The notes below the pieces were generated by a model, which did not search any database, was not told where the DNA came from, and saw nothing but the letters and a program-made list of their open reading frames with translations. From positions 16,001-80,000 of the forward strand of contig RPFO01002108.1 in the NCBI GenBank assembly GCA_009746045.1: DNA of 64,000 nucleotides, given 5' to 3'. The stretch's first letter is position 1. Every line of letters begins with the position of its first letter. Made by a program: the position numbers and the translations under genes. The stretch is from Mesostigma viride. Taxonomy: Eukaryota; Streptophyta; Mesostigmatophyceae; Mesostigmatales; Mesostigmataceae. Positions 1-64,000 of the stretch are shown here, piece after piece.

Positions 1-64
1 TGAAGTAGATAAGGTTTGGTATACGGAGAGTGAGCTAGATGGGTGTAGTCGCCTGCTGCAGGAA

Positions 65-70
65 TATAAA
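65..70 (+). promoter_or_regulatory. TATA-box-like motif upstream of the long ORF
   Basis: TATAAA lies 95 bp before the ATG at 165, a plausible core promoter spacing. If used, the transcript would start after the first in-frame ATG (39), which supports 165 as the real start. This is inference from position only. Confidence 0.3.
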
Positions 71-164
71 ACCCTGCACAAGCTCTAGTTGTAGGCCTTC
101 TCCTCTCTTATGTTATGTCTGCTGTCGACGGGTGGTTGGTTGTCCCCTCCCCTCCGCAGCCGTC

Positions 165-2453
165 ATGTCAGAGCCTACCCCTCCGGCTGAGAGCCCGCTG
201 CCGTCCCTGCCCCTACCGGACCCTGAGCTGTACTTCGAGGCCCTTCCGGGTCGTTGGGTTTCACGGTCTAGTTTCCCGGGTGGCGTCGTGCATCCGGCCC
301 TCCAGGCCCAGCATGCGGGCATAGTCCGGGCGGCTCTCTTCGGGGTCACGTGGTACGGTCCTTCCCCTGCTGAACCGCATCAGCTTGTTTTGCACGGATT
401 TGACGATGCCGGCCACTGTTTGCTAGAATGTGGCTCCAGCTGTCCAGCCCTGGGACAGATAGCTGCGATTCTCCAGTGCCCCAGGGTGTTTTCCTACCTT
501 TCTACCCCTGTGGGCCGCTCCTGCCTACGGGATGTGTTCCCCTGGCTTCCTGCCGAGGGTGATGCGGAGCTGGATGAGAACCCCTGCGACCTGTTACGGG
601 CCGTAGAGTTTATGGAGATAGCAGACCAGAACGCGGGTGTAGGATTTGGCGACCCTACCCCTACGGACGCGCCGGTAGAGGCGCAGTATTCCCCTGAGTA
701 TTCGGCCTCCCCTGCGGCGTCCTCCTCTTCAGTGTCGGCGCCTTCCCCTGTCCCGTCTTCACCGAGGTCGGTCCTGTGCGCATCGGTGGAGCCTACCCCT
801 TCGGGCTCTGGTCGTGAGCCTGATCCTCTTGCGGCGACAGTTTCTGCGATGCAGGCGCAGATCCAGTCCCTGACGGCGGCCTTCGGGGCCTTCATGGCGG
901 CCCAGGCGCACGCTCCAGCCACGCCAGGTGGGGTGTCTGTTGCAGCTGTGCCCCCTTCCCCTTCGGTCGCCTCGGCGTCTACGGTTCCCTCTGGTGCTGC
1001 AGCTCCTACGCCTTCGGCTACCGCTGCGCCTGCTACTGACGTACCTGCGCCTCGGCGCGAGTCCGCCGTCCCAGTGGCAGCGCCCGCCGCCGCCGCGTCC
1101 GAGCCGCCCACCACGTCAGCGCCGCCCTCGCGGGGTTTCTTCAGCGACCCGGGCGGTCTTCCCAGGCTTTGGGAGGGCGGTCCTCCGCAGAGGATCCCGG
1201 TGCCTGACTGGAGCTTGGACGGTAACCAGTCGTATGCCGGATTGCCTGTCCCCACGGGTCCTATTTTCAACATGTGGCCTGGTGGTGCTCCACCCCCAGA
1301 GACCGGCGCGCCAGTTGCGGAGGCGGGTCCGTCGCGACCCCCTGCGGCCTCGGGTCCGACGCGGCCCCCTGTTGTACCGGCACCTTCTGCGCCTGTGCCG
1401 GTTCCTACCCCTTCGTCGGCCCCTGCCCCTTCGGCCCCGCGGTCTTTGGCTGCGGTTGTTCGGTCCAGTGGCTCTGACCCGCGCGCCACCCGCGCTGCCG
1501 ATTCCCTTCGGGAGTTGTCAGAGGGCGATCGGGATCGGGCCCCTTCTGTGGTGCATGCGACTCCGGAGTCGCGCGACACGCCTGTCTTCGGGTATGGTAT
1601 GTCTGCGCTCGCTTGCCGCCAGTGTGACCTGCCGCGCGCCTCCGCCGAGCTGGCCATTTCGCCCATGTCCTACGGGTTCTCCCAGGTGTGTCGGGCGCCG
1701 CGGGACCGTAACCTACCAGTTGAGACTGATCGGCCTCCTTTCGACATGGTTATTTTGGCTGATCCGGTGTTCCAGGGTGAGATCCTGGTTCGGCGCGTCC
1801 TGTACCGCTGGGCGCGGCGCCACAATGACTTGGACACCTACGGCGGGTTCCAGTGGGCCTACCCTCCGCCTCTGGGCATTATGGCCTCAGATGCTCTTAC
1901 GGTAGATTTTCCTGCGGTGCCGGGTGCCACGTACAGCACCGTCCTTCAGCCCATCCTAGAGTGGGATGCCCGTCGTCCAGCGCCCATCCCGGGCCAGGGT
2001 TTGGACTCTCGGGGTCATCCTCCTCCCCGGGCTAGCGACTACCTTGAGACGTTCGGGTCGCGACAGTGTGCCCGCCGGTGGCGTTCCCGCGAGATTCGGC
2101 ACATCCGGTTGTGGCCGTCCAACGTGGAGCCCCTGGTAGATCTGTTTTTCCCGACGGGTATGCGCCCTCGGATCCGGTACCATCGCCTGCTCCTTCGGGC
2201 TCTCTGCCTGATCGCGGTAGAGCCTTTCCTACGCCTCTTTGCCTGCGGTTTCCTGGACTGGGCCCGGGGCCAGGTCGTTCTTACACAGCATAGGTACTAC
2301 TGGGCCTTCCTGGGACTTTTCCCTGACGGCGTGTGGGCCGATGTTTTCCTCACTGTAGATAGGCACGACAATGCTGAGGATGTGTCTCACTACCAGGCTT
2401 ACCTGGATGTCCTGCTGGCCTCCCGTGGTACCTACCAGACGGATGGCCATTAG
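165..2453 (+). CDS. Pro/Ser/Ala-rich retroelement protein, gag-like, function unknown
   Basis: Open reading frame of 762 codons from the Met at 165; the frame is open back to an ATG at 39, but that adds a Cys-rich leader that would lie upstream of a TATA-driven transcript. Three parts are visible: an N-terminal globular region (about residues 1-150), a low-complexity Pro/Ala/Ser-rich linker (about 180-480) and a C-terminal globular region (about 520-762) rich in Trp, Tyr and Arg. There is no CCHC zinc knuckle and no pol motif. Its place just before the polypurine tract and LTR makes an element-encoded structural (gag-like) protein the best guess. I do not recognise the family. The frame is intact, so the copy may be young. 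Confidence 0.55.
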   Translation: MSEPTPPAESPLPSLPLPDPELYFEALPGRWVSRSSFPGGVVHPALQAQHAGIVRAALFGVTWYGPSPAEPHQLVLHGFDDAGHCLLECGSSCPALGQIAAILQCPRVFSYLSTPVGRSCLRDVFPWLPAEGDAELDENPCDLLRAVEFMEIADQNAGVGFGDPTPTDAPVEAQYSPEYSASPAASSSSVSAPSPVPSSPRSVLCASVEPTPSGSGREPDPLAATVSAMQAQIQSLTAAFGAFMAAQAHAPATPGGVSVAAVPPSPSVASASTVPSGAAAPTPSATAAPATDVPAPRRESAVPVAAPAAAASEPPTTSAPPSRGFFSDPGGLPRLWEGGPPQRIPVPDWSLDGNQSYAGLPVPTGPIFNMWPGGAPPPETGAPVAEAGPSRPPAASGPTRPPVVPAPSAPVPVPTPSSAPAPSAPRSLAAVVRSSGSDPRATRAADSLRELSEGDRDRAPSVVHATPESRDTPVFGYGMSALACRQCDLPRASAELAISPMSYGFSQVCRAPRDRNLPVETDRPPFDMVILADPVFQGEILVRRVLYRWARRHNDLDTYGGFQWAYPPPLGIMASDALTVDFPAVPGATYSTVLQPILEWDARRPAPIPGQGLDSRGHPPPRASDYLETFGSRQCARRWRSREIRHIRLWPSNVEPLVDLFFPTGMRPRIRYHRLLLRALCLIAVEPFLRLFACGFLDWARGQVVLTQHRYYWAFLGLFPDGVWADVFLTVDRHDNAEDVSHYQAYLDVLLASRGTYQTDGH

Positions 2454-2822
2454 ATAGAGGGCCTTAGGCCCGACCTGAGGGTGTTGTCCCTCCGGTATGT
2501 AGAGTCGCCCTCATGTTCTGGCCAGTTGACTGGTCGTTCTTGGTCCTTGGTGCTGATTGGTTTACTCTGTGTGTCCTGCCCAGTGCCGTTCCCCCCGGCA
2601 AGGACTTTGTTCCAGGCAGTTAGGGGAACCTACCACCAGGCTTGGTGCTGGCTAACCCTACACCTCCAGGCGTGGTGGTGGAGACCGTGTGAACTATTGG
2701 TGCCTTGTATCTTGGATGGCCTGCTGACTGTGTTAGTGTGTGCTGGGTGCATTAGGTTTCCTACCCCTTGTTTTCCTCCCTGTGCGTAGGGAGAGGGCTC
2801 CCTACCTTTGTGGGGGGGGAGG

Positions 2823-3401
2823 TGTTACGTCGCGTAACAATTCGTTGTAGTTACGGACGTAAATTAGGTCTTTTGCCTCGGTTGTCCCTAGGTTTACGTT
2901 TAGGCTCCTACCGGGACATTATTGTCCTCGTAACAGTACTGTGGTACATTGGGTGCTGTTGGGCGCCGCGCCGCGTACTTTACTAGTGGTCCTTATCCTG
3001 TGGTAGAATGTAGTGGACCAGCGTGCATCAGTAGATGTAGTGGACCAGCGTGCATCTGTAGGCGAGGGCCATGTCGGCCCGAGCGTGTTGGACCGTTGGT
3101 GACCATTTATGCGCGTCCTACCCTTTGTGTGTGCACTCGGCGTGTGTTAAATGAATTAACACAATTATAGGCTTGGGTCACGGCAGTGTAGTTGTGTTTC
3201 CTTCCTCTATTCCTGGAGTAAACGGGTTTTGATAAATGGTTGTATGGCGTATTATAGTCGGTAACACTTACGTTAATGCATTGAGATCAGCTCCGTCACG
3301 TTCGTCTTTCGCCAGAGGGTTGAGTAGAGGAGGCCTGACCAGTTTAGGTAGTATCAGGCCCATTAGAGGTAGAGGCGGAGGTAGATATCCGCGGCGTAAC
3401 A
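2823..3401 (+). repeat. Candidate 3' LTR (579 bp)
   Basis: The block starts TGTTACGTCGCG and ends CGCGGCGTAACA; these 12-bp ends are inverted repeats with one mismatch, and the unit obeys the TG...CA rule. A polypurine run (2812-2822) sits directly before it, as needed for plus-strand priming. Inside is a short tandem duplication near 3011-3057 (GTAGTGGACCAGCGTGCATC twice). The partner LTR is outside the window. Confidence 0.55.
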
Positions 3402-5756
3402 CCTACCTACCTCCCCTTTAAGTTAACGGTTTTTGAGGCTCTGTAACTTCTAACCTAGAGACCCCGGCCCTGGGGTTGCGACCAGTGGCAAACCGACATG
3501 CTTGTTTTCGCGAGATCTACTCGAATCCAGCATCATGATGTAAATTTTCTTGTTTTTTTCCACCCGCCATGGACTGAGTGCACTCCAGCACTTTTCACTT
3601 TGGCTGGCGCCGGGCGGCGCGATAGGCCAAACTCTGGAGTACGCTCATGTACGATTTTAGGGGGGGATGTCCCCCCTCCTCTTCTGAACGTACTGAGGCG
3701 CCTGGGCGGACACGTGCCGAATCGTCACGCGGCATGGAAATCAAATGAATTTTCCGCCATGAACACGTCTTCAGCAATCAGCACTCTTTCAGCCAGTTCG
3801 CCTTGCGCCGCGCCGGCCATGCACTCATGTTCTGTACGATCAGTGACTGCGTATCTTGAGTTGCGTAACTTTGCGTTGTCACAGGAGGGGTGGCATGGCC
3901 GGGCAAATTTCCTGCAACCGGAGAGGGTTGTCCCAGGGGCTCGATTTTCGCGGGGCCCATGGTTAACCGCGGTGTTGTCACTAGTCAAATGTTAGCCACT
4001 AGGTAACCAACAGGATCTTGTTGACTGGATCTCTGGCTGGACCCCCAGCAAGCAGAGATTTGGCTTGAGATCTCAAGGGCCGTCTAGGCGTCTACCGTCA
4101 CGTGCAATGTCGGACGCTGACGTGCCACGTGTTTTCAACATTCTTTCGACATCGGGTTTTTGCCCAGGGCTGCCGCCGCGCCGCGCCTTCGGGCGTTTAG
4201 GCCGTCCTTTTCGCGCCCCAAAACACGCCATCCCAGGTCCGGAAATCCGAAGCCCTGATAAGCCAAGGGCGTTGGAGGACCTCTCGAGGCATATTCAGAT
4301 TCCGAATGGTAATTGAACCATCGAAAGGACCATGCAAAGCGGCCGTTACATTACACCATGTATACCGGTATAGATCTGCCGTAACTGCTCCTGAGCCTCC
4401 TGGAAAAATATGCCACGCAAGTATCCCCGTGTTCCAGCATAGGATTCGTCGGTTACAAAGGAATGACGACGGCGCGTCGCTCCGTCAGCAATGCCAATTG
4501 CCACAATGCCATGCAAGCTCAAAATCCCTATTTTGGCGAGCACGATAGGCGCAGTTTGGAGCTCACCTCATCGAGGAAATCGTCGGTCTGCCTTATGAAA
4601 TATCGGCAAAGTCAAAGCCATTACAAGCACTCTCTTTCAGACTTCAAAGAAAATGACGTGCGTTTCTCCTCGCTGTACCAGCATTCCGTCGTCCGACATT
4701 TTCGGTGAGCGCGAGATCGCAAGATCGCCGCGTTCCCCCTTTCTCGGGAGTGCTGTCCAACAAAAGAAAGAAGTACTCAATCAAAAATCGGCCGCGGGAA
4801 CTCCCACCCGCGCTCTTTTATTCAGGGAAGCTCCGCTAACCAATAAGGTTAGCAGCCTACCCTGGAATCTTGGAATGGTGGCCGGTCTGCTTGACAAGCC
4901 AAAGCCTTCTGCTGCCTTCTCGTCCGCAGGAGCTGGAGTGCCCGATCTTAAGGGACTCGGCTTTGATGAAGAGAAGATTCGGCGTTTAGAAGCCGAGCTA
5001 GGCGGAGCCTTTGCCGATGGGGGGGAAATGTACCACTCCCATCTAGCAGAAAGAATGGCCAGCCCCCGAGGAGGGCATTAAAGAAACTGCTGGCTTAACC
5101 AGAATCTTCCACGTTGGGCGAGATTCGTCAAGTTTGCCTTTTGCAATCGTGGGAGCAGGTGCACGCCACCGTCGCAGCTCAAAACTCTGTACAGCGCCCT
5201 TAATTTTTCTGTACAGTGCGTCTTCGAGAGAAAAACAAAAGACACGGTGTTGAAATGGCCCAGCTATAATATGGGCCGGTCTTGCCGCTGCCATTATTTA
5301 TTCAGTATTATTCAGCTGCATGGTTTCATGGGCTTTCGCCCCATGTTATGTACAGTATGCTTACACTTCGACGCCATCCAAGGACCCTGGTGTGAGCTGC
5401 TTGAGCAGCGCCACTTGTGTGAGGTTATTGATGGAATCAACCAATTTCTTTGGCCAGTCGTGATTGGCCACGATGTGCAGAACACCTTTTATTTATTGTT
5501 TCACCTGTACTTTTCTACACTGAACGAGAATGATCTGTTTCTTACTAAGGTAGTTATCATGTTAGTTAACGATGGGTACATCAACCTGCCAATTCGTGGA
5601 GTTACAACACTAAGCGATTGGACATATGCTGCGCCTGGTATACATGAGCAAGTTGACGTGTAAAGTAGTACTTATTTGGTTGAGCTCGATCATAATTAAC
5701 AGTATAAATTCCTATGTATTTCACTTGTGCTGCTGCAAAATAACAGCATAGTATTA
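3402..5756. other. Region without a recognised gene
   Basis: Between the LTR and the first LINE there are two modest plus-strand ORFs: 4653-5081, whose C-terminal half has a short charged, helix-like stretch, and 5247-5663, hydrophobic with several His and Cys. On the opposite strand 5043-5294 also looks protein-like. None matches a family I know, and no splice-consistent gene could be built. They could be fragments of an old transposon or exons of an unrecognised gene. Confidence 0.3.
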
Positions 5757-5759
5757 ATT

Positions 5760-6757
5760 AATTCTTCCTGGCTGGTGTTGTCCTCGCCTTCAGCTCGCCG
5801 CTCTCTTCTCCCTCCTTCAGCGCTCTGCCGACGACCTCTGGGTCCCCTTCCCCTTGACCGAAGCCACCTTCCACTTCATCCTTCAGGAGGCCATCGAGCA
5901 GCACATGACCCCCCTCGCCGCAGATGTGGCAGCCATCGGCTGGCTGCCGACTTCCCCACCATCTCCACCGCCACTCCACCCCCCACAACCAAACTCCGTG
6001 ACATCGACAAGCGCCTCAAGGACAACGCCATCGCCATCGAGTGCCTGCAAAACACCGTGCGCAGGCCTCACCGCCCAGGTGGTGAAGGACATTGCTGCCA
6101 AGCATGCCCCCGCTGGCCCAGCAGGCGATGCTCCTATAGGCGAAGCTCCCCCGCAGACCTGGGCTGGGCACCACGCACTGCTCGAACCACATCACCACCA
6201 CCGGCCACCACCACCGCCATCGCCGCAAGTGAGCCAAGCAACAGACGCTGGGACCTCCGCGAGGAGGCTGAGCTCGACAAGCGCAGCCATTACGTCATCG
6301 TAAAACACTTCAACCTGCTGGAAGGTGAGAACTCTGAGAAGCTTGAACAGGCGTTTGCGGACAAAATCCAAGTGCCCCCGTGGCCCTCATTGGTGAGCTC
6401 AAGCTGGATGCCCTCCGCCTTCCCCGGTCGCGATGGGACCGCCCCCGCTGCTGCTCGATCACCTTTGAGCACAAGCTTTCGAAGTGTTCCTCAAGCGCCG
6501 CAAGCGGCTCGTGATCGATGACTACCTACACGCTGGAAGACGACTTGACCCTGGCGCAGCGCAACAACGGCGGCGGGAGCTATGGCCGACCTATACCTCC
6601 AGCTCCGGCAGGCAGCCGGAAGGGAAGAAGCCGGTATATATAATGGAGGGGGGCGGTCATCTACGTCGACCACAAGCCCTAGCCAGCAGGTGACCCCCGC
6701 TGCCCCAGCACCCTCAGCAACCCCAGCCGAGGGGACTATAGCAGTAACTAGTAGTGT
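5760..6757 (+). pseudogene. LINE ORF1 remnant (RRM-type RNA-binding protein)
   Basis: The translated pieces include a helical segment ending in PLAADVAAIG (5854 onward), a run that looks like the coiled-coil part of an ORF1 protein, and the segment VKHFNLLEGENSEKLEQAF (about 6300-6356). The last of these is typical of the RRM-like domain in L1/Tx1-type ORF1 proteins. The frame changes several times and a premature stop is seen near 6640. The same protein, on the other strand, is at 8054-9576 and preserves more of the N-terminus. It would have acted as an RNA chaperone in the retrotransposition RNP. Confidence 0.65.
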
Positions 6758-6759
6758 AG

Positions 6760-7283
6760 AATAGTAAGGCTAAGCGAGGCGTGGACACTCACGGAAACAC
6801 TGGCAGCTAAGCTAGACGGCACGGTTTACAGGATGCTCCGACAGGTCCTGAACGTAAGGTTTTCCAAGCGCCCGTCATTAGAGTATTTGTATCAGGGCAT
6901 GCCTCGTATTTCGGACGAGATTAGACAGGGTAGGATAGCATTTGCATAGGACACCTTGCTCGCACCAGCCAGGTCGACACCGCCCTTGGTCTGGCAGGCC
7001 CCCAGCGGCTTGGCTAGCCAGGGCGGCATATTCTGACCTGGCCTGGCCCCAAGGGCATTCCCAAAAGGGTAGGGAAACATGTCATGAACTACATCCAGAT
7101 GTTGCTGGACAACCTAGTGGTCAGTCCCATGCAGCCCAGTTTGAACACCGCATCCACTCTCTCTCCCTTCTTTGGACTGCCATGCAGAACAAGACGCGGT
7201 GGCAGAAGATTGTCAAGGCTCACACGCCAGCCCCTGTGGGCAAGCCACCTCCCCCCAAGAGGCGGCGGCGTTTTGATGAGTAG
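6760..7283 (+). pseudogene. LINE ORF2 C-terminal fragment
   Basis: This matches the 3' end of the copies at 12230-12642 and 46600-47070: the segment around GHLARTSQVDTALGLAGPQRLG, then the ending AMQNK...W.KIVK.HTPAPVGKPPPPKRRRRFDE. It contains several stops and a frameshift near 6950. The region downstream of reverse transcriptase in such LINEs is a basic tail; no catalytic motif is in this piece. Confidence 0.7.
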
Positions 7284-7365
7284 TCATAGTCAGGATTTTT
7301 CTAGACTAGATAGCTTAGAGTTAGGTTAGTTCGATTACGCGGCTCCTTCCACTCCACCCATCCAT

Positions 7366-7436
7366 CAAGGAATATGTGCTACATGATCTCCCAACGGAGG
7401 CATGTTATACTTTAATTTAATTTTTAAGGCTAAACC
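7366..7436 (+). other. LINE 3' tail with conserved stem-loop
   Basis: ATATGTGCTACAT is followed by GATCTCCCAACGGAGGCAT, which can fold as CTCC-(CAAC)-GGAG, and then by AT-rich sequence. The same tail occurs at 44655-44715, 47165-47220 and, inverted, at 43800-43870. It is also found at the end of the SINE copies. In LINE/SINE pairs such a stem-loop is the recognition site of the reverse transcriptase. Confidence 0.6.
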
Positions 7437-7631
7437 AACGTCGCCATTGAATTGAATTGAATTGTAACATAACTCCGTTGGGAGTATATGTAGCACATAG
7501 CCCTTGAGAGGGGGCATATGGCCTATCATACATCCTAAGCTACTTCCTGCAAGGGTGGGGATGTAAAGGACCCTTGCTCTAGGTGCACCAGGGCACGTGC
7601 ATCCCCATGATCTTCAAGCTAACGTCGCCAT
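7437..7631 (-). mobile_element. SINE copy with 11-bp target-site duplication
   Basis: A ~173-bp unit (7448-7620), read on the minus strand, is flanked on both sides by AACGTCGCCAT (7437-7447 and 7621-7631). Its 3' end is the stem-loop ACTCCCAACGGAGT followed by a (TTCAA)n tail. Two relatives are at 15338-15495 (minus) and 47774-47962 (plus). The 7-kb and 47-kb copies share the same 5' boundary (GAAGAT), so this is a defined short element and not a random LINE truncation. No clear A/B box of a tRNA-derived promoter was seen. Confidence 0.75.
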
Positions 7632-8013
7632 GTACATGTATGATCACTGGGAGACGACCAGCGCAGGCCAGAAGTCGGAAGAATCCGGACCATCTCGAGC
7701 TTGCCGTTATCTTGTCCGCGTTTTCGAGTCGTTCAGGATGATAAATATGAATGGAGATGGAAATGTGTAGCCTTGTGCATTGAAATTATTAATTCATTAA
7801 CCCGTGTTTTTTTAAATTAGAACGCGATGTATCGCGTTGTAAGCTTTTTTTAGAACGCGTATAGCACCTAGAAGGAAAGTTTTTTTCATGGTCATGTATA
7901 TACTTTCCTGAAAGCCCATAAATCAAAGTTTTTTTTGAGCTACTCAGACCTACAACATGCTAATTCATTATCTTACGTAGGCCACGAGCCACGAGCCACG
8001 AGGTAGCCATGGC
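7632..8013. other. Short intergenic stretch with a dispersed repeat
   Basis: 7648-7690 holds one copy of a ~40-nt motif (core AGCGCAGGCCAGAA...AGAATCC) also present at 41430-41477 and 57824-57872. The rest is AT-rich with no ORF of note. Confidence 0.4.
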
Positions 8014-9711
8014 TGACGGCGGAGCTCATAACTTTCACGTTTGAGCACCGAATTCAGCCGGTAATATCACAATCGCTTCGGTATTCCCCTAAGCTGGGCT
8101 GTCTGGAGCTGTGGAGGTGCTGGGGCCGCGGGGGTCGCGTGCCACCTGGAGCTTGTGGCCGATGTAGACAGTGGCCGCCCCCTTCCAGTACACCGGCTGC
8201 CCCGCCGCGGTCTGCCGGAGCTGGAGCCGGTACTAGGTCGGCCATAGCTCCCGTCGCCATTGTTGGCTGCGCCAGGGTCAAGTCGTCGTCCAGCCGGGTG
8301 AAGGGAGTCTTCTCGAGCCCGGCTTGCGGCGCCCTGAGAAAAGAAATCTTGTCCGCCGGGTTCTTAAAGGTGGGAAGAAGCGGGGACGCCCCTGCCTTCC
8401 CCAGCGGGCGCGGGGAAGACGGTTGGCGACCAGCTCGATCTCACCAGTAAGGCCCATGCGACCAAGGATGTCTCTCTCAAACGCACGTGCAAGCTTCTCG
8501 GAATTCTCACCTTCCACCAGGTCGAAGTTCTTGACGTTGAGGCTGCGCTTGGCGAGCTCGGCCTCCTCGCGGAGGTCGAGCGTCTGCTGCTGGAGCTGTG
8601 CTGCGACGGCGGAGGTGCCGGTGGAGGCACCGGCGGTGTGTTGCTTAACACAGGGTTAAGCATGGCCGCCCAGGCCTGGGTGGGAGGAGCATTGCGGATG
8701 GGGCGGCCCGCCAGGCCAGCGGGGGCTGACCTTGGCGGCAAACGTCCTTCACCGCCTGGGCGATGAGGCCTGCGGTGTTTTGCAGGACCTTGATGGCGAA
8801 TCATGGCGTTGTCCTTGAGGCGCTGGTCGATGTCGCGGAGCTGGGGCCGGTGATGGCGTCGGAGGTGGCCAGGTGGTGGCGGTGGAGACGAGGAGGGTGG
8901 AGGTGGCGGTGGAGCTTGGTGGAGAGGACGGGGAGATCGGCAGTCAGTGTGCTGCCCATGGCCGCCACATCTGCAGCGAGGGGGGCCACGTGCTGCTCGA
9001 GGGCCTCCTGAAGGAGTGAGCGGATGGAGGATTCGGTCAAGGTGGTGGTGTCAGATGGGCTTGGGGGGCCAGAGCTCCTCAAGGGAGCGTCCAAGGAGTG
9101 ATCCTCGGAGGGATCAAGAAGAGGACGTATTGCTGGAGGTGCATGGGGTCGGCGGGTGGACGTGTGGATGTGGTTGTCGAATGCCGGGCGCCTCTGAAGG
9201 AAAGCATTGTTCAAAACGGCGGCCTTGGTGGGAAAGCTGCTTGCACAGTTCAAGAAGCGAGGCGTGCGATCCCCAGAACACGTAGCTCAGGAGCTTGTCG
9301 TGGGTGAGCTTGTCAAAAAAGCCGGGCTGGCTGGCATCAAAGTCGAACTCTTCCCAGGTCGGCTCGCAGCAGGGCGACTGCATGCGCTTGGGCTCAGGCG
9401 ACGCTGCGGGTGAGGCGAGCCCGGCCACGCGGGGGCTGGGCGACCACTAGAGCTTGGCTAGTGGCGCCGCTGCCTTCTGGGCCACAGGGCGAAGCTGCAG
9501 CCGGAGCTGCAGACTCATTTTCAGGGCTGAGCGCAGCCGCCAGGCTGCGCTGCGCGGAGGAGCGTTTGCTCGCCATATATTGCGTAATAGCTTCGGAAAA
9601 TTATATCAGCGTACACGTACGTGCGTCTTAGAAAGACGAAGCGATTGCATGTGATATTCACAGCCGAATCAGTCCGGTGCCCAAACGTGAAAGTTATGAG
9701 CTCCGCCGTCA
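8014..9711. mobile_element. 1.7-kb unit with ~70-bp terminal inverted repeats around a LINE ORF1
   Basis: The left arm 8014-8079 and right arm 9636-9711 are inverted copies. The outer 29 bp, beginning TGACGGCGGAGCTC, are identical, and the inner part aligns with a few changes and small gaps. The coding content, on the minus strand, is a decayed ORF1 of the local LINE family that almost fills the space and ends inside the left arm. I see no clear target-site duplication. It could be a DNA transposon that captured ORF1, or an inverted duplication that arose at the insertion site. Confidence 0.6.
8054..9576 (-). pseudogene. LINE ORF1 pseudogene inside the inverted-repeat unit
   Basis: The reading starts at the ATG at 9576 (MASKRSSAQRSLAAALSP) and continues through about 500 codons with at least four frame changes. 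In order: a Ser/Ala-rich N-terminus; a conserved block with EEFDFDASQPGFFDKL (about 9350-9300); the helical segment ending APLAADVAAMG; a Pro-rich stretch; then the RRM-like part with VEGENSEKLARAFERDILG (about 8516-8460) and TLAQ (8275). The order matches the plus-strand copy at 5760-6757. It cannot make an intact protein as it stands. Confidence 0.65.
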
Positions 9712-9797
9712 CTGCTCAAGCCATGCATATGGCGCTACGTATACTCGTGGAGTCATGGCTGCCTGAACATGCCGGCTAGGCCACTTCCATTCCATGC

Positions 9798-9843
9798 CAG
9801 GCATTAATTAATTAATTATTTAATTAATTGATTAATTAATTAA
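9798..9843. repeat. (TTAA)n AT-rich run
   Basis: Imperfect TTAATTAA repeats. The same simple repeat forms the 3' tail of several LINE/SINE copies here (12805-12828, 47334-47350, 47922-47962), so this may be an orphan tail or a preferred target. Confidence 0.6.
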
Positions 9844-9997
9844 TGCATGCATAGGTCCGGGTCGCGCCACGTCGGTGCGTGGCACGCGCTTGCAAGTTTG
9901 CCAGTGGATTGCGACGGGGCGCAAGGGGACCCTGCCATAGGTGGTGTCTACCAGCAACGTGCGCGTGTAAGATGCATCCAGGCCGCATGCATGCATA

Positions 9998-12642
9998 GCA
10001 CACGTGGTGTGCCTTGACTATATCTGCGTACGCCGGGCTCAGCGCCCCTCAGTTGTCGATGCTCGCGTCTTGCAAGATTCTGTCCGCACGGTGGAATCTG
10101 ATCACCGTCTCGTGCTCGCTCGCATCAGATTGCGGTTTCCTGCCCGGGTGAAACCGTCGCGACAGCTGGCGCCTCAGCCAGATCTCGATCAAGGTGCTCC
10201 GGATTGTACGTGCTGAAGGATGCCGACAAGATGTCAGCAGCAGAGCAGGCCGCTACATAGTCGCACAGGGTGACAGGGACGACTTTCTGGCCGTCTTCGA
10301 CGCCAGGGGCAGCCGCCAGGAGTTACACGCCAGTCCGCCGCCGGTTGATATTTCAGTGATCCTCCGCGGTATCGCTGCCAAGTATCGTCTGGCTGCCCAC
10401 ACCCTCCCCTCCTTGCCTCTGCGCCGGGCGGCTTGCTTTCCACCGTCACGCACCGACAGTGGTCGCCGCTATAGGCAGATGCTCCGCCGCAACAGGGATC
10501 CGACCGCCAATTAAACCAGGGCTGCAAGCAGCTCTGAGGCCGTCGCCTACGCGCAGGCTGAGACGGGCAGACGCTCAGCAGATGGTCAAGGACCTGCGCA
10601 GCTGCCAGCAGAAGCACGACGGCAAGGGGGCCTGGTTCTGACCAGTACTTAAGCGCCTCACGGGCACCCGGACGGCCTAGTAGCTCGGCCGGCCCCACCG
10701 CCACGACGTCCCTGCATGGCGCCCCAGCCAAGCGGCTTCGTACCTGGGCCGCGGCCACGGCCGAGGTTGGGACGCGGCCGGGGACAGCTGCGCCGCCCCC
10801 ACCCCAGTGCTCCCAGCCGCCGCCGCCCGCCCGGCCGCCCTCCAGGGCCGGCCCCGCGCTGGGCCCCCGGCCCCGCCTAGGTCAGCGGCGGACTACCTAG
10901 TCCCCCCGGCCCGCTGATCGGCCCACTTGGCGACCCGTCCGGCGACATGCCTCCTTTCACCTCTCGCGAGGTCACGGAGGCGGTCCAGCGCCTGCGTTAT
11001 GACGCAGCCACCGGCTCCGACGAGATTCCTGCCGCAGTTGTGAAACTTGAAGCCGAATTCGAGGACACCGGTGTTATGCTGCTCTTCCGGGACATCTGCA
11101 ACCGCCTTCTGCTGTTGTCGCAACCGCCTCCAGCAGCCTGGCAACACAGTTTTCGCACGATGCTGTACTGTTGTTGAACTTAGAACAAGGGGTCGCCAGC
11201 CGACCCCGGCAAAGTACAGAGGGGTGTGCATTCAAAGTGTCCGGCCCTCAAGCTTCTTATTATGCGGCTCATCCTGAACCGCATGCGCCCGGCCCTGGAC
11301 GGTCACCTCAGCGAGACTCAGCACGGCTTCCGTTCAGGTCGCAACACAGTACAGGCGCTCTTCGCTACTCGCCGACTGGTGGAGGAACTGCAACGCCTTC
11401 AGCCTGGTGAGTCCCCTTTGCACCTTGTGCTGGTGGACTTCATCAAAGCCTTCAGATTCGGTTTTCTGGCCTGCGCTTTGGGACATCCTCGAGCTGTTCC
11501 GGATCCCCCGCCGGCCCCCTTATTGCTGTCATCCGCAACCTGTATGAAGGGTCCACCACTTCGGTGCGCACTTCTTACGGGACCACGCCACCATGCCCTT
11601 TACAGAAGGGTGTGTGGCAGGGCTGCGTGCTGTCGCCCTACCTGTTCATTATTGTGGTCGAATACGTAATGATTCAGGCGCGCAAGCGATTTGCCCGCAT
11701 CGTGGGTAGGGAACCAGGGGTGCAGGTTGCTAAGCACTTCTGGCATGGCGGAGCGGAAACGGAGATTCGGCTGGCGGACATCATCTACGCAGACGACACC
11801 ACCCTCTTCGAGGACACCGTGGGCACGTGCAGACATGGCTTGACTGCCTGGCTATCGAGGCCCGTGCAGTGGGGCTTGAGGTCAGCAAGAAGACAGAGGC
11901 CCTGGCGGTTGGGCTCACCCACTCACCGCCACCCCTCTATCTCACTAGACAGCTCTCGAGTCCTGTATCGGGACCGCGTCAAGCTGCTGGGCAGCCTGCT
12001 TCCCAGCTGCGAGGCTGATGTGGACCATCGCATCTCCCTCGCCTGGCACGCTTTACGCCAGTACCGGGCCCTGTGGCGCAAGCCCCTGGGCAGGATCGAG
12101 AAACAGGACCTGTTTAAGGTCCTCGTCCTTCCTGTTCTCACGTATGGGGCCGAGACGTGGACCCTTGCACCGCCGACCGGCCTGGCCCGCAAGCTGGACG
12201 GCGCGGTCACCAGCATGCTGCGTTCCATTTTCAGAGTAGGATATGCTGCTCATGGACATCCGCAATGAGGACCTGTACCAGGGCATGCCCTATATCACCA
12301 GCACCATTAAGCAACGACGCCTGCAGCTCGTAGGGCACCTAGCTCGCACCAACCAGGTAGACACCTCACGTGGCCCCCCCGCAGGATCGACTGCGACCAG
12401 CTCAGCCTGGCCGGCACTTCCTGACGTGGGCCGGGCCCCGTGATGCTAGACGCCGCAAGGCCCGCACCTTCAAAGAACAGCTAGTAGATCGGGACATGGG
12501 GGGCCTAGGTCTTTCCATGATTTGGAAGAAGATGATGGACAATGCCAAGTGGGCCCAGGTCGTAGAGGACAACGAGCCCCCCCCCGTGGGGAAGCGCCCG
12601 CGTGTGCGAACCCGCGGGAGACACGCCAGACAGCTCCCCTAG
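9998..12642 (+). pseudogene. LINE ORF2 pseudogene (endonuclease / reverse transcriptase)
   Basis: The endonuclease end shows LDYICVRR (about 10008-10031) and SDHRLVLARIRL (about 10105-10140), the C-terminal motifs of the exonuclease-endonuclease-phosphatase fold. Reverse transcriptase motifs then appear in broken frames: HGFRSGRNT (about 11320), LVLVDFIKAF (about 11428-11457, where the usual final Asp is lost), GVWQGCVLSPYLF (11610-11648), and the catalytic YADDTTL (11788-11808). LLGSLLPSC and YGAETWTL follow in the thumb region, and GHLARTNQVD in the C-terminal part. Frameshifts near 11170, 11480, 11560 and 12240 make it non-functional. The LxGSxL and YGAETWTL motifs resemble RTE/CR1/R4-like clades; the exact clade needs a tree. 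Confidence 0.85.
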
Positions 12643-12828
12643 GGTAGCGGGATGTTGTTTAGATAGCTGTTGTAGTTAGTGATGTTGTTAGATAGATGTT
12701 GTAGGTAGCTGATGTAGGTAGATTAGACCGGTAGGAATGTTGCACCCATCCCTCCATCCATCGGGGTTAATGCTCCGTGACTCCCCAACGGGAGCACGAG
12801 TCTAATTAATTAATTAATTAATTAATAG
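9998..12828 (+). mobile_element. 5'-truncated LINE copy with endonuclease end, reverse transcriptase and 3' tail
   Basis: The copy begins inside the apurinic-type endonuclease domain, passes through the full reverse transcriptase and C-terminal region, and ends in a 3' UTR with the hairpin ACTCCCCAACGGGAGCAC and a (TTAA)n tail (12771-12828). It is the most complete copy in the window. Confidence 0.85.
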
Positions 12829-14868
12829 CACACGTTACGGGACCATCATGCCATGTGTGTCCTATCCAACAGTTTTCTGATTCAACAGCAAAAAAATTGG
12901 TATTACGAAATTTACAAAAATCATACATCCCGGCAACACGATGTAAGTTTCATATCAACAAACCCTTGATCAGCTTATGAGAAGCACACCTATTTGATAC
13001 CCACATCTTGTGCACATGAGGGTACAAACCAACGCCATGTCGCCTCTGACTCGCTCGCCCAATACGGGCCAGCATGACCACGCCACTATCCCTTGGAAGA
13101 ATGATCAATTTTCCGTTTACCATGAGGCCACAAGCGTAGCACTGACGCCGCTGTGGTCCATCAGGTTTCCCAATGTGAGACTAAATACCTGTACAAAAAA
13201 CAACCGAACCCCTTGCCAGCTGTGCTTGTAGCTAGCCAGCCCGCAGAAACTTGACATGAAAGCGGGGCAGACATGCCTAGATCAGCATGTATTAGCTACT
13301 TTATAACACCGCTCCACGGGAGCTTCGGCATACCACAGCTGGCCAACCATCTGATTCGGCTGTCACCAGCTCTTAGGTCATGCTCTTGACCCATGCCGAA
13401 CAGCTCTCGTGCACATGGCGATGGGCAGTAATTGATTAGCAAAGGCGTGCCCGGCGAGGTAGACCGCAGGGCGAATGCCGGATTCCGCCTGCGGGGCAAT
13501 GCCATGCAGCCGCCTGCCGCAGGGAGAAAAATGTGCGGATGAGCAAAAGTGCAAAAAGTAAAACAGTAAAAATAATAAATGGAAGTCCCCAAAGAAAGCA
13601 TGATGGTTGCACATAGAAACCTATACAACCCTTTGCGCATACTTTAGAGACCCCATTACACTGGCTATTCTGCTAATCCCATTACTCCAGCTTTCAGCAT
13701 GCACTCAGTGACTGTGATTTCCACTATGACAATAGCAGCTGTAGCGTTGCTTGTATAAAGTACAACAAATGAGAGTACGAGCAATGTCTTCCGGGTGCTG
13801 ATGAGCAACAAGATTTGAATGTCCTCCCGCTACTGAGCAACTTGAGCAGGCCACGGTGACCGAGGCAGGCTGGCCCTGACACATTGGACGAGCAGCAAGT
13901 GGCGCAGAGGATACGCTCCAATGTTCACACATCGCTGACATCCCCGCCAGGTCAGCATCTGCCCACGGCCAGGCCCGGTTGTGTACCACAGGAGGGAGGG
14001 GGGGCCGCCGTGGCTGCTAGATGTGCCAGCAGCGCACGTCGGCTCCCCCTCAATGTTATGAGCAGCGCAAAATATGGGAGGGCGTGTGGTGGCGACCCGG
14101 CGCATGCGCGATGGGCCGCGCGCTATCCCATGAACGATTAGCTGCGACTAGTGAGTGATACTCATGCTAGGTGCTATTGATGATGGGTGAAACAGTGCGA
14201 TCTGTTAAAATTTTTAGGATATTTCCGATAATCATGTTGTCGTCCCCATGTTCCAAACTTGGACGCATTGCACAGCGCATCGCTAGGAAATGACAGAGCT
14301 TCACCGTATGTGTCCTGCCAGGTAACGGGGAGACATATCCAAGGCACTCAAGGCTGCAAAGCATCGATCTGGGTTTGAAAAGTTTAGGAACCAACATAGC
14401 TCTCCTGAAACAGAGTAATACGAAAAGCTCTGCCAAAGCCAGCACTGCCACCACAGCTCATGCAAAGTGCATGGGACGGTGCCGCCATGATGTGGGTATC
14501 GTGCCACTGGCTAAATTTATAGTTTAAATTGATGTCATTGTGTCACTGGTGACGGAGCACACTGCCACACATGCATAGCTCACGTGGGTTCAGACCCAGG
14601 CTCTAGTGGATACTAATACTGGATTAAAAGGGTTGAAATATGCGTAGTTCTCCCGAAATCAAGGCAAAAGAAAAGGATGGGTTGCAGCAGGTTGGAGCTA
14701 CGCACATGAGCACGGCACTGGTAAACCACGATCCCCCGCAGCACTCCCAGGCATTATGGAGCAGTTGAGCACTATGCATTTGACCATGTATGGCGCAGGC
14801 CTACTGGCGGGGCAGCGCCACTTACTGGCAACGGGAGATATGCTCCACCCAGCCATGTCGCTTGGCTC
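12829..14868. other. Intergenic region 3' of the NT-C2 gene
   Basis: Beyond the LINE tail I see no coding region with family resemblance and no consistent exons. It must hold the 3' UTR and polyadenylation site of the minus-strand gene ending at 14869, but I cannot place the signal. Confidence 0.35.
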
Positions 14869-16288
14869 CTAGCGCTTCTTGGTGGTCAGCTTGGCAAGTT
14901 GCACCTGGGGGAAACACACCAGCGGCCGAGGCATGCGATCGACCAGATGAGGGACATAAAATAGAACAGACTGCCTAAACATACTGCCAGGTGGGGGAGA
15001 AATTCAGCCGCCACAAGAACTGGCACAAGACCTGTTGACCCCGCTTTTTTCCCCAAACAGACCCATCTATGGCCCCTAGCAACTTGGAATCCGACCAATC
15101 AGGATACCCCTGCGAAGCGCTAGACCCTACCTACAGGATGCTGACCACAGCCCATGCATGAACTTCGTGACTGCCCCGATGAGACCCAGGAAGGAATGAA
15201 GGAATGGCCCGATAGAGGCTGAGCATTGCAGCCATGGGTAGTACAAAATCATACGCAATCCTATCCATGTCTTACTGGTAAGCATTAGAGTGGTAAGCAT
15301 TACATGTCATGCATGATACCGGCGGCCAGAGCGGCCTAATTAATTAATGAAGAAGATGCCTCCGTGGGTAGCATATGTAACACATATCCCTGAGAAGGGG
15401 CATATGGGTTTCAAATACAGTCTGGGCTACAAACTGCAGGCGGAGGATGTAAACTGATGCCTACTCGGGGTGCACAAGGTGCACCTGCACCACTCGCGGC
15501 CAGAAGAGCCCCCGCATCCAAACAATGACCAGCCCCAAGCAACATCCGACTCGCACAGTCATAGACGATAAAGCAGATTCTCATTTTCAAACTGGACAGA
15601 TGACAAAGTGACTTTGGACAGCAACCCACGTTGAGGGGAGGTTTCCAAGGTGCACTCATACTTGAGCATACGTGAGGGACGAACCGCCATACCACATCAC
15701 ACTGAAGTATAGGGATATCAGCGTCCCTTGCGTAACATGACATGCAACGCGAGCAGCACAGTCCTCTCCTCGTACCCCTACCACACCAAGCCATGTAGTA
15801 CTACACCACATTCTCTAGTAAGCTATCACAGGGTATACTATAACCGACATACCTCGAGCGACGTGAGCTGCTTGGCGAGCAGCACGTTCCTCTCCTTGGC
15901 CTTGTTGGTGGATGTGCGCAGTTCACGCATCTGCATCTGCTGGTCCTCGCGCTCGTACTCGGATTGCTGGCGCACGCAACGCAACGCCCGCCAACCGGGG
16001 GGGGGGAGGGCAAGGTTGAGAGTAGTTCACGGAATGCAACACGGGCCATGGGATAACAATACAAGGAAAGTGACGCGCAACGCTGCACCAGCACACATGG
16101 GGCAAGGTGGAGGGAGTGTTAACCTGTAGAGTGCACCGGCCTCAACATCAGCCACATGAAAATGATAACACCAGGAAAATACAAGCGAAGGTAGCCTATA
16201 TTAATTTTTTTTTTAATCTAAATTTTTTATTTTTTAAAAAAAATTAATTTAATTTTAATTTTTTCTTTTTAAATTTAGATTTTTATTA

Positions 16289-16344
<56 letters not shown>

Positions 16345-19300
16345 TTTTAATGTGCCGGCTGACGCAACGGCAGCAACAAGGTCAAGGGCTAGTCGGTCGA
16401 GGGGCAGGGAATCAGGTATTGACAATGGTGAGATACTACAAAGGGGAGAGAGACATACGCCCATGCAACCAGGGGCACACAAGTGAAGGGGAGGAATATG
16501 GCATCCATTAACTTAGTGAGTCACGAAGTCCCGTTGGGGAGCCGTGGAGCATTGATCAGGCATGAACCAGCATGGGAGAGGACAGCATGGGACAGAACCA
16601 TGGGAACAGAACCGGCATGGGGAGAAAGACACGCACACCGACGCGACAAGGGGAGCACATTCAAGCGAAAGAGAGGCGAGAGGCTGGATATGATAATCTA
16701 CACTTCACAGAAACTTTACGGAAACTCTCCACATTGGCTAACATCCCGCTGAGGAATCGGCCGATGTGCAGGGACATTATGCTAACGATTTAAGTTGCAA
16801 TTCTGGTTCTCAGCACTGTTTCATGCACTCGATTGCCATGTCACGCAGAAACCGTGGTTGATGTTGTGTAATACACGCTACGTGTCTCGCATATAAATGC
16901 ATCGAGTGACCATGGTTGTTTCACGCCGTGGGCAAGCGTGGGGAGGCGAGAGGACGTACCGCCAGTGCCACCTTGGCGTTGACGAGCTCCACCGTGGTCT
17001 CGTCCAACCGGCTGCATGGGGCAAACGGGGGGGCAACGCAGCAGGTTCAAGAGACAGGCATCCAGCCAGCCCCAGATAGTGTGCACGAGATGGGGCATGC
17101 CTTCCAACAATGGACCGACAGATATCATGTCAGGCAACCAGTGGCTACTCCTTCCCATTTCGCCCCTCCTTCATTCAGGAAATCTTTCACAAGGGCCAGG
17201 GCATGCACCTGGGTGGGGCTTAGCCCTTGCTACCAGGCGAACCCACAGGACGGGTGGCACAGTTGCCTTCGTGGCAGAGCCAGAGTTTCTCCTGAAACGC
17301 TTTTCTCCTCAAACACAATTGAAGCGCATGAGTACAGCGCACCTACTTCATCCTCCGGTGCTCATCACTGTTGCACCATCAATACCCAGGGTTACACATG
17401 CCCACTACCCAGACTATCTACCCAGACTATCTACCCAAGCAAACCCCGCTTGGACCCTACTCCTATGAAGTGACACATCCAAATGAGTCACGGAATACCA
17501 ACAAGAGCTTGCAAGCAACCAATACACTTAACAGACGACAGGTCATGCTCACAGCCCCTGGATCCTGGCGTACCTGACGGCGTCGGCGTTGGCGGCGAGT
17601 TTCCGCTCCAGTTCCGCAACCTTCGATTCCAGCAGCCGTACACGCCTGCTGGCCTCCTCCTCCGCGTCCTCCGCATGCTTGGCCTGGCCGGCCGATAGGC
17701 ATGAGTGGGGATGGGCGGGTTGTGTGAGGGAAGGAGGGAGGAAGGGGATTGGGGGGCCCAGGGGCAGAGGGCAAGGTTGGGGGAAAGGTACCGAATAACC
17801 TTTTTCAGAACATGGAAAGGCAGAATCAGCCAAGGCCAAAGGGAAGGGGGGGGAAGGTAGGTTGTCTGGGAAGCAGGTTGCGGAGAGTGGCAACTCTAGA
17901 GGAAGGCACGGTGGGCGGGTGGATATGCTTCTTCCGCCACTATTGAAGCAATGATGTGGGTACCATGTGCATGTGCATGGTAGCACGAGGCAAAGTGTGC
18001 AAACTAACGACTTTGTAAGATGCCGACTAGGTTCTTGACTAACCCATTCATAGCCAATACTAACCCAACTATCCGTGATGAAATAGATTGGGCTGCATGA
18101 CACTCTATTTTATATTGAAAATCCAGCCACCCAGGTACCATGGTCGTCTTGTGAACGCCAACACCGCGTTTTATCAAGGAGACAACCCGCGTTTTATGCA
18201 TGCTAATGCCAGCCATCCGCCACACTCTGTATCATTTGGCTGTCCCGCACTGATCACGACCAACCTGTGCCTATTGCTCTACACCAAGCCAGGCAGTGTG
18301 GATCATTTGGCTGTCCCGCACTGATCACGACCAACCTGTGCCTATTGCTCTACACCAAGCCAGGCAGTGTGGATCATTTGGCTGTCCAGCACGGATCACG
18401 ACCAACCTGTGCCTATTGCTCTACACCAAGCCAGGCAGTGTGGCTCATTTGGATGTCCCGCACGGATCACGACCAACCTGTGCCTATTGCTCTACACCAA
18501 GCCAGGCAGTGTGGCTCATTTGGATGTCCCGCACGGATCACGACCAACCTGTGCCTATTGCTCTACACCAAGCCAGGCAGTGTGGATCATTTGGATGTCC
18601 CGCACGGATCACGACCAACCTGTGCCCTATTGCTCTACACCAAGCCAGGCAGTGTGGCAGACGGCATACCGTAGAAATGCATACCATAGCATCCGGATAA
18701 CAGGACGCACGACATAATTAGCACGTAGACTGCGTAACGCAGATAACTCCATGCAGGCGGCAAGTCACTGTATGAGCAGACCCCACCCGCGTCGGGGTGC
18801 GCGCACGTACCTTTTGTGTGGCAACGTTGAGCTCCAGTTTGTGTGCCTCTGCAGACACGGACGCAGCACAGGGCACGCAAGCAGCCGGCACCGGTTTGTT
18901 CTCAACAAGTCAGCCACTGACATACTGGCCAGACCACCCCCCCCCCCCCCCCCAGTAGAACGCTCCTTTTCAGGCTTGCAATCGCGATGTGAGATCGATG
19001 GTTGTTTTCGTTGGCTGTTCGGCTAATGGGCCGGTCAGTCAAGCACAGGCCCACGGTCACGACTACCTAAAAATGACACAACTATCTAAAGATGTTGCAG
19101 TTCAGTATTTATCTTTCAGGTCCGCAATACCACCTACCTTGTAACCATAGCCGTACCCAGGTCGGTGCGGTATCCTGCCCGCTAAGCACACACCAGCGCA
19201 CAACAAAACTGCACCATAACTGCTTGGACGTGAATTCATGTCGTATAAGCGTACATATTGTAGTAATATATATATATATATATACTGTGAACCTCACCCA

Positions 19301-22300
19301 GGTCGGCGCAGTGCAGTTCCTCCGGTGCACCCAGCTCCTCGCATTATCTCCTTTATCCCCTACCTTATCCGCTCACATTATTGACTGAACGGGCCACCCT
19401 CGCCACCTTGAGTTCTTGTACTAGAAGTGTATGGTTGCCTCACTCAGTCTGGAACCTATGCGCCTCACCGAGGTCCGCACGGTACTGCTCCTCCAGCGCG
19501 GCCAGCTCCTCCTGCGCTTCTTGCAGCTGCACCGTGAGCTCCTGCTTCTCTGCGTCAAAGCGGTTCAGGTCCGCCCTGGCGTAGTGAGGGGACAGGAGGC
19601 ATGTGCAGAGACAGGAGCACGCGAGTGAGCTCTAGGGACAGTGATAGCACGCTGCGAGGCAAGAGTTTTTACAGCGGCTGATGTCCGCCCCGCACGCATG
19701 ATCAACAAACCTTTAGTCATCAATAAGAATATCAACCTTATCATCATTGTATATTTAGGATGAGAAACTACGAACACGCACGGATGGTGTAATCACGTGA
19801 TAGAAAACGACTGCATGCGAGGGGGGTCCTAAAAACCAAGAAAAATCAACACGACGCTGAATTCTGATGCAGAATCAAAAGACGAGAACATGTCTCGCTA
19901 GTAGCTACTTCAGGAGATGTCTAGAAAAAAAAGTTGTTGAGATTCTCCCGGCGACCCTAGAAGTCGCCTTCATCTCCATCCAGAATTTTGGGAAGTTGCC
20001 CGTCACAAAAAGTTTTATTTAGATTTTAAGCATCTTTTACTCATGCATCCTGTCTCCATCTGGATACAGCTACTCTGACTTTCCCTGCTTCCGGCGGCTA
20101 GGGGGGGGGGGGGGGGGCGGAAAAGAGGTGAAAATTTTGCGGAGCGTTGTGTCTGTAATCTTTTTTTGGAGTACCCCCTCGTTGCATGCGTGAAGAAACG
20201 ATGAAGGAGAGACGTGATCCCCGTGCGAGCAGGACAGGTACGCGAGAGAGTAGAACGGGATAGGCACCGAGGCATGGAGAGATGACGCGCCAACAAGCAC
20301 ATGCACACTTGTGGAGACGGGGAGCGAGTGATACGGCTGCAGCCTCACAACGGCTTGCTGGCTGTGAGGATACACATAAGGGCAAGCTTGCTTATTGCTC
20401 CATCTTGCGACTCAGATGCTTGATATGCTAGTCAGCTGGCTTGCTATGCTTAAGCAACAACGGGGTTGAGAAAACTATTTAACGTGTCTTGGTTATAAGA
20501 AGGCAACAGTACCAGGGGCTGGAGCAATAATGAGCAGATCAAATGGCCTCGCCACCCAACATGACAGTGTAGCACCGGCAACTCCAACCAAGGCCAGTCA
20601 AGCCACCAAGCAGCCCATCATGATGTGCCTCCGTAACCAAAGCTCACCTGAGGTTGTCATTCTCGTCTTGCACATCCTGGAACTCTCCCGCTTGCGGCTG
20701 CACACCGAGGGCCGGTTACAAGAGATTAGGCAACCAACAGTCGGCAAGGACAAGAATCGAAGTGTCAGCAAGCAGGGAACCCCACTTCCAAGACGAGCCG
20801 ACGTTCATCCTTCCATCCTGCACCAACCATGCTTGCTCCTCCAAAATTCCTCCCCATTTTTCTCCCTATGGATTACCAATGGGCCTCCAAGCCAGCTGCT
20901 TAAGTTAAAAAAGGCTGAGTTATTCAGAGTTAACTGAGGCTGTCGCTCTTTCCCTGGCCCGTCACGAATCCCATGACGAACTTTATCCACCACGGAAGGC
21001 CACAAGACATGCCATTGACGTGCCGCAGGCACGGAGCAGTAGGAATAATTGAAAGAAGACTCAGGCCCGCTATACCCGCTGCCCATGGGACAAAGTGTGT
21101 CCACTTGAAGGATGTTCACTCGACCCCATGCCTGCCTCGAGCAGTTCAAGCTCATGCAAAGGCCTCAAACAGACATCCCCCCAAAACAAGTCGTCGCTAC
21201 CCCCTGTCCCCACCTCGAGCTGTTTGTGGACCATGCAAGGCCACACGAGACACGCCGCCAGTGACCACTCACCCCCATGCCCGCCTCGAGCAGGTTGACG
21301 CGCTCGGTGAGCTTCTCGTTCTCCCGCGTCAGCTTGGTGGCCAGGTTCTTGGCCTCCGCCTTCTCGCGGATCAGCTGCTCCATCTGGTGGGTGACAGCAG
21401 GGAGCAAAGGAGGAGCAGAAGATTGCATGAGAAAACATAGGGGCCAGTGAAAAACCAAAGGTCTCATGAGTAATATAGCAGCGCATAGAGTAGTAAACTG
21501 GATTCTCTTCGCAAGCAGCAACCCCCCCCGAGAATCTCTCGCCTAAAGTTCATCCCCATCTTGACTCTAAACACAGACCCCAAAATAGCTTTCATCCTGT
21601 TTCGCACCCAGCAACAATCAACGCTCACCTCTATGCACCTAGTGCGCGCCCACCTACTAATGCTCACTGCTTCTAAACCAAGCGGTACAAGTCCCCCCCA
21701 TTATCATCCCTCTCCCAAGGTTACCTCTCAAAACACCACCGGCTTGCGCTCAACGCTTCAAAACCGATCAGTACGATCCCTCCCTTGCGCCTCTCTCACT
21801 ACCCCACCACTCCGACATCTAGAAACCCACCCAAATATCTGAATTATAAACTCACAATTACAGAACCCAGTCACACCCCTAAAACCCTAAAACCTCCAAA
21901 ACCAAACTCAAACCACTAGCCCCCACTCACACTTTTTGATGAAAAAAAATTCCCTGCCTTTTACTGAAAAAAAAAAAAATCACCACCCCCCACCTGCTCG
22001 CGCATCTGCTCAGACAGCTCCTGGTCCCGCTTGCGCTCCCGCTCAAACTTGGCGCGCATCGCCATCAGCGTGGGCGAGACGTCGTCGCCTGCATCCCCGC
22101 GGTCCATCGATGCGTCCTCATTCCACTCGGGGAGGCGCGACAGCCGGGCCTCCAGCTCGGCAGATGCGGCCGCGGCCGACTCCTTGGCGACGGCGAGGTC
22201 CTCTTGGAACTGGCGCAGCTCGTCCTGGGAGGCCTCCAGCTGCTTGCGGAGGTCCTGCAGGCGGTGGATGGAGTAAGAGATGGGTTTAACGATGCAGTTA

Positions 22301-25300
22301 GGAATGGGGGTCCGGGGGTTGGGGGGAAAGGGGGGAAAGGCAGGAGGTATATGAATAGTGGTGGTGTAGGATGGTTTGATCGGGAGGCATTGTGGTCAAC
22401 GCAGTGCTGCATATAACGGGTTATATGTGGGCGGTGGCAGTGTTGCAAATGGGGGAGTGACAGGGGAGGAAATCCTTTCCCTTTGTTGAAGCCTACCCTC
22501 CATTCCCTTTCTCCACGTTCCCCTTCGCCTATCCCTTCCTCTACACTCCCCACCTCCTCTTCCCCTCTGTCCACGCACCCCTCCTCCGTCCCATCCGCCC
22601 CCGCCTCGCCTCCTACCTTTCCCTCTACGCTTCGCTCCTCATTCCCCTGTTCCCTCGCCTCACCTCCTTCTCGGCCTTGAGCGACTTGACCTCATCCTTT
22701 ATTCCCTTGATCTGCTCCTCGTACATCTGCCGCTGCTTCTTCAGGCTCGCCTTGGCCGCCTCGTGCTCGATCGACGCCGCCGCCTCCTTGGCCTCTTGGA
22801 TCTGGCACACAGCACACACACCACACATTACATTACGCCAGCACGCCACCACAGACACACCGGAAAAACATACATGACCAAACAAGCAAATGAGCAAAGG
22901 AATTGCATTTGTATTGCATGATTATTGTAATTGAATTCGCATTGCATGATTTGCACATTGCTATCGCAAGGGAATCACACACCGGGAGCTGCGACAAAGC
23001 AACAGGCTTACATGTGCTTGTCATGCTCCAGCAGCACGGTTAGTTGCTACATCGTTTATTTGCGGCAGCAGAGGCAGAGAGAGGGCAAGAATGCACACTA
23101 ACATGTCGAGCAAGGAAGCTGAACACTTCATGACGACGTATAGCTATATCAGTCCCGAAAAACAAGTATTCTATATCTTGTCTTCTCGCAAGCCAAGCAC
23201 TCAGGCCATAACTGATCTGGTCTGGTTCAGAACGATACCACATGGTCTTCCCTTGCCTCCGCCACCTATTCCACGGTGTCCCCAGAGCAACCCATAATGA
23301 GCAACCTCATATACAGCTATAACCGTTAACTTCGCATTATCTGGCGTTCATCTCGCATTCACCTGGCATTCATCTAGCATTCATCTAGTACTCATCTAGT
23401 ACTCATCTAGTACTCATCTAGTACTCATCTCGCATTCACCTAGCATTCACCTAGCATTCATCTAGTACTCATCTAGTACTCATCTAGTACTCATCTCGCA
23501 TTCACCTAGCATTCACCTAGCATTCACCTCGCATTCATCTAGTACTCATCTAGTACTCATCTCGCATTCACCTAGCATTCACCTAGCATTCTTCTAGCAT
23601 TCATCTAGTACTCATCTAGTACTCATCTCGCATTCACCTAGCATTCACCTAGCATTCACCTCGCATTCATCTAGTACTCATCTAGTACTCATCTCGCATT
23701 CACCTAGCATTCACCTAGCATTCTTCTAGCATTCATCTAGTACTCATCTAGTACTCATCTCGCATTCACCTAGCATTCTTCGAACGTTTTTCATCCATGT
23801 TCATCTCGCATTCACCCAGCACTCATCTGGGATAACCCTACCACTTCCCAGCACGAGAATGGCCCCCACCAATTCCCAACAAGCACGAAAACGGCCGGCG
23901 GCCTCACCTTGGCCGCCATACTCGACTCCAGCGCCGCTTTCGCCGCCTCCTGCTCTGCCAGCTGCGACGTGAGCATGGCCACGTCGCCCTCTAATGCCGC
24001 CACACGGCTCCGGAGCTCCAGCATCGTCATCGACCGCCCCCCTGCACCCGCCGGGGACGACGTCTTGGCCAAAGCCAGCGGTGGCCGACCCAGGTTTGAC
24101 TTGGACGCGGGCGATGCCTCCGGCTTGGCCTTGGCCTCACCACTCTTGGTGCGCTTTATGCCCGCGTCCGCCCCCTCGGCGGCCGCCGCGAGGGCTTCGT
24201 CAGAGGAGTTGGACGAAAGATCGATCTCTAGCTGCTCCTCGCCTTCCTCAATTGTGGCCTCGGCGCCGCCGCGCCCGGCACGCCCCCCACCATGGTGGTC
24301 CTCAAACCCTTCAAAGTCCTTTAAGTTGCCCGCGTCGGGCTCTTCCTCGATGCGGCCCGGTCGGCCGAACTTCCCGCCGCCACCGTCCTGGTCGCTGGAG
24401 CGGTTGCTAGCATACGATATCTCGGAGACCATCTCGGAGATGCCAGCATCCGACCCCGCATCCGACTTGCCGCCGTAGTTCTGGAGCCACTGCGCGCTGA
24501 TCGTCACCTGTGGACGCATGCGCGCGTGGGCCGGTCGAGCTTGATGATAATGTCATGAAGCTAATCATGCGGGTGTGTGCGCGTGGGATGATGCTGGGCC
24601 CCGATCATATCGCCCCGGGTGTGTGCGCAATGTGCACGGACAACTCACTATATGATAGGAATCCGACCAAAAAAGTGGTCGCCTGGCAGACTGCACTTAG
24701 TCGCAGAAATCTTAGGTTGTGCACTTAGTTGCAGAAATAATACGGATTTTGGCAGTGGCACTGGCGCCATGGATGACAGTTGCGATCTTGTGTCGTGCTT
24801 TTGGTCAGATACCATGCAGGGTGGGAAGGCAGCGCAAGGCAGGATGACCAGATGATCGGCGTGCGGGCAGGATGGGGACATAGCCACACAAAGGGACCGA
24901 GGAACTTTGCAACATGTAGATTCCATTTTACAATTCGGTTACTGTGTAAATAACAGAGGTGCATAGCCGAGGTACAATCAATCAGTGTGCTGAATGTACT
25001 CTAGAGTATTGGCAACCACGGCAATCTAATGTGGAGGAGAGTGTACAGAAAGGTCTACTTTAAAAGTCGATCAATATTTTAAAAAGTCCAGCATTTGGGG
25101 AACGCAAACCTTGCGGTCTGCATGATGGACACAGCATACACGCACACCTGGCACCATGAGACCAAGCAGAAAAGTCACAAAGACCGTGCCCATAATTGGC
25201 CACACATTTATATCAAGTCACACAAAGGCTGTAAATAAGTCATACAAAGGCTGCGTGTATCTCACACAAGGGCTGTAAATGCCATACATACAGAAAGACA

Positions 25301-28300
25301 GACAGGCAGACAACAGATCGCGGCTACCAACAAAAACCACACAAAGAAACATCGCCAGCCACGTACATGCAACGTCGAATTCAGATACTGCTTCCCCCGC
25401 TTGAGCATGAGCTTGAGGTCCTTCTTTTCCCCCAGCAGCGCGGCCACCTCCGCCAGGTCATACTGGACGTCGGCATAGCTGCGGTCGCCCTTGGTGCCCA
25501 CCACCTGGGTAAGGTTTGGGGTTTAGGTGTAACAGATGAGTGAACAAGGGGAATGAGGGCATCGAGCAGATGGTGACAGGAAGTTAGCACATGATGGTCT
25601 GAGTAAGAGAGGTTGCAAAAATATATCAACTACAGTCATTACCGCGTTAAGTTGCATTTCTAAAGGTTGCGTTACCGCGTTAAGTTGCGACGCCGAAGTT
25701 TGGGCAGCGACCGCAACTTAAGCATCGGTGCCATCGCAACTTAACGCGGTAATGACTCGATTTGTAGGTGTCAGGCCATTTTTGGCCGCGCAGGAGGCCA
25801 CTTTTTGCCGTCCGGACCCGCTATGTGGCTTTAAAAAATACGCAAGCTCCCCTGGCGGCTGGCGCACAGACGGACTTCCCCGCCTGAAAAGCGCGAATCT
25901 GCGCGAATGCAACCTTGCGATTCCAATTACTGATTTGCAGCCTGCGGACTGCGGTACATCAGTAGCATGCAGGGCGCCGCACATGACCGCACTTTTGTGG
26001 TATCAGTAATTCTGACAGGCCGGGTACTCACGCCGACTGTGTGGCGGCTTGCTGGCTGCACCTGGCGGGGCTCGGGCACCTGTCAGTGTATTGCGGCAGC
26101 CGGCCCGCCTTTCTCACAAAAATTGAAAAGATTCCTGGTATGGAAAAACAGGAAAATGGACCTTAGACTTTGGGTCGCTAATAGACTTTGGGTCGCTTTG
26201 ATCATGCTGCAGCTGGATCGGGCTTGACGAGAGCTGTAAAATGCCGTATAGAAGTCCGTGAGAGGAGGAGGGGGTGGGATGCTAGCCTAATTCTACCGTT
26301 AAGTTGCGTTACCGCGTTAAGTTGCGACGCCGAATTTCAGGCGTCGATCGCAACTTAACGCGGTAATGACTGTACACATATACTACTATGGGAATAAGGA
26401 CTGCATAAGACATTACTTTCGTTCGTATGCTACTTCAAAATTTAAAAATTGAGCCTTTCTTTGGATCTGATCCCACTCCACTCATCAATTCATGCCCACT
26501 CAATAGCCATCCATTCACGCCCACGCTAAGCCCATCCAGGTGTTCTTTCCTTCCAGTAGCGATGTGGTTGCCATAGTAAATTCGCTCACGAAGCCACCGA
26601 GAGAGTATCAAATCTTTAGTTGCCTTCCCAGGGTCCCCAGCAAAGTGATTTTTCTGGCAGTGCAACTGCTTATCCTCAAACGAAGGCAAGCGCCAAGCGG
26701 GCAGTAGTTATACTGTGACTAGCCACTACAACAACTTCTCAACATTATTACAACATAACCATTTTAAATTTGCTTTTCTACGTCCATTTTTACAAGGTTC
26801 ATTTTATCAATCGTGATGAGTCGACCGCTCACCTCGCGCACGGCGAACGTGCAGAGCTTCTCGTCAAATTTGTTGTTGCGTGTGTCCTTGTACAGCGTGC
26901 ACACGAGTGAGATGGTCTGCTCCCACACGGCCTCCCCCTCGACCACATTGGCCACCTTGGTGAGTGCCACGCGGGGGCCTCGCTTCCAGCTCACCAGCAG
27001 CGCGTTGGTCTTCGGCAGCACCGAGTAGATGCGGTGGACCGCCACGTCAAACTGGGGGAAGCGGGCCGGGAGGGAAAGGATAGAAGGGGAAGAAAAGGAG
27101 GCAAAGAAAGGATTTGGAACTCAAATAAGACATGTGCAATCATACAGGAAGGCAGGGAAGGGAAGGAATACTGCATTCGGCAGATATGCAGGGGAAGCTG
27201 GGTGATGGTCAGGAAAGAGGGGGGGGGGGGGGGGGATGCGGACAAGATCAACAGCGGGCAAAGTAAACATAGGCAGAAAAATAGACTCGGGGGGGGGGGG
27301 GGGGGAGGACTCATGACTGGAAAACAATTGAAGAAAAGGATGCTGCAGTGGCCAACATATAGGGCTACTAGCGAGAGACAGCCACAGTGTGGCGAAAATT
27401 GGCCAGGCATGCTGAGGACAGAGAGGAAGGGATAGAGAAAAGAAGTGCAACGACACAGGAAGAAGAACGTGAATAACTAGCAATCCCCATGGTGATACGT
27501 ATTGGGGCCAGAGGTTAGCCATCAAGACAGACCTTCACTTTACATGAGGTGGATTAATCCAACGTAGATGTCACCAATGGCAAACAGTGAATGTTAACAT
27601 CTTAATCATATTATTAGCAGTGAGTAACTAGGTAGTTTTTTATGTCCGGAGTACTTTACTTCTAGGGCACTGCAACTGCCGAGCTAAATGCTAATTGTGA
27701 CACCAGCAGCCCCTTACTTTCATGCGAAAGTCTGTCATTAAATAGCCCAGAATGATAGATAAATACCACAGAACATAACACCTGGAATGCTTGTCGGCAC
27801 TACGATGTGTGATCCAAACTGCCGAAGGACATCCATATCGCCAACGCTGATATGGAAAAGCCTGACATCCAGCTGGAATGTGCATATCATAGACTAGATC
27901 ATCTCACCGAGCTTGCACGAAACAACGGCTTCTCGTGTACTTGACGGTTACAGTTGAGAGTTTTCAAACGCTAAATCACAAGCTCTTTACAGGCATATCA
28001 ACAGAGTGGAGACTGAGAGGGTCCAGAACGCAGATGGAGGGGGTCTTAGAGGCGATGACGGGAAGACGACAGAATCGAGGAGATACGGAGGACTACATAT
28101 GAAAATAACAGTAGTGGGAAGGGGCTGTCCGAAAAGCAGGGATTGGCAGTGCGGTCTTCGGGAAAGGGCAAGAAAGGAAGCATCTTCATCTCACTTTCGC
28201 AACGGCTTGACGCTTGGGGGACTAGAAAACCGATGAGCAACAAATGCCAAGCACCTGGCGATCCATGGCGACATCAATCCCGCCAGGTCACAACGTACCT

Positions 28301-28352
28301 GAAATTTATAAGGCTTTCGCCCAGCGGCGACACGTTGCACTTTTTTGAGCAT
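14869..28352 (-). CDS. NT-C2 domain coiled-coil protein (EEIG1/EHBP1-type N-terminus), 14 exons
   Basis: Exons, minus strand: 28352-28299, 27051-26833, 25504-25367, 24507-23908, 22801-22664, 22254-21994, 21383-21273, 20697-20648, 19575-19469, 18848-18811, 17683-17574, 17011-16960, 15966-15853, 14904-14869. All junctions are GT-AG, the phases agree and the total is 2028 nt (675 residues plus TAG). Residues ~14-140 form a C2-like domain of the NT-C2 family: KPYKFQFDVAVHRIY, VSWKRGPRV, then AVWEQTISLVCTLYKD and VQYDLAEVAALLG. This domain usually binds membranes or links cargo to cytoskeleton in animal EHBP1 and plant PMI1-type proteins. Residues ~140-310 are acidic, Ser/Gly-rich and probably disordered. 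Residues ~310-664 are heptad-rich coiled coil (for example KAHAE..., LEEQYRADLE). The short basic C-terminus is AKLTTKKR. The start is the first ATG after an in-frame stop. A role in organelle or vesicle positioning is inference. Confidence 0.88.
15338..15495 (-). mobile_element. SINE copy in intron 13 of the NT-C2 gene
   Basis: Read on the minus strand it matches the SINE at 7448-7620, including CATATGCCCCTTCTCAGGGA and the stem-loop region, and ends in a TTAATTAATT tail. GCGGCCAGA at 15322-15330 and 15496-15504 is a possible target-site duplication. This copy is more diverged than the other two. Confidence 0.6.
15741..15778 (-). repeat. Echo of the 3' part of NT-C2 exon 13
   Basis: This intronic stretch shares GCGAGCAGCAC and a following CCTCTCCT with the exon sequence at 15868-15900, about 125 bp away. 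It is decayed and not in a usable reading frame. Confidence 0.45.
16200..16343. repeat. AT-rich block and (ATT)n microsatellite
   Basis: About 80 bp of A/T-only sequence is followed by roughly 20 ATT units (16281-16343). It lies in intron 12 of the NT-C2 gene. Confidence 0.9.
18230..18656. repeat. 71-bp tandem repeat, six units
   Basis: Units start at 18230, 18301, 18372, 18443, 18514 and 18585, with only a few substitutions and one extra C in the last. The period is not a multiple of three, so all three frames stay open through it and produce false ORFs. It lies in intron 10 of the NT-C2 gene. Confidence 0.95.
19149..19345 (-). repeat. Two echoes of the 3' end and donor of NT-C2 exon 9
   Basis: The plus-strand text CCTCACCCAGGTCGGCGCAG continuing to CCAGCTCCTC (19293-19341) mirrors the real exon end CCTCACCGAGGTCCGCACGG...CCAGCTCCTC (19463-19513). 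A shorter third copy is at 19152-19178. Spacings are about 140 and 170 bp. The nearer echo keeps the GT donor (CTCAC on this strand). Confidence 0.6.
21116..21225 (-). repeat. Echoes of the 3' end of NT-C2 exon 7
   Basis: 21124-21145 (CCCCATGCCTGCCTCGAGCA) copies the exon end at 21273-21294 (CCCCATGCCCGCCTCGAGCA). A shorter piece, CCCCACCTCGAGC, is at 21208-21220. The nearer copies lie in the intron directly downstream of the exon. Confidence 0.6.
23345..23790. repeat. ~10-bp minisatellite array
   Basis: Mixed units of the types CATTCATCTAG, TACTCATCTAG and CATTCACCTAG repeat more than 40 times, with higher-order blocks of about 110 bp. It lies in intron 4 of the NT-C2 gene, about 120 bp downstream of exon 4. 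There is no unique spacer, so it is not a CRISPR. Confidence 0.9.
25631..26374. mobile_element. Tc1/mariner-like non-autonomous element with TA target site
   Basis: Both ends read inward as CAGTCATTACCGCGTTAAG... for at least 23 bp (25633-25655 and 26350-26372), and both are flanked by TA. Each end is also part of a larger imperfect hairpin (25633-25757 and 26296-26372) with extra inverted copies of the same motif. The 740-bp unit has no transposase; the largest ORF (25728-26009) is unrecognised. It lies in intron 2 of the NT-C2 gene. Confidence 0.7.
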
Positions 28353-29377
28353 TTGCCAGCAGTTCCTTACACTCGATGTGACTCGGAAGCCTTGTCACCT
28401 CTTGCAGTTATTTGAATTGTGCCTCTGTAACTACACAAACACGCATATACGCAACTTCATTTGGAACGGATACAAATTTCCGTCCTTCGACACGCTGGCG
28501 GTCTTGGCATTACCATCCAGATGCCTATGCTGTACGAAGCTCGGAACGACTAGACGCTGACTCCAAAGCCTTGCGTGCCGAACCCAGGCTAAATGCGCCC
28601 CAACGGTTGGCCTGGTGAAGCAATGGCGGTCATGTCGCCCGGGGACAGGTGTATCTTGTCTGCACAATCGACAGCGCACAACCGCGTCTTTGTCGCGCCC
28701 CTGTGTACCTCGATCCGGACTCAGGTGTCAGCTCCTAACCGATTGAATAAGAGATTAGTTGGGGCGATTGGGTAATTAGATAGGGTGGACACTTTTCACT
28801 CGGTCACTCCTCACTCCTCAGGTGGCAGGTTCCTATCCGGCTGTGGCTTGGCGCTTCCCAGGCAGATCGCAGTTGTTGCCCGTACCTTTTGACCAGGTTG
28901 ATGGCCAACAGTCATAATTTGATCTGCAACGGCAACGGCCTGACTTGCATCGGAGCTGTACAGCAGTGTATTGTCTGTACTCGCCACGTGTGGCCTTGCG
29001 ATGCGCCGCAAAATTTAAAACGCGACGGCATGCCACGTTTCGAAACACCAAAGTTTTCTACTCGCCAAACCTGATTTGAAAAAACATGCTAGCAAGTAGA
29101 AAAGGTATCAAGTGGCGACAAGTGGCGAGTTTGTGCTTTGTTCCGGACATTGCTAGGCTGGCGCGTGCAGACCACGGCGGCGCGGCGCAAAAAAATATTA
29201 TTGATTATTGGCGGGCTGCCATAAGTGCCAGTTTTTTACTAAGATTGCAGTTGCGCATACGCCAGCACAACATGCCGACACGAGAACACGAGTGACGCCA
29301 GTCCCGCCCCGATGAACGTCGCCTCACGTGAGTTATAAAACGGACTTCCAACAGCGGGCCGGCATTGCCTCCCAACG
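28353..29377. promoter_or_regulatory. Shared intergenic region between divergent NT-C2 and PRPP synthetase genes
   Basis: About 1.0 kb separates the two divergent starts, so both promoters and 5' UTRs must lie here unless there are unseen upstream non-coding exons. No TATA box is obvious at a sensible distance from either ATG. I see no other gene in it. Confidence 0.5.
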
Positions 29378-29428
29378 TTGGGAGCGCACGGCTGCGTGAG
29401 CCAGCTCGTCCTTAACCAGGCCCCGACA

Positions 29429-32400
29429 ATGCAGCCAAGTCGCATGGCTGCGCTTGTCCGAATCGGGCGGCAGTTGGGTGGCCAAGCTGCTCGCCATCAC
29501 TCGGCCTTCGAGGTGAATGCCTTGAAAGCAGGCGGCTCACATGGAAAGGCGGCAGTGCGAAACGTAAACGTACATTCGAGCCACCATTCAGCTGAAAATG
29601 AATTGTACAAGGTCGGTGGAGTCCGACGACACTTTGCAGCGGCCACACAGCTTCACAAAGCGCAGACGGGGGATAATGCCGGTCAGGACGGCGAGCCGGG
29701 TTGGATGGTAGGTTGCCGTCAAACTGCGATGCCGTTCCGCACTCTTCCTGTTCCCAAGCGCTCAAAAATCGTATTGGGGTTCGGGGGTTCACTTTTTATA
29801 TCTTCTGCTTCAATTGATGTTCATAATCTCCACAGAGCAGGCCACGATTCGCTGTGCCGCTTCATCCTGCCTACGTGTCCTACCGCAGTTGTTAGAATTT
29901 TTACGCTGCACAAGGAAGGTCACGCTTGGCGCTGACGGATATGGATTCAACACATCAAACTGGCCTGCAGTTGTCCGTCCTTGTCCTCACAATTCTTGTT
30001 GATGTGGGAACGCAATTATGAACGCCATTGTCTGTACGCTTGGTGGTGCGTACTTCCTCGTGGTCCGTACTCCCCTGCGCAGCGCGGGCTGGGCCTAAAG
30101 ACGCTTGTTCTGGCATCCGCGGCCGCCATTGCCGGGATCGGCTCGTCCGTGGCCATGGCGGACGCCCACCCGAAGGATCAAGCGAAGGGGCCGAGCGTTG
30201 AGAAGGAGAAGCCAAAGGGGGGCACGCCTGAGGAGCCGGTTAAAGTGACCAGGTAACTAAGATGGCCAGGCCGGTTCAAATGACCAGGAGAGTGATATGG
30301 CCAGGCCCCCTAAAGTGACGAGGTAACTGGAATGGCCTGGCCAGTTAAAGTGACCAGGTAGGGGAAATGGCCAGGTGCGGCCCTCTCATGAGGGGTTGCC
30401 ACCTGGCACATCTTGGTCTCCTACAGGCTAGCAGATACTTCTGGGGATGGGCGGGCGATGCGCCCGTGCGGTGGGTGGTGAGGGGGGTGGGAGATGCCCC
30501 TGTGTGGTGGGTGGTGAGGGAGGTGGGAGATGGGTCATGATCACGTGTGTGTGGGGGGCCAATATCAACAGGAAGTTTGTCTTGTTGGGCAAGATACAGG
30601 GGGTCGCACTTATCACTGTTCTCTTTGCCCGTGCACCATCCGTGGCAGTGGTGTGGGGGGGCGGGGGTCGGGGGGCCAGGGGGGTGGGGGTGGGGGGGTG
30701 GGGGGTGGGGGTGGGGGTGGGGGGTGGGGGGTGGGGGGTGGGGGGTGGGGGGTGGGGGGGTGGGGGTGGGGGGTGGGGGTGGGGGGGTGGGGGGTGGGGG
30801 GGTGGGGGGTGGGGGGGTGGGGGGTGGGGGGGTGGGGGGTGGGGGGTGGGGGGTGGGGGGGTGGGGTGGGGGGGGGGGGGTGGGGTGGGTGGGGGGTGGG
30901 GTGGGTGGGGTGGGGGGTGGGGGGATGGGGGGTGCGGGGATGGGGGGTGGGGGGGTGGGGGTGGGGGGTGGGGGGGTGGGGGATGGGGGGTGGGGGGGGG
31001 GGTGGGGGGGTGGGGGGTGGGGGGGTGGGGGGTGGGGGGGGGGTGGGGGGGTGGGGGGTGGGGGGGTGGGGGGGTGGGGGGGTGGGGGGTGGGGGGTGGG
31101 GGGTGGGGGGTGGGGGGGTGGGGGGGTGGGGGGTGGGGGGTGGGGGGTGGGGGGTGGGGGTGGGGGGTGGGGTTGGGGGGTGGGGGAGTTGGGGGTTGGG
31201 GGTTGGGGGGTTGGGGGTTGGGGGGTGGGGGGGTGGGGGGTGGGGGGGGTGGGGGCGGGGGGTGGGGGTACAAAGCCCTTGACTGAATATCTATGCTTTG
31301 ACTGAGTATACGTTATGATGTCTGCATATTCGTGCAGATATCATTGCCAGGGTCATACCTGCAACGAATACCCCATCTTCCAACGAATAAGAGCAACAGG
31401 CCCACATCCTAAACGGCCTCGTCTACAATTTTATTCATGATGATCCTGGCGCCATATTTACCCCTGTTGTCTCACTGGCTCGTAGGTGCATCGTTGAGTC
31501 AAACTAACTGAACAAATTAGAACCATGTCTTTCAGATCATCGTAAAAAATGGTATCATGTCATCCACCCATTTGTGCTCTCCTTGAATATGAATTTATTT
31601 GCTTTTCACCGGCTCGCATGCTCTTGCCTTTGCCTTGATTTTGCCGTGCTTTCCCCTTCGCCTTGCCCTTGCCTTCCCCCTCGCCTTGCCCTTGCCTCCC
31701 CCCTTCCCTTGCTTGGCTCCATCCCTCGCAGGCTCATCCGTGAGTTATTCGAGGAGCCACTTCTGTTCCCTGGCACCGCCAACGTGCCTCTGGCCAAGGG
31801 CATCGCAGAAGCGCTCAACATGCACCTCAGCCGCATCAGCGTGCGTGCCTGCGGGGCGGCTTAAACTTTATTTCATTCATGCTGTGTGCAGTGTCGCTTA
31901 TTCCACCTCAGTCCGATCAGTGTGCATAACTTTGTGTCCTTAGTCTTTTCAGTGTCTTGTCCTTGTTTTTTCCCCCTGTCCTTGTGCGGGGCACCTGAGC
32001 CGGATGATTGTGTCTGCCTCGGGGGCAAGTCTATCGAGCGCTGCTCAAGTGCTTTTGAAGGTCCCACGGGGTACCTTTGAGCGTAGCCGGTTAATTGTGT
32101 GCTCCCATCTCGCACGTACCTAATAAATGACAAAGGGCAGCACTCAGTTTATTAATGACAGCATCAGCCTACATTATGTTCCCTAATAATACCAACAGAA
32201 GTCACCACCTGGGTCATGGTCATAATGCTCCTGCTGCGGTCCTCTCTTCCTATAAATTTCCCATCTCTTACTATGAATCCCCCCATGTCTCACTTCTAAT
32301 CCTCCCATCTCTCACTTCAAATCCTCCCATCTCTTACAAAAAATCCTCCTATCTCTTGTTATTATAAATCCTCCCATTCCTCACCATACCTCTTTCCGCT

Positions 32401-35400
32401 GTCACTGACATATGCATACAAGTCAGTGGGTTGCGGCCTCCGCATATTTCGTGCTTATCTTACGATCATCTAAAGTGGTAATCCAGTCTAGTGAACATGT
32501 ACGAGCGCATAGCTTGTCAACGAACATGTGCAAGCACATATTTTGTTGTGAAAAAGTTGTCACGTGCGTGCAGGGCATTCGCTTTGCGGATGGTGGGAAG
32601 AATGTTTCTAATGCCACGTACGAGTGGATATCATATCTGACTATCTTTCTCACCTGCAATCACCATGCAGGTGGTCCGCTTTGCGGATGGGGAGAAGCAC
32701 ATCTCGCTGTTGGACAGCGTGCGCGGGCGGGACTGCTTCGTCATCCAGGTGCATACTTTGCCATTGCCAGCGTGTGGGACAATGTTTGGTGCTATTACAT
32801 GTCGGACATCGTGTTGCCCAAGCGTGGCTGCTCGGTCACAAGTCCTTACTTTTGTCTTTCTTATGCTAGCGGTCGTATGACGAGGATAGCAGGTAGAGAC
32901 AAGGAAAAGAGCGCCTTTCGTCGCCAGGCTTTCGCCCGTGCCTAGCTTTATGCTCCTCTCTTGGGGTGAGCCCATTGGTCATGTGTAGACAATCCAACCC
33001 CGTCTGTTGTGCATCGGTATCACACATGCAAGAAAAAGCTGATGTATCATTGAAACTTATTGCAAGGCTGAGTGAGCTGTCTCAGAGACATGAAAGTTAC
33101 ATTTAAGTCGTGGCATTTCGGCCTTCCTCCCGGGCACCCGTTTTCGACAACAGCTCCAGCATGCTGATGCTCAAGACATGGTGACGTCTCACGTCTGGTT
33201 CGCTTGCGTTTGCCTCTGTGGGTTTGCTCTTTTGCGCCAGCCCACCAGCCCGCCTGTGAATGAAAGCATAATGGAGCTGTTCCTGATCGTCTCGACCATG
33301 AGGAGAGCGTCCGGTGAGTGTTGGCCTAGTCAACTGCTAGCATCCGTGCTCCTGGTCCGATGTTACTGATCCAATCGCTGGTTCAGATTCCTTTTATTGT
33401 GTGTGTCTATAGGGATACATTTAGTCATCCATGTGTTCTACAACAATGTGGTAGGCCAAGGTATTACAACTGTGAACATCAGCAGCGATCCTTGTCCTTA
33501 CCGTGTCTCTGCTCATCCACCTTGCACTCGGTAGTTTCTTTTGCGAACGACTCGTTTGCGAGCAATTCTACGTGGGTACCAAAACCCACAAGGCTCTGGG
33601 ACGCTTTCTTTGACTCGTTCATCAAACTTGTAAGTTTGACTCTGTTTTAAATTGCCCTGGGTTCTAGCCTGGTTTACTATCTGTATTATCGCCTTCCACC
33701 TCGCTCTGCTCTTTCTCCCTGTTGCAAGCAGCTCTTATCATCTCACTTTGAGGTGCAGAAATGTCTCACGACCATGCTGGTCTCTTGATGGTTACACAAG
33801 CAATAACTCGACGGCTGTTGCTTGTGGGTGAGCAAAGGGAAGGAAAGGTGGAAGAGAGGGGCCAGCGTGGCTGAAATGCCTGCTGCCCCCTACCACCGCA
33901 TCATGATTTACTGCTATGATTTTCGATTTCTTCCCCCTTTCCCTGCATGCGATACACGACACGATTGGAACGGATGCCCGCCTGCCACATGCCAGCCAAG
34001 TCCATCACCGCGGTCATCCCCTACTACGGTTACGCGCGCCAGGACCGCAAGAGCAAGGTGGGTGGGCGAGGCACTTGATGGTGGAGATAGCTGTGCTCGC
34101 TGCCCGTGCAGCTTGCCATGTTCAGCGGAGATTAGCGAGCGGTGCGGCCCTCCTTCCTTTCTTTCCTTGCTCTACAGCTTGACTTGTTCAAGGGACAACA
34201 GCGATAACAAGGTGAGGCAATCTTTGGCGAAAATTGCTTGGCTAAGGTCCTTGACCCTTCTCTGTCATAGTCCTTTTGACGTTTAGCTTGTAAATTTCCT
34301 TTTTGTCATTTTTTTTCTTTACCGATTATGAGGTGTGCACTACTAGGTTGTATGCTTTGTTTGTCTTTCAAGGAGCCCATACCTCATGGCCCTTCACACA
34401 ACGAATCTGTTTTATGGTGAACGCCGCTCCTGCGCACACCCACCACCCACTTGGGTCGTGTCAACACAATCTATTTCCACAAATGGGCTTTTTGTCTTAT
34501 TTTTTTTCCTCCAAAGCCCCCAAGCCGCCTGTGCCCATCTTTGTGGCCGACGTGTTCTGAGCTGTGTGACCATTAGATGTATACTAAATTGTTATATTTG
34601 ACTTTCTGATCGGTTGTCACTCCTCACCTTGGTGGTCATCCCACCAGCCGCGCGTACCCATCTCGGCGGCCGACGTGGCATACCTGCTGGAGGCGGTGGG
34701 CGTGGACCGCGTCATCAGCGTGGACCTGCACTGCGGGCAGATCCAGGTGGGCACATAGTAGTGGCTGCATACTGTACGTACATCGTACATAATAAGCGTA
34801 CATGGTACATAGTATACGTACATCATACAAACCGCAATACAGGCACATTGTTGCCGTCTAGTGTTCACTGTGCGCAATCGTTGCCTTCTCATACGGAAAT
34901 CGTACAAACCGCACGACAGGGTTTTTAAAATCAAAAGTACTTCTATCTATTATAGCTTGGGTGACGTTACTATTTGTGACTGCTAATAGTGTTGCTGCTC
35001 GTGCCTGAAATCTCATTGACCCTGCATGTGCGATGTTGTGAACATGGTTTTCACGTCGCTGGTGTGGTGTTGATGGGGCTGGCAATCCCGTTAGCATCTG
35101 CCACCCGGTCACAACAAGCGAAGCCGAATGGAAAGTACTGCTGTTCAATCTGTGGCATGCCGCAATCAAAGCTTACCACAATAACAATTCATTGCCCACC
35201 CTTTTGTCCGTGCAGCACTTATCTCACTGGTATGTCAGTGCCGCACTCGTACGTCCGTTCCACGCGTATCTCACGCGTTTGCCCCCCCCTGCAGGGTTTC
35301 TTCAGCCCAAAGACCCCCGTGGACAACCTGTTTGGCAGCGTGGTGGCCTACCCCTACTTCCACAAGCTGAAAGGTGCGTTCAGCAGTAGTACGCGATTCA

Positions 35401-38400
35401 ATTGGCGTAAACCTGCATATGACAGCAGTTTGCAATGCTACAAGCTCAAAGGTTGCGTGTGGCGGCGATTTGCATGCGTGTGAAGCATAAGACCAAGGTG
35501 TGTGAGACAGCATTGCGCCATGCCCGAGGTTAGAGTTGTGTGTGTGCATCAGCATTTTCACAGGCACCTCGTCGGTGTGCCTGGTATCTTGAGGCTACTC
35601 TGCCGCTGATACACAGCCGATATGTAGTCTAGCCGATAGCGTCACAAGGTGCCCCGTTGCCTTTGACAATTCCTTAACTATCACTTTAATATGTAGTCTA
35701 GCCGATAGCGTCACAAGGTGCCCCGTTGCCCTTGACAATTCCTTAACTATCACTTTGTGGGACGGGTACAAAGTGTCCTCCCACAGGAGGCGCGTGACCT
35801 GCCATCGCACGCGCTTGACTAGATTGAGGCTGAATGTGGCCGTGTGACATCCTTTTGCCTTCAGCTCAGAGGGAGACATACAACTCCTTGGCTTTGGGAT
35901 AAAGTCTAGGTGCGTTGCGACTTTCCATCAGCGGCATGTGGGCCATCCGACTGCATATGGCATCTATTACTTATATTTTATTGTTGGCTCTAATATAGAA
36001 TACAGCGACATACGCTCGACGATATCAGAAGTACCCTGTCCGAACTATCGGAGCCGGCTGCCTTTCTGCGTGCTTCTAGGTTCTCACACGCCGCGGTGAT
36101 TCCCTTCCTCATTCTTAGTCTTTGTGGCTTCTGACTACCGCAGCGACACTGACTCTGCACCTCTTTGGGATCCGGATCTCCCCACTATTTCTCGAGGGTT
36201 TCTGGATAGACTCATGGTATGTATTCTTTACATATCTTAGTGTGTCTTGATGCGCTCTTGATCGGGTATATTTGAAATTAGTTTAGTGTAGTGGTATGAG
36301 AGAGACCGCAGCAGGCAGCTGGGACAACCGCCGGCTTTAAGCCCCGCCGGCCGCGCGGATGGCAGGCGTTAGACAAGTCGTAAATTAAATATGGGAAATT
36401 GTGGGCCAGCGGCTCTTGGTCAAGCCGCGCGCCACTAGTTCTTAGGCTTAGGCTCTAATACGGAACGTACAACATGGCTGAAAATCTGGCGTCACAGGTT
36501 GGTGACGTGACGGTCGCCACTTGTCAGTGGCCATAGTTTGTGACGAAAGCACTTTGCGTGGCAATCCCTAGTGGGCTTTGAAACTAGGAGTAGGAATAGT
36601 TCAAAGCTAATGTACATCCCCCGTATCGTTAATTGTAATTCGGTTCAGCCGAAAGGCCCTTCGGCATTAGACATTAGTGTTTTATTGGTTGGAAGTGCTA
36701 CTGGGCCCTAAACAAGTAATTATTAGTTTGTATGTTTGGTTAACGAACAACCATTGAACTGGCTGCGCAATCTTATTCTTTGTTTGTTTGGTATAAGCCA
36801 GCCGGCTGCACTGCTGTTACTGCCAGTAAAAGCACATTTGTCAGCCAAAGATTTAATACTTCTTTGTTTTTTACCGCAAAAGAATCGCTTTTGACAGTCA
36901 AAGAATACTTATTTACACTTGTTTGGTTGGTTGGTTGCTAGAAAAACGACAGGGGAGCAATCTCGGGAATAATTTTTTTGAAAATCTCCTGTTTCATTTA
37001 TCGTTTGCAGGTGGTCCACGCCCAGCCTCATAATTATTGAGTAAAATTAACAATTCGAGGGGTGTATTTCGTAGGGAGTTTGTGAGTCAAGTCTAACGTT
37101 ACACGGAAAGTGAATGACGGTTTTCAACAGCTGTCCTGCTTGGCCGAAGGGGAATATAGCCAAACTCAGTATGTCGTCTAGGTAGTTCTTTCACAATTTG
37201 GCTGCGCCGACACCCAGTGCCGGCAGCAAGAGATTCCCCAGCCTGACACCTGTTTATGGTGTGGGGCTAGCTCCGAAAATTTTCATTGCGGCAGCTGTCA
37301 ATTTACCCACGCTTTTCTGGAGCGGTTCACAGGCTGCCAAATTTCCTGGACCTTCGTTACGGTCCGGGTGGTCGGGTTTGTTCTGGTACGGTTCTTTTTT
37401 ATTATGCATTATTAAGAAAAAACGGCAGAGTAGTCTGATGAGTCATCCTTGCTGAGCTGCAACAAGCCAGCAAATGCCACCATTGTCAAAGCGACTCAGC
37501 GAGCCGGCTGGCTGTGGCGGAATACCGTAGTGGCTCTTATATGTGTACGCTTAATTATCGTACGAGGGCTTTTAGCGATTTTTGTTACGCGTACGGGGTT
37601 TTTGGGATTTTTTCTTAGTGTACGTAGGTATTTCGTAAGGGTATATCGTAGGTATATTTGGGAGGCAGTACCCTAGGGACCACATATGGAAGCCCCTCAT
37701 TCGTATATCGTAGCACCTGAGGGTGATTTCTTGGGATGTACGAGGCCGGAAGGAGGTCTTTTTTCGGCCTGTACGGGGTCGATTCGTACATAATTAGGCG
37801 TACTGATATAAGAGCCACTACGGTATTGTACCTGGGGATGCTTGCACCCCAGGTTGGTCTTTCCGTCACAGGCCGGCCTGCTTTCAACCGGCTCGTACCT
37901 GGGGATGCTTGAACTCCGGGTTGCACTGGCAGAAGGCCGCTGAGGCGTCCATCTTAAAAATTAATGCCCAACGATTGTCTCCGGGTTTAGTTAGGGAACT
38001 CGCCAAGCGCTGTGGCAGGTGCCCAACTTGTCTTCTCAATGCGCCCAGTACCAACGGATTTGCACCAAGCTGTGGCCGCGCCGGTAATCGCCCTGCGAGA
38101 GGGGGCAATTGAAGGGCGCCGCCCAGCCGTGCATGAAAAGGTGGCCCTGCGTGCATGAAAAGGCGAGGGTCACTATACTGGAGGCGCGGGCACAGTCGCC
38201 GCATTTTGGCGTTGCGACAGGTCGCGCTCGAGGTCGGGGATGAAGCGAGGATCGTTGGCGCTTAAAGTCAAGCTTCAAGTCGCCAGGGGAGGGGTGATGG
38301 GGCATGCACTACGTGCTGAATTGTTTTCTGATTCGGTTCCACCTTGCCATTCATTCATGATGGCCCAGTCCACTCATCGCTTCAATAAAGACTGGTGATT

Positions 38401-41400
38401 CTTGGGAGTGAATGGGTGTAAAATATATTCTTGATATAATTTACTGTTTCTTGACATACTCGCGACGCCTTGGCCTCTCCACCTGGCCCCTTCCTTTCTC
38501 CCACGGACGTGCTCACTTCCCCCCCCCCCCCCCCCCAATCGTCCTTCGTGTCCATATTCGGTCACGTGTGCATTGACGATGCGACGCATGTCCATTCCTC
38601 TGCAGATATTGAGAACGCAGTCGTGGTGTCCCCGGACGCGGGCGGTGTGGACCGTGCCAAGGCCTTCCGCGACGGCCTCATGTGGGTGGACACTGTCGCA
38701 TGCCCCATTTACCATGGAAGGAAACAATAGCGGTGGGGGCAGCTACGTAGCAAGGCCCTTGGGGTGATGGCCTCAAATGAGCAATGGCACAGAGGTGGTA
38801 TATGCGAATGTGGGTTTACACAAAAGTGTCTGAAGTGGTCTTAGAGTATAAGCTCTGCCACATATGCCACTGGGGACCATGAGCTGTGGGATCATGAACC
38901 ATCGGACCTTGTTCTTACTGCTGGCAACATCTCATAGAAATGCTTGATTTCTCTCTGATTGTGTTCCCCACTGGTAGTTCCATTGCACCACTTGCAAGCA
39001 TGGGAAGCACGGGGAGCATGTGCAAAGTCCTGTAACGGAAATACCACATACTTAGGGTTGGATTGTGAAAGTGCTGCAATGCTGTTACCCGTAACAATCC
39101 CGAGCTTTGAAAGCCCCAACGTTGCCACTGGAAGCTAGTGCTCAGCTGGCCTGATCCTCCATCTAATGTCCCCCGCCTGGCTACTCACCGTGTACTTGGT
39201 GTCATGCGACATGTATCTTGTTTCACGGCTTTGGCTCATGCTCGTGTACTTGAGCTGTGTGGCAAGCCGTTGGGAGGCTTTTGGGTGGTTGCTTTATTGC
39301 GAAGCACTGTGGCTCGTACCTATGAGCACAGAGCGTCCGATTCATGGCCTCCCCTGCTGTCTGGCCTTTTCTAAGATGCCGTCGTCATCATGATGCTCAT
39401 GCATGATCACTATACGCTCTTATATGATTACTATACACTCATGTATCTTCCTTGTACGATTATCCTTTTTTTTTTTAATAGGATCATTCTTCTTTTTTAT
39501 TATTTGTGCAGGATTGTTCTCACGGTTCTATGGGGGTGCTCTGTTTGCTGCCATCCGGGGCCACTGTTTTCGGCGCGCATTTGCAGGAAGCAAGGCATGA
39601 ACAACGTCGCGTTTGCGATGATCATCAAGCAGAGAGAGAAGGCGAACGAGGTCTCCTCGATGGACCTGGTCGGCAGCGTGCAAGGCATGGACGCAATCAT
39701 CGTGGACGACATGATCGACACCGCGGGCACGCTCTGCAAGGCGGCCGAGCTCCTAAAGTCGATGGGCGCGCGCCGCGTGTACGCCTTTGCCACGCACCCG
39801 GTCTTCTCCCGCAACGCGATGGAGCGCATCCAGGCCTCGCACGGCCTGGACGGTGTCGTGGTGAGTGTGGGGTGGGGGCAACTTAATTTGTAATATCAGT
39901 ATTATCATGTTTTTCCCTAGTACTAGTATATATATTGTATGCTGTAGCGACTCGCTCGATGGAGCGACTCGCTGATAAGCCATCTTATTGACTGGACGGC
40001 GCCGTGCTAGATGGAAGCAGGGTGGGCTGAGGTGGGGTAATTAGACGCCACATTGGTCTCGAAGGTGTCGTGTTGGGTGGAATTTGGGGGGGGCGGGGGC
40101 ATGTCTCCTGTCACACTCGCTGGCTGTAGCTACAGCGCAATCTGTGCTGGAGCGAATTAGGCATCGTGGTAGGTGAGGGGTCACCTTGGGCTTGCTGATT
40201 ACTTGATTGCAGGGGGTGGGCTGACAACCTTTTGTATGACCTTGATCGACCTTGCAGGGTGTGTTGGAGCAAAGGTTGTGGTTCATGGCAAAGCTGCGCG
40301 GTACAATGGCAGGTCTGAGCCACCACAATCGCTGTCTTTGATCCAGACAGAACGGTTCATCGTAGAGTGGCAAGCCCCCCCCCCCCCCAGCACGTGCTCC
40401 GGTCTTTGACACATCCTCGCACCGCATGGTAGCTACCAGCACACCAGGGTCATCAGATCCTGATCCATCCATCCATCCATCCATCCATCCATCCATCCAT
40501 CCATCCATCCATCCATCCATCCATCCATCCATCCATCCATCCATCCATCCATCCATCCATCCATCCATCCATCCATCCATCCATCCATCCATCCATCCAT
40601 CCATCCATCCATCCATCCATCCATCCATCCATCCATCCATCCATCCATCCATCCATCCATCCATCCATCCATCCATCCATCCATCCATCCATCCATCCAT
40701 CCATCCATCCCTTGGGAGAAGAGAATTTCCTCTCCCGGAGCCTGGCGCGTGTTCCATGGCACTGACGGTTGCCAAAGTCTTCACTCATGGCTTTTACTGT
40801 TGTTAAAAAGAATTCGCGATCAACGGTGCTTTCCCTTTTTCCTCCTCTCATGCGGCAGGTGCTGAACACCATCCACCACAAGGAGGAGGACCTAGCCAAG
40901 GCGCCCAAGATCAAGGTGCTCGACATCGCGCCGCTGCTGGCCGACGCCATCCGCAGGTATAGGGTTGGGAACACTGTGCCTTGTGGAGACGATAGTGTAG
41001 TTTCTTGCCCTAGTATTTGCCCCTGTGGACCAATAGCGGCTGACGCAATCTGCGGGTAGGGGGGGTACTTGCTGAGGTACTGGTATACTGTGTGGGTGAT
41101 TGTGTGTTTGTTTGTGTATGACACATCTTTGCGAGGTTGATTTGTAGACATCTGCAGGTGCCATGCCCAGGTGGGCAACGCTCCGCGAGGTTGACCCCAG
41201 AAGGATCGGGTCACTGTGCTAAAAAATAAGGGGTATTCCGTTGGTGCTTGGTCCATGTATTGACATGCACGTTTCAGTTTGGAGTGGAAGAGAGACATGA
41301 GCACTCAGGTGTTCCGTGTTGATGCTTGGGAGAGATGCTTGCGACTGCCATCGTTGCCTATGTTGATGGCCTTGGTGATAGTTGTGAGACAAAACATGTC

Positions 41401-42482
41401 GCCCATGCCTGAGCAGAGCAATCTTTTATTGATATCAATGAGACAGCCAGCGCAGTCCAGAAATCTAGAGAATCCTAAGCATGGGAGCTCGAGCCTGCTG
41501 TGATCTTATCAGGACCATTGTATGCATGTTTGTTTGGTTCTTGTGGTCTTTGTCTGTTCATCCTCTGTCATCTGATAGCAGGTAGTAACCTTATCATTAG
41601 GTAGTCGTTAGTCGGTAATGTTAAACAATTGGCATACAAACCAGGCTCTTCTACATTTGAACACCAGAGTGTTGATCATGTCTACTAGACTGGTACTTTG
41701 ATCGATGCATATGCACAGTATTCATGCGCCTGTCACCGTGGTGAGTATATCTATAGTCAGCTATCTATAGTAGGTTGTCTCCTTGATAGCCAGCACAATC
41801 AAATGCTTTCCTTTCCTTATCTGTAGTCAGCACAATCAAATGCTTTCCTTTCCTTATCTATAGTCAGCACAATCAAATGCTTTCCTTTCCTTATCTATAG
41901 ACTGCACAATCAAATGCTTTCCTTTCCTAATCTATCGTCAGCACAATCAAATGCTTTCCTTTCCTTATCTATCGTCAGCACAATCAAATGCTCTCGTTTC
42001 CTTATCTATGGTCAGCACAATCAAATGCTCTCCTTTCCTTATCTATCGTCAGCACAATCAAATGCTTTCCTTTCCTTATCTATCGTCAGCACAATCAAAT
42101 GCTTTCCTTTCCTTTTTTTTGTCACATTGGGCAATGCTTATATAGTATTTGGGATAGTATTTGGGAACAGTCTTTGGGATCAACTTGCCTTGGGATTGGT
42201 GAATTCTTGTTTAGTCGCGAGATGCCAAATTTTGTCTTCAACATGCCTGTGGTACTGCTCGTAGGCACCTGCTGATAGTTGAGCTAGTGGGGGTCATTCT
42301 TATGTGTTTTTGATGGCATCTGAGACGGCCGCTGGCATTTAATGTTTCCCTGCCGTCTTCACCTGATCTGGCATCGTCTTTTCTCGCTCGCGTGCTTCAT
42401 TGGCTGATGCAGGATTAGCACCCACGAATCCATCTCGGTTTTGTTCTACAGCGAAGCCGAAGCGGAGGAGACGCTTGGGTGA
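29429..42482 (+). CDS. PRPS: Ribose-phosphate pyrophosphokinase (PRPP synthetase), 12 exons
   Basis: Exons: 29429-29707, 30083-30252, 31732-31840, 32671-32748, 33241-33313, 33996-34057, 34648-34746, 35295-35373, 38606-38681, 39587-39860, 40859-40956, 42413-42482. All introns are GT-AG and in phase, giving 488 residues; an in-frame ATG at 29378 would add 17. The enzyme makes PRPP from ribose 5-phosphate and ATP for nucleotide, His and Trp synthesis. Family motifs: [17 protein letters not shown] (~164-180), RFADGE (~189), RQDRK (251-255), [11 protein letters not shown] (283-293) with the conserved His285, [13 protein letters not shown] (~325), [11 protein letters not shown] (381-391, the PRPP loop) and [17 protein letters not shown] near the end. 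The catalytic core (~160-488) is of usual size and looks intact. Residues 1-~155 are an extension: Arg/Ala/His-rich at first, then a hydrophobic stretch 100-119, then a Lys/Pro/Glu-rich linker. This suggests organelle import. Confidence 0.95.
30239..30380 (+). repeat. 35-bp tandem copies of the exon 2 end and splice donor
   Basis: The exon 2 end AAAGTGACCAG|GTAAC recurs with a 35-bp period: GACCAG at 30247 (the real junction), 30282 and 30352, and GACGAG at 30318. Copies 3 and 4 keep an AG|GTAA or AG|GTAG donor. Each unit continues with ATGGCCAGGCC. Use of a downstream donor would shift the frame, as 35 is not a multiple of three. Confidence 0.8.
30655..31269 (+). repeat. ~600-bp G-rich (GGGGGTG)n tract
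   Basis: Nearly every base on the plus strand is G or T, in runs of 4-7 G separated by single T, over ~600 bp in intron 2 of the PRPP synthetase gene. The transcript would carry dozens of potential G-quadruplex units. The Gly/Trp and His/Pro ORFs that cross it are artefacts. Confidence 0.95.
32571..32606 (+). repeat. Echo of the acceptor and 5' end of PRPP synthetase exon 4
   Basis: GTGCAG followed by CGCTTTGCGGATGG and GGGAAGAA copies the true acceptor and exon start (32665-32700: ATGCAG, CGCTTTGCGGATGG, GAGAAGCA) about 97 bp upstream. The AG is retained, so it is a possible decoy acceptor. Confidence 0.65.
34518..34565 (+). repeat. Echo of the acceptor and 5' end of PRPP synthetase exon 7
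   Basis: CAAGCCGCCTGTGCCCATCT followed by TGTGGCCGACGTG copies the real CCAGCCGCGCGTACCCATCT followed by CGGCGGCCGACGTG at 34644-34676, about 126 bp away. The splice AG is now AAG and the copy has a stop soon after. Confidence 0.65.
35621..35757. repeat. 69-bp tandem duplication
   Basis: Two nearly identical units start at 35621 and 35690 (TATGTAGTCTAGCCGATAGC). They lie in intron 8 of the PRPP synthetase gene. Confidence 0.9.
35758..37520. other. Long intron 8 interior, no gene seen
   Basis: AT-leaning sequence with short hairpins such as GCCGAAAGGCCCTTCGGC (36649-36666). I see no exon that would fit between exons 8 and 9, whose phases already match. Confidence 0.4.
37521..37827. mobile_element. 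MITE-like element, 307 bp
   Basis: The ends AATACCGTAGTGGCTCTTAT (left) and its reverse complement (right, ending 37827) are perfect for about 22 bp. They continue as imperfect inverted repeats (GTACGC.TAATTAT) for about 20 more. There is no coding capacity. Several TACG-containing motifs are repeated inside. No clear target duplication. It sits in intron 8 of the PRPP synthetase gene. Confidence 0.65.
37828..37925. repeat. Direct repeat just outside the MITE
   Basis: GTACCTGGGGATGCTTG occurs at 37828 and again near 37896, spaced about 69 bp, each followed by a related CCAGGTTG/CCGGGTTG stretch. Confidence 0.6.
40463..40710. repeat. (CCAT)62 microsatellite
   Basis: A perfect 4-bp repeat over 248 bp in intron 10 of the PRPP synthetase gene. 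Open frames across it (Trp-Met-Asp-Gly or Ile-His-Pro-Ser repeats) are not genes. Confidence 0.98.
41036..41066 (+). repeat. Echo of the 3' end and donor of PRPP synthetase exon 11
   Basis: GCTGACGCAATCTGCGGGTA copies the real GCCGACGCCATCCGCAGGTA (40940-40959), including the GT donor, about 98 bp downstream. A weaker third copy (GACATCTGCAGGTG) is at 41149-41162. Confidence 0.65.
41430..41477 (+). repeat. Dispersed ~40-nt repeat copy
   Basis: Core GAGACAGCCAGCGCAGTCCAG followed by AAATCTAGAGAATCC; relatives are at 57824-57872 and 7648-7690. It is in intron 11 of the PRPP synthetase gene. Origin unknown. Confidence 0.6.
41791..42118. repeat. 37-bp tandem repeat, nine units
   Basis: CAGCACAATCAAATGC followed by TTTCCTTTCCTTATCTA recurs at 41791, 41828, 41865, 41902, 41939, 41976, 42013, 42050 and 42087. 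The unit is pyrimidine-rich on the sense strand and sits 300-600 bp before the exon 12 acceptor of the PRPP synthetase gene. Confidence 0.95.
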
Positions 42483-43799
42483 TGAGCAATGCCTAGGTAG
42501 CCAGCATTGTAAATTTTGCAGCGTAGTTCTTGAATCAATCAGTACCTGTACAGAGATTGGTGCACGGACAGTGTTATATTTGCCCACATGTTCATCTACG
42601 TGAAGGAGTGCAGTGAGCGCAGTTCATAGGTGTTAAAATAATAGCTATTTGCACACAAGTACGTCATGTTAAATTGTGCGTGCTACATGTGATCATGTGA
42701 TCATTTGGTCATGTGATGCGGCTCAGTCAAGCTTACATGTTGATACTGTAACAACCAAATGTTACATCCAAAGTTTTCCTACTGTTGATCTTATTATGAG
42801 TTCTTGAGGACAATTATTTGAGAAGTTAGGAGGCTCGACGTCTATTGGATATTGGGCCTGCTGAGATCTGTCGAATTTATTGTTCTACCCTCATTGGTCG
42901 TGGCCTGATCCACGTAGGGTACTTTGCATGGTTTTGTTCAGTCAGTCATAGATTCTCTTTAATACTGTTGTACCTGGTGGATCTGGTTCCAGGTCATGGA
43001 GATTCAGTATGTGCTGGCCTTGTGTTGTGTTGAGGATTCGGAGGATAAGATCTTATCTTGAGTGATCCTCACTTTTGATTGGTCCTTCCGGGTTAGGGTT
43101 GAGCCGACTCTGCGAACACGATGACTTTTATCCTGTTGGTAGTGGTCGTGCATGTGTGCGTACGTGAGAGCTAAAGCTATGGTGTAATTCAAGGGTTTCC
43201 TTGTTTCATCAATCAAACAACCCTTGCTAAAAGTCAACTATAACTTCAACAGATAGTCGACTTGGATATAACTTGTCTGTTGTGTCTAACAAGGGTGGGA
43301 ACTCATTCCCTTAACTGTTGAAGATCCATCTTCATTGCTTCTCTGGACGTGAAGTTATCTGTCGCGACTCCAACCCAGGTATAAAGATCTTTTCACACCA
43401 ATGTTGATACTGAGGCTGTTGCAAACACAACATTTTTAGTCGTTACAGATACAGCAAACCACGTAGGAAAGCTAGCTCAAATTTTATCCGTCCGGGTGAT
43501 TCAGCCAGCTCACGTGGTGTACTCAACTTTGATTAGAAGTTAAAACATGGACGCAGCCAACATATTTAAAAAAAAAAAATGCATGCATGTGGTGGTTGAG
43601 CTATCGAGAATCGATCGGGATATCCGACCCAACGAATGCACTAACTACCAAGTCGATTACTGCCTAGTGTTTAGTGTTTTAAGTCTGCCCCTGAGGAAAG
43701 CCGGTACACGACCACCTTTGTCTGCCATTACAGTATAGGACAGGTCGGATTCTAATAATTACGTGCGAAAGTTACAAATATCGTCTGTGCATCATTAAA
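42483..43799. other. Intergenic region 3' of the PRPP synthetase gene
   Basis: TGTAA at 42507-42511 is the only candidate close polyadenylation signal of the green-algal type, 25 nt after the stop; this is weak. No coding region is recognised before the LINE fragment. Confidence 0.35.
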
Positions 43800-44275
43800 A
43801 AAAAAAATAAAATTATAACATGACTCCGTTTGGGGACTCGTGTAGTGCGTATTCCCTTGCTTGATGGATGGAGGTGGGCGTTCGAAGCCGCGAAACCTAA
43901 CTAAGCTAACGTGACTCTAAGCTAAACTAGAAAAATCCTACCTACGCTACTCAGCAAAGCGCCCCTTCCGCCTGGGGGGAGGGGGCTTGCCCACAGGGGC
44001 TGGCGTGTGAGACTGGACAATGGTCTTCCACCTCTTCTTGTACCTGCACATAGCAGTCCAAGATCCGGATCGATGGTGAATACCGGGGTGCGCTAGCGCT
44101 GCCGCCGGCCGCCGAGCCGGTCGAGGTGGTACTACATGTCCTTGCCCTGGTTGCGAGCTTGGCAGGCCTTGGCATCCGCGATGCACTGGGCCGCCTCTGC
44201 GTCCTGAGCCTGTGCGTAGGCCTCCCCAAGGGCGGCCATGAGCACCGGGTTCAGCAATGGGTCCAGCCATAGCCT
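43800..44275 (-). mobile_element. Internally deleted LINE fragment (minus strand)
   Basis: On the minus strand a segment matching the region upstream of reverse transcriptase (compare 44900-45070) is joined to the intact ORF2 C-terminus, KKRWKTIVQSHTPAPVGKPP...GRFAE, with its stop at 43947. The 3' UTR and AT tail follow down to 43800. The reverse transcriptase core is absent, so this is another internal-deletion derivative of the family at 44740-47220. Confidence 0.75.
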
Positions 44276-44399
44276 TAGCTTAGCTTAGTTAGCATTAGTA
44301 CAGCCAGCCATGCTACGCCAGGTAGTAGCTATGCTCCGCTTGCTTGCCCACGCTCCTGGCTGATGATTGATATGCTCACGCGGGTCTTATTGCATCCAC

Positions 44400-44715
44400 T
44401 GAATTTGCCGGATCGATCTCTCTTGCAGTTGGACTGAGCACTATGCAGAACAAGAAGAGCTATAGGTGGAAGACGATTGTCCAGGCTCACACGCCAGCTA
44501 GCCCCTGTTGTCCGGGCAATCCCCCTCGATCCCCCCACCTAGCTGGGAGGAAGGGGCGCTTTGCTGAGTAGAGTAGTTAGGGTTTTCTAGATTAGTTTAG
44601 AGTTAGCTTAGTTCGGTTTCAGCGGCAATTCGCCCACCTCCATCCATCCAGTTGCAAGGGAATATGTGCTACATACATACATGATCTCCCAACGGAGTCA
44701 TGCATGTTATAATTT
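44400..44715 (+). mobile_element. LINE 3'-end fragment (plus strand)
   Basis: This has the same ORF2 C-terminal end (KTIVQAHTPAS...GRKGRFAE, stop near 44570), 3' UTR and stem-loop tail (44655-44715). With the minus fragment at 43800-44275 it forms a tail-out inverted pair about 0.9 kb long. Confidence 0.7.
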
Positions 44716-44739
44716 ATAATTTAATATGCCGGATCATCT

Positions 44740-47225
44740 ACTATACCGTGTCCGATTGCTGCTGTGGCATGTGCACATGCCTTCGGCATGAAGGAGAACG
44801 TGCCTTCACTACCTTGGCCGCCGGGCACCGCCTCAAGCGTAACCGGGACCCGCTGCTGAAACCGGTGCTCAAGGCCGCCCTTGTGGAGGCCTACGCACAT
44901 CATTGCTCAGGACGCAGAGGTGGCCCAGTGCATCACAGATGCCAAGGCCTGCCACGGCCAAGCTCGCAACCACTATAGGGCAAGGACTGACAATTGTGGT
45001 ATTACCGGCCTCGACCAGCTCGGCGGCCGGCGGCAGCGCACCCCGATGGAGCACACCATCGGGGGACGGCGCGGGCACCGGTTAGCCTTGACCGCTGGTT
45101 GGCCCACAAATATGTTTCCTTAATTGACGACAGCCGGTGGGGCTCGCGCCCCTCCCCTGCCGCTGCACCCCGAGACCAGCAGGCGCCCGTCTCGGTGTTG
45201 CCAGACCCCCCCCCGCCGCCTGCGCCCCCCTCCTCGGCCGCGGACTACCATGAAGTCCCCGCCAATTGAACGGGAGGCCCTTGCCACCAATGACGTCGTC
45301 CGCCCCTTCACTTTGGAGGACTGAATTGGACGGCACCCTTGCTCGCCTGCATGCGGTACGACGCGGCGGTCGGTGCCAACCACCGGCCTTTCGGCTGAGC
45401 TGATGAAGACCCCTGACCTAGCTGGCGGTGAGGGAGCTTCTGCTGGCGTTCTGCTGTCTGCAACCGTGTCCTGCTCTCTGATGAGCCTCCTCCTGCTGCA
45501 TGAGTGGCAGACGGCCATCCGAGTCATCAGTGAGTGTACAAGAAGGGCTCTGCTGAGCACTGACCCCGGTAACTATCGGGGTGTCTGCCTGCAGAGCGCC
45601 ACGCTGAAGGTCTTCATGCGCATGATGCTGCACAGGCTCTGCGCCGCGCTGGACCCGCACCTGGGTAAGTCTCAGATGGGTTTCTGTCGTGGCCGTAACA
45701 CTGTCATGGCTGTATATTTGTGGCGCGCCGGTTGATGGAGGAGGTGCGTCGCATTTGCCCTGATCGTTTTGCGCTGGTCTTCATTTTTGTTGACTATATC
45801 AAGGCTTTCGACACGGTCCTCACTCCTCTGGGAGGCTCTTTGTTGGGCCATATCTTAGCTCTGGACCGCGTGCCCCCGGCGTTTATTGCTGCCATTCCCC
45901 GGCTGTACTGAGGGCTCACAGGCAGTAGTGCGGACTGCAGACTGGGCACCACCCCCGGCCCCATTCCCCCGGCCATTTCATCACGGGGTGTGGCAAGGTT
46001 GTGTCCTGTCCGGCCATACCTGTTCATTATTGTCGTGGATCACGTCATGCGCCAGGCACGTACGTGCACGCCGGCTTTACTGCAGGGTCCTACTTAAGGG
46101 GTCTGAGCCCGGCTTGGACATCCTTATAATAACGATCGCGAATATGGCGGCGGTGGCCCTGGCTACCGCCTGTCGGACCTGATTTATGCGGATGATACCA
46201 CCCTCATCGAGCGCCCCGAGCACATTCAGACCTGGCTGGACTGTCTAGTGGGCTTGGACGCGCGAGCGGTGGGGTTGGAGATTAGCATCAAAACTGAGGC
46301 GCGATGGTGATTGGGGCTACCAGGCGCCCGCCGCTGCCGCGGCTGCTAGACGGGAAGGAGGTCGAGTTCCGTGATCGCTTCAAACTGCTGGGGAGCATGC
46401 TCCCTGACACCGCCGACGATGTGGACATCCGCATCGGCCTGGCCTGGGCTAGGCATCGATCGTTCGCTCAAACCCTACTGGCACTCGAAGGACCTGGGCG
46501 AGCACCGCAAGCGCATGCTCCTCAAGGTCCTGGTCCTCACGGTGACCTATGGCGCCGAGGCATGGACGCTCACGGACACGCTGGCCACACGGCTCAACAG
46601 CACGGTAACCAGGATCATTGCTCCGCCAGGCCCTGAACGTAGGGTTTTCCGCACATCTATAGGTCTTTAGAATCTTTGTACCAGGGTATGCCTCGCATTT
46701 CAGACGAGATTAGACAACGTAGGATAGCATTCGTAGGACATCTCAAGCTCGCACCAGTCAGGTAGACACCGACCTCGGTCTGGCCGGCCCCCAGCGGCTT
46801 GGCCAGCCAGGGCGGCATATCCTCAGGACCTGGCCTGGCCCCAGGGACATTCCTAAAAAGATAGGTAAACATACCATGGGCTACCCACAGCAGTTGCTTG
46901 ACGACCTAGTGGTCCCAGCCCCGTTTGAACATCGCATTCTCTCCCTCTCTCTTGCTTGGACTGCTATGCAGAACAAGAAGAGGTGAAAGACGGTTGTCCA
47001 GGCTCGATCATACGCCAGCCCCTGTGGGCAAGCGCCCCCCCCCCCAAGAGGAGGGGGCGCTTTGCTGAGTATAGAATAGTTAGGGGTTTCTAGATTTGAT
47101 TATAGCTTAGAGTTAGATTATAGTTCGGTTTCGCGGCGTCGCTCACCTCCATCCATCCAGCAAGGGAATATGTGCTACATGATCTCCCAACGGAGTCACG
47201 TTATAATTTAATTAAATTTAATGAA
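44740..47225 (+). mobile_element. LINE copy with reverse transcriptase and 3' tail
   Basis: A second long copy of the family at 9998-12828, truncated before the endonuclease. The 3' UTR carries CTCCCAACGGAG and an AT-rich tail (47165-47225). The first ~60 bp (44715-44790) resemble the 3' UTR of the family seen inverted at 56605-56830, so the 5' boundary is a chimera or nested insertion. Confidence 0.8.
44880..47070 (+). pseudogene. LINE ORF2 pseudogene (reverse transcriptase)
   Basis: Pieces in changing frames: NYRGVCLQSATLKVFMRMML (about 45570-45630) and MGFCRGRNT (about 45677), the RT motif 2 region. Then FVDYIKAFD (about 45785-45812), with the first catalytic Asp kept; GVWQGCVLS (about 45985); LIYADDTTL (about 46180-46205); FKLLGSMLPD (about 46380); and VTYGAEAWTL (about 46540-46570). 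The C-terminal block ends near 47068. At least five frame changes and stops make it inactive. Key Asp residues survive, so decay is probably neutral and recent. Confidence 0.85.
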
Positions 47226-47352
47226 GGAGAAAGGGGCCGGGTCTCTGCCCTTTCTTCACATGTGTTGTGCACATACAGGGATTAAAAGCACTCCGGCCGG
47301 TGCCCCGTGACTCCCCAACGGGAGCACGTGTTTAATTAATTAATTAATTACC
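47226..47352 (+). mobile_element. LINE/SINE 3' UTR fragment of a second tail type
   Basis: GAAGGAGAAAGGGG, CTTTCTTC, TGTTGTGCACATACAGGG and the hairpin ACTCCCCAACGGGAGCAC are followed by (TTAA)n. The same arrangement is inverted at 56605-56830 and ends the copy at 12828. It shares the CAAC loop with the first tail type but has a longer stem. Confidence 0.65.
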
Positions 47353-47535
47353 CGGGCCACACCCGTCATCATGAATGGCCGAGCATACAGTCGTTCTGGA
47401 TGTAGTCCGGATGACGCGTAGTTGCTATCTGTGACTCCAGACCTTGGCAAGCGAGTCTCGCCACTTGCCTTCGCGGGTGAAGTATCCGCGTAGAAAAGTA
47501 CCTCATCGGGTACTCCGTGGCATGCCTTCATATTG

Positions 47536-48068
47536 ATGCATGTTCACGCGCATATTGTTGCACTAAGAATTTAGCCATGCTATTCTGATCAGGCACTCCG
47601 CAAAGGTGAAAACCATTTGCGTTCAGTGCCGGGCCGCGGAAAACGCGGAAAAACGCCATGCTATGCCTATGCAGAGAGATGCTCTCTGTCGAGAAGCCAT
47701 GTCCTAGCTCTTGTATAGCCATGATGATCTTCCCCCACATAACATACTCCGGGCCCTTAGCTGGGCATAGTGTGAAGATTATGAGGGTGCAGGTGCCCTG
47801 GTGCACCTAGAGCAAGGGTAGCTTACATTCCCACCCTTGCAGGAAGTAGCCCAGAATGTATTAAAAGCCATATGCCCCTTCTCAGGGATATGTGCTACAT
47901 GTACTCCCAACGGAGGTATGTTTCTAATTAATTAATTAATTAATTAATTAATTAATTAATTAATGTTCACGCGCACTTACTTATAATATTCTGATCAGGC
48001 ACTCCGCAAAGGTGAAAACCGTTTGCGTTCAGGGCCGGGCCGCGGAAAACGCGGAAAAACGCGATCTG
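47536..48068. repeat. ~105-125-bp direct repeat flanking a SINE-containing segment
   Basis: 47536-47661 and 47963-48068 both begin TGTTCACGCGCA and share about 75 bp from ATTCTGATCAGGCACTCC to GCGGAAAAACGC with few changes, diverging in a short stretch near the start. The segment between includes the SINE at 47774-47962. On the minus strand both encode VFRGPALNANGFHLCGVPDQN in short ORFs of unknown origin. Confidence 0.75.
47774..47962 (+). mobile_element. SINE copy
   Basis: It matches the unit at 7448-7620 along its length: GTGCCCTGGTGCACCTAGAG, CCACCCTTGCAGGAAGTAGC, CATATGCCCC, then ATGTGCTACATGTACTCCC and AACGGAG. It ends in a (TTAA)n tail of about 40 bp. No short target-site duplication is obvious at its borders. 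Confidence 0.75.
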
Positions 48069-49710
48069 CAAATGAATCCGACCGTAATCGAACTGGGGAC
48101 TTATAATATAGTCACTAGAGGGGGCGGATATAAGGATATAATCCTCGATCATCTGAGCTGTCCTCTACTGTAATGGCAGACGAGGCGGTAGTGTAGCGGC
48201 TATCCTCAGGGCAATAACCTCCACCTGCATGCGGACTTCTACCCTGGCTAGCAATGGGCTGCCCGAAAAAGTACATATGGCTGATCAATCGCGTCCTTTT
48301 GAAGAGCTCTAGTCTCGCACAAGGTAGCGACGCAAGGAAGCCCCATGCTGTTGGCATGCACTGACAAACATGACAAAAACTGTCAAGACATGGCCAGTGA
48401 AATATCATAACCTCACTCTAGGCCGCGGTGATGAACTAGCAGCTGTCAAAGTATAAATTGCTTCCGTGTACAGCATGATAAATGCCGAATATAAGAAATT
48501 AGGGTACCTTCAAAGGAACGGACGTGCGCAAGCGCACCGCTACATGACATGTGTGTGGCACCTATGCAAACTGGCGCGGCGGCGCAAGGTTAATGATCCG
48601 ACTCAACTGCGCATGGCCGCGACAGGAGCAAAAGATATTGTTCACTTGTTCAGGACAACATTGACCAGGTCCCTTCATTAACCTGAGGGCATACAAAGCC
48701 GTAGTAAGCAGCCAGTGTGCTTCCCTTGAATCCTTTAGCTTATGGTAAAAAGCATTTGTACAGAGAGCCACATCTTGACCTCGCTCGAACGTTATGAGCA
48801 CTACCGATCGCACAGCCATTATCAAGCGTGGTTGGCAATGCCCCTCACACAGCGAATTTAGTCCACCAGGTATAAGTCTTGTGGGAGCTCGACCTGCACC
48901 GGCACCGCAGACAAAACATGGGACGTGATAAGGACAAGCAGAGCCAAGGCGCGGAAACATGTAATGGGTTAAACATAGTGATTCCGATGGTCATTAAGCT
49001 ATTTAACACTTCAGCACGTCAGCATCTGCGCACCTGAGCGCATGCAACAATCAAGCTCTCCCATGCTAATCCACAAGCAGTCAGAATCCACAAGCGCAAA
49101 CGGATAGGCGAACAACATGTTGAACATGGGCCTTCAGAATAGGCATGTGGCCAGCAAACAGTAAGGCTGCACTAGCATTTCTGGAAACATGGCATGCTAC
49201 ATGCTACATGCCATTATGGTGGTGTGTGTGTGTGTGTGTGTGTGTGCAAACAGCAGCACAAATCAACCCAGCAAGAACTTTCTAGATCAATGCCGAAGCA
49301 GGCGGCTATCGGGCTAGAGTAACCTATACCAAGCAGAGTCAACAAGACCTTGGAAGCCTGGGCCCTGGGACACTCAATGGGCATCATTCAAAGCTGGATC
49401 CTCAGTAGCAACGTGACCCTCGTCATCAACACATAATTGAAAGATTAGCGGGAATACCCCAACAAAAGAGATCCATCCAGGCCAACGTAGCAATGTAATA
49501 CTGTATACTGGACCACTTAAATCAGATAGCTTCACTGATTAGTATGCTAAGGGTCATATCGTCGGAATATTTGTAGACATACTAAAAGATTGTAGTGAAC
49601 AGATTAGGAGGTTGGTGTACCTCTGGTCCCATAGGCTCGAAAGCAAATCTCAAGTTGGTCATGTGAAGTGTATTTGTAGTGTATGTGTGTAGTGTACTGT
49701 CAACACTTGC
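48069..49710. other. Region without recognised genes
   Basis: There are small ORFs only (48466-48681 plus; 48562-48960 minus), without family resemblance. A (GT)n microsatellite of about 13 units is at 49220-49246. Confidence 0.35.
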
Positions 49711-51841
49711 TGAGCTTCGCTCATTTCATATATGACGCGTGGACGGGCTCAAAGGGGACCGACCTGCCGTAGGTAGCGTAAGACTAGCGCTTGTCACGAG
49801 GGTACTGCACCGGCCGGCCCTTTTTGTGCCGATGCTGAGTGTGGTTCCGAAGTGCAGGCCTAGGTAGCTTCTAACGTACGTCACTAGACCTTGTACCTGC
49901 GCCAGCCGCCAGGCGTGGCGCAACTGTGATAGGCAGTCACTACACCTTGTACCCGCGCCAGCCGCCAGGCCTGCGTGGCGCAATGTGAATGATAGTCAGT
50001 ACTTAGATTGGTGTAGGGGACGTAGGGAGGCCTCTTTTCAGCTTCGCAACTTTATCCCAGCATATGCTGGCAAGGTCAGCTGGCCGGTATGGCCGCTGCG
50101 CTGAATGTAAGACGATGCTATCGGCCTCTCCGGGCGTGGAGAGGCCTAGAATACATTTCTTTATGTTCGCCAACAACCAATACAGGCCACGGTGATGGTT
50201 GGTGGGGGGGGGCTCTACCATTTGAGCAAAAGGGTGTGATTTCCGGCGCTGGGCCCACTGACAACTCACCTCTACCCCTGGGTGCGGCAAGCAGCTTCCT
50301 GCCACTGGGGGAGCTGTGCTTTAAGTTGGACAACGTCAGGGAAGGAGCCATACAGGCCAGGGCCAGCGGCTATGGTGGAAAGAATCACAGGTGGAGGCGA
50401 ATCTGCCTTAAACGTGGGGATGGCTAGCGCGGGGTGCCAGGGTAGCCCATAACTGCCAGGAGCATGACAGCCGACCCGATCTTTCGGCCTGTGGCCAGAC
50501 GGGAGTTTCCGGGAGGATGTGGGGCTGGAGTAAATCTTGGTGGGAGGAGCGCGCTCTTCATCATTGCCCAGTTTTTCAGCAAAGAATGGTCGCCTGGCGG
50601 GGCTGAAATTCTGGCTATTTTATCGCCTTTGTTTTTATCCTATGCATTATAGGAAAGGCAATAAAGAGTTCGGTTCTGCAAGGCGGGCATATCTATGCCA
50701 TAAAATTTTCCTACCAAAACACAAGCCCTGGTCGGGGCTTTGGCTAAGCAGTTTCCAAGCCAACGCCTCGGTAGGGTAGAGGGCCTATCGCCACAATGGC
50801 TTCCATGGCGGGAAATCCGAGCCTCAGGGGTGGGGCTGGTGACGGGTCCTGGGCTTGTGAAAGACGGTCCGGAGGCGTAAGGCCTAATGAGCAGCCGCCG
50901 GAAACCGCCCGCCTAACGGGGGGAACGACATGGGTGCCGCCCTGCGTCCGCCGGGAAACCGTAGCGGCCACACGGGGGCGGCAGTACAGCCGCGGCAGCG
51001 TGCAGGAGGGGGGCCATGGGCGGAAAGAAACTTGGCACCAAGGCTGGCGACAGCCTGGGTGGCCAGGTAGGAGGTGTGGGGGCAACACCTTGTGTTCGAG
51101 TATGCTCGGCCTCCAGCATGGTGCTACAAGAACCAACTAGATAATGATGTGCAGTGAGTTTGAAGGTGTGGTATAGGCTGTACGTATAAAGCCTAGCACA
51201 CAAACTGTAAAATGAATGTTTCTCTTGGTGGGAAGGGACTCCAATGGACCAAAAACAAGAAATGTATTTGTTGAGCTTCGCTTATTTTGTATATGACGCG
51301 TGGACGGGCTCAAAGGGGACCGACCTGCCGTAGGTAGCGTAAGACTAGCGCTTGTCACGAGGGTACTGCACCGGCCGGCCCTTTTTTGCGCTGACACTGA
51401 GGTGTGGTTTCGAAGTGCAGGCCTGGGTAGCTTCTAACGTACGTCACTAGGCCTTGTACCTGCGCCAGCCGCCAGGCGTGGCGCAACTGTGATGGGCAGT
51501 CAGTACACCTTGTACCTGCGCCAGCCGGCAGGCCTGCGTGGAGCAATGTGAATGATAGTCAGTACTTAGATTGGTGTAGGGGACGTAGGGAGGCCTCTTT
51601 TCAGCTCCCACCCACCCACCCACCCACCCACCCACCCACCCACGCTGCTTAGAGGGGCAACACCTTATGTTCGAGTATGCTGGGCCCCCAGCATGGTGCT
51701 ACAAAAACCAACTTGATAATGATGTGCACTGAGTTTGAAGGTGTGGTATAGGCTGTGCGTATTAAGCCTAGCACACAAAAATGTAAATGAAATGTTTCTC
51801 TTGGTGGTAAGGGACTCCAATGGACCAAAAACAAGAAATGT
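49711..51841. repeat. Broken tandem array of two repeat blocks (A and B)
   Basis: Block B (~335 bp, starting TGAGCTTCGCT) occurs at 49711-50045 and 51274-51606; block A (~185 bp, starting CAACACCTT) at 51087-51271 and 51657-51841. A repeats with a 570-bp period. Order B-X-A-B-A suggests an original B-A-B-A array interrupted by X (50046-51086). B itself contains two ~60-bp subunits with CTTGTACC.GCGCCAGCC. X is G-rich with unrecognised ORFs, for example 50464-50652. A (CCCA)n run is at 51608-51641. Confidence 0.75.
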
Positions 51842-52349
51842 ATATGTATATAGATTCATGTTCATGTCATGCCTGCGTGGTCCTATCTACTTTGTCAGTG
51901 TACCTTGGGGCGCGTTCACATTATACAATGTTCACACACTACTACATTATTCACATATATATTTATGCATGCCGCTCTCACCTCCTGAATTATCAAAATC
52001 AATGAATATATATTGATGACTTATGTAGGAATTCATTATTTAGTTTATATATTAATCAATAATGAATACTTATGAAAATCACCAAAACAATACAGGGAAA
52101 GGAGGCGAATAAGAGAAATATGGAAGTCCGAGACAGCCAAAGGACTAGCATCCAACTAAAAGTACAAGCTACATGTAACTACCCTATCCAAAGGGTGGTG
52201 ACCTGCCAGCCCCCTATCTAATGATCTAGGGAGGTTGGGTGGGGCGAAAGTTACTTTATATATTTATAAATTGAACATGATATGTGACGGGAATGAGACA
52301 AGCAACACCATTAAGACATAATATATATGTGCCTGTACGTACACATTCG
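51842..52349. other. AT-rich 3' flank of the taxilin gene
   Basis: This must contain the 3' UTR of the minus-strand gene. No coding region and no clear polyadenylation signal is visible. Confidence 0.35.
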
Positions 52350-52856
52350 CTAGCATACCTCCATGTGGCGTGCCTTTTGAGAGGAAGACGGCCCCACTGC
52401 CCCATCGCTCACGCCCTGTGTGTCCTCCTCCGTGCCATCGCCACCCGCATTCCCCTCGTCATCGGGATCCGGCTCGCCCTGCTGCGCCCCGCCCTCCGTT
52501 CCTTGTGCACGCCCCTCAGCAACAGGATGGCCCGTGTCTGTGTTCCGCGCCTCCTCACTGGCTGCTGAGCTCGCACAGGCCATGCCAGCCGGCCGCGCTC
52601 CAATTGCGACCGTGCTCCCAGTAACGGACGCATCACCTTCTGTTGTTGAGGGTGTTTCTGTTGGGGCATCGGGGGTGGTGGCAGGGGGTGGTGATGGTTG
52701 AGAGGCCTCGGTGCTACTCGAGGGCGCGGGCGTGCCGCTGGACGGCAGCTGGGCGCGCAGGGACCGGCAGAGCGCCTCCAGGGACTTCTTTTGGTTGGTG
52801 ACAAGCGCAAGGTTTGCCGCCAGCCCCGCTTTCTGGGTGATGCCACCAGGCCACGG

Positions 52857-52900
<44 letters not shown>

Positions 52901-55900
52901 GTAAGTAAGTCAGTAAGTGCTTGCGTGTCATGCGCAGAGGAAGGATGGCAACGGAAGGGTTCCGCCGATAGAAGGGTTGAGCAGGGTTGGGGTTGGGGGT
53001 TGGGGTTAAGGTTGGGTGGGGGCACCAGGCAATGGAAAGGTTGAGTGGGGTTGCGGTTGGGGTGCGGGGTAAAGTTTGGAGATGGTACAGCAACCATACA
53101 ACAAATGACGCGTGCGTGCGTGTGTGCGTGCGTGTGTGCGTGCGTGCGTGTGTGTGCGTGCGTGCGTGCGTGCGTGTGTGCGTGCGTGCGTGTGTGGCAC
53201 AGAAAATGTCGCCCATGCTTTAAGCGGATGGACGTGGGTGGCCGGCACAGCAACCACAAGACAAACAATACATACTGTGGTTTATATGCGCGGGAGTCCA
53301 AGTCACGGAAATCTACTAGTAGCTATCGCGAGGCAATGCAACTCTTGTACCAACTACAGTGTCCACCATCTGCTCGCTTGCATTATTCCCACTGTACCAA
53401 CCTGGAGAATTTTATCCAAGTGACTTGTGGGGACTCCAGGATGTGCTTTCTCAACAAGAAAACTCGGTCGTCAAAATTTTTACCGGTGAAACTGAGCCTG
53501 TCCCCGGCTGCCGCCCCCCCCCCCCCCCCCCCCCCCCGGTCCCCCTCTCCCCTCCCCGCTTCTCCGCACCTGCTGCTTCACCTCTCTGCCTTAACCTGGT
53601 TCTTACTGGCCAAACCAGCCTAACTCTCTGCTTTGATGACCTCCCTTTTTCTGCTCCTCCGCCTCCTTGCCTGTAGGTCGTTGTTCTGCCCTAGACAGAC
53701 TAGCTGTCCTTCCTGTTTCGCGACCCTTACCAGCTCTTTCCCCCCCCTCGTTCCCCCTCACTCCTCTCCCCTCTCCCCTCCCCTCACCCCTCACCGTCTC
53801 CTCCGCCTCCTCGCCCCTCTCCCTCCCCTCCTCTTTCCTCACCTGCTCCTCGGCCTCCTTGAGCGCTGCTTCCCCTATCGCCACCTTGGCCTTGGCCGCC
53901 GCGTTCTCCTTCTTCAGCTTGGTGATGCTCTTGGTCATCTGGGGAGAGGAGGGACCACGCTATGGCTTGACCGAACAGGTCAGTCAAAGAGAATTAGGAG
54001 CAGAATGTAGAGGGCAGCAAGCTTGGTACAGTAATGCTCTTGGTCATTTGGGGGGGAGAATGCCCACACGGACTTGTTACTTGTTATAAAAGAGCAATAC
54101 AACAGCGCAATAGCATTGGGCAATGAGCTTGGTTGGGCGATACAAAAGGGCAGTGATGCTCTTGGTCATATGTGGAAATGGTGGACACCCATTATGGATT
54201 GTCATTCAAGGATTGTTAAGAAGGTTTGTTATGGATCGTTGTAGGGGGCAAAAAAATGGGGTTGAGAGCAGAGCATGGAGGGCAGCTGATCTTAGGACAG
54301 GATATGCATAGATAAAATTGTGTCAGATGCATGGAGAAGGGTAAGAAGAGAGTGCAGCAGAGGGCGATAAACTTGGTGATGCTCTTGGTCAGCTGGCGGG
54401 GAAGGCATCCCACGCTGACTTAACACTTAAGGTCAGCACAAGAGGGTCAAGGGGAGCAAGCCCTTGAAGAGGGTGGCAAGCTTGGTGACATTCTTGGTCA
54501 CCCTTGGGGGCCGGGTGGGTGGGGGGTGGGTGGGGGGTGGGTGGGGGGTACAACATACTACAGTAGTAAAGACTACAGAAGAGGTAGTACTAAAATATAC
54601 ACAAGGGTGAATGACGACAGTCTTACAAAAGGGTGGTAAACGGTGAAAAGAGGATGAGGCACGAGAGGCAAGCCTGACATTTCCCATCCTGGGATATTTT
54701 CATGAACCACAAGTATGTAAAATCATGAGGACTTGGGTGAGAGGTGGGTGGCAGGTACATGAGAAGCACAGGGGGAGCTAGCGGTACGGATGACAGCAGC
54801 ACATGGTTCAACCCAAAACATGCACCGCTGGATGGCACCGCCACTGGAGATGTCAACAGACAGTGGCATTGCAAGCTGGCAACAGCATGGCAATACGAAT
54901 TGGCAGTAGGAGTTCAGCCATGCAAGAAAGCGACGTGCCCCTGGCAACCCACCGTCTCCATCTGGGACTTGTACATGGTGAACACCTCGTTGCTCTTCGC
55001 CAGGGTGGTCTGGGAGGTGGAACAGAACATAATAATAGCAAAGCATGGCAAGGCCGGGAGTCGGACATGATTCATGCATTAACTGTGTGTGCCAGGTCAG
55101 AAGAATGCCATTATAATGCATAACAGGTCGCGATTGGCATTGTGGCGCCGTCACACAGCCACCATGAGCTGTAAGAATTGGCTTTGAATCAGCGTTTGCA
55201 ACAATTATTATGCACCGGGGGGGAACAGATGACATCACTCGGGTGCCTGGCCGGGGTCGCTACCCAACAAATGCGCTGTCATCATAACAAAATCAAAGTA
55301 GATATACTAAGTAAAATAACACTACTAGTAGGAAGTAAACAACTAACTGATTAGCTAGCTCGCTAAATAAATAAATAAATAAACACAGGTCCAACTCCAA
55401 GTCCCGGTGGTCGCATTATCGCCATGGTCTCCATCCCACCCCCTGTTTGCACCCTTCACCTGCAAGTGGGACCTGGGGTGCAACCCCAGTTGTTGCACCC
55501 ATTCCATGAAACAACAACTCACACAACTCAAACAACTCAACTTGTTGGTCACACAAGACAGATCACATTCAAGAACTGCTTAGCAAAACTAATATATATA
55601 CAACACCTGTCACAACCAACCCATGCAGCGAGGCACCCTTTTCAAATGGAAAGACTCACATTTCCCCGCATACGACTCCAGCCGTCGCCATTAGGTGCTA
55701 TTTCCTTGCGCTACACAACTAAACCCCTTTAGCAAGGCTCCCCACAACCCACCCAGTGAGCTTGTACCTGGAACGACTTGAATTTCCCAGAGTACAGCTC
55801 CAGCTGTTGCCAGTCCATGGTTACTTCCATGCGCTAGACGACCAAACCCCTTTAGCAAGGCTCCCCACCACCCACCCAAGTGAGGTTGTACCTGGAAGGA

Positions 55901-58900
55901 CTCGAACTTCCCCGCGTATGACTCCAGCTGTTGCCGCAGTTCGGCCTCACTCTTGCGCGACACCTCAAAGCGCTCGGCGAAGATGGCGCACTGCGGGGGG
56001 TGGCAGAATGAGGCGGCAAGGTGGCATCGCCAAACAACGCTCAGGTGGCATACCCAGTCAACACTCAGGTGGCACAGCCAATCAACCATAAGGTCGAACT
56101 GAGGGACGGTGCGGGGAGCTCCTTTGGTCCAGCACAAGTGAACGACGCGGGAAGCTGCCTCACTGCGGCCGCCCAGCAGTGACTATAGGTAGATCATGCA
56201 GGGAATTTCTAGAACTCTTAGGATAGAGAGGGCAAAGTGGCCCCTTGGGGGTGGCCCTCGCGAAGCCTAGTTTGGGGTAAGGAGGTCGCTGTGCAGGGGT
56301 TTCGAGAGGACTTCATGAGACCTAGACATAAGGCGCAGTGAGGGCGGTAGCAAGGTGGAAATGTGGTGGCAACCAGGTGGCCATAGGGGGGGCGAACCGG
56401 GGACAGCATGATTGGAAGTGATTGCATGGTGTAGGCTGGGGGGTACCGGTAGACTCGACGCCTCACCAAGATGGCCTACTGCGCGTGACATGATGCTAGT
56501 AGTATAATACATGACGACACAGGATGGTCAAGAGTAGAAATGTGGTACGTGACGACACAGGATGGTCTAGAATAGTTAAGAGACAGGAAAAATACCATGG
56601 TAGGCTTCACAGTGTAGAGAGGGGATTAATTAATTAAGTAAGTAATTAATTATACTCGTGCTCCCGTTGGCAAGTCACGGAGCACCGAAGTGCTTTTAAC
56701 CCCTGTATGTGCACAACAAGAAGAAAGGGCAGAGACCCCCTTTCTCCTTCATGCCAGAGGCATGCCACAGCAGCCATCGGACACGATAGACGATCCGGCA
56801 AGTTCTGTGGGTGCAATAAGACTCATGTGAGCATATCACAACAAGGAGCGTCGGCAAGTAATCTGATCATAGCCAGGACGTAGCATGGCTGTACAAGGGC
56901 TGATCTAAGGCTATGGCTGGTTGTGTACCGTGCGTTAGCGGTGCACGTGACTGGGTATGGTGGCACGGCTAAGCAAACATTCCAGGCATGGCTGCCAGGG
57001 TGGCAGTGACTACCAACGATTCAAGCTAGGGCTATTCTAGCCCGCAGGGGGCGACCACATCTAGAGAGGGAATGCACCTGTAACTCCACACTTCCGCCCA
57101 CCCCTCGCCTCGTGCGATCTACCCCCCCCACACACGTTTAAGATTCTCAGGTTTAAGATCATGAGACTCTGGATTTGACCTCTACTAGCAGTATAATTGT
57201 AGTAGAACTTAGTAGAATCGAATCACAGCAGTACGATTCTTTAAGATCGTGAGCGCTGGATTGGTCGGACCCCAATCTTAAACGTGTGGGGGGGGGGGGG
57301 GTATAGACCGCGTGGTCCTCCCCCCGTGGCCTCCATGCTCTCAGACACCTCCCCCTCGTGTGCTCTACACGTCATGATACAACCAGGATGTCCACACACC
57401 TACCTTGGCCTCCAGGCTCTTGGACACCTCCACCTCATGCGCCAGCTTGGCATGGCCCAGCTCGATCTCCACCTCCTTCGCCTTGAGCTGAGAGGGGGGG
57501 GGGGGGGGAGGGATGGTGACAGGGGGCGGTATTTAACGGTGGGGTCAAGGGCTGGGTTAAAGGGTGGGGTGAAATCGTGCCCTTCAGCTGGGGGGAGAGA
57601 TGGTGACAGGTGGTGGTATATAACGGTAGGGTCAAAGGGTGGGGTGATAAGGTGGGCTGAAATCATGGCCTGAGCTCTGGGGGATATCGTTTGATTGACC
57701 TCTGGGGGATATCGTTTGATAATAATAGAACTCTTTTAACAATAAGAGGTGCCAAAACAAGAGGTACAAAATGGTAAGATGCCACGGTGGGGTGAGAAAA
57801 CAGGATTTAAATAGCAGAATTGTACCAATGAGACAACCAGCGCAGGCCAGAAATCTGGAGAATCCGGACCAATGTGGTGGTGAAAAATGGTGGGATAAAA
57901 ATATGGGTAAATATTGGTGGGATTCAATCGGGGATCAAGTTATTGGGTACTAGGTAAGATACTGGGAGGATGGTTACATCATACTGCACATAATGTGGGG
58001 GCCTTGTGAGCTCAGGTCTAGACGGTGCTCTGCAAGCATTGAATGTAGATGCTTACTAGATCATGTACAGATTTTCAGTGGTCAAAGAGCCCAACAGCAT
58101 GGTTGATAATCTAAGATGAGCCTGCTTGGTCTCTATACAGCTATGATAATTAGTATAATAGGCTCCTTTAGCAACTTAGGTAGAATTTTTGGCACTGGGG
58201 CACTTAAGACGGCACTGCCGGTGCATTTCCTACTCTAAAATCCACGATTCCCATTCGCGTTACCTGGCTGGCCACGTATTCATCCCTCAGCGTGATCTGC
58301 TCCAGCACCTTCTTGACCTTCTCCCGCAGCCTGCAGTCGGGGTGGAAAGGTGGTGTGCAACAAAAAGGAGCTTTTAAGAATTTAACACTTAATGGGAAAA
58401 ATACAAAGAGGGTAAAATTCACCATAATTTGAAAACACTGGAACAAACAACAAACACGGGACAGCAAATAATGCCAGATACTGAGGCCAGGATTTTAAAG
58501 AGATGGCGGGGGTGCGGGGGGGTTGAGGTCTGGGAGGGGGAAGGCCACCATGTTTGGGAGATTGTTTGGGAAATGCCATCTCCTAAACTATGGATGCAGA
58601 TACCGACCGGGGAAGGGCACCGGCACCTTCTTAGGCCCTCGATCCAGCTAGTCATATTGCACGCGTCAGCGTAACTAACAGGAAAAAGAAAGCACCCCCA
58701 TCCCTTAACAAAAAAATTGCTCTACTGTAACCCTTCACTAATTACTGGCTGCCATGGTGATCAGGAACACGTGCCTTCTTGTTCAAGCTCACAGCCTTTT
58801 CTCCTGAACTATGTTAAACTACCGAAGATGCAACTCCCCCCTTGGTGCTACATCTCCCACACTCGATTGAAAAGCTCTGTCATTTACAGCTCATTCTCCT

Positions 58901-61900
58901 TTGTCCGTTCCAGTACCAACCCAATAACGACCAGAAACGAAGCATGGCCCCCCTAGCAACCCCCCTCCCACACACAGCTCCTTGTCCTGCACTGGTTCAG
59001 GTGTTAGACAAGCAGCTCCTTCACACAGCTCCTGGTCCTGCACTCGTCAAGGTGTTAGACAAGCAGCTCCTTCACACAGCTCCTTGTCCTGCACTCGTTA
59101 AGATGTTAGACAAGCAGCTCCTTCACACAGCTCCTTGTCCTGCACTCGTGAAGGTGTTAGACAAGCAGCTCCTTCACACAGCTCCTTGTCCTGCACTCGT
59201 GAAGGTGTTAGACAAGCAGCTCCTTCACACGGCTCCTTGTCCTGCACTCGTGAAGGTGTTAGACAAGCAGCTCCTTCACACAGCTCCTTGTCCTGCACTC
59301 GTGAAGGTGTTAGACAAGCAGCTCCTTCACACAGCTCCTTATCATACACTCGTTAGGGTGTTAGACAAGCAGCCCCTTCACTCACAGCTCGTTCTCCTGC
59401 GCCAGCACCGCCTTGCTCTGGTCATGCTCCTCCAGGCGGCGAGAGACACCCTGCAGGGGTCAAGGGAGGGTGGGGGTGGGTGGGTGGGTGGGGAAGGGAG
59501 CCCACCAGGTTGCGGAAATTCTTAGACATGTCTTTAAAGGGTCAATTTGGACTCGTTGCAAGCTGACTAACAAAAGAAATTTGGATAGGATGAGCTAGGC
59601 AGAAGAAACCCTTCCAACAGTTATTGGTTACCATACATGGTTGTCTCCTTGATACATGTCCCCACGGACCCGTGCCTCCTAACCGCAATGGCTTTAACAA
59701 TCCCAACAGCCAACCAGCATCAACTGGATTTAGGGTTTTACCCCCTACGAATCGAATTCCTGAACATCCGTACTCAGGTGATGCTGTGTAATTGGGCGAC
59801 CATCCTCAACCCACATCGCCCGCCTCCCCTCTAAGGCCACTGCACACATCCACCCACGACCCCAACAAGGCTTGACTTGGCACGACCACCCACGTCCATG
59901 GTCAAAAGTAATCTACTCACACCTATGGCTATAGCACATCCACTCACGGCAACAGCCATGCTACAAACATCCGCTCACATCAACGGGCACACAAGAGCCA
60001 TCCATCCCCGGCCACGACCACACCATCAACACACAATCCACCCTCACTGCCACTACAAATTCTTCAATGTCACTACAGTCACTACAGACTCTTCAACTCA
60101 CGTCCACCGTCTCCTGGAACTGTCGCCGCCGCTCCTTCTCGAGCTCCACGTTGCGCTGGCTCAGCTCCTGGTTGGCCCAACCGTGTGTTTGTGTGGTGAT
60201 GGCGTGTGGTTGCGTGGTGGTGGCGGTTCCGGGGGGGCGCCGAGGCATTCAAGAAGGGAATTCAATTGTTTGTGCTGGCTCAGCTCCTGGCATGACACAC
60301 AACACCATATGAGGGTCACCAAAAATAGAAATCATTAATATATTTCGCTGGCTGAACTCCCGATGAGCAAAAACAGGCAGGGGGAGGTGGCGGTGGTGGT
60401 GGAGACGGGGCGGGGCGGAACGGGGGGGCAATATGTAAAGATATCTAATCATTGCAATGGCTCAGCTCCTAGCAAGGAATTACGGAAGTGGTACACAACG
60501 AGATCAACTGGACATGCTGCGCTCAACTCCTAACGATCCAAGCCCAAAACTTTCAACTTGTGCACTTATCCACCATTGAAGCCCACCCCCTAAGCATCAC
60601 GTTCTTGTTCTCATTTCCATTCCCTCCCCCCCCCCCCCGCGCGATCATCACCCTGTTCTTCTTCTCCTCCTTCTGAACCCACACTCCTATCTTCCTAGCC
60701 CCCCTTACACACACCGCAACCCCTTCAGCGCCCCCTCCCCACCCTCACCATCATGTTCTTGTTCTCCTTCTGCAGCCACACCCTGACACCCAACCCTTAC
60801 ATTCGTACCTTACTAACCCCCATTCTATACACATAGCCCACTCACCATCACGTTCTTGTTCTCCTTTTGCAGCTCGCGGCACAGCGTCTCAAGCTTGCCC
60901 TTGATGGCCTGCGTCTTGCTCAGGTCGCTCAACACTGGCACGTGGCCCGCAGCATGATGGCAACGAGAGGGGGCATGGCTCACAGCATGAGGGTCATTGG
61001 AGGGTAGATAGGAGGAGGCAACGTTCAGGAATCATGGCATATTTATATATGTACTGGCCGGACAACTTATGAACTGAAGAAAACACACTTCAACACAATT
61101 ACCTGTTAAATGTTACGTACATTACACACGGTGCAAAGACAACGTCCGAGGAGACGACGAACAAAGAGCACCGCGCAAGGGCAAGGGCAGGATGGGCAAC
61201 AACTAAACCATAAATAGATAGATACTAGTAAATCAAATATTAATAATATAAAATAATACAGGGCAGAATGGGCATCATCTAAAGCCATCCTTGTCCCCGA
61301 AGACCCATCCAGCCAGTCCAACATGTCCACAATCCCAGGGGCTTTCCTCGCTAAGCCTTAGTCCGTGCCACCAGTTGGCTCCTCCTCCTCCATTCCCGCT
61401 CAAGTGCACATCAACCCACCCATACCAAGTGTTGCTTCCATCTGTACCCTTTGTCCATTCCACCACCCCTGTCCTTAGCCCATGCACCCACCCCTATGCT
61501 TGCGATATAACAGGAGGCCAACCGCTTCACACAGTCATCCTGCGACGCTGTCATGGCCCACCCACCCATCCACCCACCCCCCATCCACCCACCCCCCATC
61601 CACCCACCCCCCATCCACCCACCCCCCATCCACCCACCCCCCATCCACCCACCACCCACCCACCCACCCACCCCCCATCCACCCACTCCTGTCCTCTGCC
61701 TCTTTCAACCAACCAACCACCCCATCGGCCCACCCCACCCACCCATGTCCTTCTCCTTCTGCAGCTGGTCCGCGCGCCGGTTGGCCTTGGCCAGCTCCTT
61801 CTCCATCGCGTGAAGCTTCTCCGCCTGTGGGGTGCATGGCAGAAGGGGGAATGGGAGATGTAGAGAGGTATGTAACAAAGAGGTGAGGGATAGCCTACGG

Positions 61901-63517
61901 CCAACTCCTCCACACATACACAAAAAAGAAATTCAAGGTTTTTTCCTTTTCTATTTTTTTAAGATTTCTCCGCCTGTGGGGCGGATGGAATAGGAATAGA
62001 TAGGGCAAGGGATTGCAAGGAAGGACTGAAGGGAGAGAGGCGAGATGGAGTAGAAAAACAGCTCGGTGCGACGTGGAAAAACAAGCTCCTTTGAAGGGGG
62101 TTGTGGGGGAAGGGTTAATTATGGGAAGGGCTGAACAATGGGCGATTGCAGGGTAGATGGTTAGTGATGGGAAAGGTCTAGATGGGATGGCAAGGGACTG
62201 GTGGGAAGCATGGCTAGGTGAGCAATTACAGGAAAAGCGTGAAAGGGCTAGATGGGTAGCAACGAGTTCGTGGAGTAGCCATTACCGAGTCAGGGGAAAG
62301 CCACAGGAGAGTATGACACCAGGTGGACAAATAGAGCAGCATGACGTGGCAGCTGGCAACACAGGCACGACGATCAAGGCAGCAGAAAATATTCGTGGCG
62401 GTAGATTGTAGGGTTATCTTTCCTATTTCGTGAGTTCCTATTGGACACAATACTGAAAGGTGTTGCCATAACTTTCAGAATCCGATACAGCACGCCTCTC
62501 GGCGAACATAGTACCATTAACGTCCATGAGAGGTGATGTCATAAGCATTGAATAACATGTAGTGTCTCATTTACATGCTGAGCCAAGCATCATGTGCCGA
62601 AGGCCAGGATATGCTTGCTACCAAACTGTACCAGGGTACCTGCTCTCCGGACACACACATCAGTCGTCCCAGACATTTGTAGTAAGCTGTATCCACACTC
62701 GGTTCTCACTTCTTTCTAGCCTTAATAAGCAGTGTCTGCGCCAGTGGGCTGGGTAGACCTTCAGGTGATGCGAAGCGACTCATATTAAAGGGAGTCTGCA
62801 TGGCAAGTTCTTGTTGCTGCGTAGCACTGTTTGCCGGATCCTTTTCTGTAATATAACTTTGGAATGGCGCACTCTCTCTATATATGAATATTAATGCAGC
62901 TTGGATAAACTGTAAACGTTATGCCATGATCCAACCAGAGGCGTCACGGGCGACAACCATATACATCGTGGTGGAGCGTGCCATTGGGCGTCGAATATGA
63001 TTATGTGAAAAAGTGAACGAGTTTGAATTGTTGCGCACCTGGGTGAACAGTTTGTCTTGAAGCGACTTGATCTTCTCTTCAGGATCCTTGGCGTGCTTGC
63101 TGTCGCCCGCTCCCCTCTTACTGGCTTTGCCTGTCCGTTGCGACGCGGGAAACGCCAAACGTTGACGTTGGCTACGTCGCCATGTCAGTCAGCTATCAAT
63201 TAAGCAAAGTTGCGCGGGAAAATATACGCCTTTTACAAGCCCACAGAAATATATAATTTTGTAGTAAGGGGAAGAATGCATGGAATAGGAATGCCGAAAA
63301 AGTGCAACGCAATGCTAGGTAAAAAGCGCCAGCACCGTTCTACAAGTCTTTGCAAGTGCTTACGAAGTGAGTCGGCGACGGCAGTGCTCTTCTCCGGAAG
63401 CCCGTCATCAGAGGAAGGCGACGAAGATCCCTCGGGCTGTGCCCTAGAGCAGCTGTCAGTAGCTGGCGCGTTAAGAGCGCAAATGTCAGACTCGGCGACG
63501 CAAGCCATGTTGGTCAT
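52350..63517 (-). CDS. TXLN: Taxilin-family coiled-coil protein, 12 exons
   Basis: Exons, minus strand: 63517-63364, 63130-63039, 61824-61743, 60934-60846, 60167-60102, 59450-59386, 58330-58264, 57487-57404, 55990-55892, 55009-54953, 53938-53843, 52832-52350. The phases agree and the total is 1434 nt (477 residues). Taxilin signatures occur in the right order: KGKLETLCRELQKENK (~121-136), LREKVKKVLEQITLRDEYV (~184-202), LRQQLESYAGKFESFQ (~251-266), TTLAKSNEVFTMYKSQME (267-284), MTKSITKLKKEN (286-297) and KKSLEALCRSLRAQL (~331-345). Nearly the whole of residues 60-345 is a predicted long helix. Residues 1-60 are Ser/Glu-rich; 346-477 form an acidic, Pro/Ser/Thr-rich tail. Animal taxilins bind syntaxins and act in membrane traffic; the algal role is inference. 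The start follows an in-frame stop 18 nt upstream. Confidence 0.93.
52856..52900. repeat. (AAGT)n microsatellite
   Basis: About ten AAGT units lie 25 bp upstream of the exon 12 acceptor of the taxilin gene (minus strand reads ACTT repeats), where a branch point or pyrimidine tract is expected. Confidence 0.9.
53105..53196. repeat. (GTGC/GTGT)n microsatellite
   Basis: Alternating GTGC and GTGT units in intron 11 of the taxilin gene. A C-homopolymer of about 20 nt follows at 53514-53537. Confidence 0.9.
54019..54510 (-). repeat. Four echoes of the acceptor and 5' end of taxilin exon 11
   Basis: The real junction on the plus strand reads AGCTTGGTGATGCTCTTGG then TCAT|CTGGGG (53916-53944). Copies: 54019-54057 (AATGCTCTTGGTCATTTGGGG), 54126-54175 (GTGATGCTCTTGGTCATATG), 54368-54410 (TTGGTGATGCTCTTGGTCAG then CTGGCGGGG) and 54478-54510 (AGCTTGGTGACATTCTTGG). 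The third keeps a CTGGCGGGG context, that is a CAG acceptor on the minus strand. They spread over 0.5 kb of intron 10. Confidence 0.75.
55651..55860 (-). repeat. Echoes of the 3' end and donor of taxilin exon 9, ~123-bp period
   Basis: Copies of the exon end lie at 55651-55695 and 55765-55815; the true exon end is 55892-55935. The middle copy keeps TTGTACCTGGAA, the same donor context as the real exon (GTTGTACCTGGAA). The linking sequence ACCCCTTTAGCAAGGCTCCCC is also repeated (55723 and 55846), so the unit is a tandem duplication that includes exon and intron. Confidence 0.8.
56605..56830 (-). mobile_element. LINE 3' UTR and tail fragment (minus strand) in taxilin intron 8
   Basis: Read on the minus strand: CGGATCGTCTATCGTGTCCG, GGCATGAAGGAGAAAGGG, TTGTGCACATACAGGGGTT, the stem-loop with loop CAAC, then (TTAA)n. 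It matches 47226-47352 and the 44720-44790 stretch. Confidence 0.7.
57321..57366 (-). repeat. Echo of the 3' end of taxilin exon 8
   Basis: GGCCTCCATGCTCTCAGACA then CCTCCCCCTCGTG copies the exon text GGCCTCCAGGCTCTTGGACA then CCTCCACCTCATG at 57408-57441, 80 bp away. A poly-G run (57288-57301) and an earlier, weaker copy (57105-57125) lie further into the intron. Confidence 0.65.
57824..57872 (+). repeat. Dispersed ~40-nt repeat copy
   Basis: GAGACAACCAGCGCAGGCCA followed by GAAATCTGGAGAATCCGGACC; relatives at 41430-41477 and 7648-7690. Confidence 0.6.
58973..59385 (-). repeat. 51-bp tandem array derived from the donor end of taxilin exon 6
   Basis: Eight units begin at about 51-bp steps (AGCTCC at 58976, 59027, 59078, 59129, 59180, 59231, 59282, 59333), then comes the real exon end at 59386. 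On the minus strand each unit reads TGCAG|GACAAGGAGCT|GTGTGAAGG, against the exon's CGCAG|GAGAACGAGCT|GTGAGTGAAGG. The array therefore repeats a possible acceptor, an 11-nt exon-like core and a possible donor. Confidence 0.8.
60270..60535 (-). repeat. Four echoes of the acceptor and 5' end of taxilin exon 5
   Basis: The true junction, plus strand, is GCGCTGGCTCAGCTC|CTGG (60153-60171). Copies: 60274-60290 (TGCTGGCTCAGCTCCTGG), 60344-60362 (CGCTGGCTGAACTCCCG), 60457-60472 (ATGGCTCAGCTCCTAG) and 60517-60532 (TGCGCTCAACTCCTAA). The first keeps the CAG acceptor. Confidence 0.7.
60595..60776 (-). repeat. Echoes of the 3' end of taxilin exon 4
   Basis: The true end reads CTCACCATCACGTTCTTGTT then CTCCTTTTGCAG (60841-60872). 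Copies: 60595-60622 (GCATCACGTTCTTGTTCTC), 60650-60675 (decayed) and 60743-60775 (CTCACCATCATGTTCTTGTT then CTCCTTCTGCAG). The last retains both a GT donor and an AG acceptor around a 21-nt core. Confidence 0.75.
61555..61690. repeat. CCCACCCATC-type minisatellite
   Basis: C-rich 13-bp-like units (CCACCCACCCCCCAT) recur about ten times some 50-180 bp downstream of the exon 3 donor (minus strand). The donor itself reads GTGGGTGGGG, so the array may have grown from the donor sequence. Confidence 0.85.
61964..61990 (-). repeat. Echo of the acceptor of taxilin exon 3
   Basis: TTCTCCGCCTGTGGGGCGGA copies the real TTCTCCGCCTGTGGGGTGCA at 61817-61836, including the CAG acceptor (CTG on this strand), 147 bp upstream in the transcript. 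Confidence 0.65.
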
Positions 63518-63960
63518 CTGCGGGGCTCGATCCTAATTTACTCGGGGCAAAAACTAGAAATGTAACGACGTCCAAAACGACAGGTTCTCGACAACGCAAA
63601 CCCCCGCTCAAATCTCATCCACCTAGTGCAAACGCCTGCCTGTCTCCTAGGTTGCCAAGGATTGCGCTAGTAAATTACAGATTACGGCCTCAGCAGCGTT
63701 GGTTTGCTGGATTTTCGTTCAAGGCGTCATGGCGGGAAACCAGAAATGAAGCTGTGGCACGCCTCGGGCAGACGGGCACAGCCCTACACACAGAGCCCAG
63801 ACGACAGCAGGCTCTGGGGCTTACGGTGCCAGTAGTAGCCAGTAGTCATTGTACTAACCAGAACGGCCCACCGGGGCGTTGTTGTTGTTGTTGTTGTCGC
63901 CCACGCCGCACATCATCGTGCGACATTGTGCGTGCCTGCGAGTTCCGAACTCAGGCGGCG

Positions 63961-64000
<40 letters not shown>
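63518..64000. other. 5' flank of the taxilin gene with (TTG)n runs
   Basis: Promoter and 5' UTR of the minus-strand gene must lie here or beyond the edge. (TTG)n microsatellites are at 63876-63897 and 63959-64000. No other coding region is recognised. Confidence 0.45.

Follow-up and report, generated by a model that had tools for sequence, protein, structure and literature searches.

Exon ends and their splice sites recur as decayed copies in the adjoining introns of this genome. These echoes were confirmed as a real phenomenon that reaches beyond the window, the stretch of 64,000 nucleotides analyzed here as a whole. They are probably short local direct duplications falling across exon-intron borders, an explanation to which a probability of roughly 70 % can be given.

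Echoes at the splice junctions of the window

Three genes were rebuilt in the window, each with a single open frame and GT-AG introns throughout.

52350-63517, minus strand: taxilin gene, 12 exons (open-frame GT-AG model; Pfam PF09728 Taxilin, 5.1e-60)
14869-27051, minus strand: NT-C2 domain coiled-coil gene, 13 exons, 5' end not found (open-frame GT-AG model; PF10358, 4.2e-19)
30155-40956, plus strand: PRPP synthetase gene (PRPS), 10 exons, last exon not found (open-frame GT-AG model; Pfam Pribosyltran_N, 8.1e-46)

The start of the first PRPS exon was placed at an ATG by choice. Since the NT-C2 and PRPS models are without first exons, the exon numbers of the initial annotation for these two genes appear to equal the present numbers plus one.

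Each junction was represented by a query of 30 bp of exon and 10 bp of intron, which was compared with the adjoining intron after masking of simple repeats. The reverse complement and length-matched pieces of other introns were used as controls, and echoes were counted from a score of at least 14. Across the 65 window junctions, the mean score was 11.6 for the own intron compared to 8.3 for its reverse complement and 8.2 for other introns. Own-intron matches scoring at least 14 were found for 17 of the 65 junctions and reverse-complement matches for none, and 19 of the 65 exceeded a z of 3.5 against the length-matched pieces. One of the 17, the donor of taxilin exon 3 (score 14), was beaten by its best control (18). 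At a score of at least 13, there were 1 to 9 copies per junction at distances of 17 to 579 bp. The individual echoes and arrays are as follows.

60586-60776, minus strand: three copies of taxilin exon 4 end and donor (authentic junction 60845/60846; scores 29, 23, 14; z 21.7)
55647-55794, minus strand: two copies of taxilin exon 9 end and donor, tandem unit of about 123 bp (z 15.7)
54031-54509, minus strand: four copies of taxilin exon 11 acceptor and start (scores 23, 20, 19, 17; z 13.0)
58971-59400, minus strand: 51-bp tandem array of 8.4 units, starting within taxilin exon 6 end (z 4.8)
57324-57352, minus strand: copy of taxilin exon 8 end (z 8.3)
53651-53811, minus strand: two copies of taxilin exon 11 end (z 6.6)
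61944-61981, minus strand: copy of taxilin exon 3 acceptor (z 7.7)
60270-60470, minus strand: two copies of taxilin exon 5 acceptor (z 8.0)
21117-21226, minus strand: two copies of NT-C2 exon 6 (initially 7) end and donor (z 8.1)
19292-19323, minus strand: copy of NT-C2 exon 8 (initially 9) end and donor (z 8.5)
30235-30375, plus strand: 35-bp tandem array starting within PRPS exon 1 (initially 2) end (z 11.1)
32569-32600, plus strand: copy of PRPS exon 3 (initially 4) acceptor and start (z 8.0)
34517-34554, plus strand: copy of PRPS exon 6 (initially 7) acceptor and start (z 11.4)
41038-41063, plus strand: copy of PRPS exon 10 (initially 11) end and donor (z 6.6)
40055-40079, plus strand: copy of PRPS exon 9 end and donor, absent from the initial list (z 4.3)
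31904-32019, plus strand: two copies of PRPS exon 2 end and donor, absent from the initial list (z 5.8)

The exons to which the initial annotation had assigned echoes were largely recovered: 13 of the 14 reached a z above 4.5 if the NT-C2 and PRPS numbering is shifted by one. The remaining exon, NT-C2 13 (here exon 12), was weak in the junction test (z 1.9), yet aligned over 45 bp at 73 % in the self comparison. The expectations that exon ends match their own intron better than unrelated introns, and that this is more than chance similarity, agree with these scores and with the other-intron, reverse-complement and wrong-side controls.

Frequency, direction and decay in the sampled loci

Beyond the window, 23 further loci of this 440-Mb genome were sampled. 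The genome contains chlorophyll a/b-binding LHC genes, which makes a green-lineage alga its likely source. Left out of the counts were L001 (the window's own contig), L023 (a second copy of L022), and L015 and L024, which are near-identical to L014 and L016 over their common stretch. L028 and L029 also lie outside the counts, and the paralogous stretches L002 and L003 were both included. Echoes were found at 53 of 169 donors and 15 of 177 acceptors in these loci, confirming that other genes of the genome share the pattern and that copies occur at donors as well as acceptors. Pooled with the window, 65 of 202 donors and 20 of 209 acceptors have an echo (Fisher 1e-8, a ratio of about 3:1), compared to 2 of 411 junctions in the reverse-complement control, and at least one donor echo is present in 25 of 26 gene regions.

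The echoes are local and directional. Exon ends match the downstream intron in 42 of 143 cases and the upstream intron in none, exon starts match the upstream intron in 12 of 143 cases and the downstream intron in none, and exon middles match the adjoining introns in just 3 and 1 of 143. Both the 5' and the 3' exon-intron borders are affected. The offsets of donor echoes, which do not always equal one unit, range from 26 to 410 bp with a median of 113 bp, and 43 of 65 are at most 160 bp.

Mismatch rates in the 65 donor echoes are 0.157, 0.146 and 0.234 for the three codon positions, which resembles what would be expected if a copy taken from a constrained exon decayed neutrally. The initial claim that the copies keep exon-side codons therefore holds up poorly. 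Of 44 echo donors, 14 are reached with the frame still open, with 8 and 11 for the other frames, and the codon-position pattern and this frame test together rule out coding or selected copies as the main cause. Decoy splice sites, which had also been proposed, do exist as sequence: GT is kept by 44 of the 65 donor echoes, and 20 of the 65 score as high as the authentic donor. The suggested increase of decay along a series is a tendency only: of 36 donors with several copies, 23 have a nearest copy that scores above the farthest one, 10 have a lower and 3 an equal nearest copy (p=0.02).

Origin of the echoes

Several borders carry tandem arrays in register, namely taxilin exons 6 and 9 and PRPS exon 1. 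In the self comparison, the repeat is longer than its own shift across the donors of taxilin exons 6 and 9 and of L002 and L003, a pair of kinesin loci in which the same donor carries a 70-bp unit, and weak homology extends over the full unit at the taxilin exon 4 donor (shift 97). At L022, a 40-bp unit consists of about 31 exon and 9 intron bases. Where the exon part is at least 90 % identical over at least 15 bp, 9 of 11 donor echoes are tandem (5) or have intron homology. The corresponding fractions are 4 of 16 for identities of.84-.90 and 14 of 32 below.84, a classification that omits 6 of the 65 donor echoes with an exon part shorter than 15 bp.

We propose that the introns of this genome repeatedly undergo short direct duplication, in many cases in tandem, with units of about 30-170 bp. 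A duplication across a border would create a second exon end and splice site within the intron. Provided that splicing continues at the authentic exon-proximal site, the protein would be unchanged and the duplication could persist, and tolerance of the duplications is presumably due to this continued use. Constraint would persist on the exon, whereas the copy and the intronic portions of the two units would decay, leaving a short echo of the exon end and splice consensus that may be visible for longer because one of the two copies is constrained exon. Acceptor duplications are perhaps rarer since the copy there lies upstream of the authentic site and would be encountered first. Undisturbed splicing of the authentic exons would be in line with the three gene models, whose frames are open when the authentic sites are used.

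This explanation can do without a border hot spot because local repeats are also common within introns. Among 36-bp windows, a downstream copy was found for 11.8 % of those with their centre 48-300 bp past the donor and for 19.8 % of those with their centre in the final 24 bases of the exon. The resulting donor/plateau ratio is 1.68 (CI 1.13-2.46), and a factor near 2 would be expected because the real exon hardly decays, whereas both intronic copies do. A survey of 126 introns, which did not include L027, revealed 62 direct repeat events, 36 of them inside introns, and 13 inverted pairs. Of 13 repeats that reach 90 % identity and 30 bp, 2 overlap a donor, where uniform placement would give about 1; the overlap is 4 of 18 at 85 % identity (about 1.6 expected) and 17 of 56 for any identity (6-7 expected). 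While recurrent local duplication across borders, as initially proposed, was also found in the other loci, the ratio and the young repeats argue little for a process centred on borders. A pure border hot spot is supported neither by the profile of 36-bp windows nor by the young repeats, whose numbers are small.

A border-specific component is nevertheless conceivable because donor echoes, unlike intron-internal repeats, are mostly outside clear tandem register, and because a tandem simulation fits poorly. Tandem register is kept by 20 % of 59 donor echoes, and non-tandem echoes were found at 47 of 171 donors compared to 45 of 970 intron-internal points. Neutral tandem duplication was simulated with units of 50-170 bp and the indel rate of a haplotype pair. 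The simulation predicted clear tandem register in 65 % and intron-side similarity of at most 9 bp in 16 %, compared to 17 % and 57 % observed among 23 selected echoes. Other settings came closer but still fell short, with 33 % for units of 30-60 bp and 23 % for a threefold indel rate. Residual intron homology was observed in 12 of 22 cases compared to 79-85 % in the simulation, and about half of the echoes are without intron-side homology, which is above the prediction of a simple tandem model. The haplotype-like contigs L022 and L023 differ by 5 gaps of at least 8 bp, and 2 of these (43 and 18 bp) resemble tandem duplications. Both sit between predicted exons, inside introns, and no border duplication segregating between haplotypes was caught in this one pair.

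The poor fit of the simulation would agree with an alternative in which exon ends and donors are copied as non-tandem patches of 20-60 bp into the downstream intron. Such copying could involve, for instance, transcription-coupled repair, or template switching within the G-rich intron start. It would also account for the donor excess and for donor echoes that lie off tandem register and often end at most 10 bp into the intron, and the first 50 intron bases are indeed G-rich (36 % G vs 20 % C). However, the most similar donor echoes are mainly tandem or have intron homology, the few young repeats show no clear donor excess, and inverted junction copies are nearly absent, and inverted pairs are outnumbered by direct events within introns. 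Inverted copies would be an expected product of end-joining with snap-back templates. We consider this process unlikely. Similarly doubtful is its stronger form, a preferential copying of exon ends and 5' splice sites as short direct downstream patches, distinct from ordinary tandem duplication and tied to the donor side of introns that are transcribed, with traces at about one third of donors and repeats exchanging sequence with the exon end.

Selection could also keep echoes as functional decoys that tune splicing. The retained GT dinucleotides and competitive donor scores would fit, but exon-side mismatches distributed as in neutral decay, copy numbers from 1 to 10, and 137 of 202 donors without an echo at score 14 make this very improbable. 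Birth of introns through tandem duplication of AGGT-ended exon sequence is known from other organisms (PMC4974935). Under this model, the copied end of the upstream exon should sit next to the AG at the 3' end of the intron. Of 61 donors for which the intron end was known from high-confidence predicted exons, however, 60 have their best echo in the first half of the intron, and none has it less than 100 bp from the intron end. As exon starts also have no copy in the downstream intron, this origin is extremely improbable. Chance or low-complexity similarity between purine-rich coiled-coil exons and repetitive introns has next to no probability. Although taxilin and NT-C2 are coiled-coil proteins, simple repeats are numerous in the window and one control piece surpassed the taxilin exon 3 donor, no comparable matches were otherwise found in other introns or the reverse complement, and PRPS, which has no coiled coil, has echoes too. 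Together with the empty wrong-side introns in both tests, these controls speak against chance. Introner elements, in which one family occupies many unrelated introns, were rejected as well, with control means of 6.7-9.3 against pieces of other window introns.

Relation to known duplications and significance

Duplications of this kind are already known as mirages in amphioxus; new are the lineage, the prevalence and the 3:1 donor bias. Mirages are reported as direct local duplications across exon-intron borders in a few genes, with units of 10-72 and 150-160 bp, AG/GT signals in many units and homogenisation within clusters. Splicing is undisturbed according to mRNA data, and the phenomenon is remarked to be possibly more general in cephalochordates (PMC3087553, PMC3902484). 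Mirages share with the present echoes the direct duplications over 5' and 3' borders and similar unit sizes of about 10-160 bp, a range covering the majority of donor echo offsets, and their homogenisation resembles the L002/L003 kinesin pair. Units spanning the border, as in mirages, were found for part of the donor echoes only. Furthermore, the mirages described there concern few genes in one animal group, whereas echoes occur at about one third of the donors sampled here in the genome of a photosynthetic and probably green-lineage organism. They show a donor bias, and most consist of one or a few decayed copies rather than clean arrays. Intron gain by tandem duplication likewise involves duplications crossing the intron-exon boundary, but there the new intron forms inside the duplication, while the present copies lie only inside existing introns. 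Intronic minisatellites are similar to the present tandem arrays (periods 35-123 bp), several of which, unlike minisatellites in general, start inside the exon.

If this explanation is true, the genome would hold very many natural experiments, a number extrapolated rather than counted, each pairing two similar 5' splice sites that share their exon context and are about 30-200 bp apart. One site of each pair is presumably chosen, so that the effects of proximity, transcription order and exon context would be directly comparable. The echoes would also represent one measurable route of intron growth and suggest that intronic repeats can be homogenised with the exon end from which they originated.

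Gene models and junction copies in the window

All three gene models were built manually from the sequence. Each gives a single open frame with GT-AG introns: taxilin with 12 exons on the minus strand, NT-C2 with 13 exons located so far on the minus strand, and PRPP synthetase (PRPS) with 10 located on the plus strand. The family assignment of all three is confirmed by Pfam, and the identity of the PRPP synthetase also by a PDB sequence search. The window further contains the following features:

39-2453 (+): open frame of 804 codons that matches no Pfam family and may belong to a mobile element
11411-12268 (+): open frame similar to reverse transcriptases (PF00078, 7.9e-7, 29.4 bits; family cut-off 29.6), probably a non-LTR retroelement
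25631-26374: inverted-repeat unit inside an intron, 25-nt arms, 100% complementary, possibly a small non-autonomous DNA element
30653-31268: GTGGGGG-like repeats covering 616 bp of PRPS intron 1
37521-37827: inverted-repeat unit in PRPS intron 7 (at 3.2 kb longer than any other intron located in these genes), 38-nt arms, 92% complementary, possibly also a small non-autonomous DNA element
40463-40710: ATCC repeated 62 times in PRPS intron 9
45859-46179: frames resembling the 11411-12268 frame by eye, without a Pfam match

For the junction test, 30 exon and 10 intron bases at each of the 65 window junctions were compared with the adjoining intron after masking of simple repeats, and length-matched pieces of other introns as well as the reverse complement of the own intron served as controls. 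Nineteen of the 65 junctions scored more than 3.5 standard deviations above other introns. An echo, i.e. a decayed copy of the exon border with its splice site scoring at least 14, was present at 17/65 junctions and at 0/65 in the reverse complement, with 1 to 9 copies per junction; one of the 17, the donor of taxilin exon 3, scores 14, and its best control piece is higher at 18. Thirteen of the 14 exons listed with such copies in the initial annotation are clearly confirmed, provided that its NT-C2 and PRPP numbering runs one above ours, as it appears to; the echo at its NT-C2 exon 13 is weak in the junction test. Other junctions outside that list qualify as well, among them the PRPS exon 2 and exon 9 donors.

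Echoes in other loci of the genome

The assembly containing the window comprises 440 Mb. Further loci were sampled from it as 8-10 kb segments surrounding matches to kinesin (PF00225) and chaperonin (PF00118). Exons in these loci were predicted by a short script for which the window genes served as training set, and were kept at a score of at least 15. When each window gene was left out in turn, every one of the 25 predictions passing this score overlapped a hand-made exon. The predictions reproduced 23 of the 35 hand-made exons exactly, and two others differed at one end, in one case because an echo donor was taken in taxilin exon 11. The exon filter therefore loses exons and adds few false ones.

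Echoes were found at 12/33 donors in the window, 43/139 in the kinesin loci and 10/30 in the chaperonin loci, and at 5/32, 14/145 and 1/32 acceptors, respectively; the reverse-complement control gave 2/411 for all junctions together. At least one donor echo occurs in 25 of the 26 gene regions (three in the window and 23 loci). The donor share of one-third is an estimate from these 26 regions, with the extra loci picked via two gene families, and not a whole-genome count. The initial annotation had named unrelated introns and other genes of the genome as the comparisons on which its echo claim depended, and the claim held in both.

The introns of the sampled loci have a strong strand skew: G exceeds C over the first 50 bases (36% to 20%), and C exceeds G over the last 50 (42% to 20%). 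Some of the sampled contigs are duplicates (L014/L015, 99.97% over 6.0 kb; L016/L024, 100% over 7.5 kb; L022/L023, 93-97%), probably retained haplotypes or redundant contigs.

Origin of the copies

Exon ends are copied in the downstream intron in 42/143 cases and in the upstream intron in 0/143, and exon starts in the upstream intron in 12/143 and in the downstream intron in 0/143. Exon middles gave copies in 3/143 and 1/143 cases, and their reverse complement in 1 and 1. At about 60 bp from the junction the exon part of the copies has faded out. For 60 of the 61 donors with a known intron end, the best echo is nearer to the start of the intron than to its end. This direction and reach are the pattern required of border-spanning duplications, and would not be given by dispersed insertions.

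The introns are rich in local direct repeats. A downstream copy was found for 11.8% of sequence windows centred 48-300 bp past the donor versus 19.8% in the last 24 exon bases, a ratio of 1.68 (95% interval 1.13-2.46, 192 donors). At acceptors, the values were 7.5% on the exon side versus 6.9% in the intron (ratio 1.09, 0.63-1.79, 198 acceptors). Arguably, a ratio of about 2 is expected without a hot spot if ages are evenly spread, because the authentic exon is nearly static and both intronic copies drift. The donor ratio, so measured, can be had without a hot spot. Acceptors may show a mild depletion, with an interval that almost reaches 2. Of the repeats that attain 90% identity and a length of 30 bp, 2/13 overlap a donor, with about 1 expected under uniform placement, compared to 4/18 versus about 1.6 at 85% identity and 17/56 versus 6-7 at all identities. 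The donor excess thus rises with repeat age, which is the direction given by longer visibility, with small numbers in the young classes. Echoes that are not in tandem were seen at 47/171 donors and at 45/970 matched intron points, a roughly sixfold difference in frequency, and longer visibility of exon copies can explain at least part of this excess.

Clean tandem arrays at exon borders
Taxilin exon 6: unit 51 bp
Taxilin exon 9: unit about 123 bp
PRPS exon 1: unit 35 bp
Kinesin stretches L002 and L003, same donor: unit 70 bp
Stretch L022, one of the sampled loci: unit 40 bp

In the alignment of L002 and L003, copies inside one gene share the differences that separate the two genes, exon side included. 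This points to homogenisation within the array or repeated renewal, and the gene-specific differences suggest exchange between exon end and intron repeats. Donor echoes were grouped by the identity of their exon part: 9/11 with 90% or more are in tandem or retain intron homology, as are 4/16 at 84-90% and 14/32 below 84%. A neutral tandem model, with an indel rate taken from one apparent haplotype pair (2.0% substitutions, 19 gap events to 106 substitutions), predicts residual intron homology in 79-85% versus 12/22 observed, and a clear tandem register in 65% versus 17%. Of 23 echoes, 57% extend no more than 9 bp into the intron side; simulations with units of 30-60 bp (33%) and with more indels (23%) come closer to this share but both fall short of it. 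This leaves two readings: a turnover of donor-side intron sequence that outpaces the model, or an origin of some copies as short patches.

Possible decoy splice sites and relation to mirages

The splice dinucleotide is kept in 44/65 donor and 15/20 acceptor echoes, and 20/65 echo donors score as high as the authentic donor. The suggestion of the initial annotation that the copies supply decoy splice sites is therefore plausible by sequence, without a sign of selection to keep them. Mismatch rates in donor echoes (0.157, 0.146 and 0.234 at codon positions 1, 2 and 3) are as expected for a freely drifting copy against a constrained exon. The frame is open from the exon on to the echo donor in 14/44 cases, and the difference to the other two frames (8 and 11) is too small to suggest coding use.

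In potato, an intron gain after a tandem duplication crossing an intron-exon border is described (PMC4974935). No report of a genome-wide echo pattern in an alga or plant was among the matches listed, in a literature library with few of the subscription journals. The echoes are filed with the mirages, border-spanning local duplications known from amphioxus genes, as an unusually abundant case in a lineage for which no such report was found; what they have in common with the mirages of amphioxus is form, not descent.
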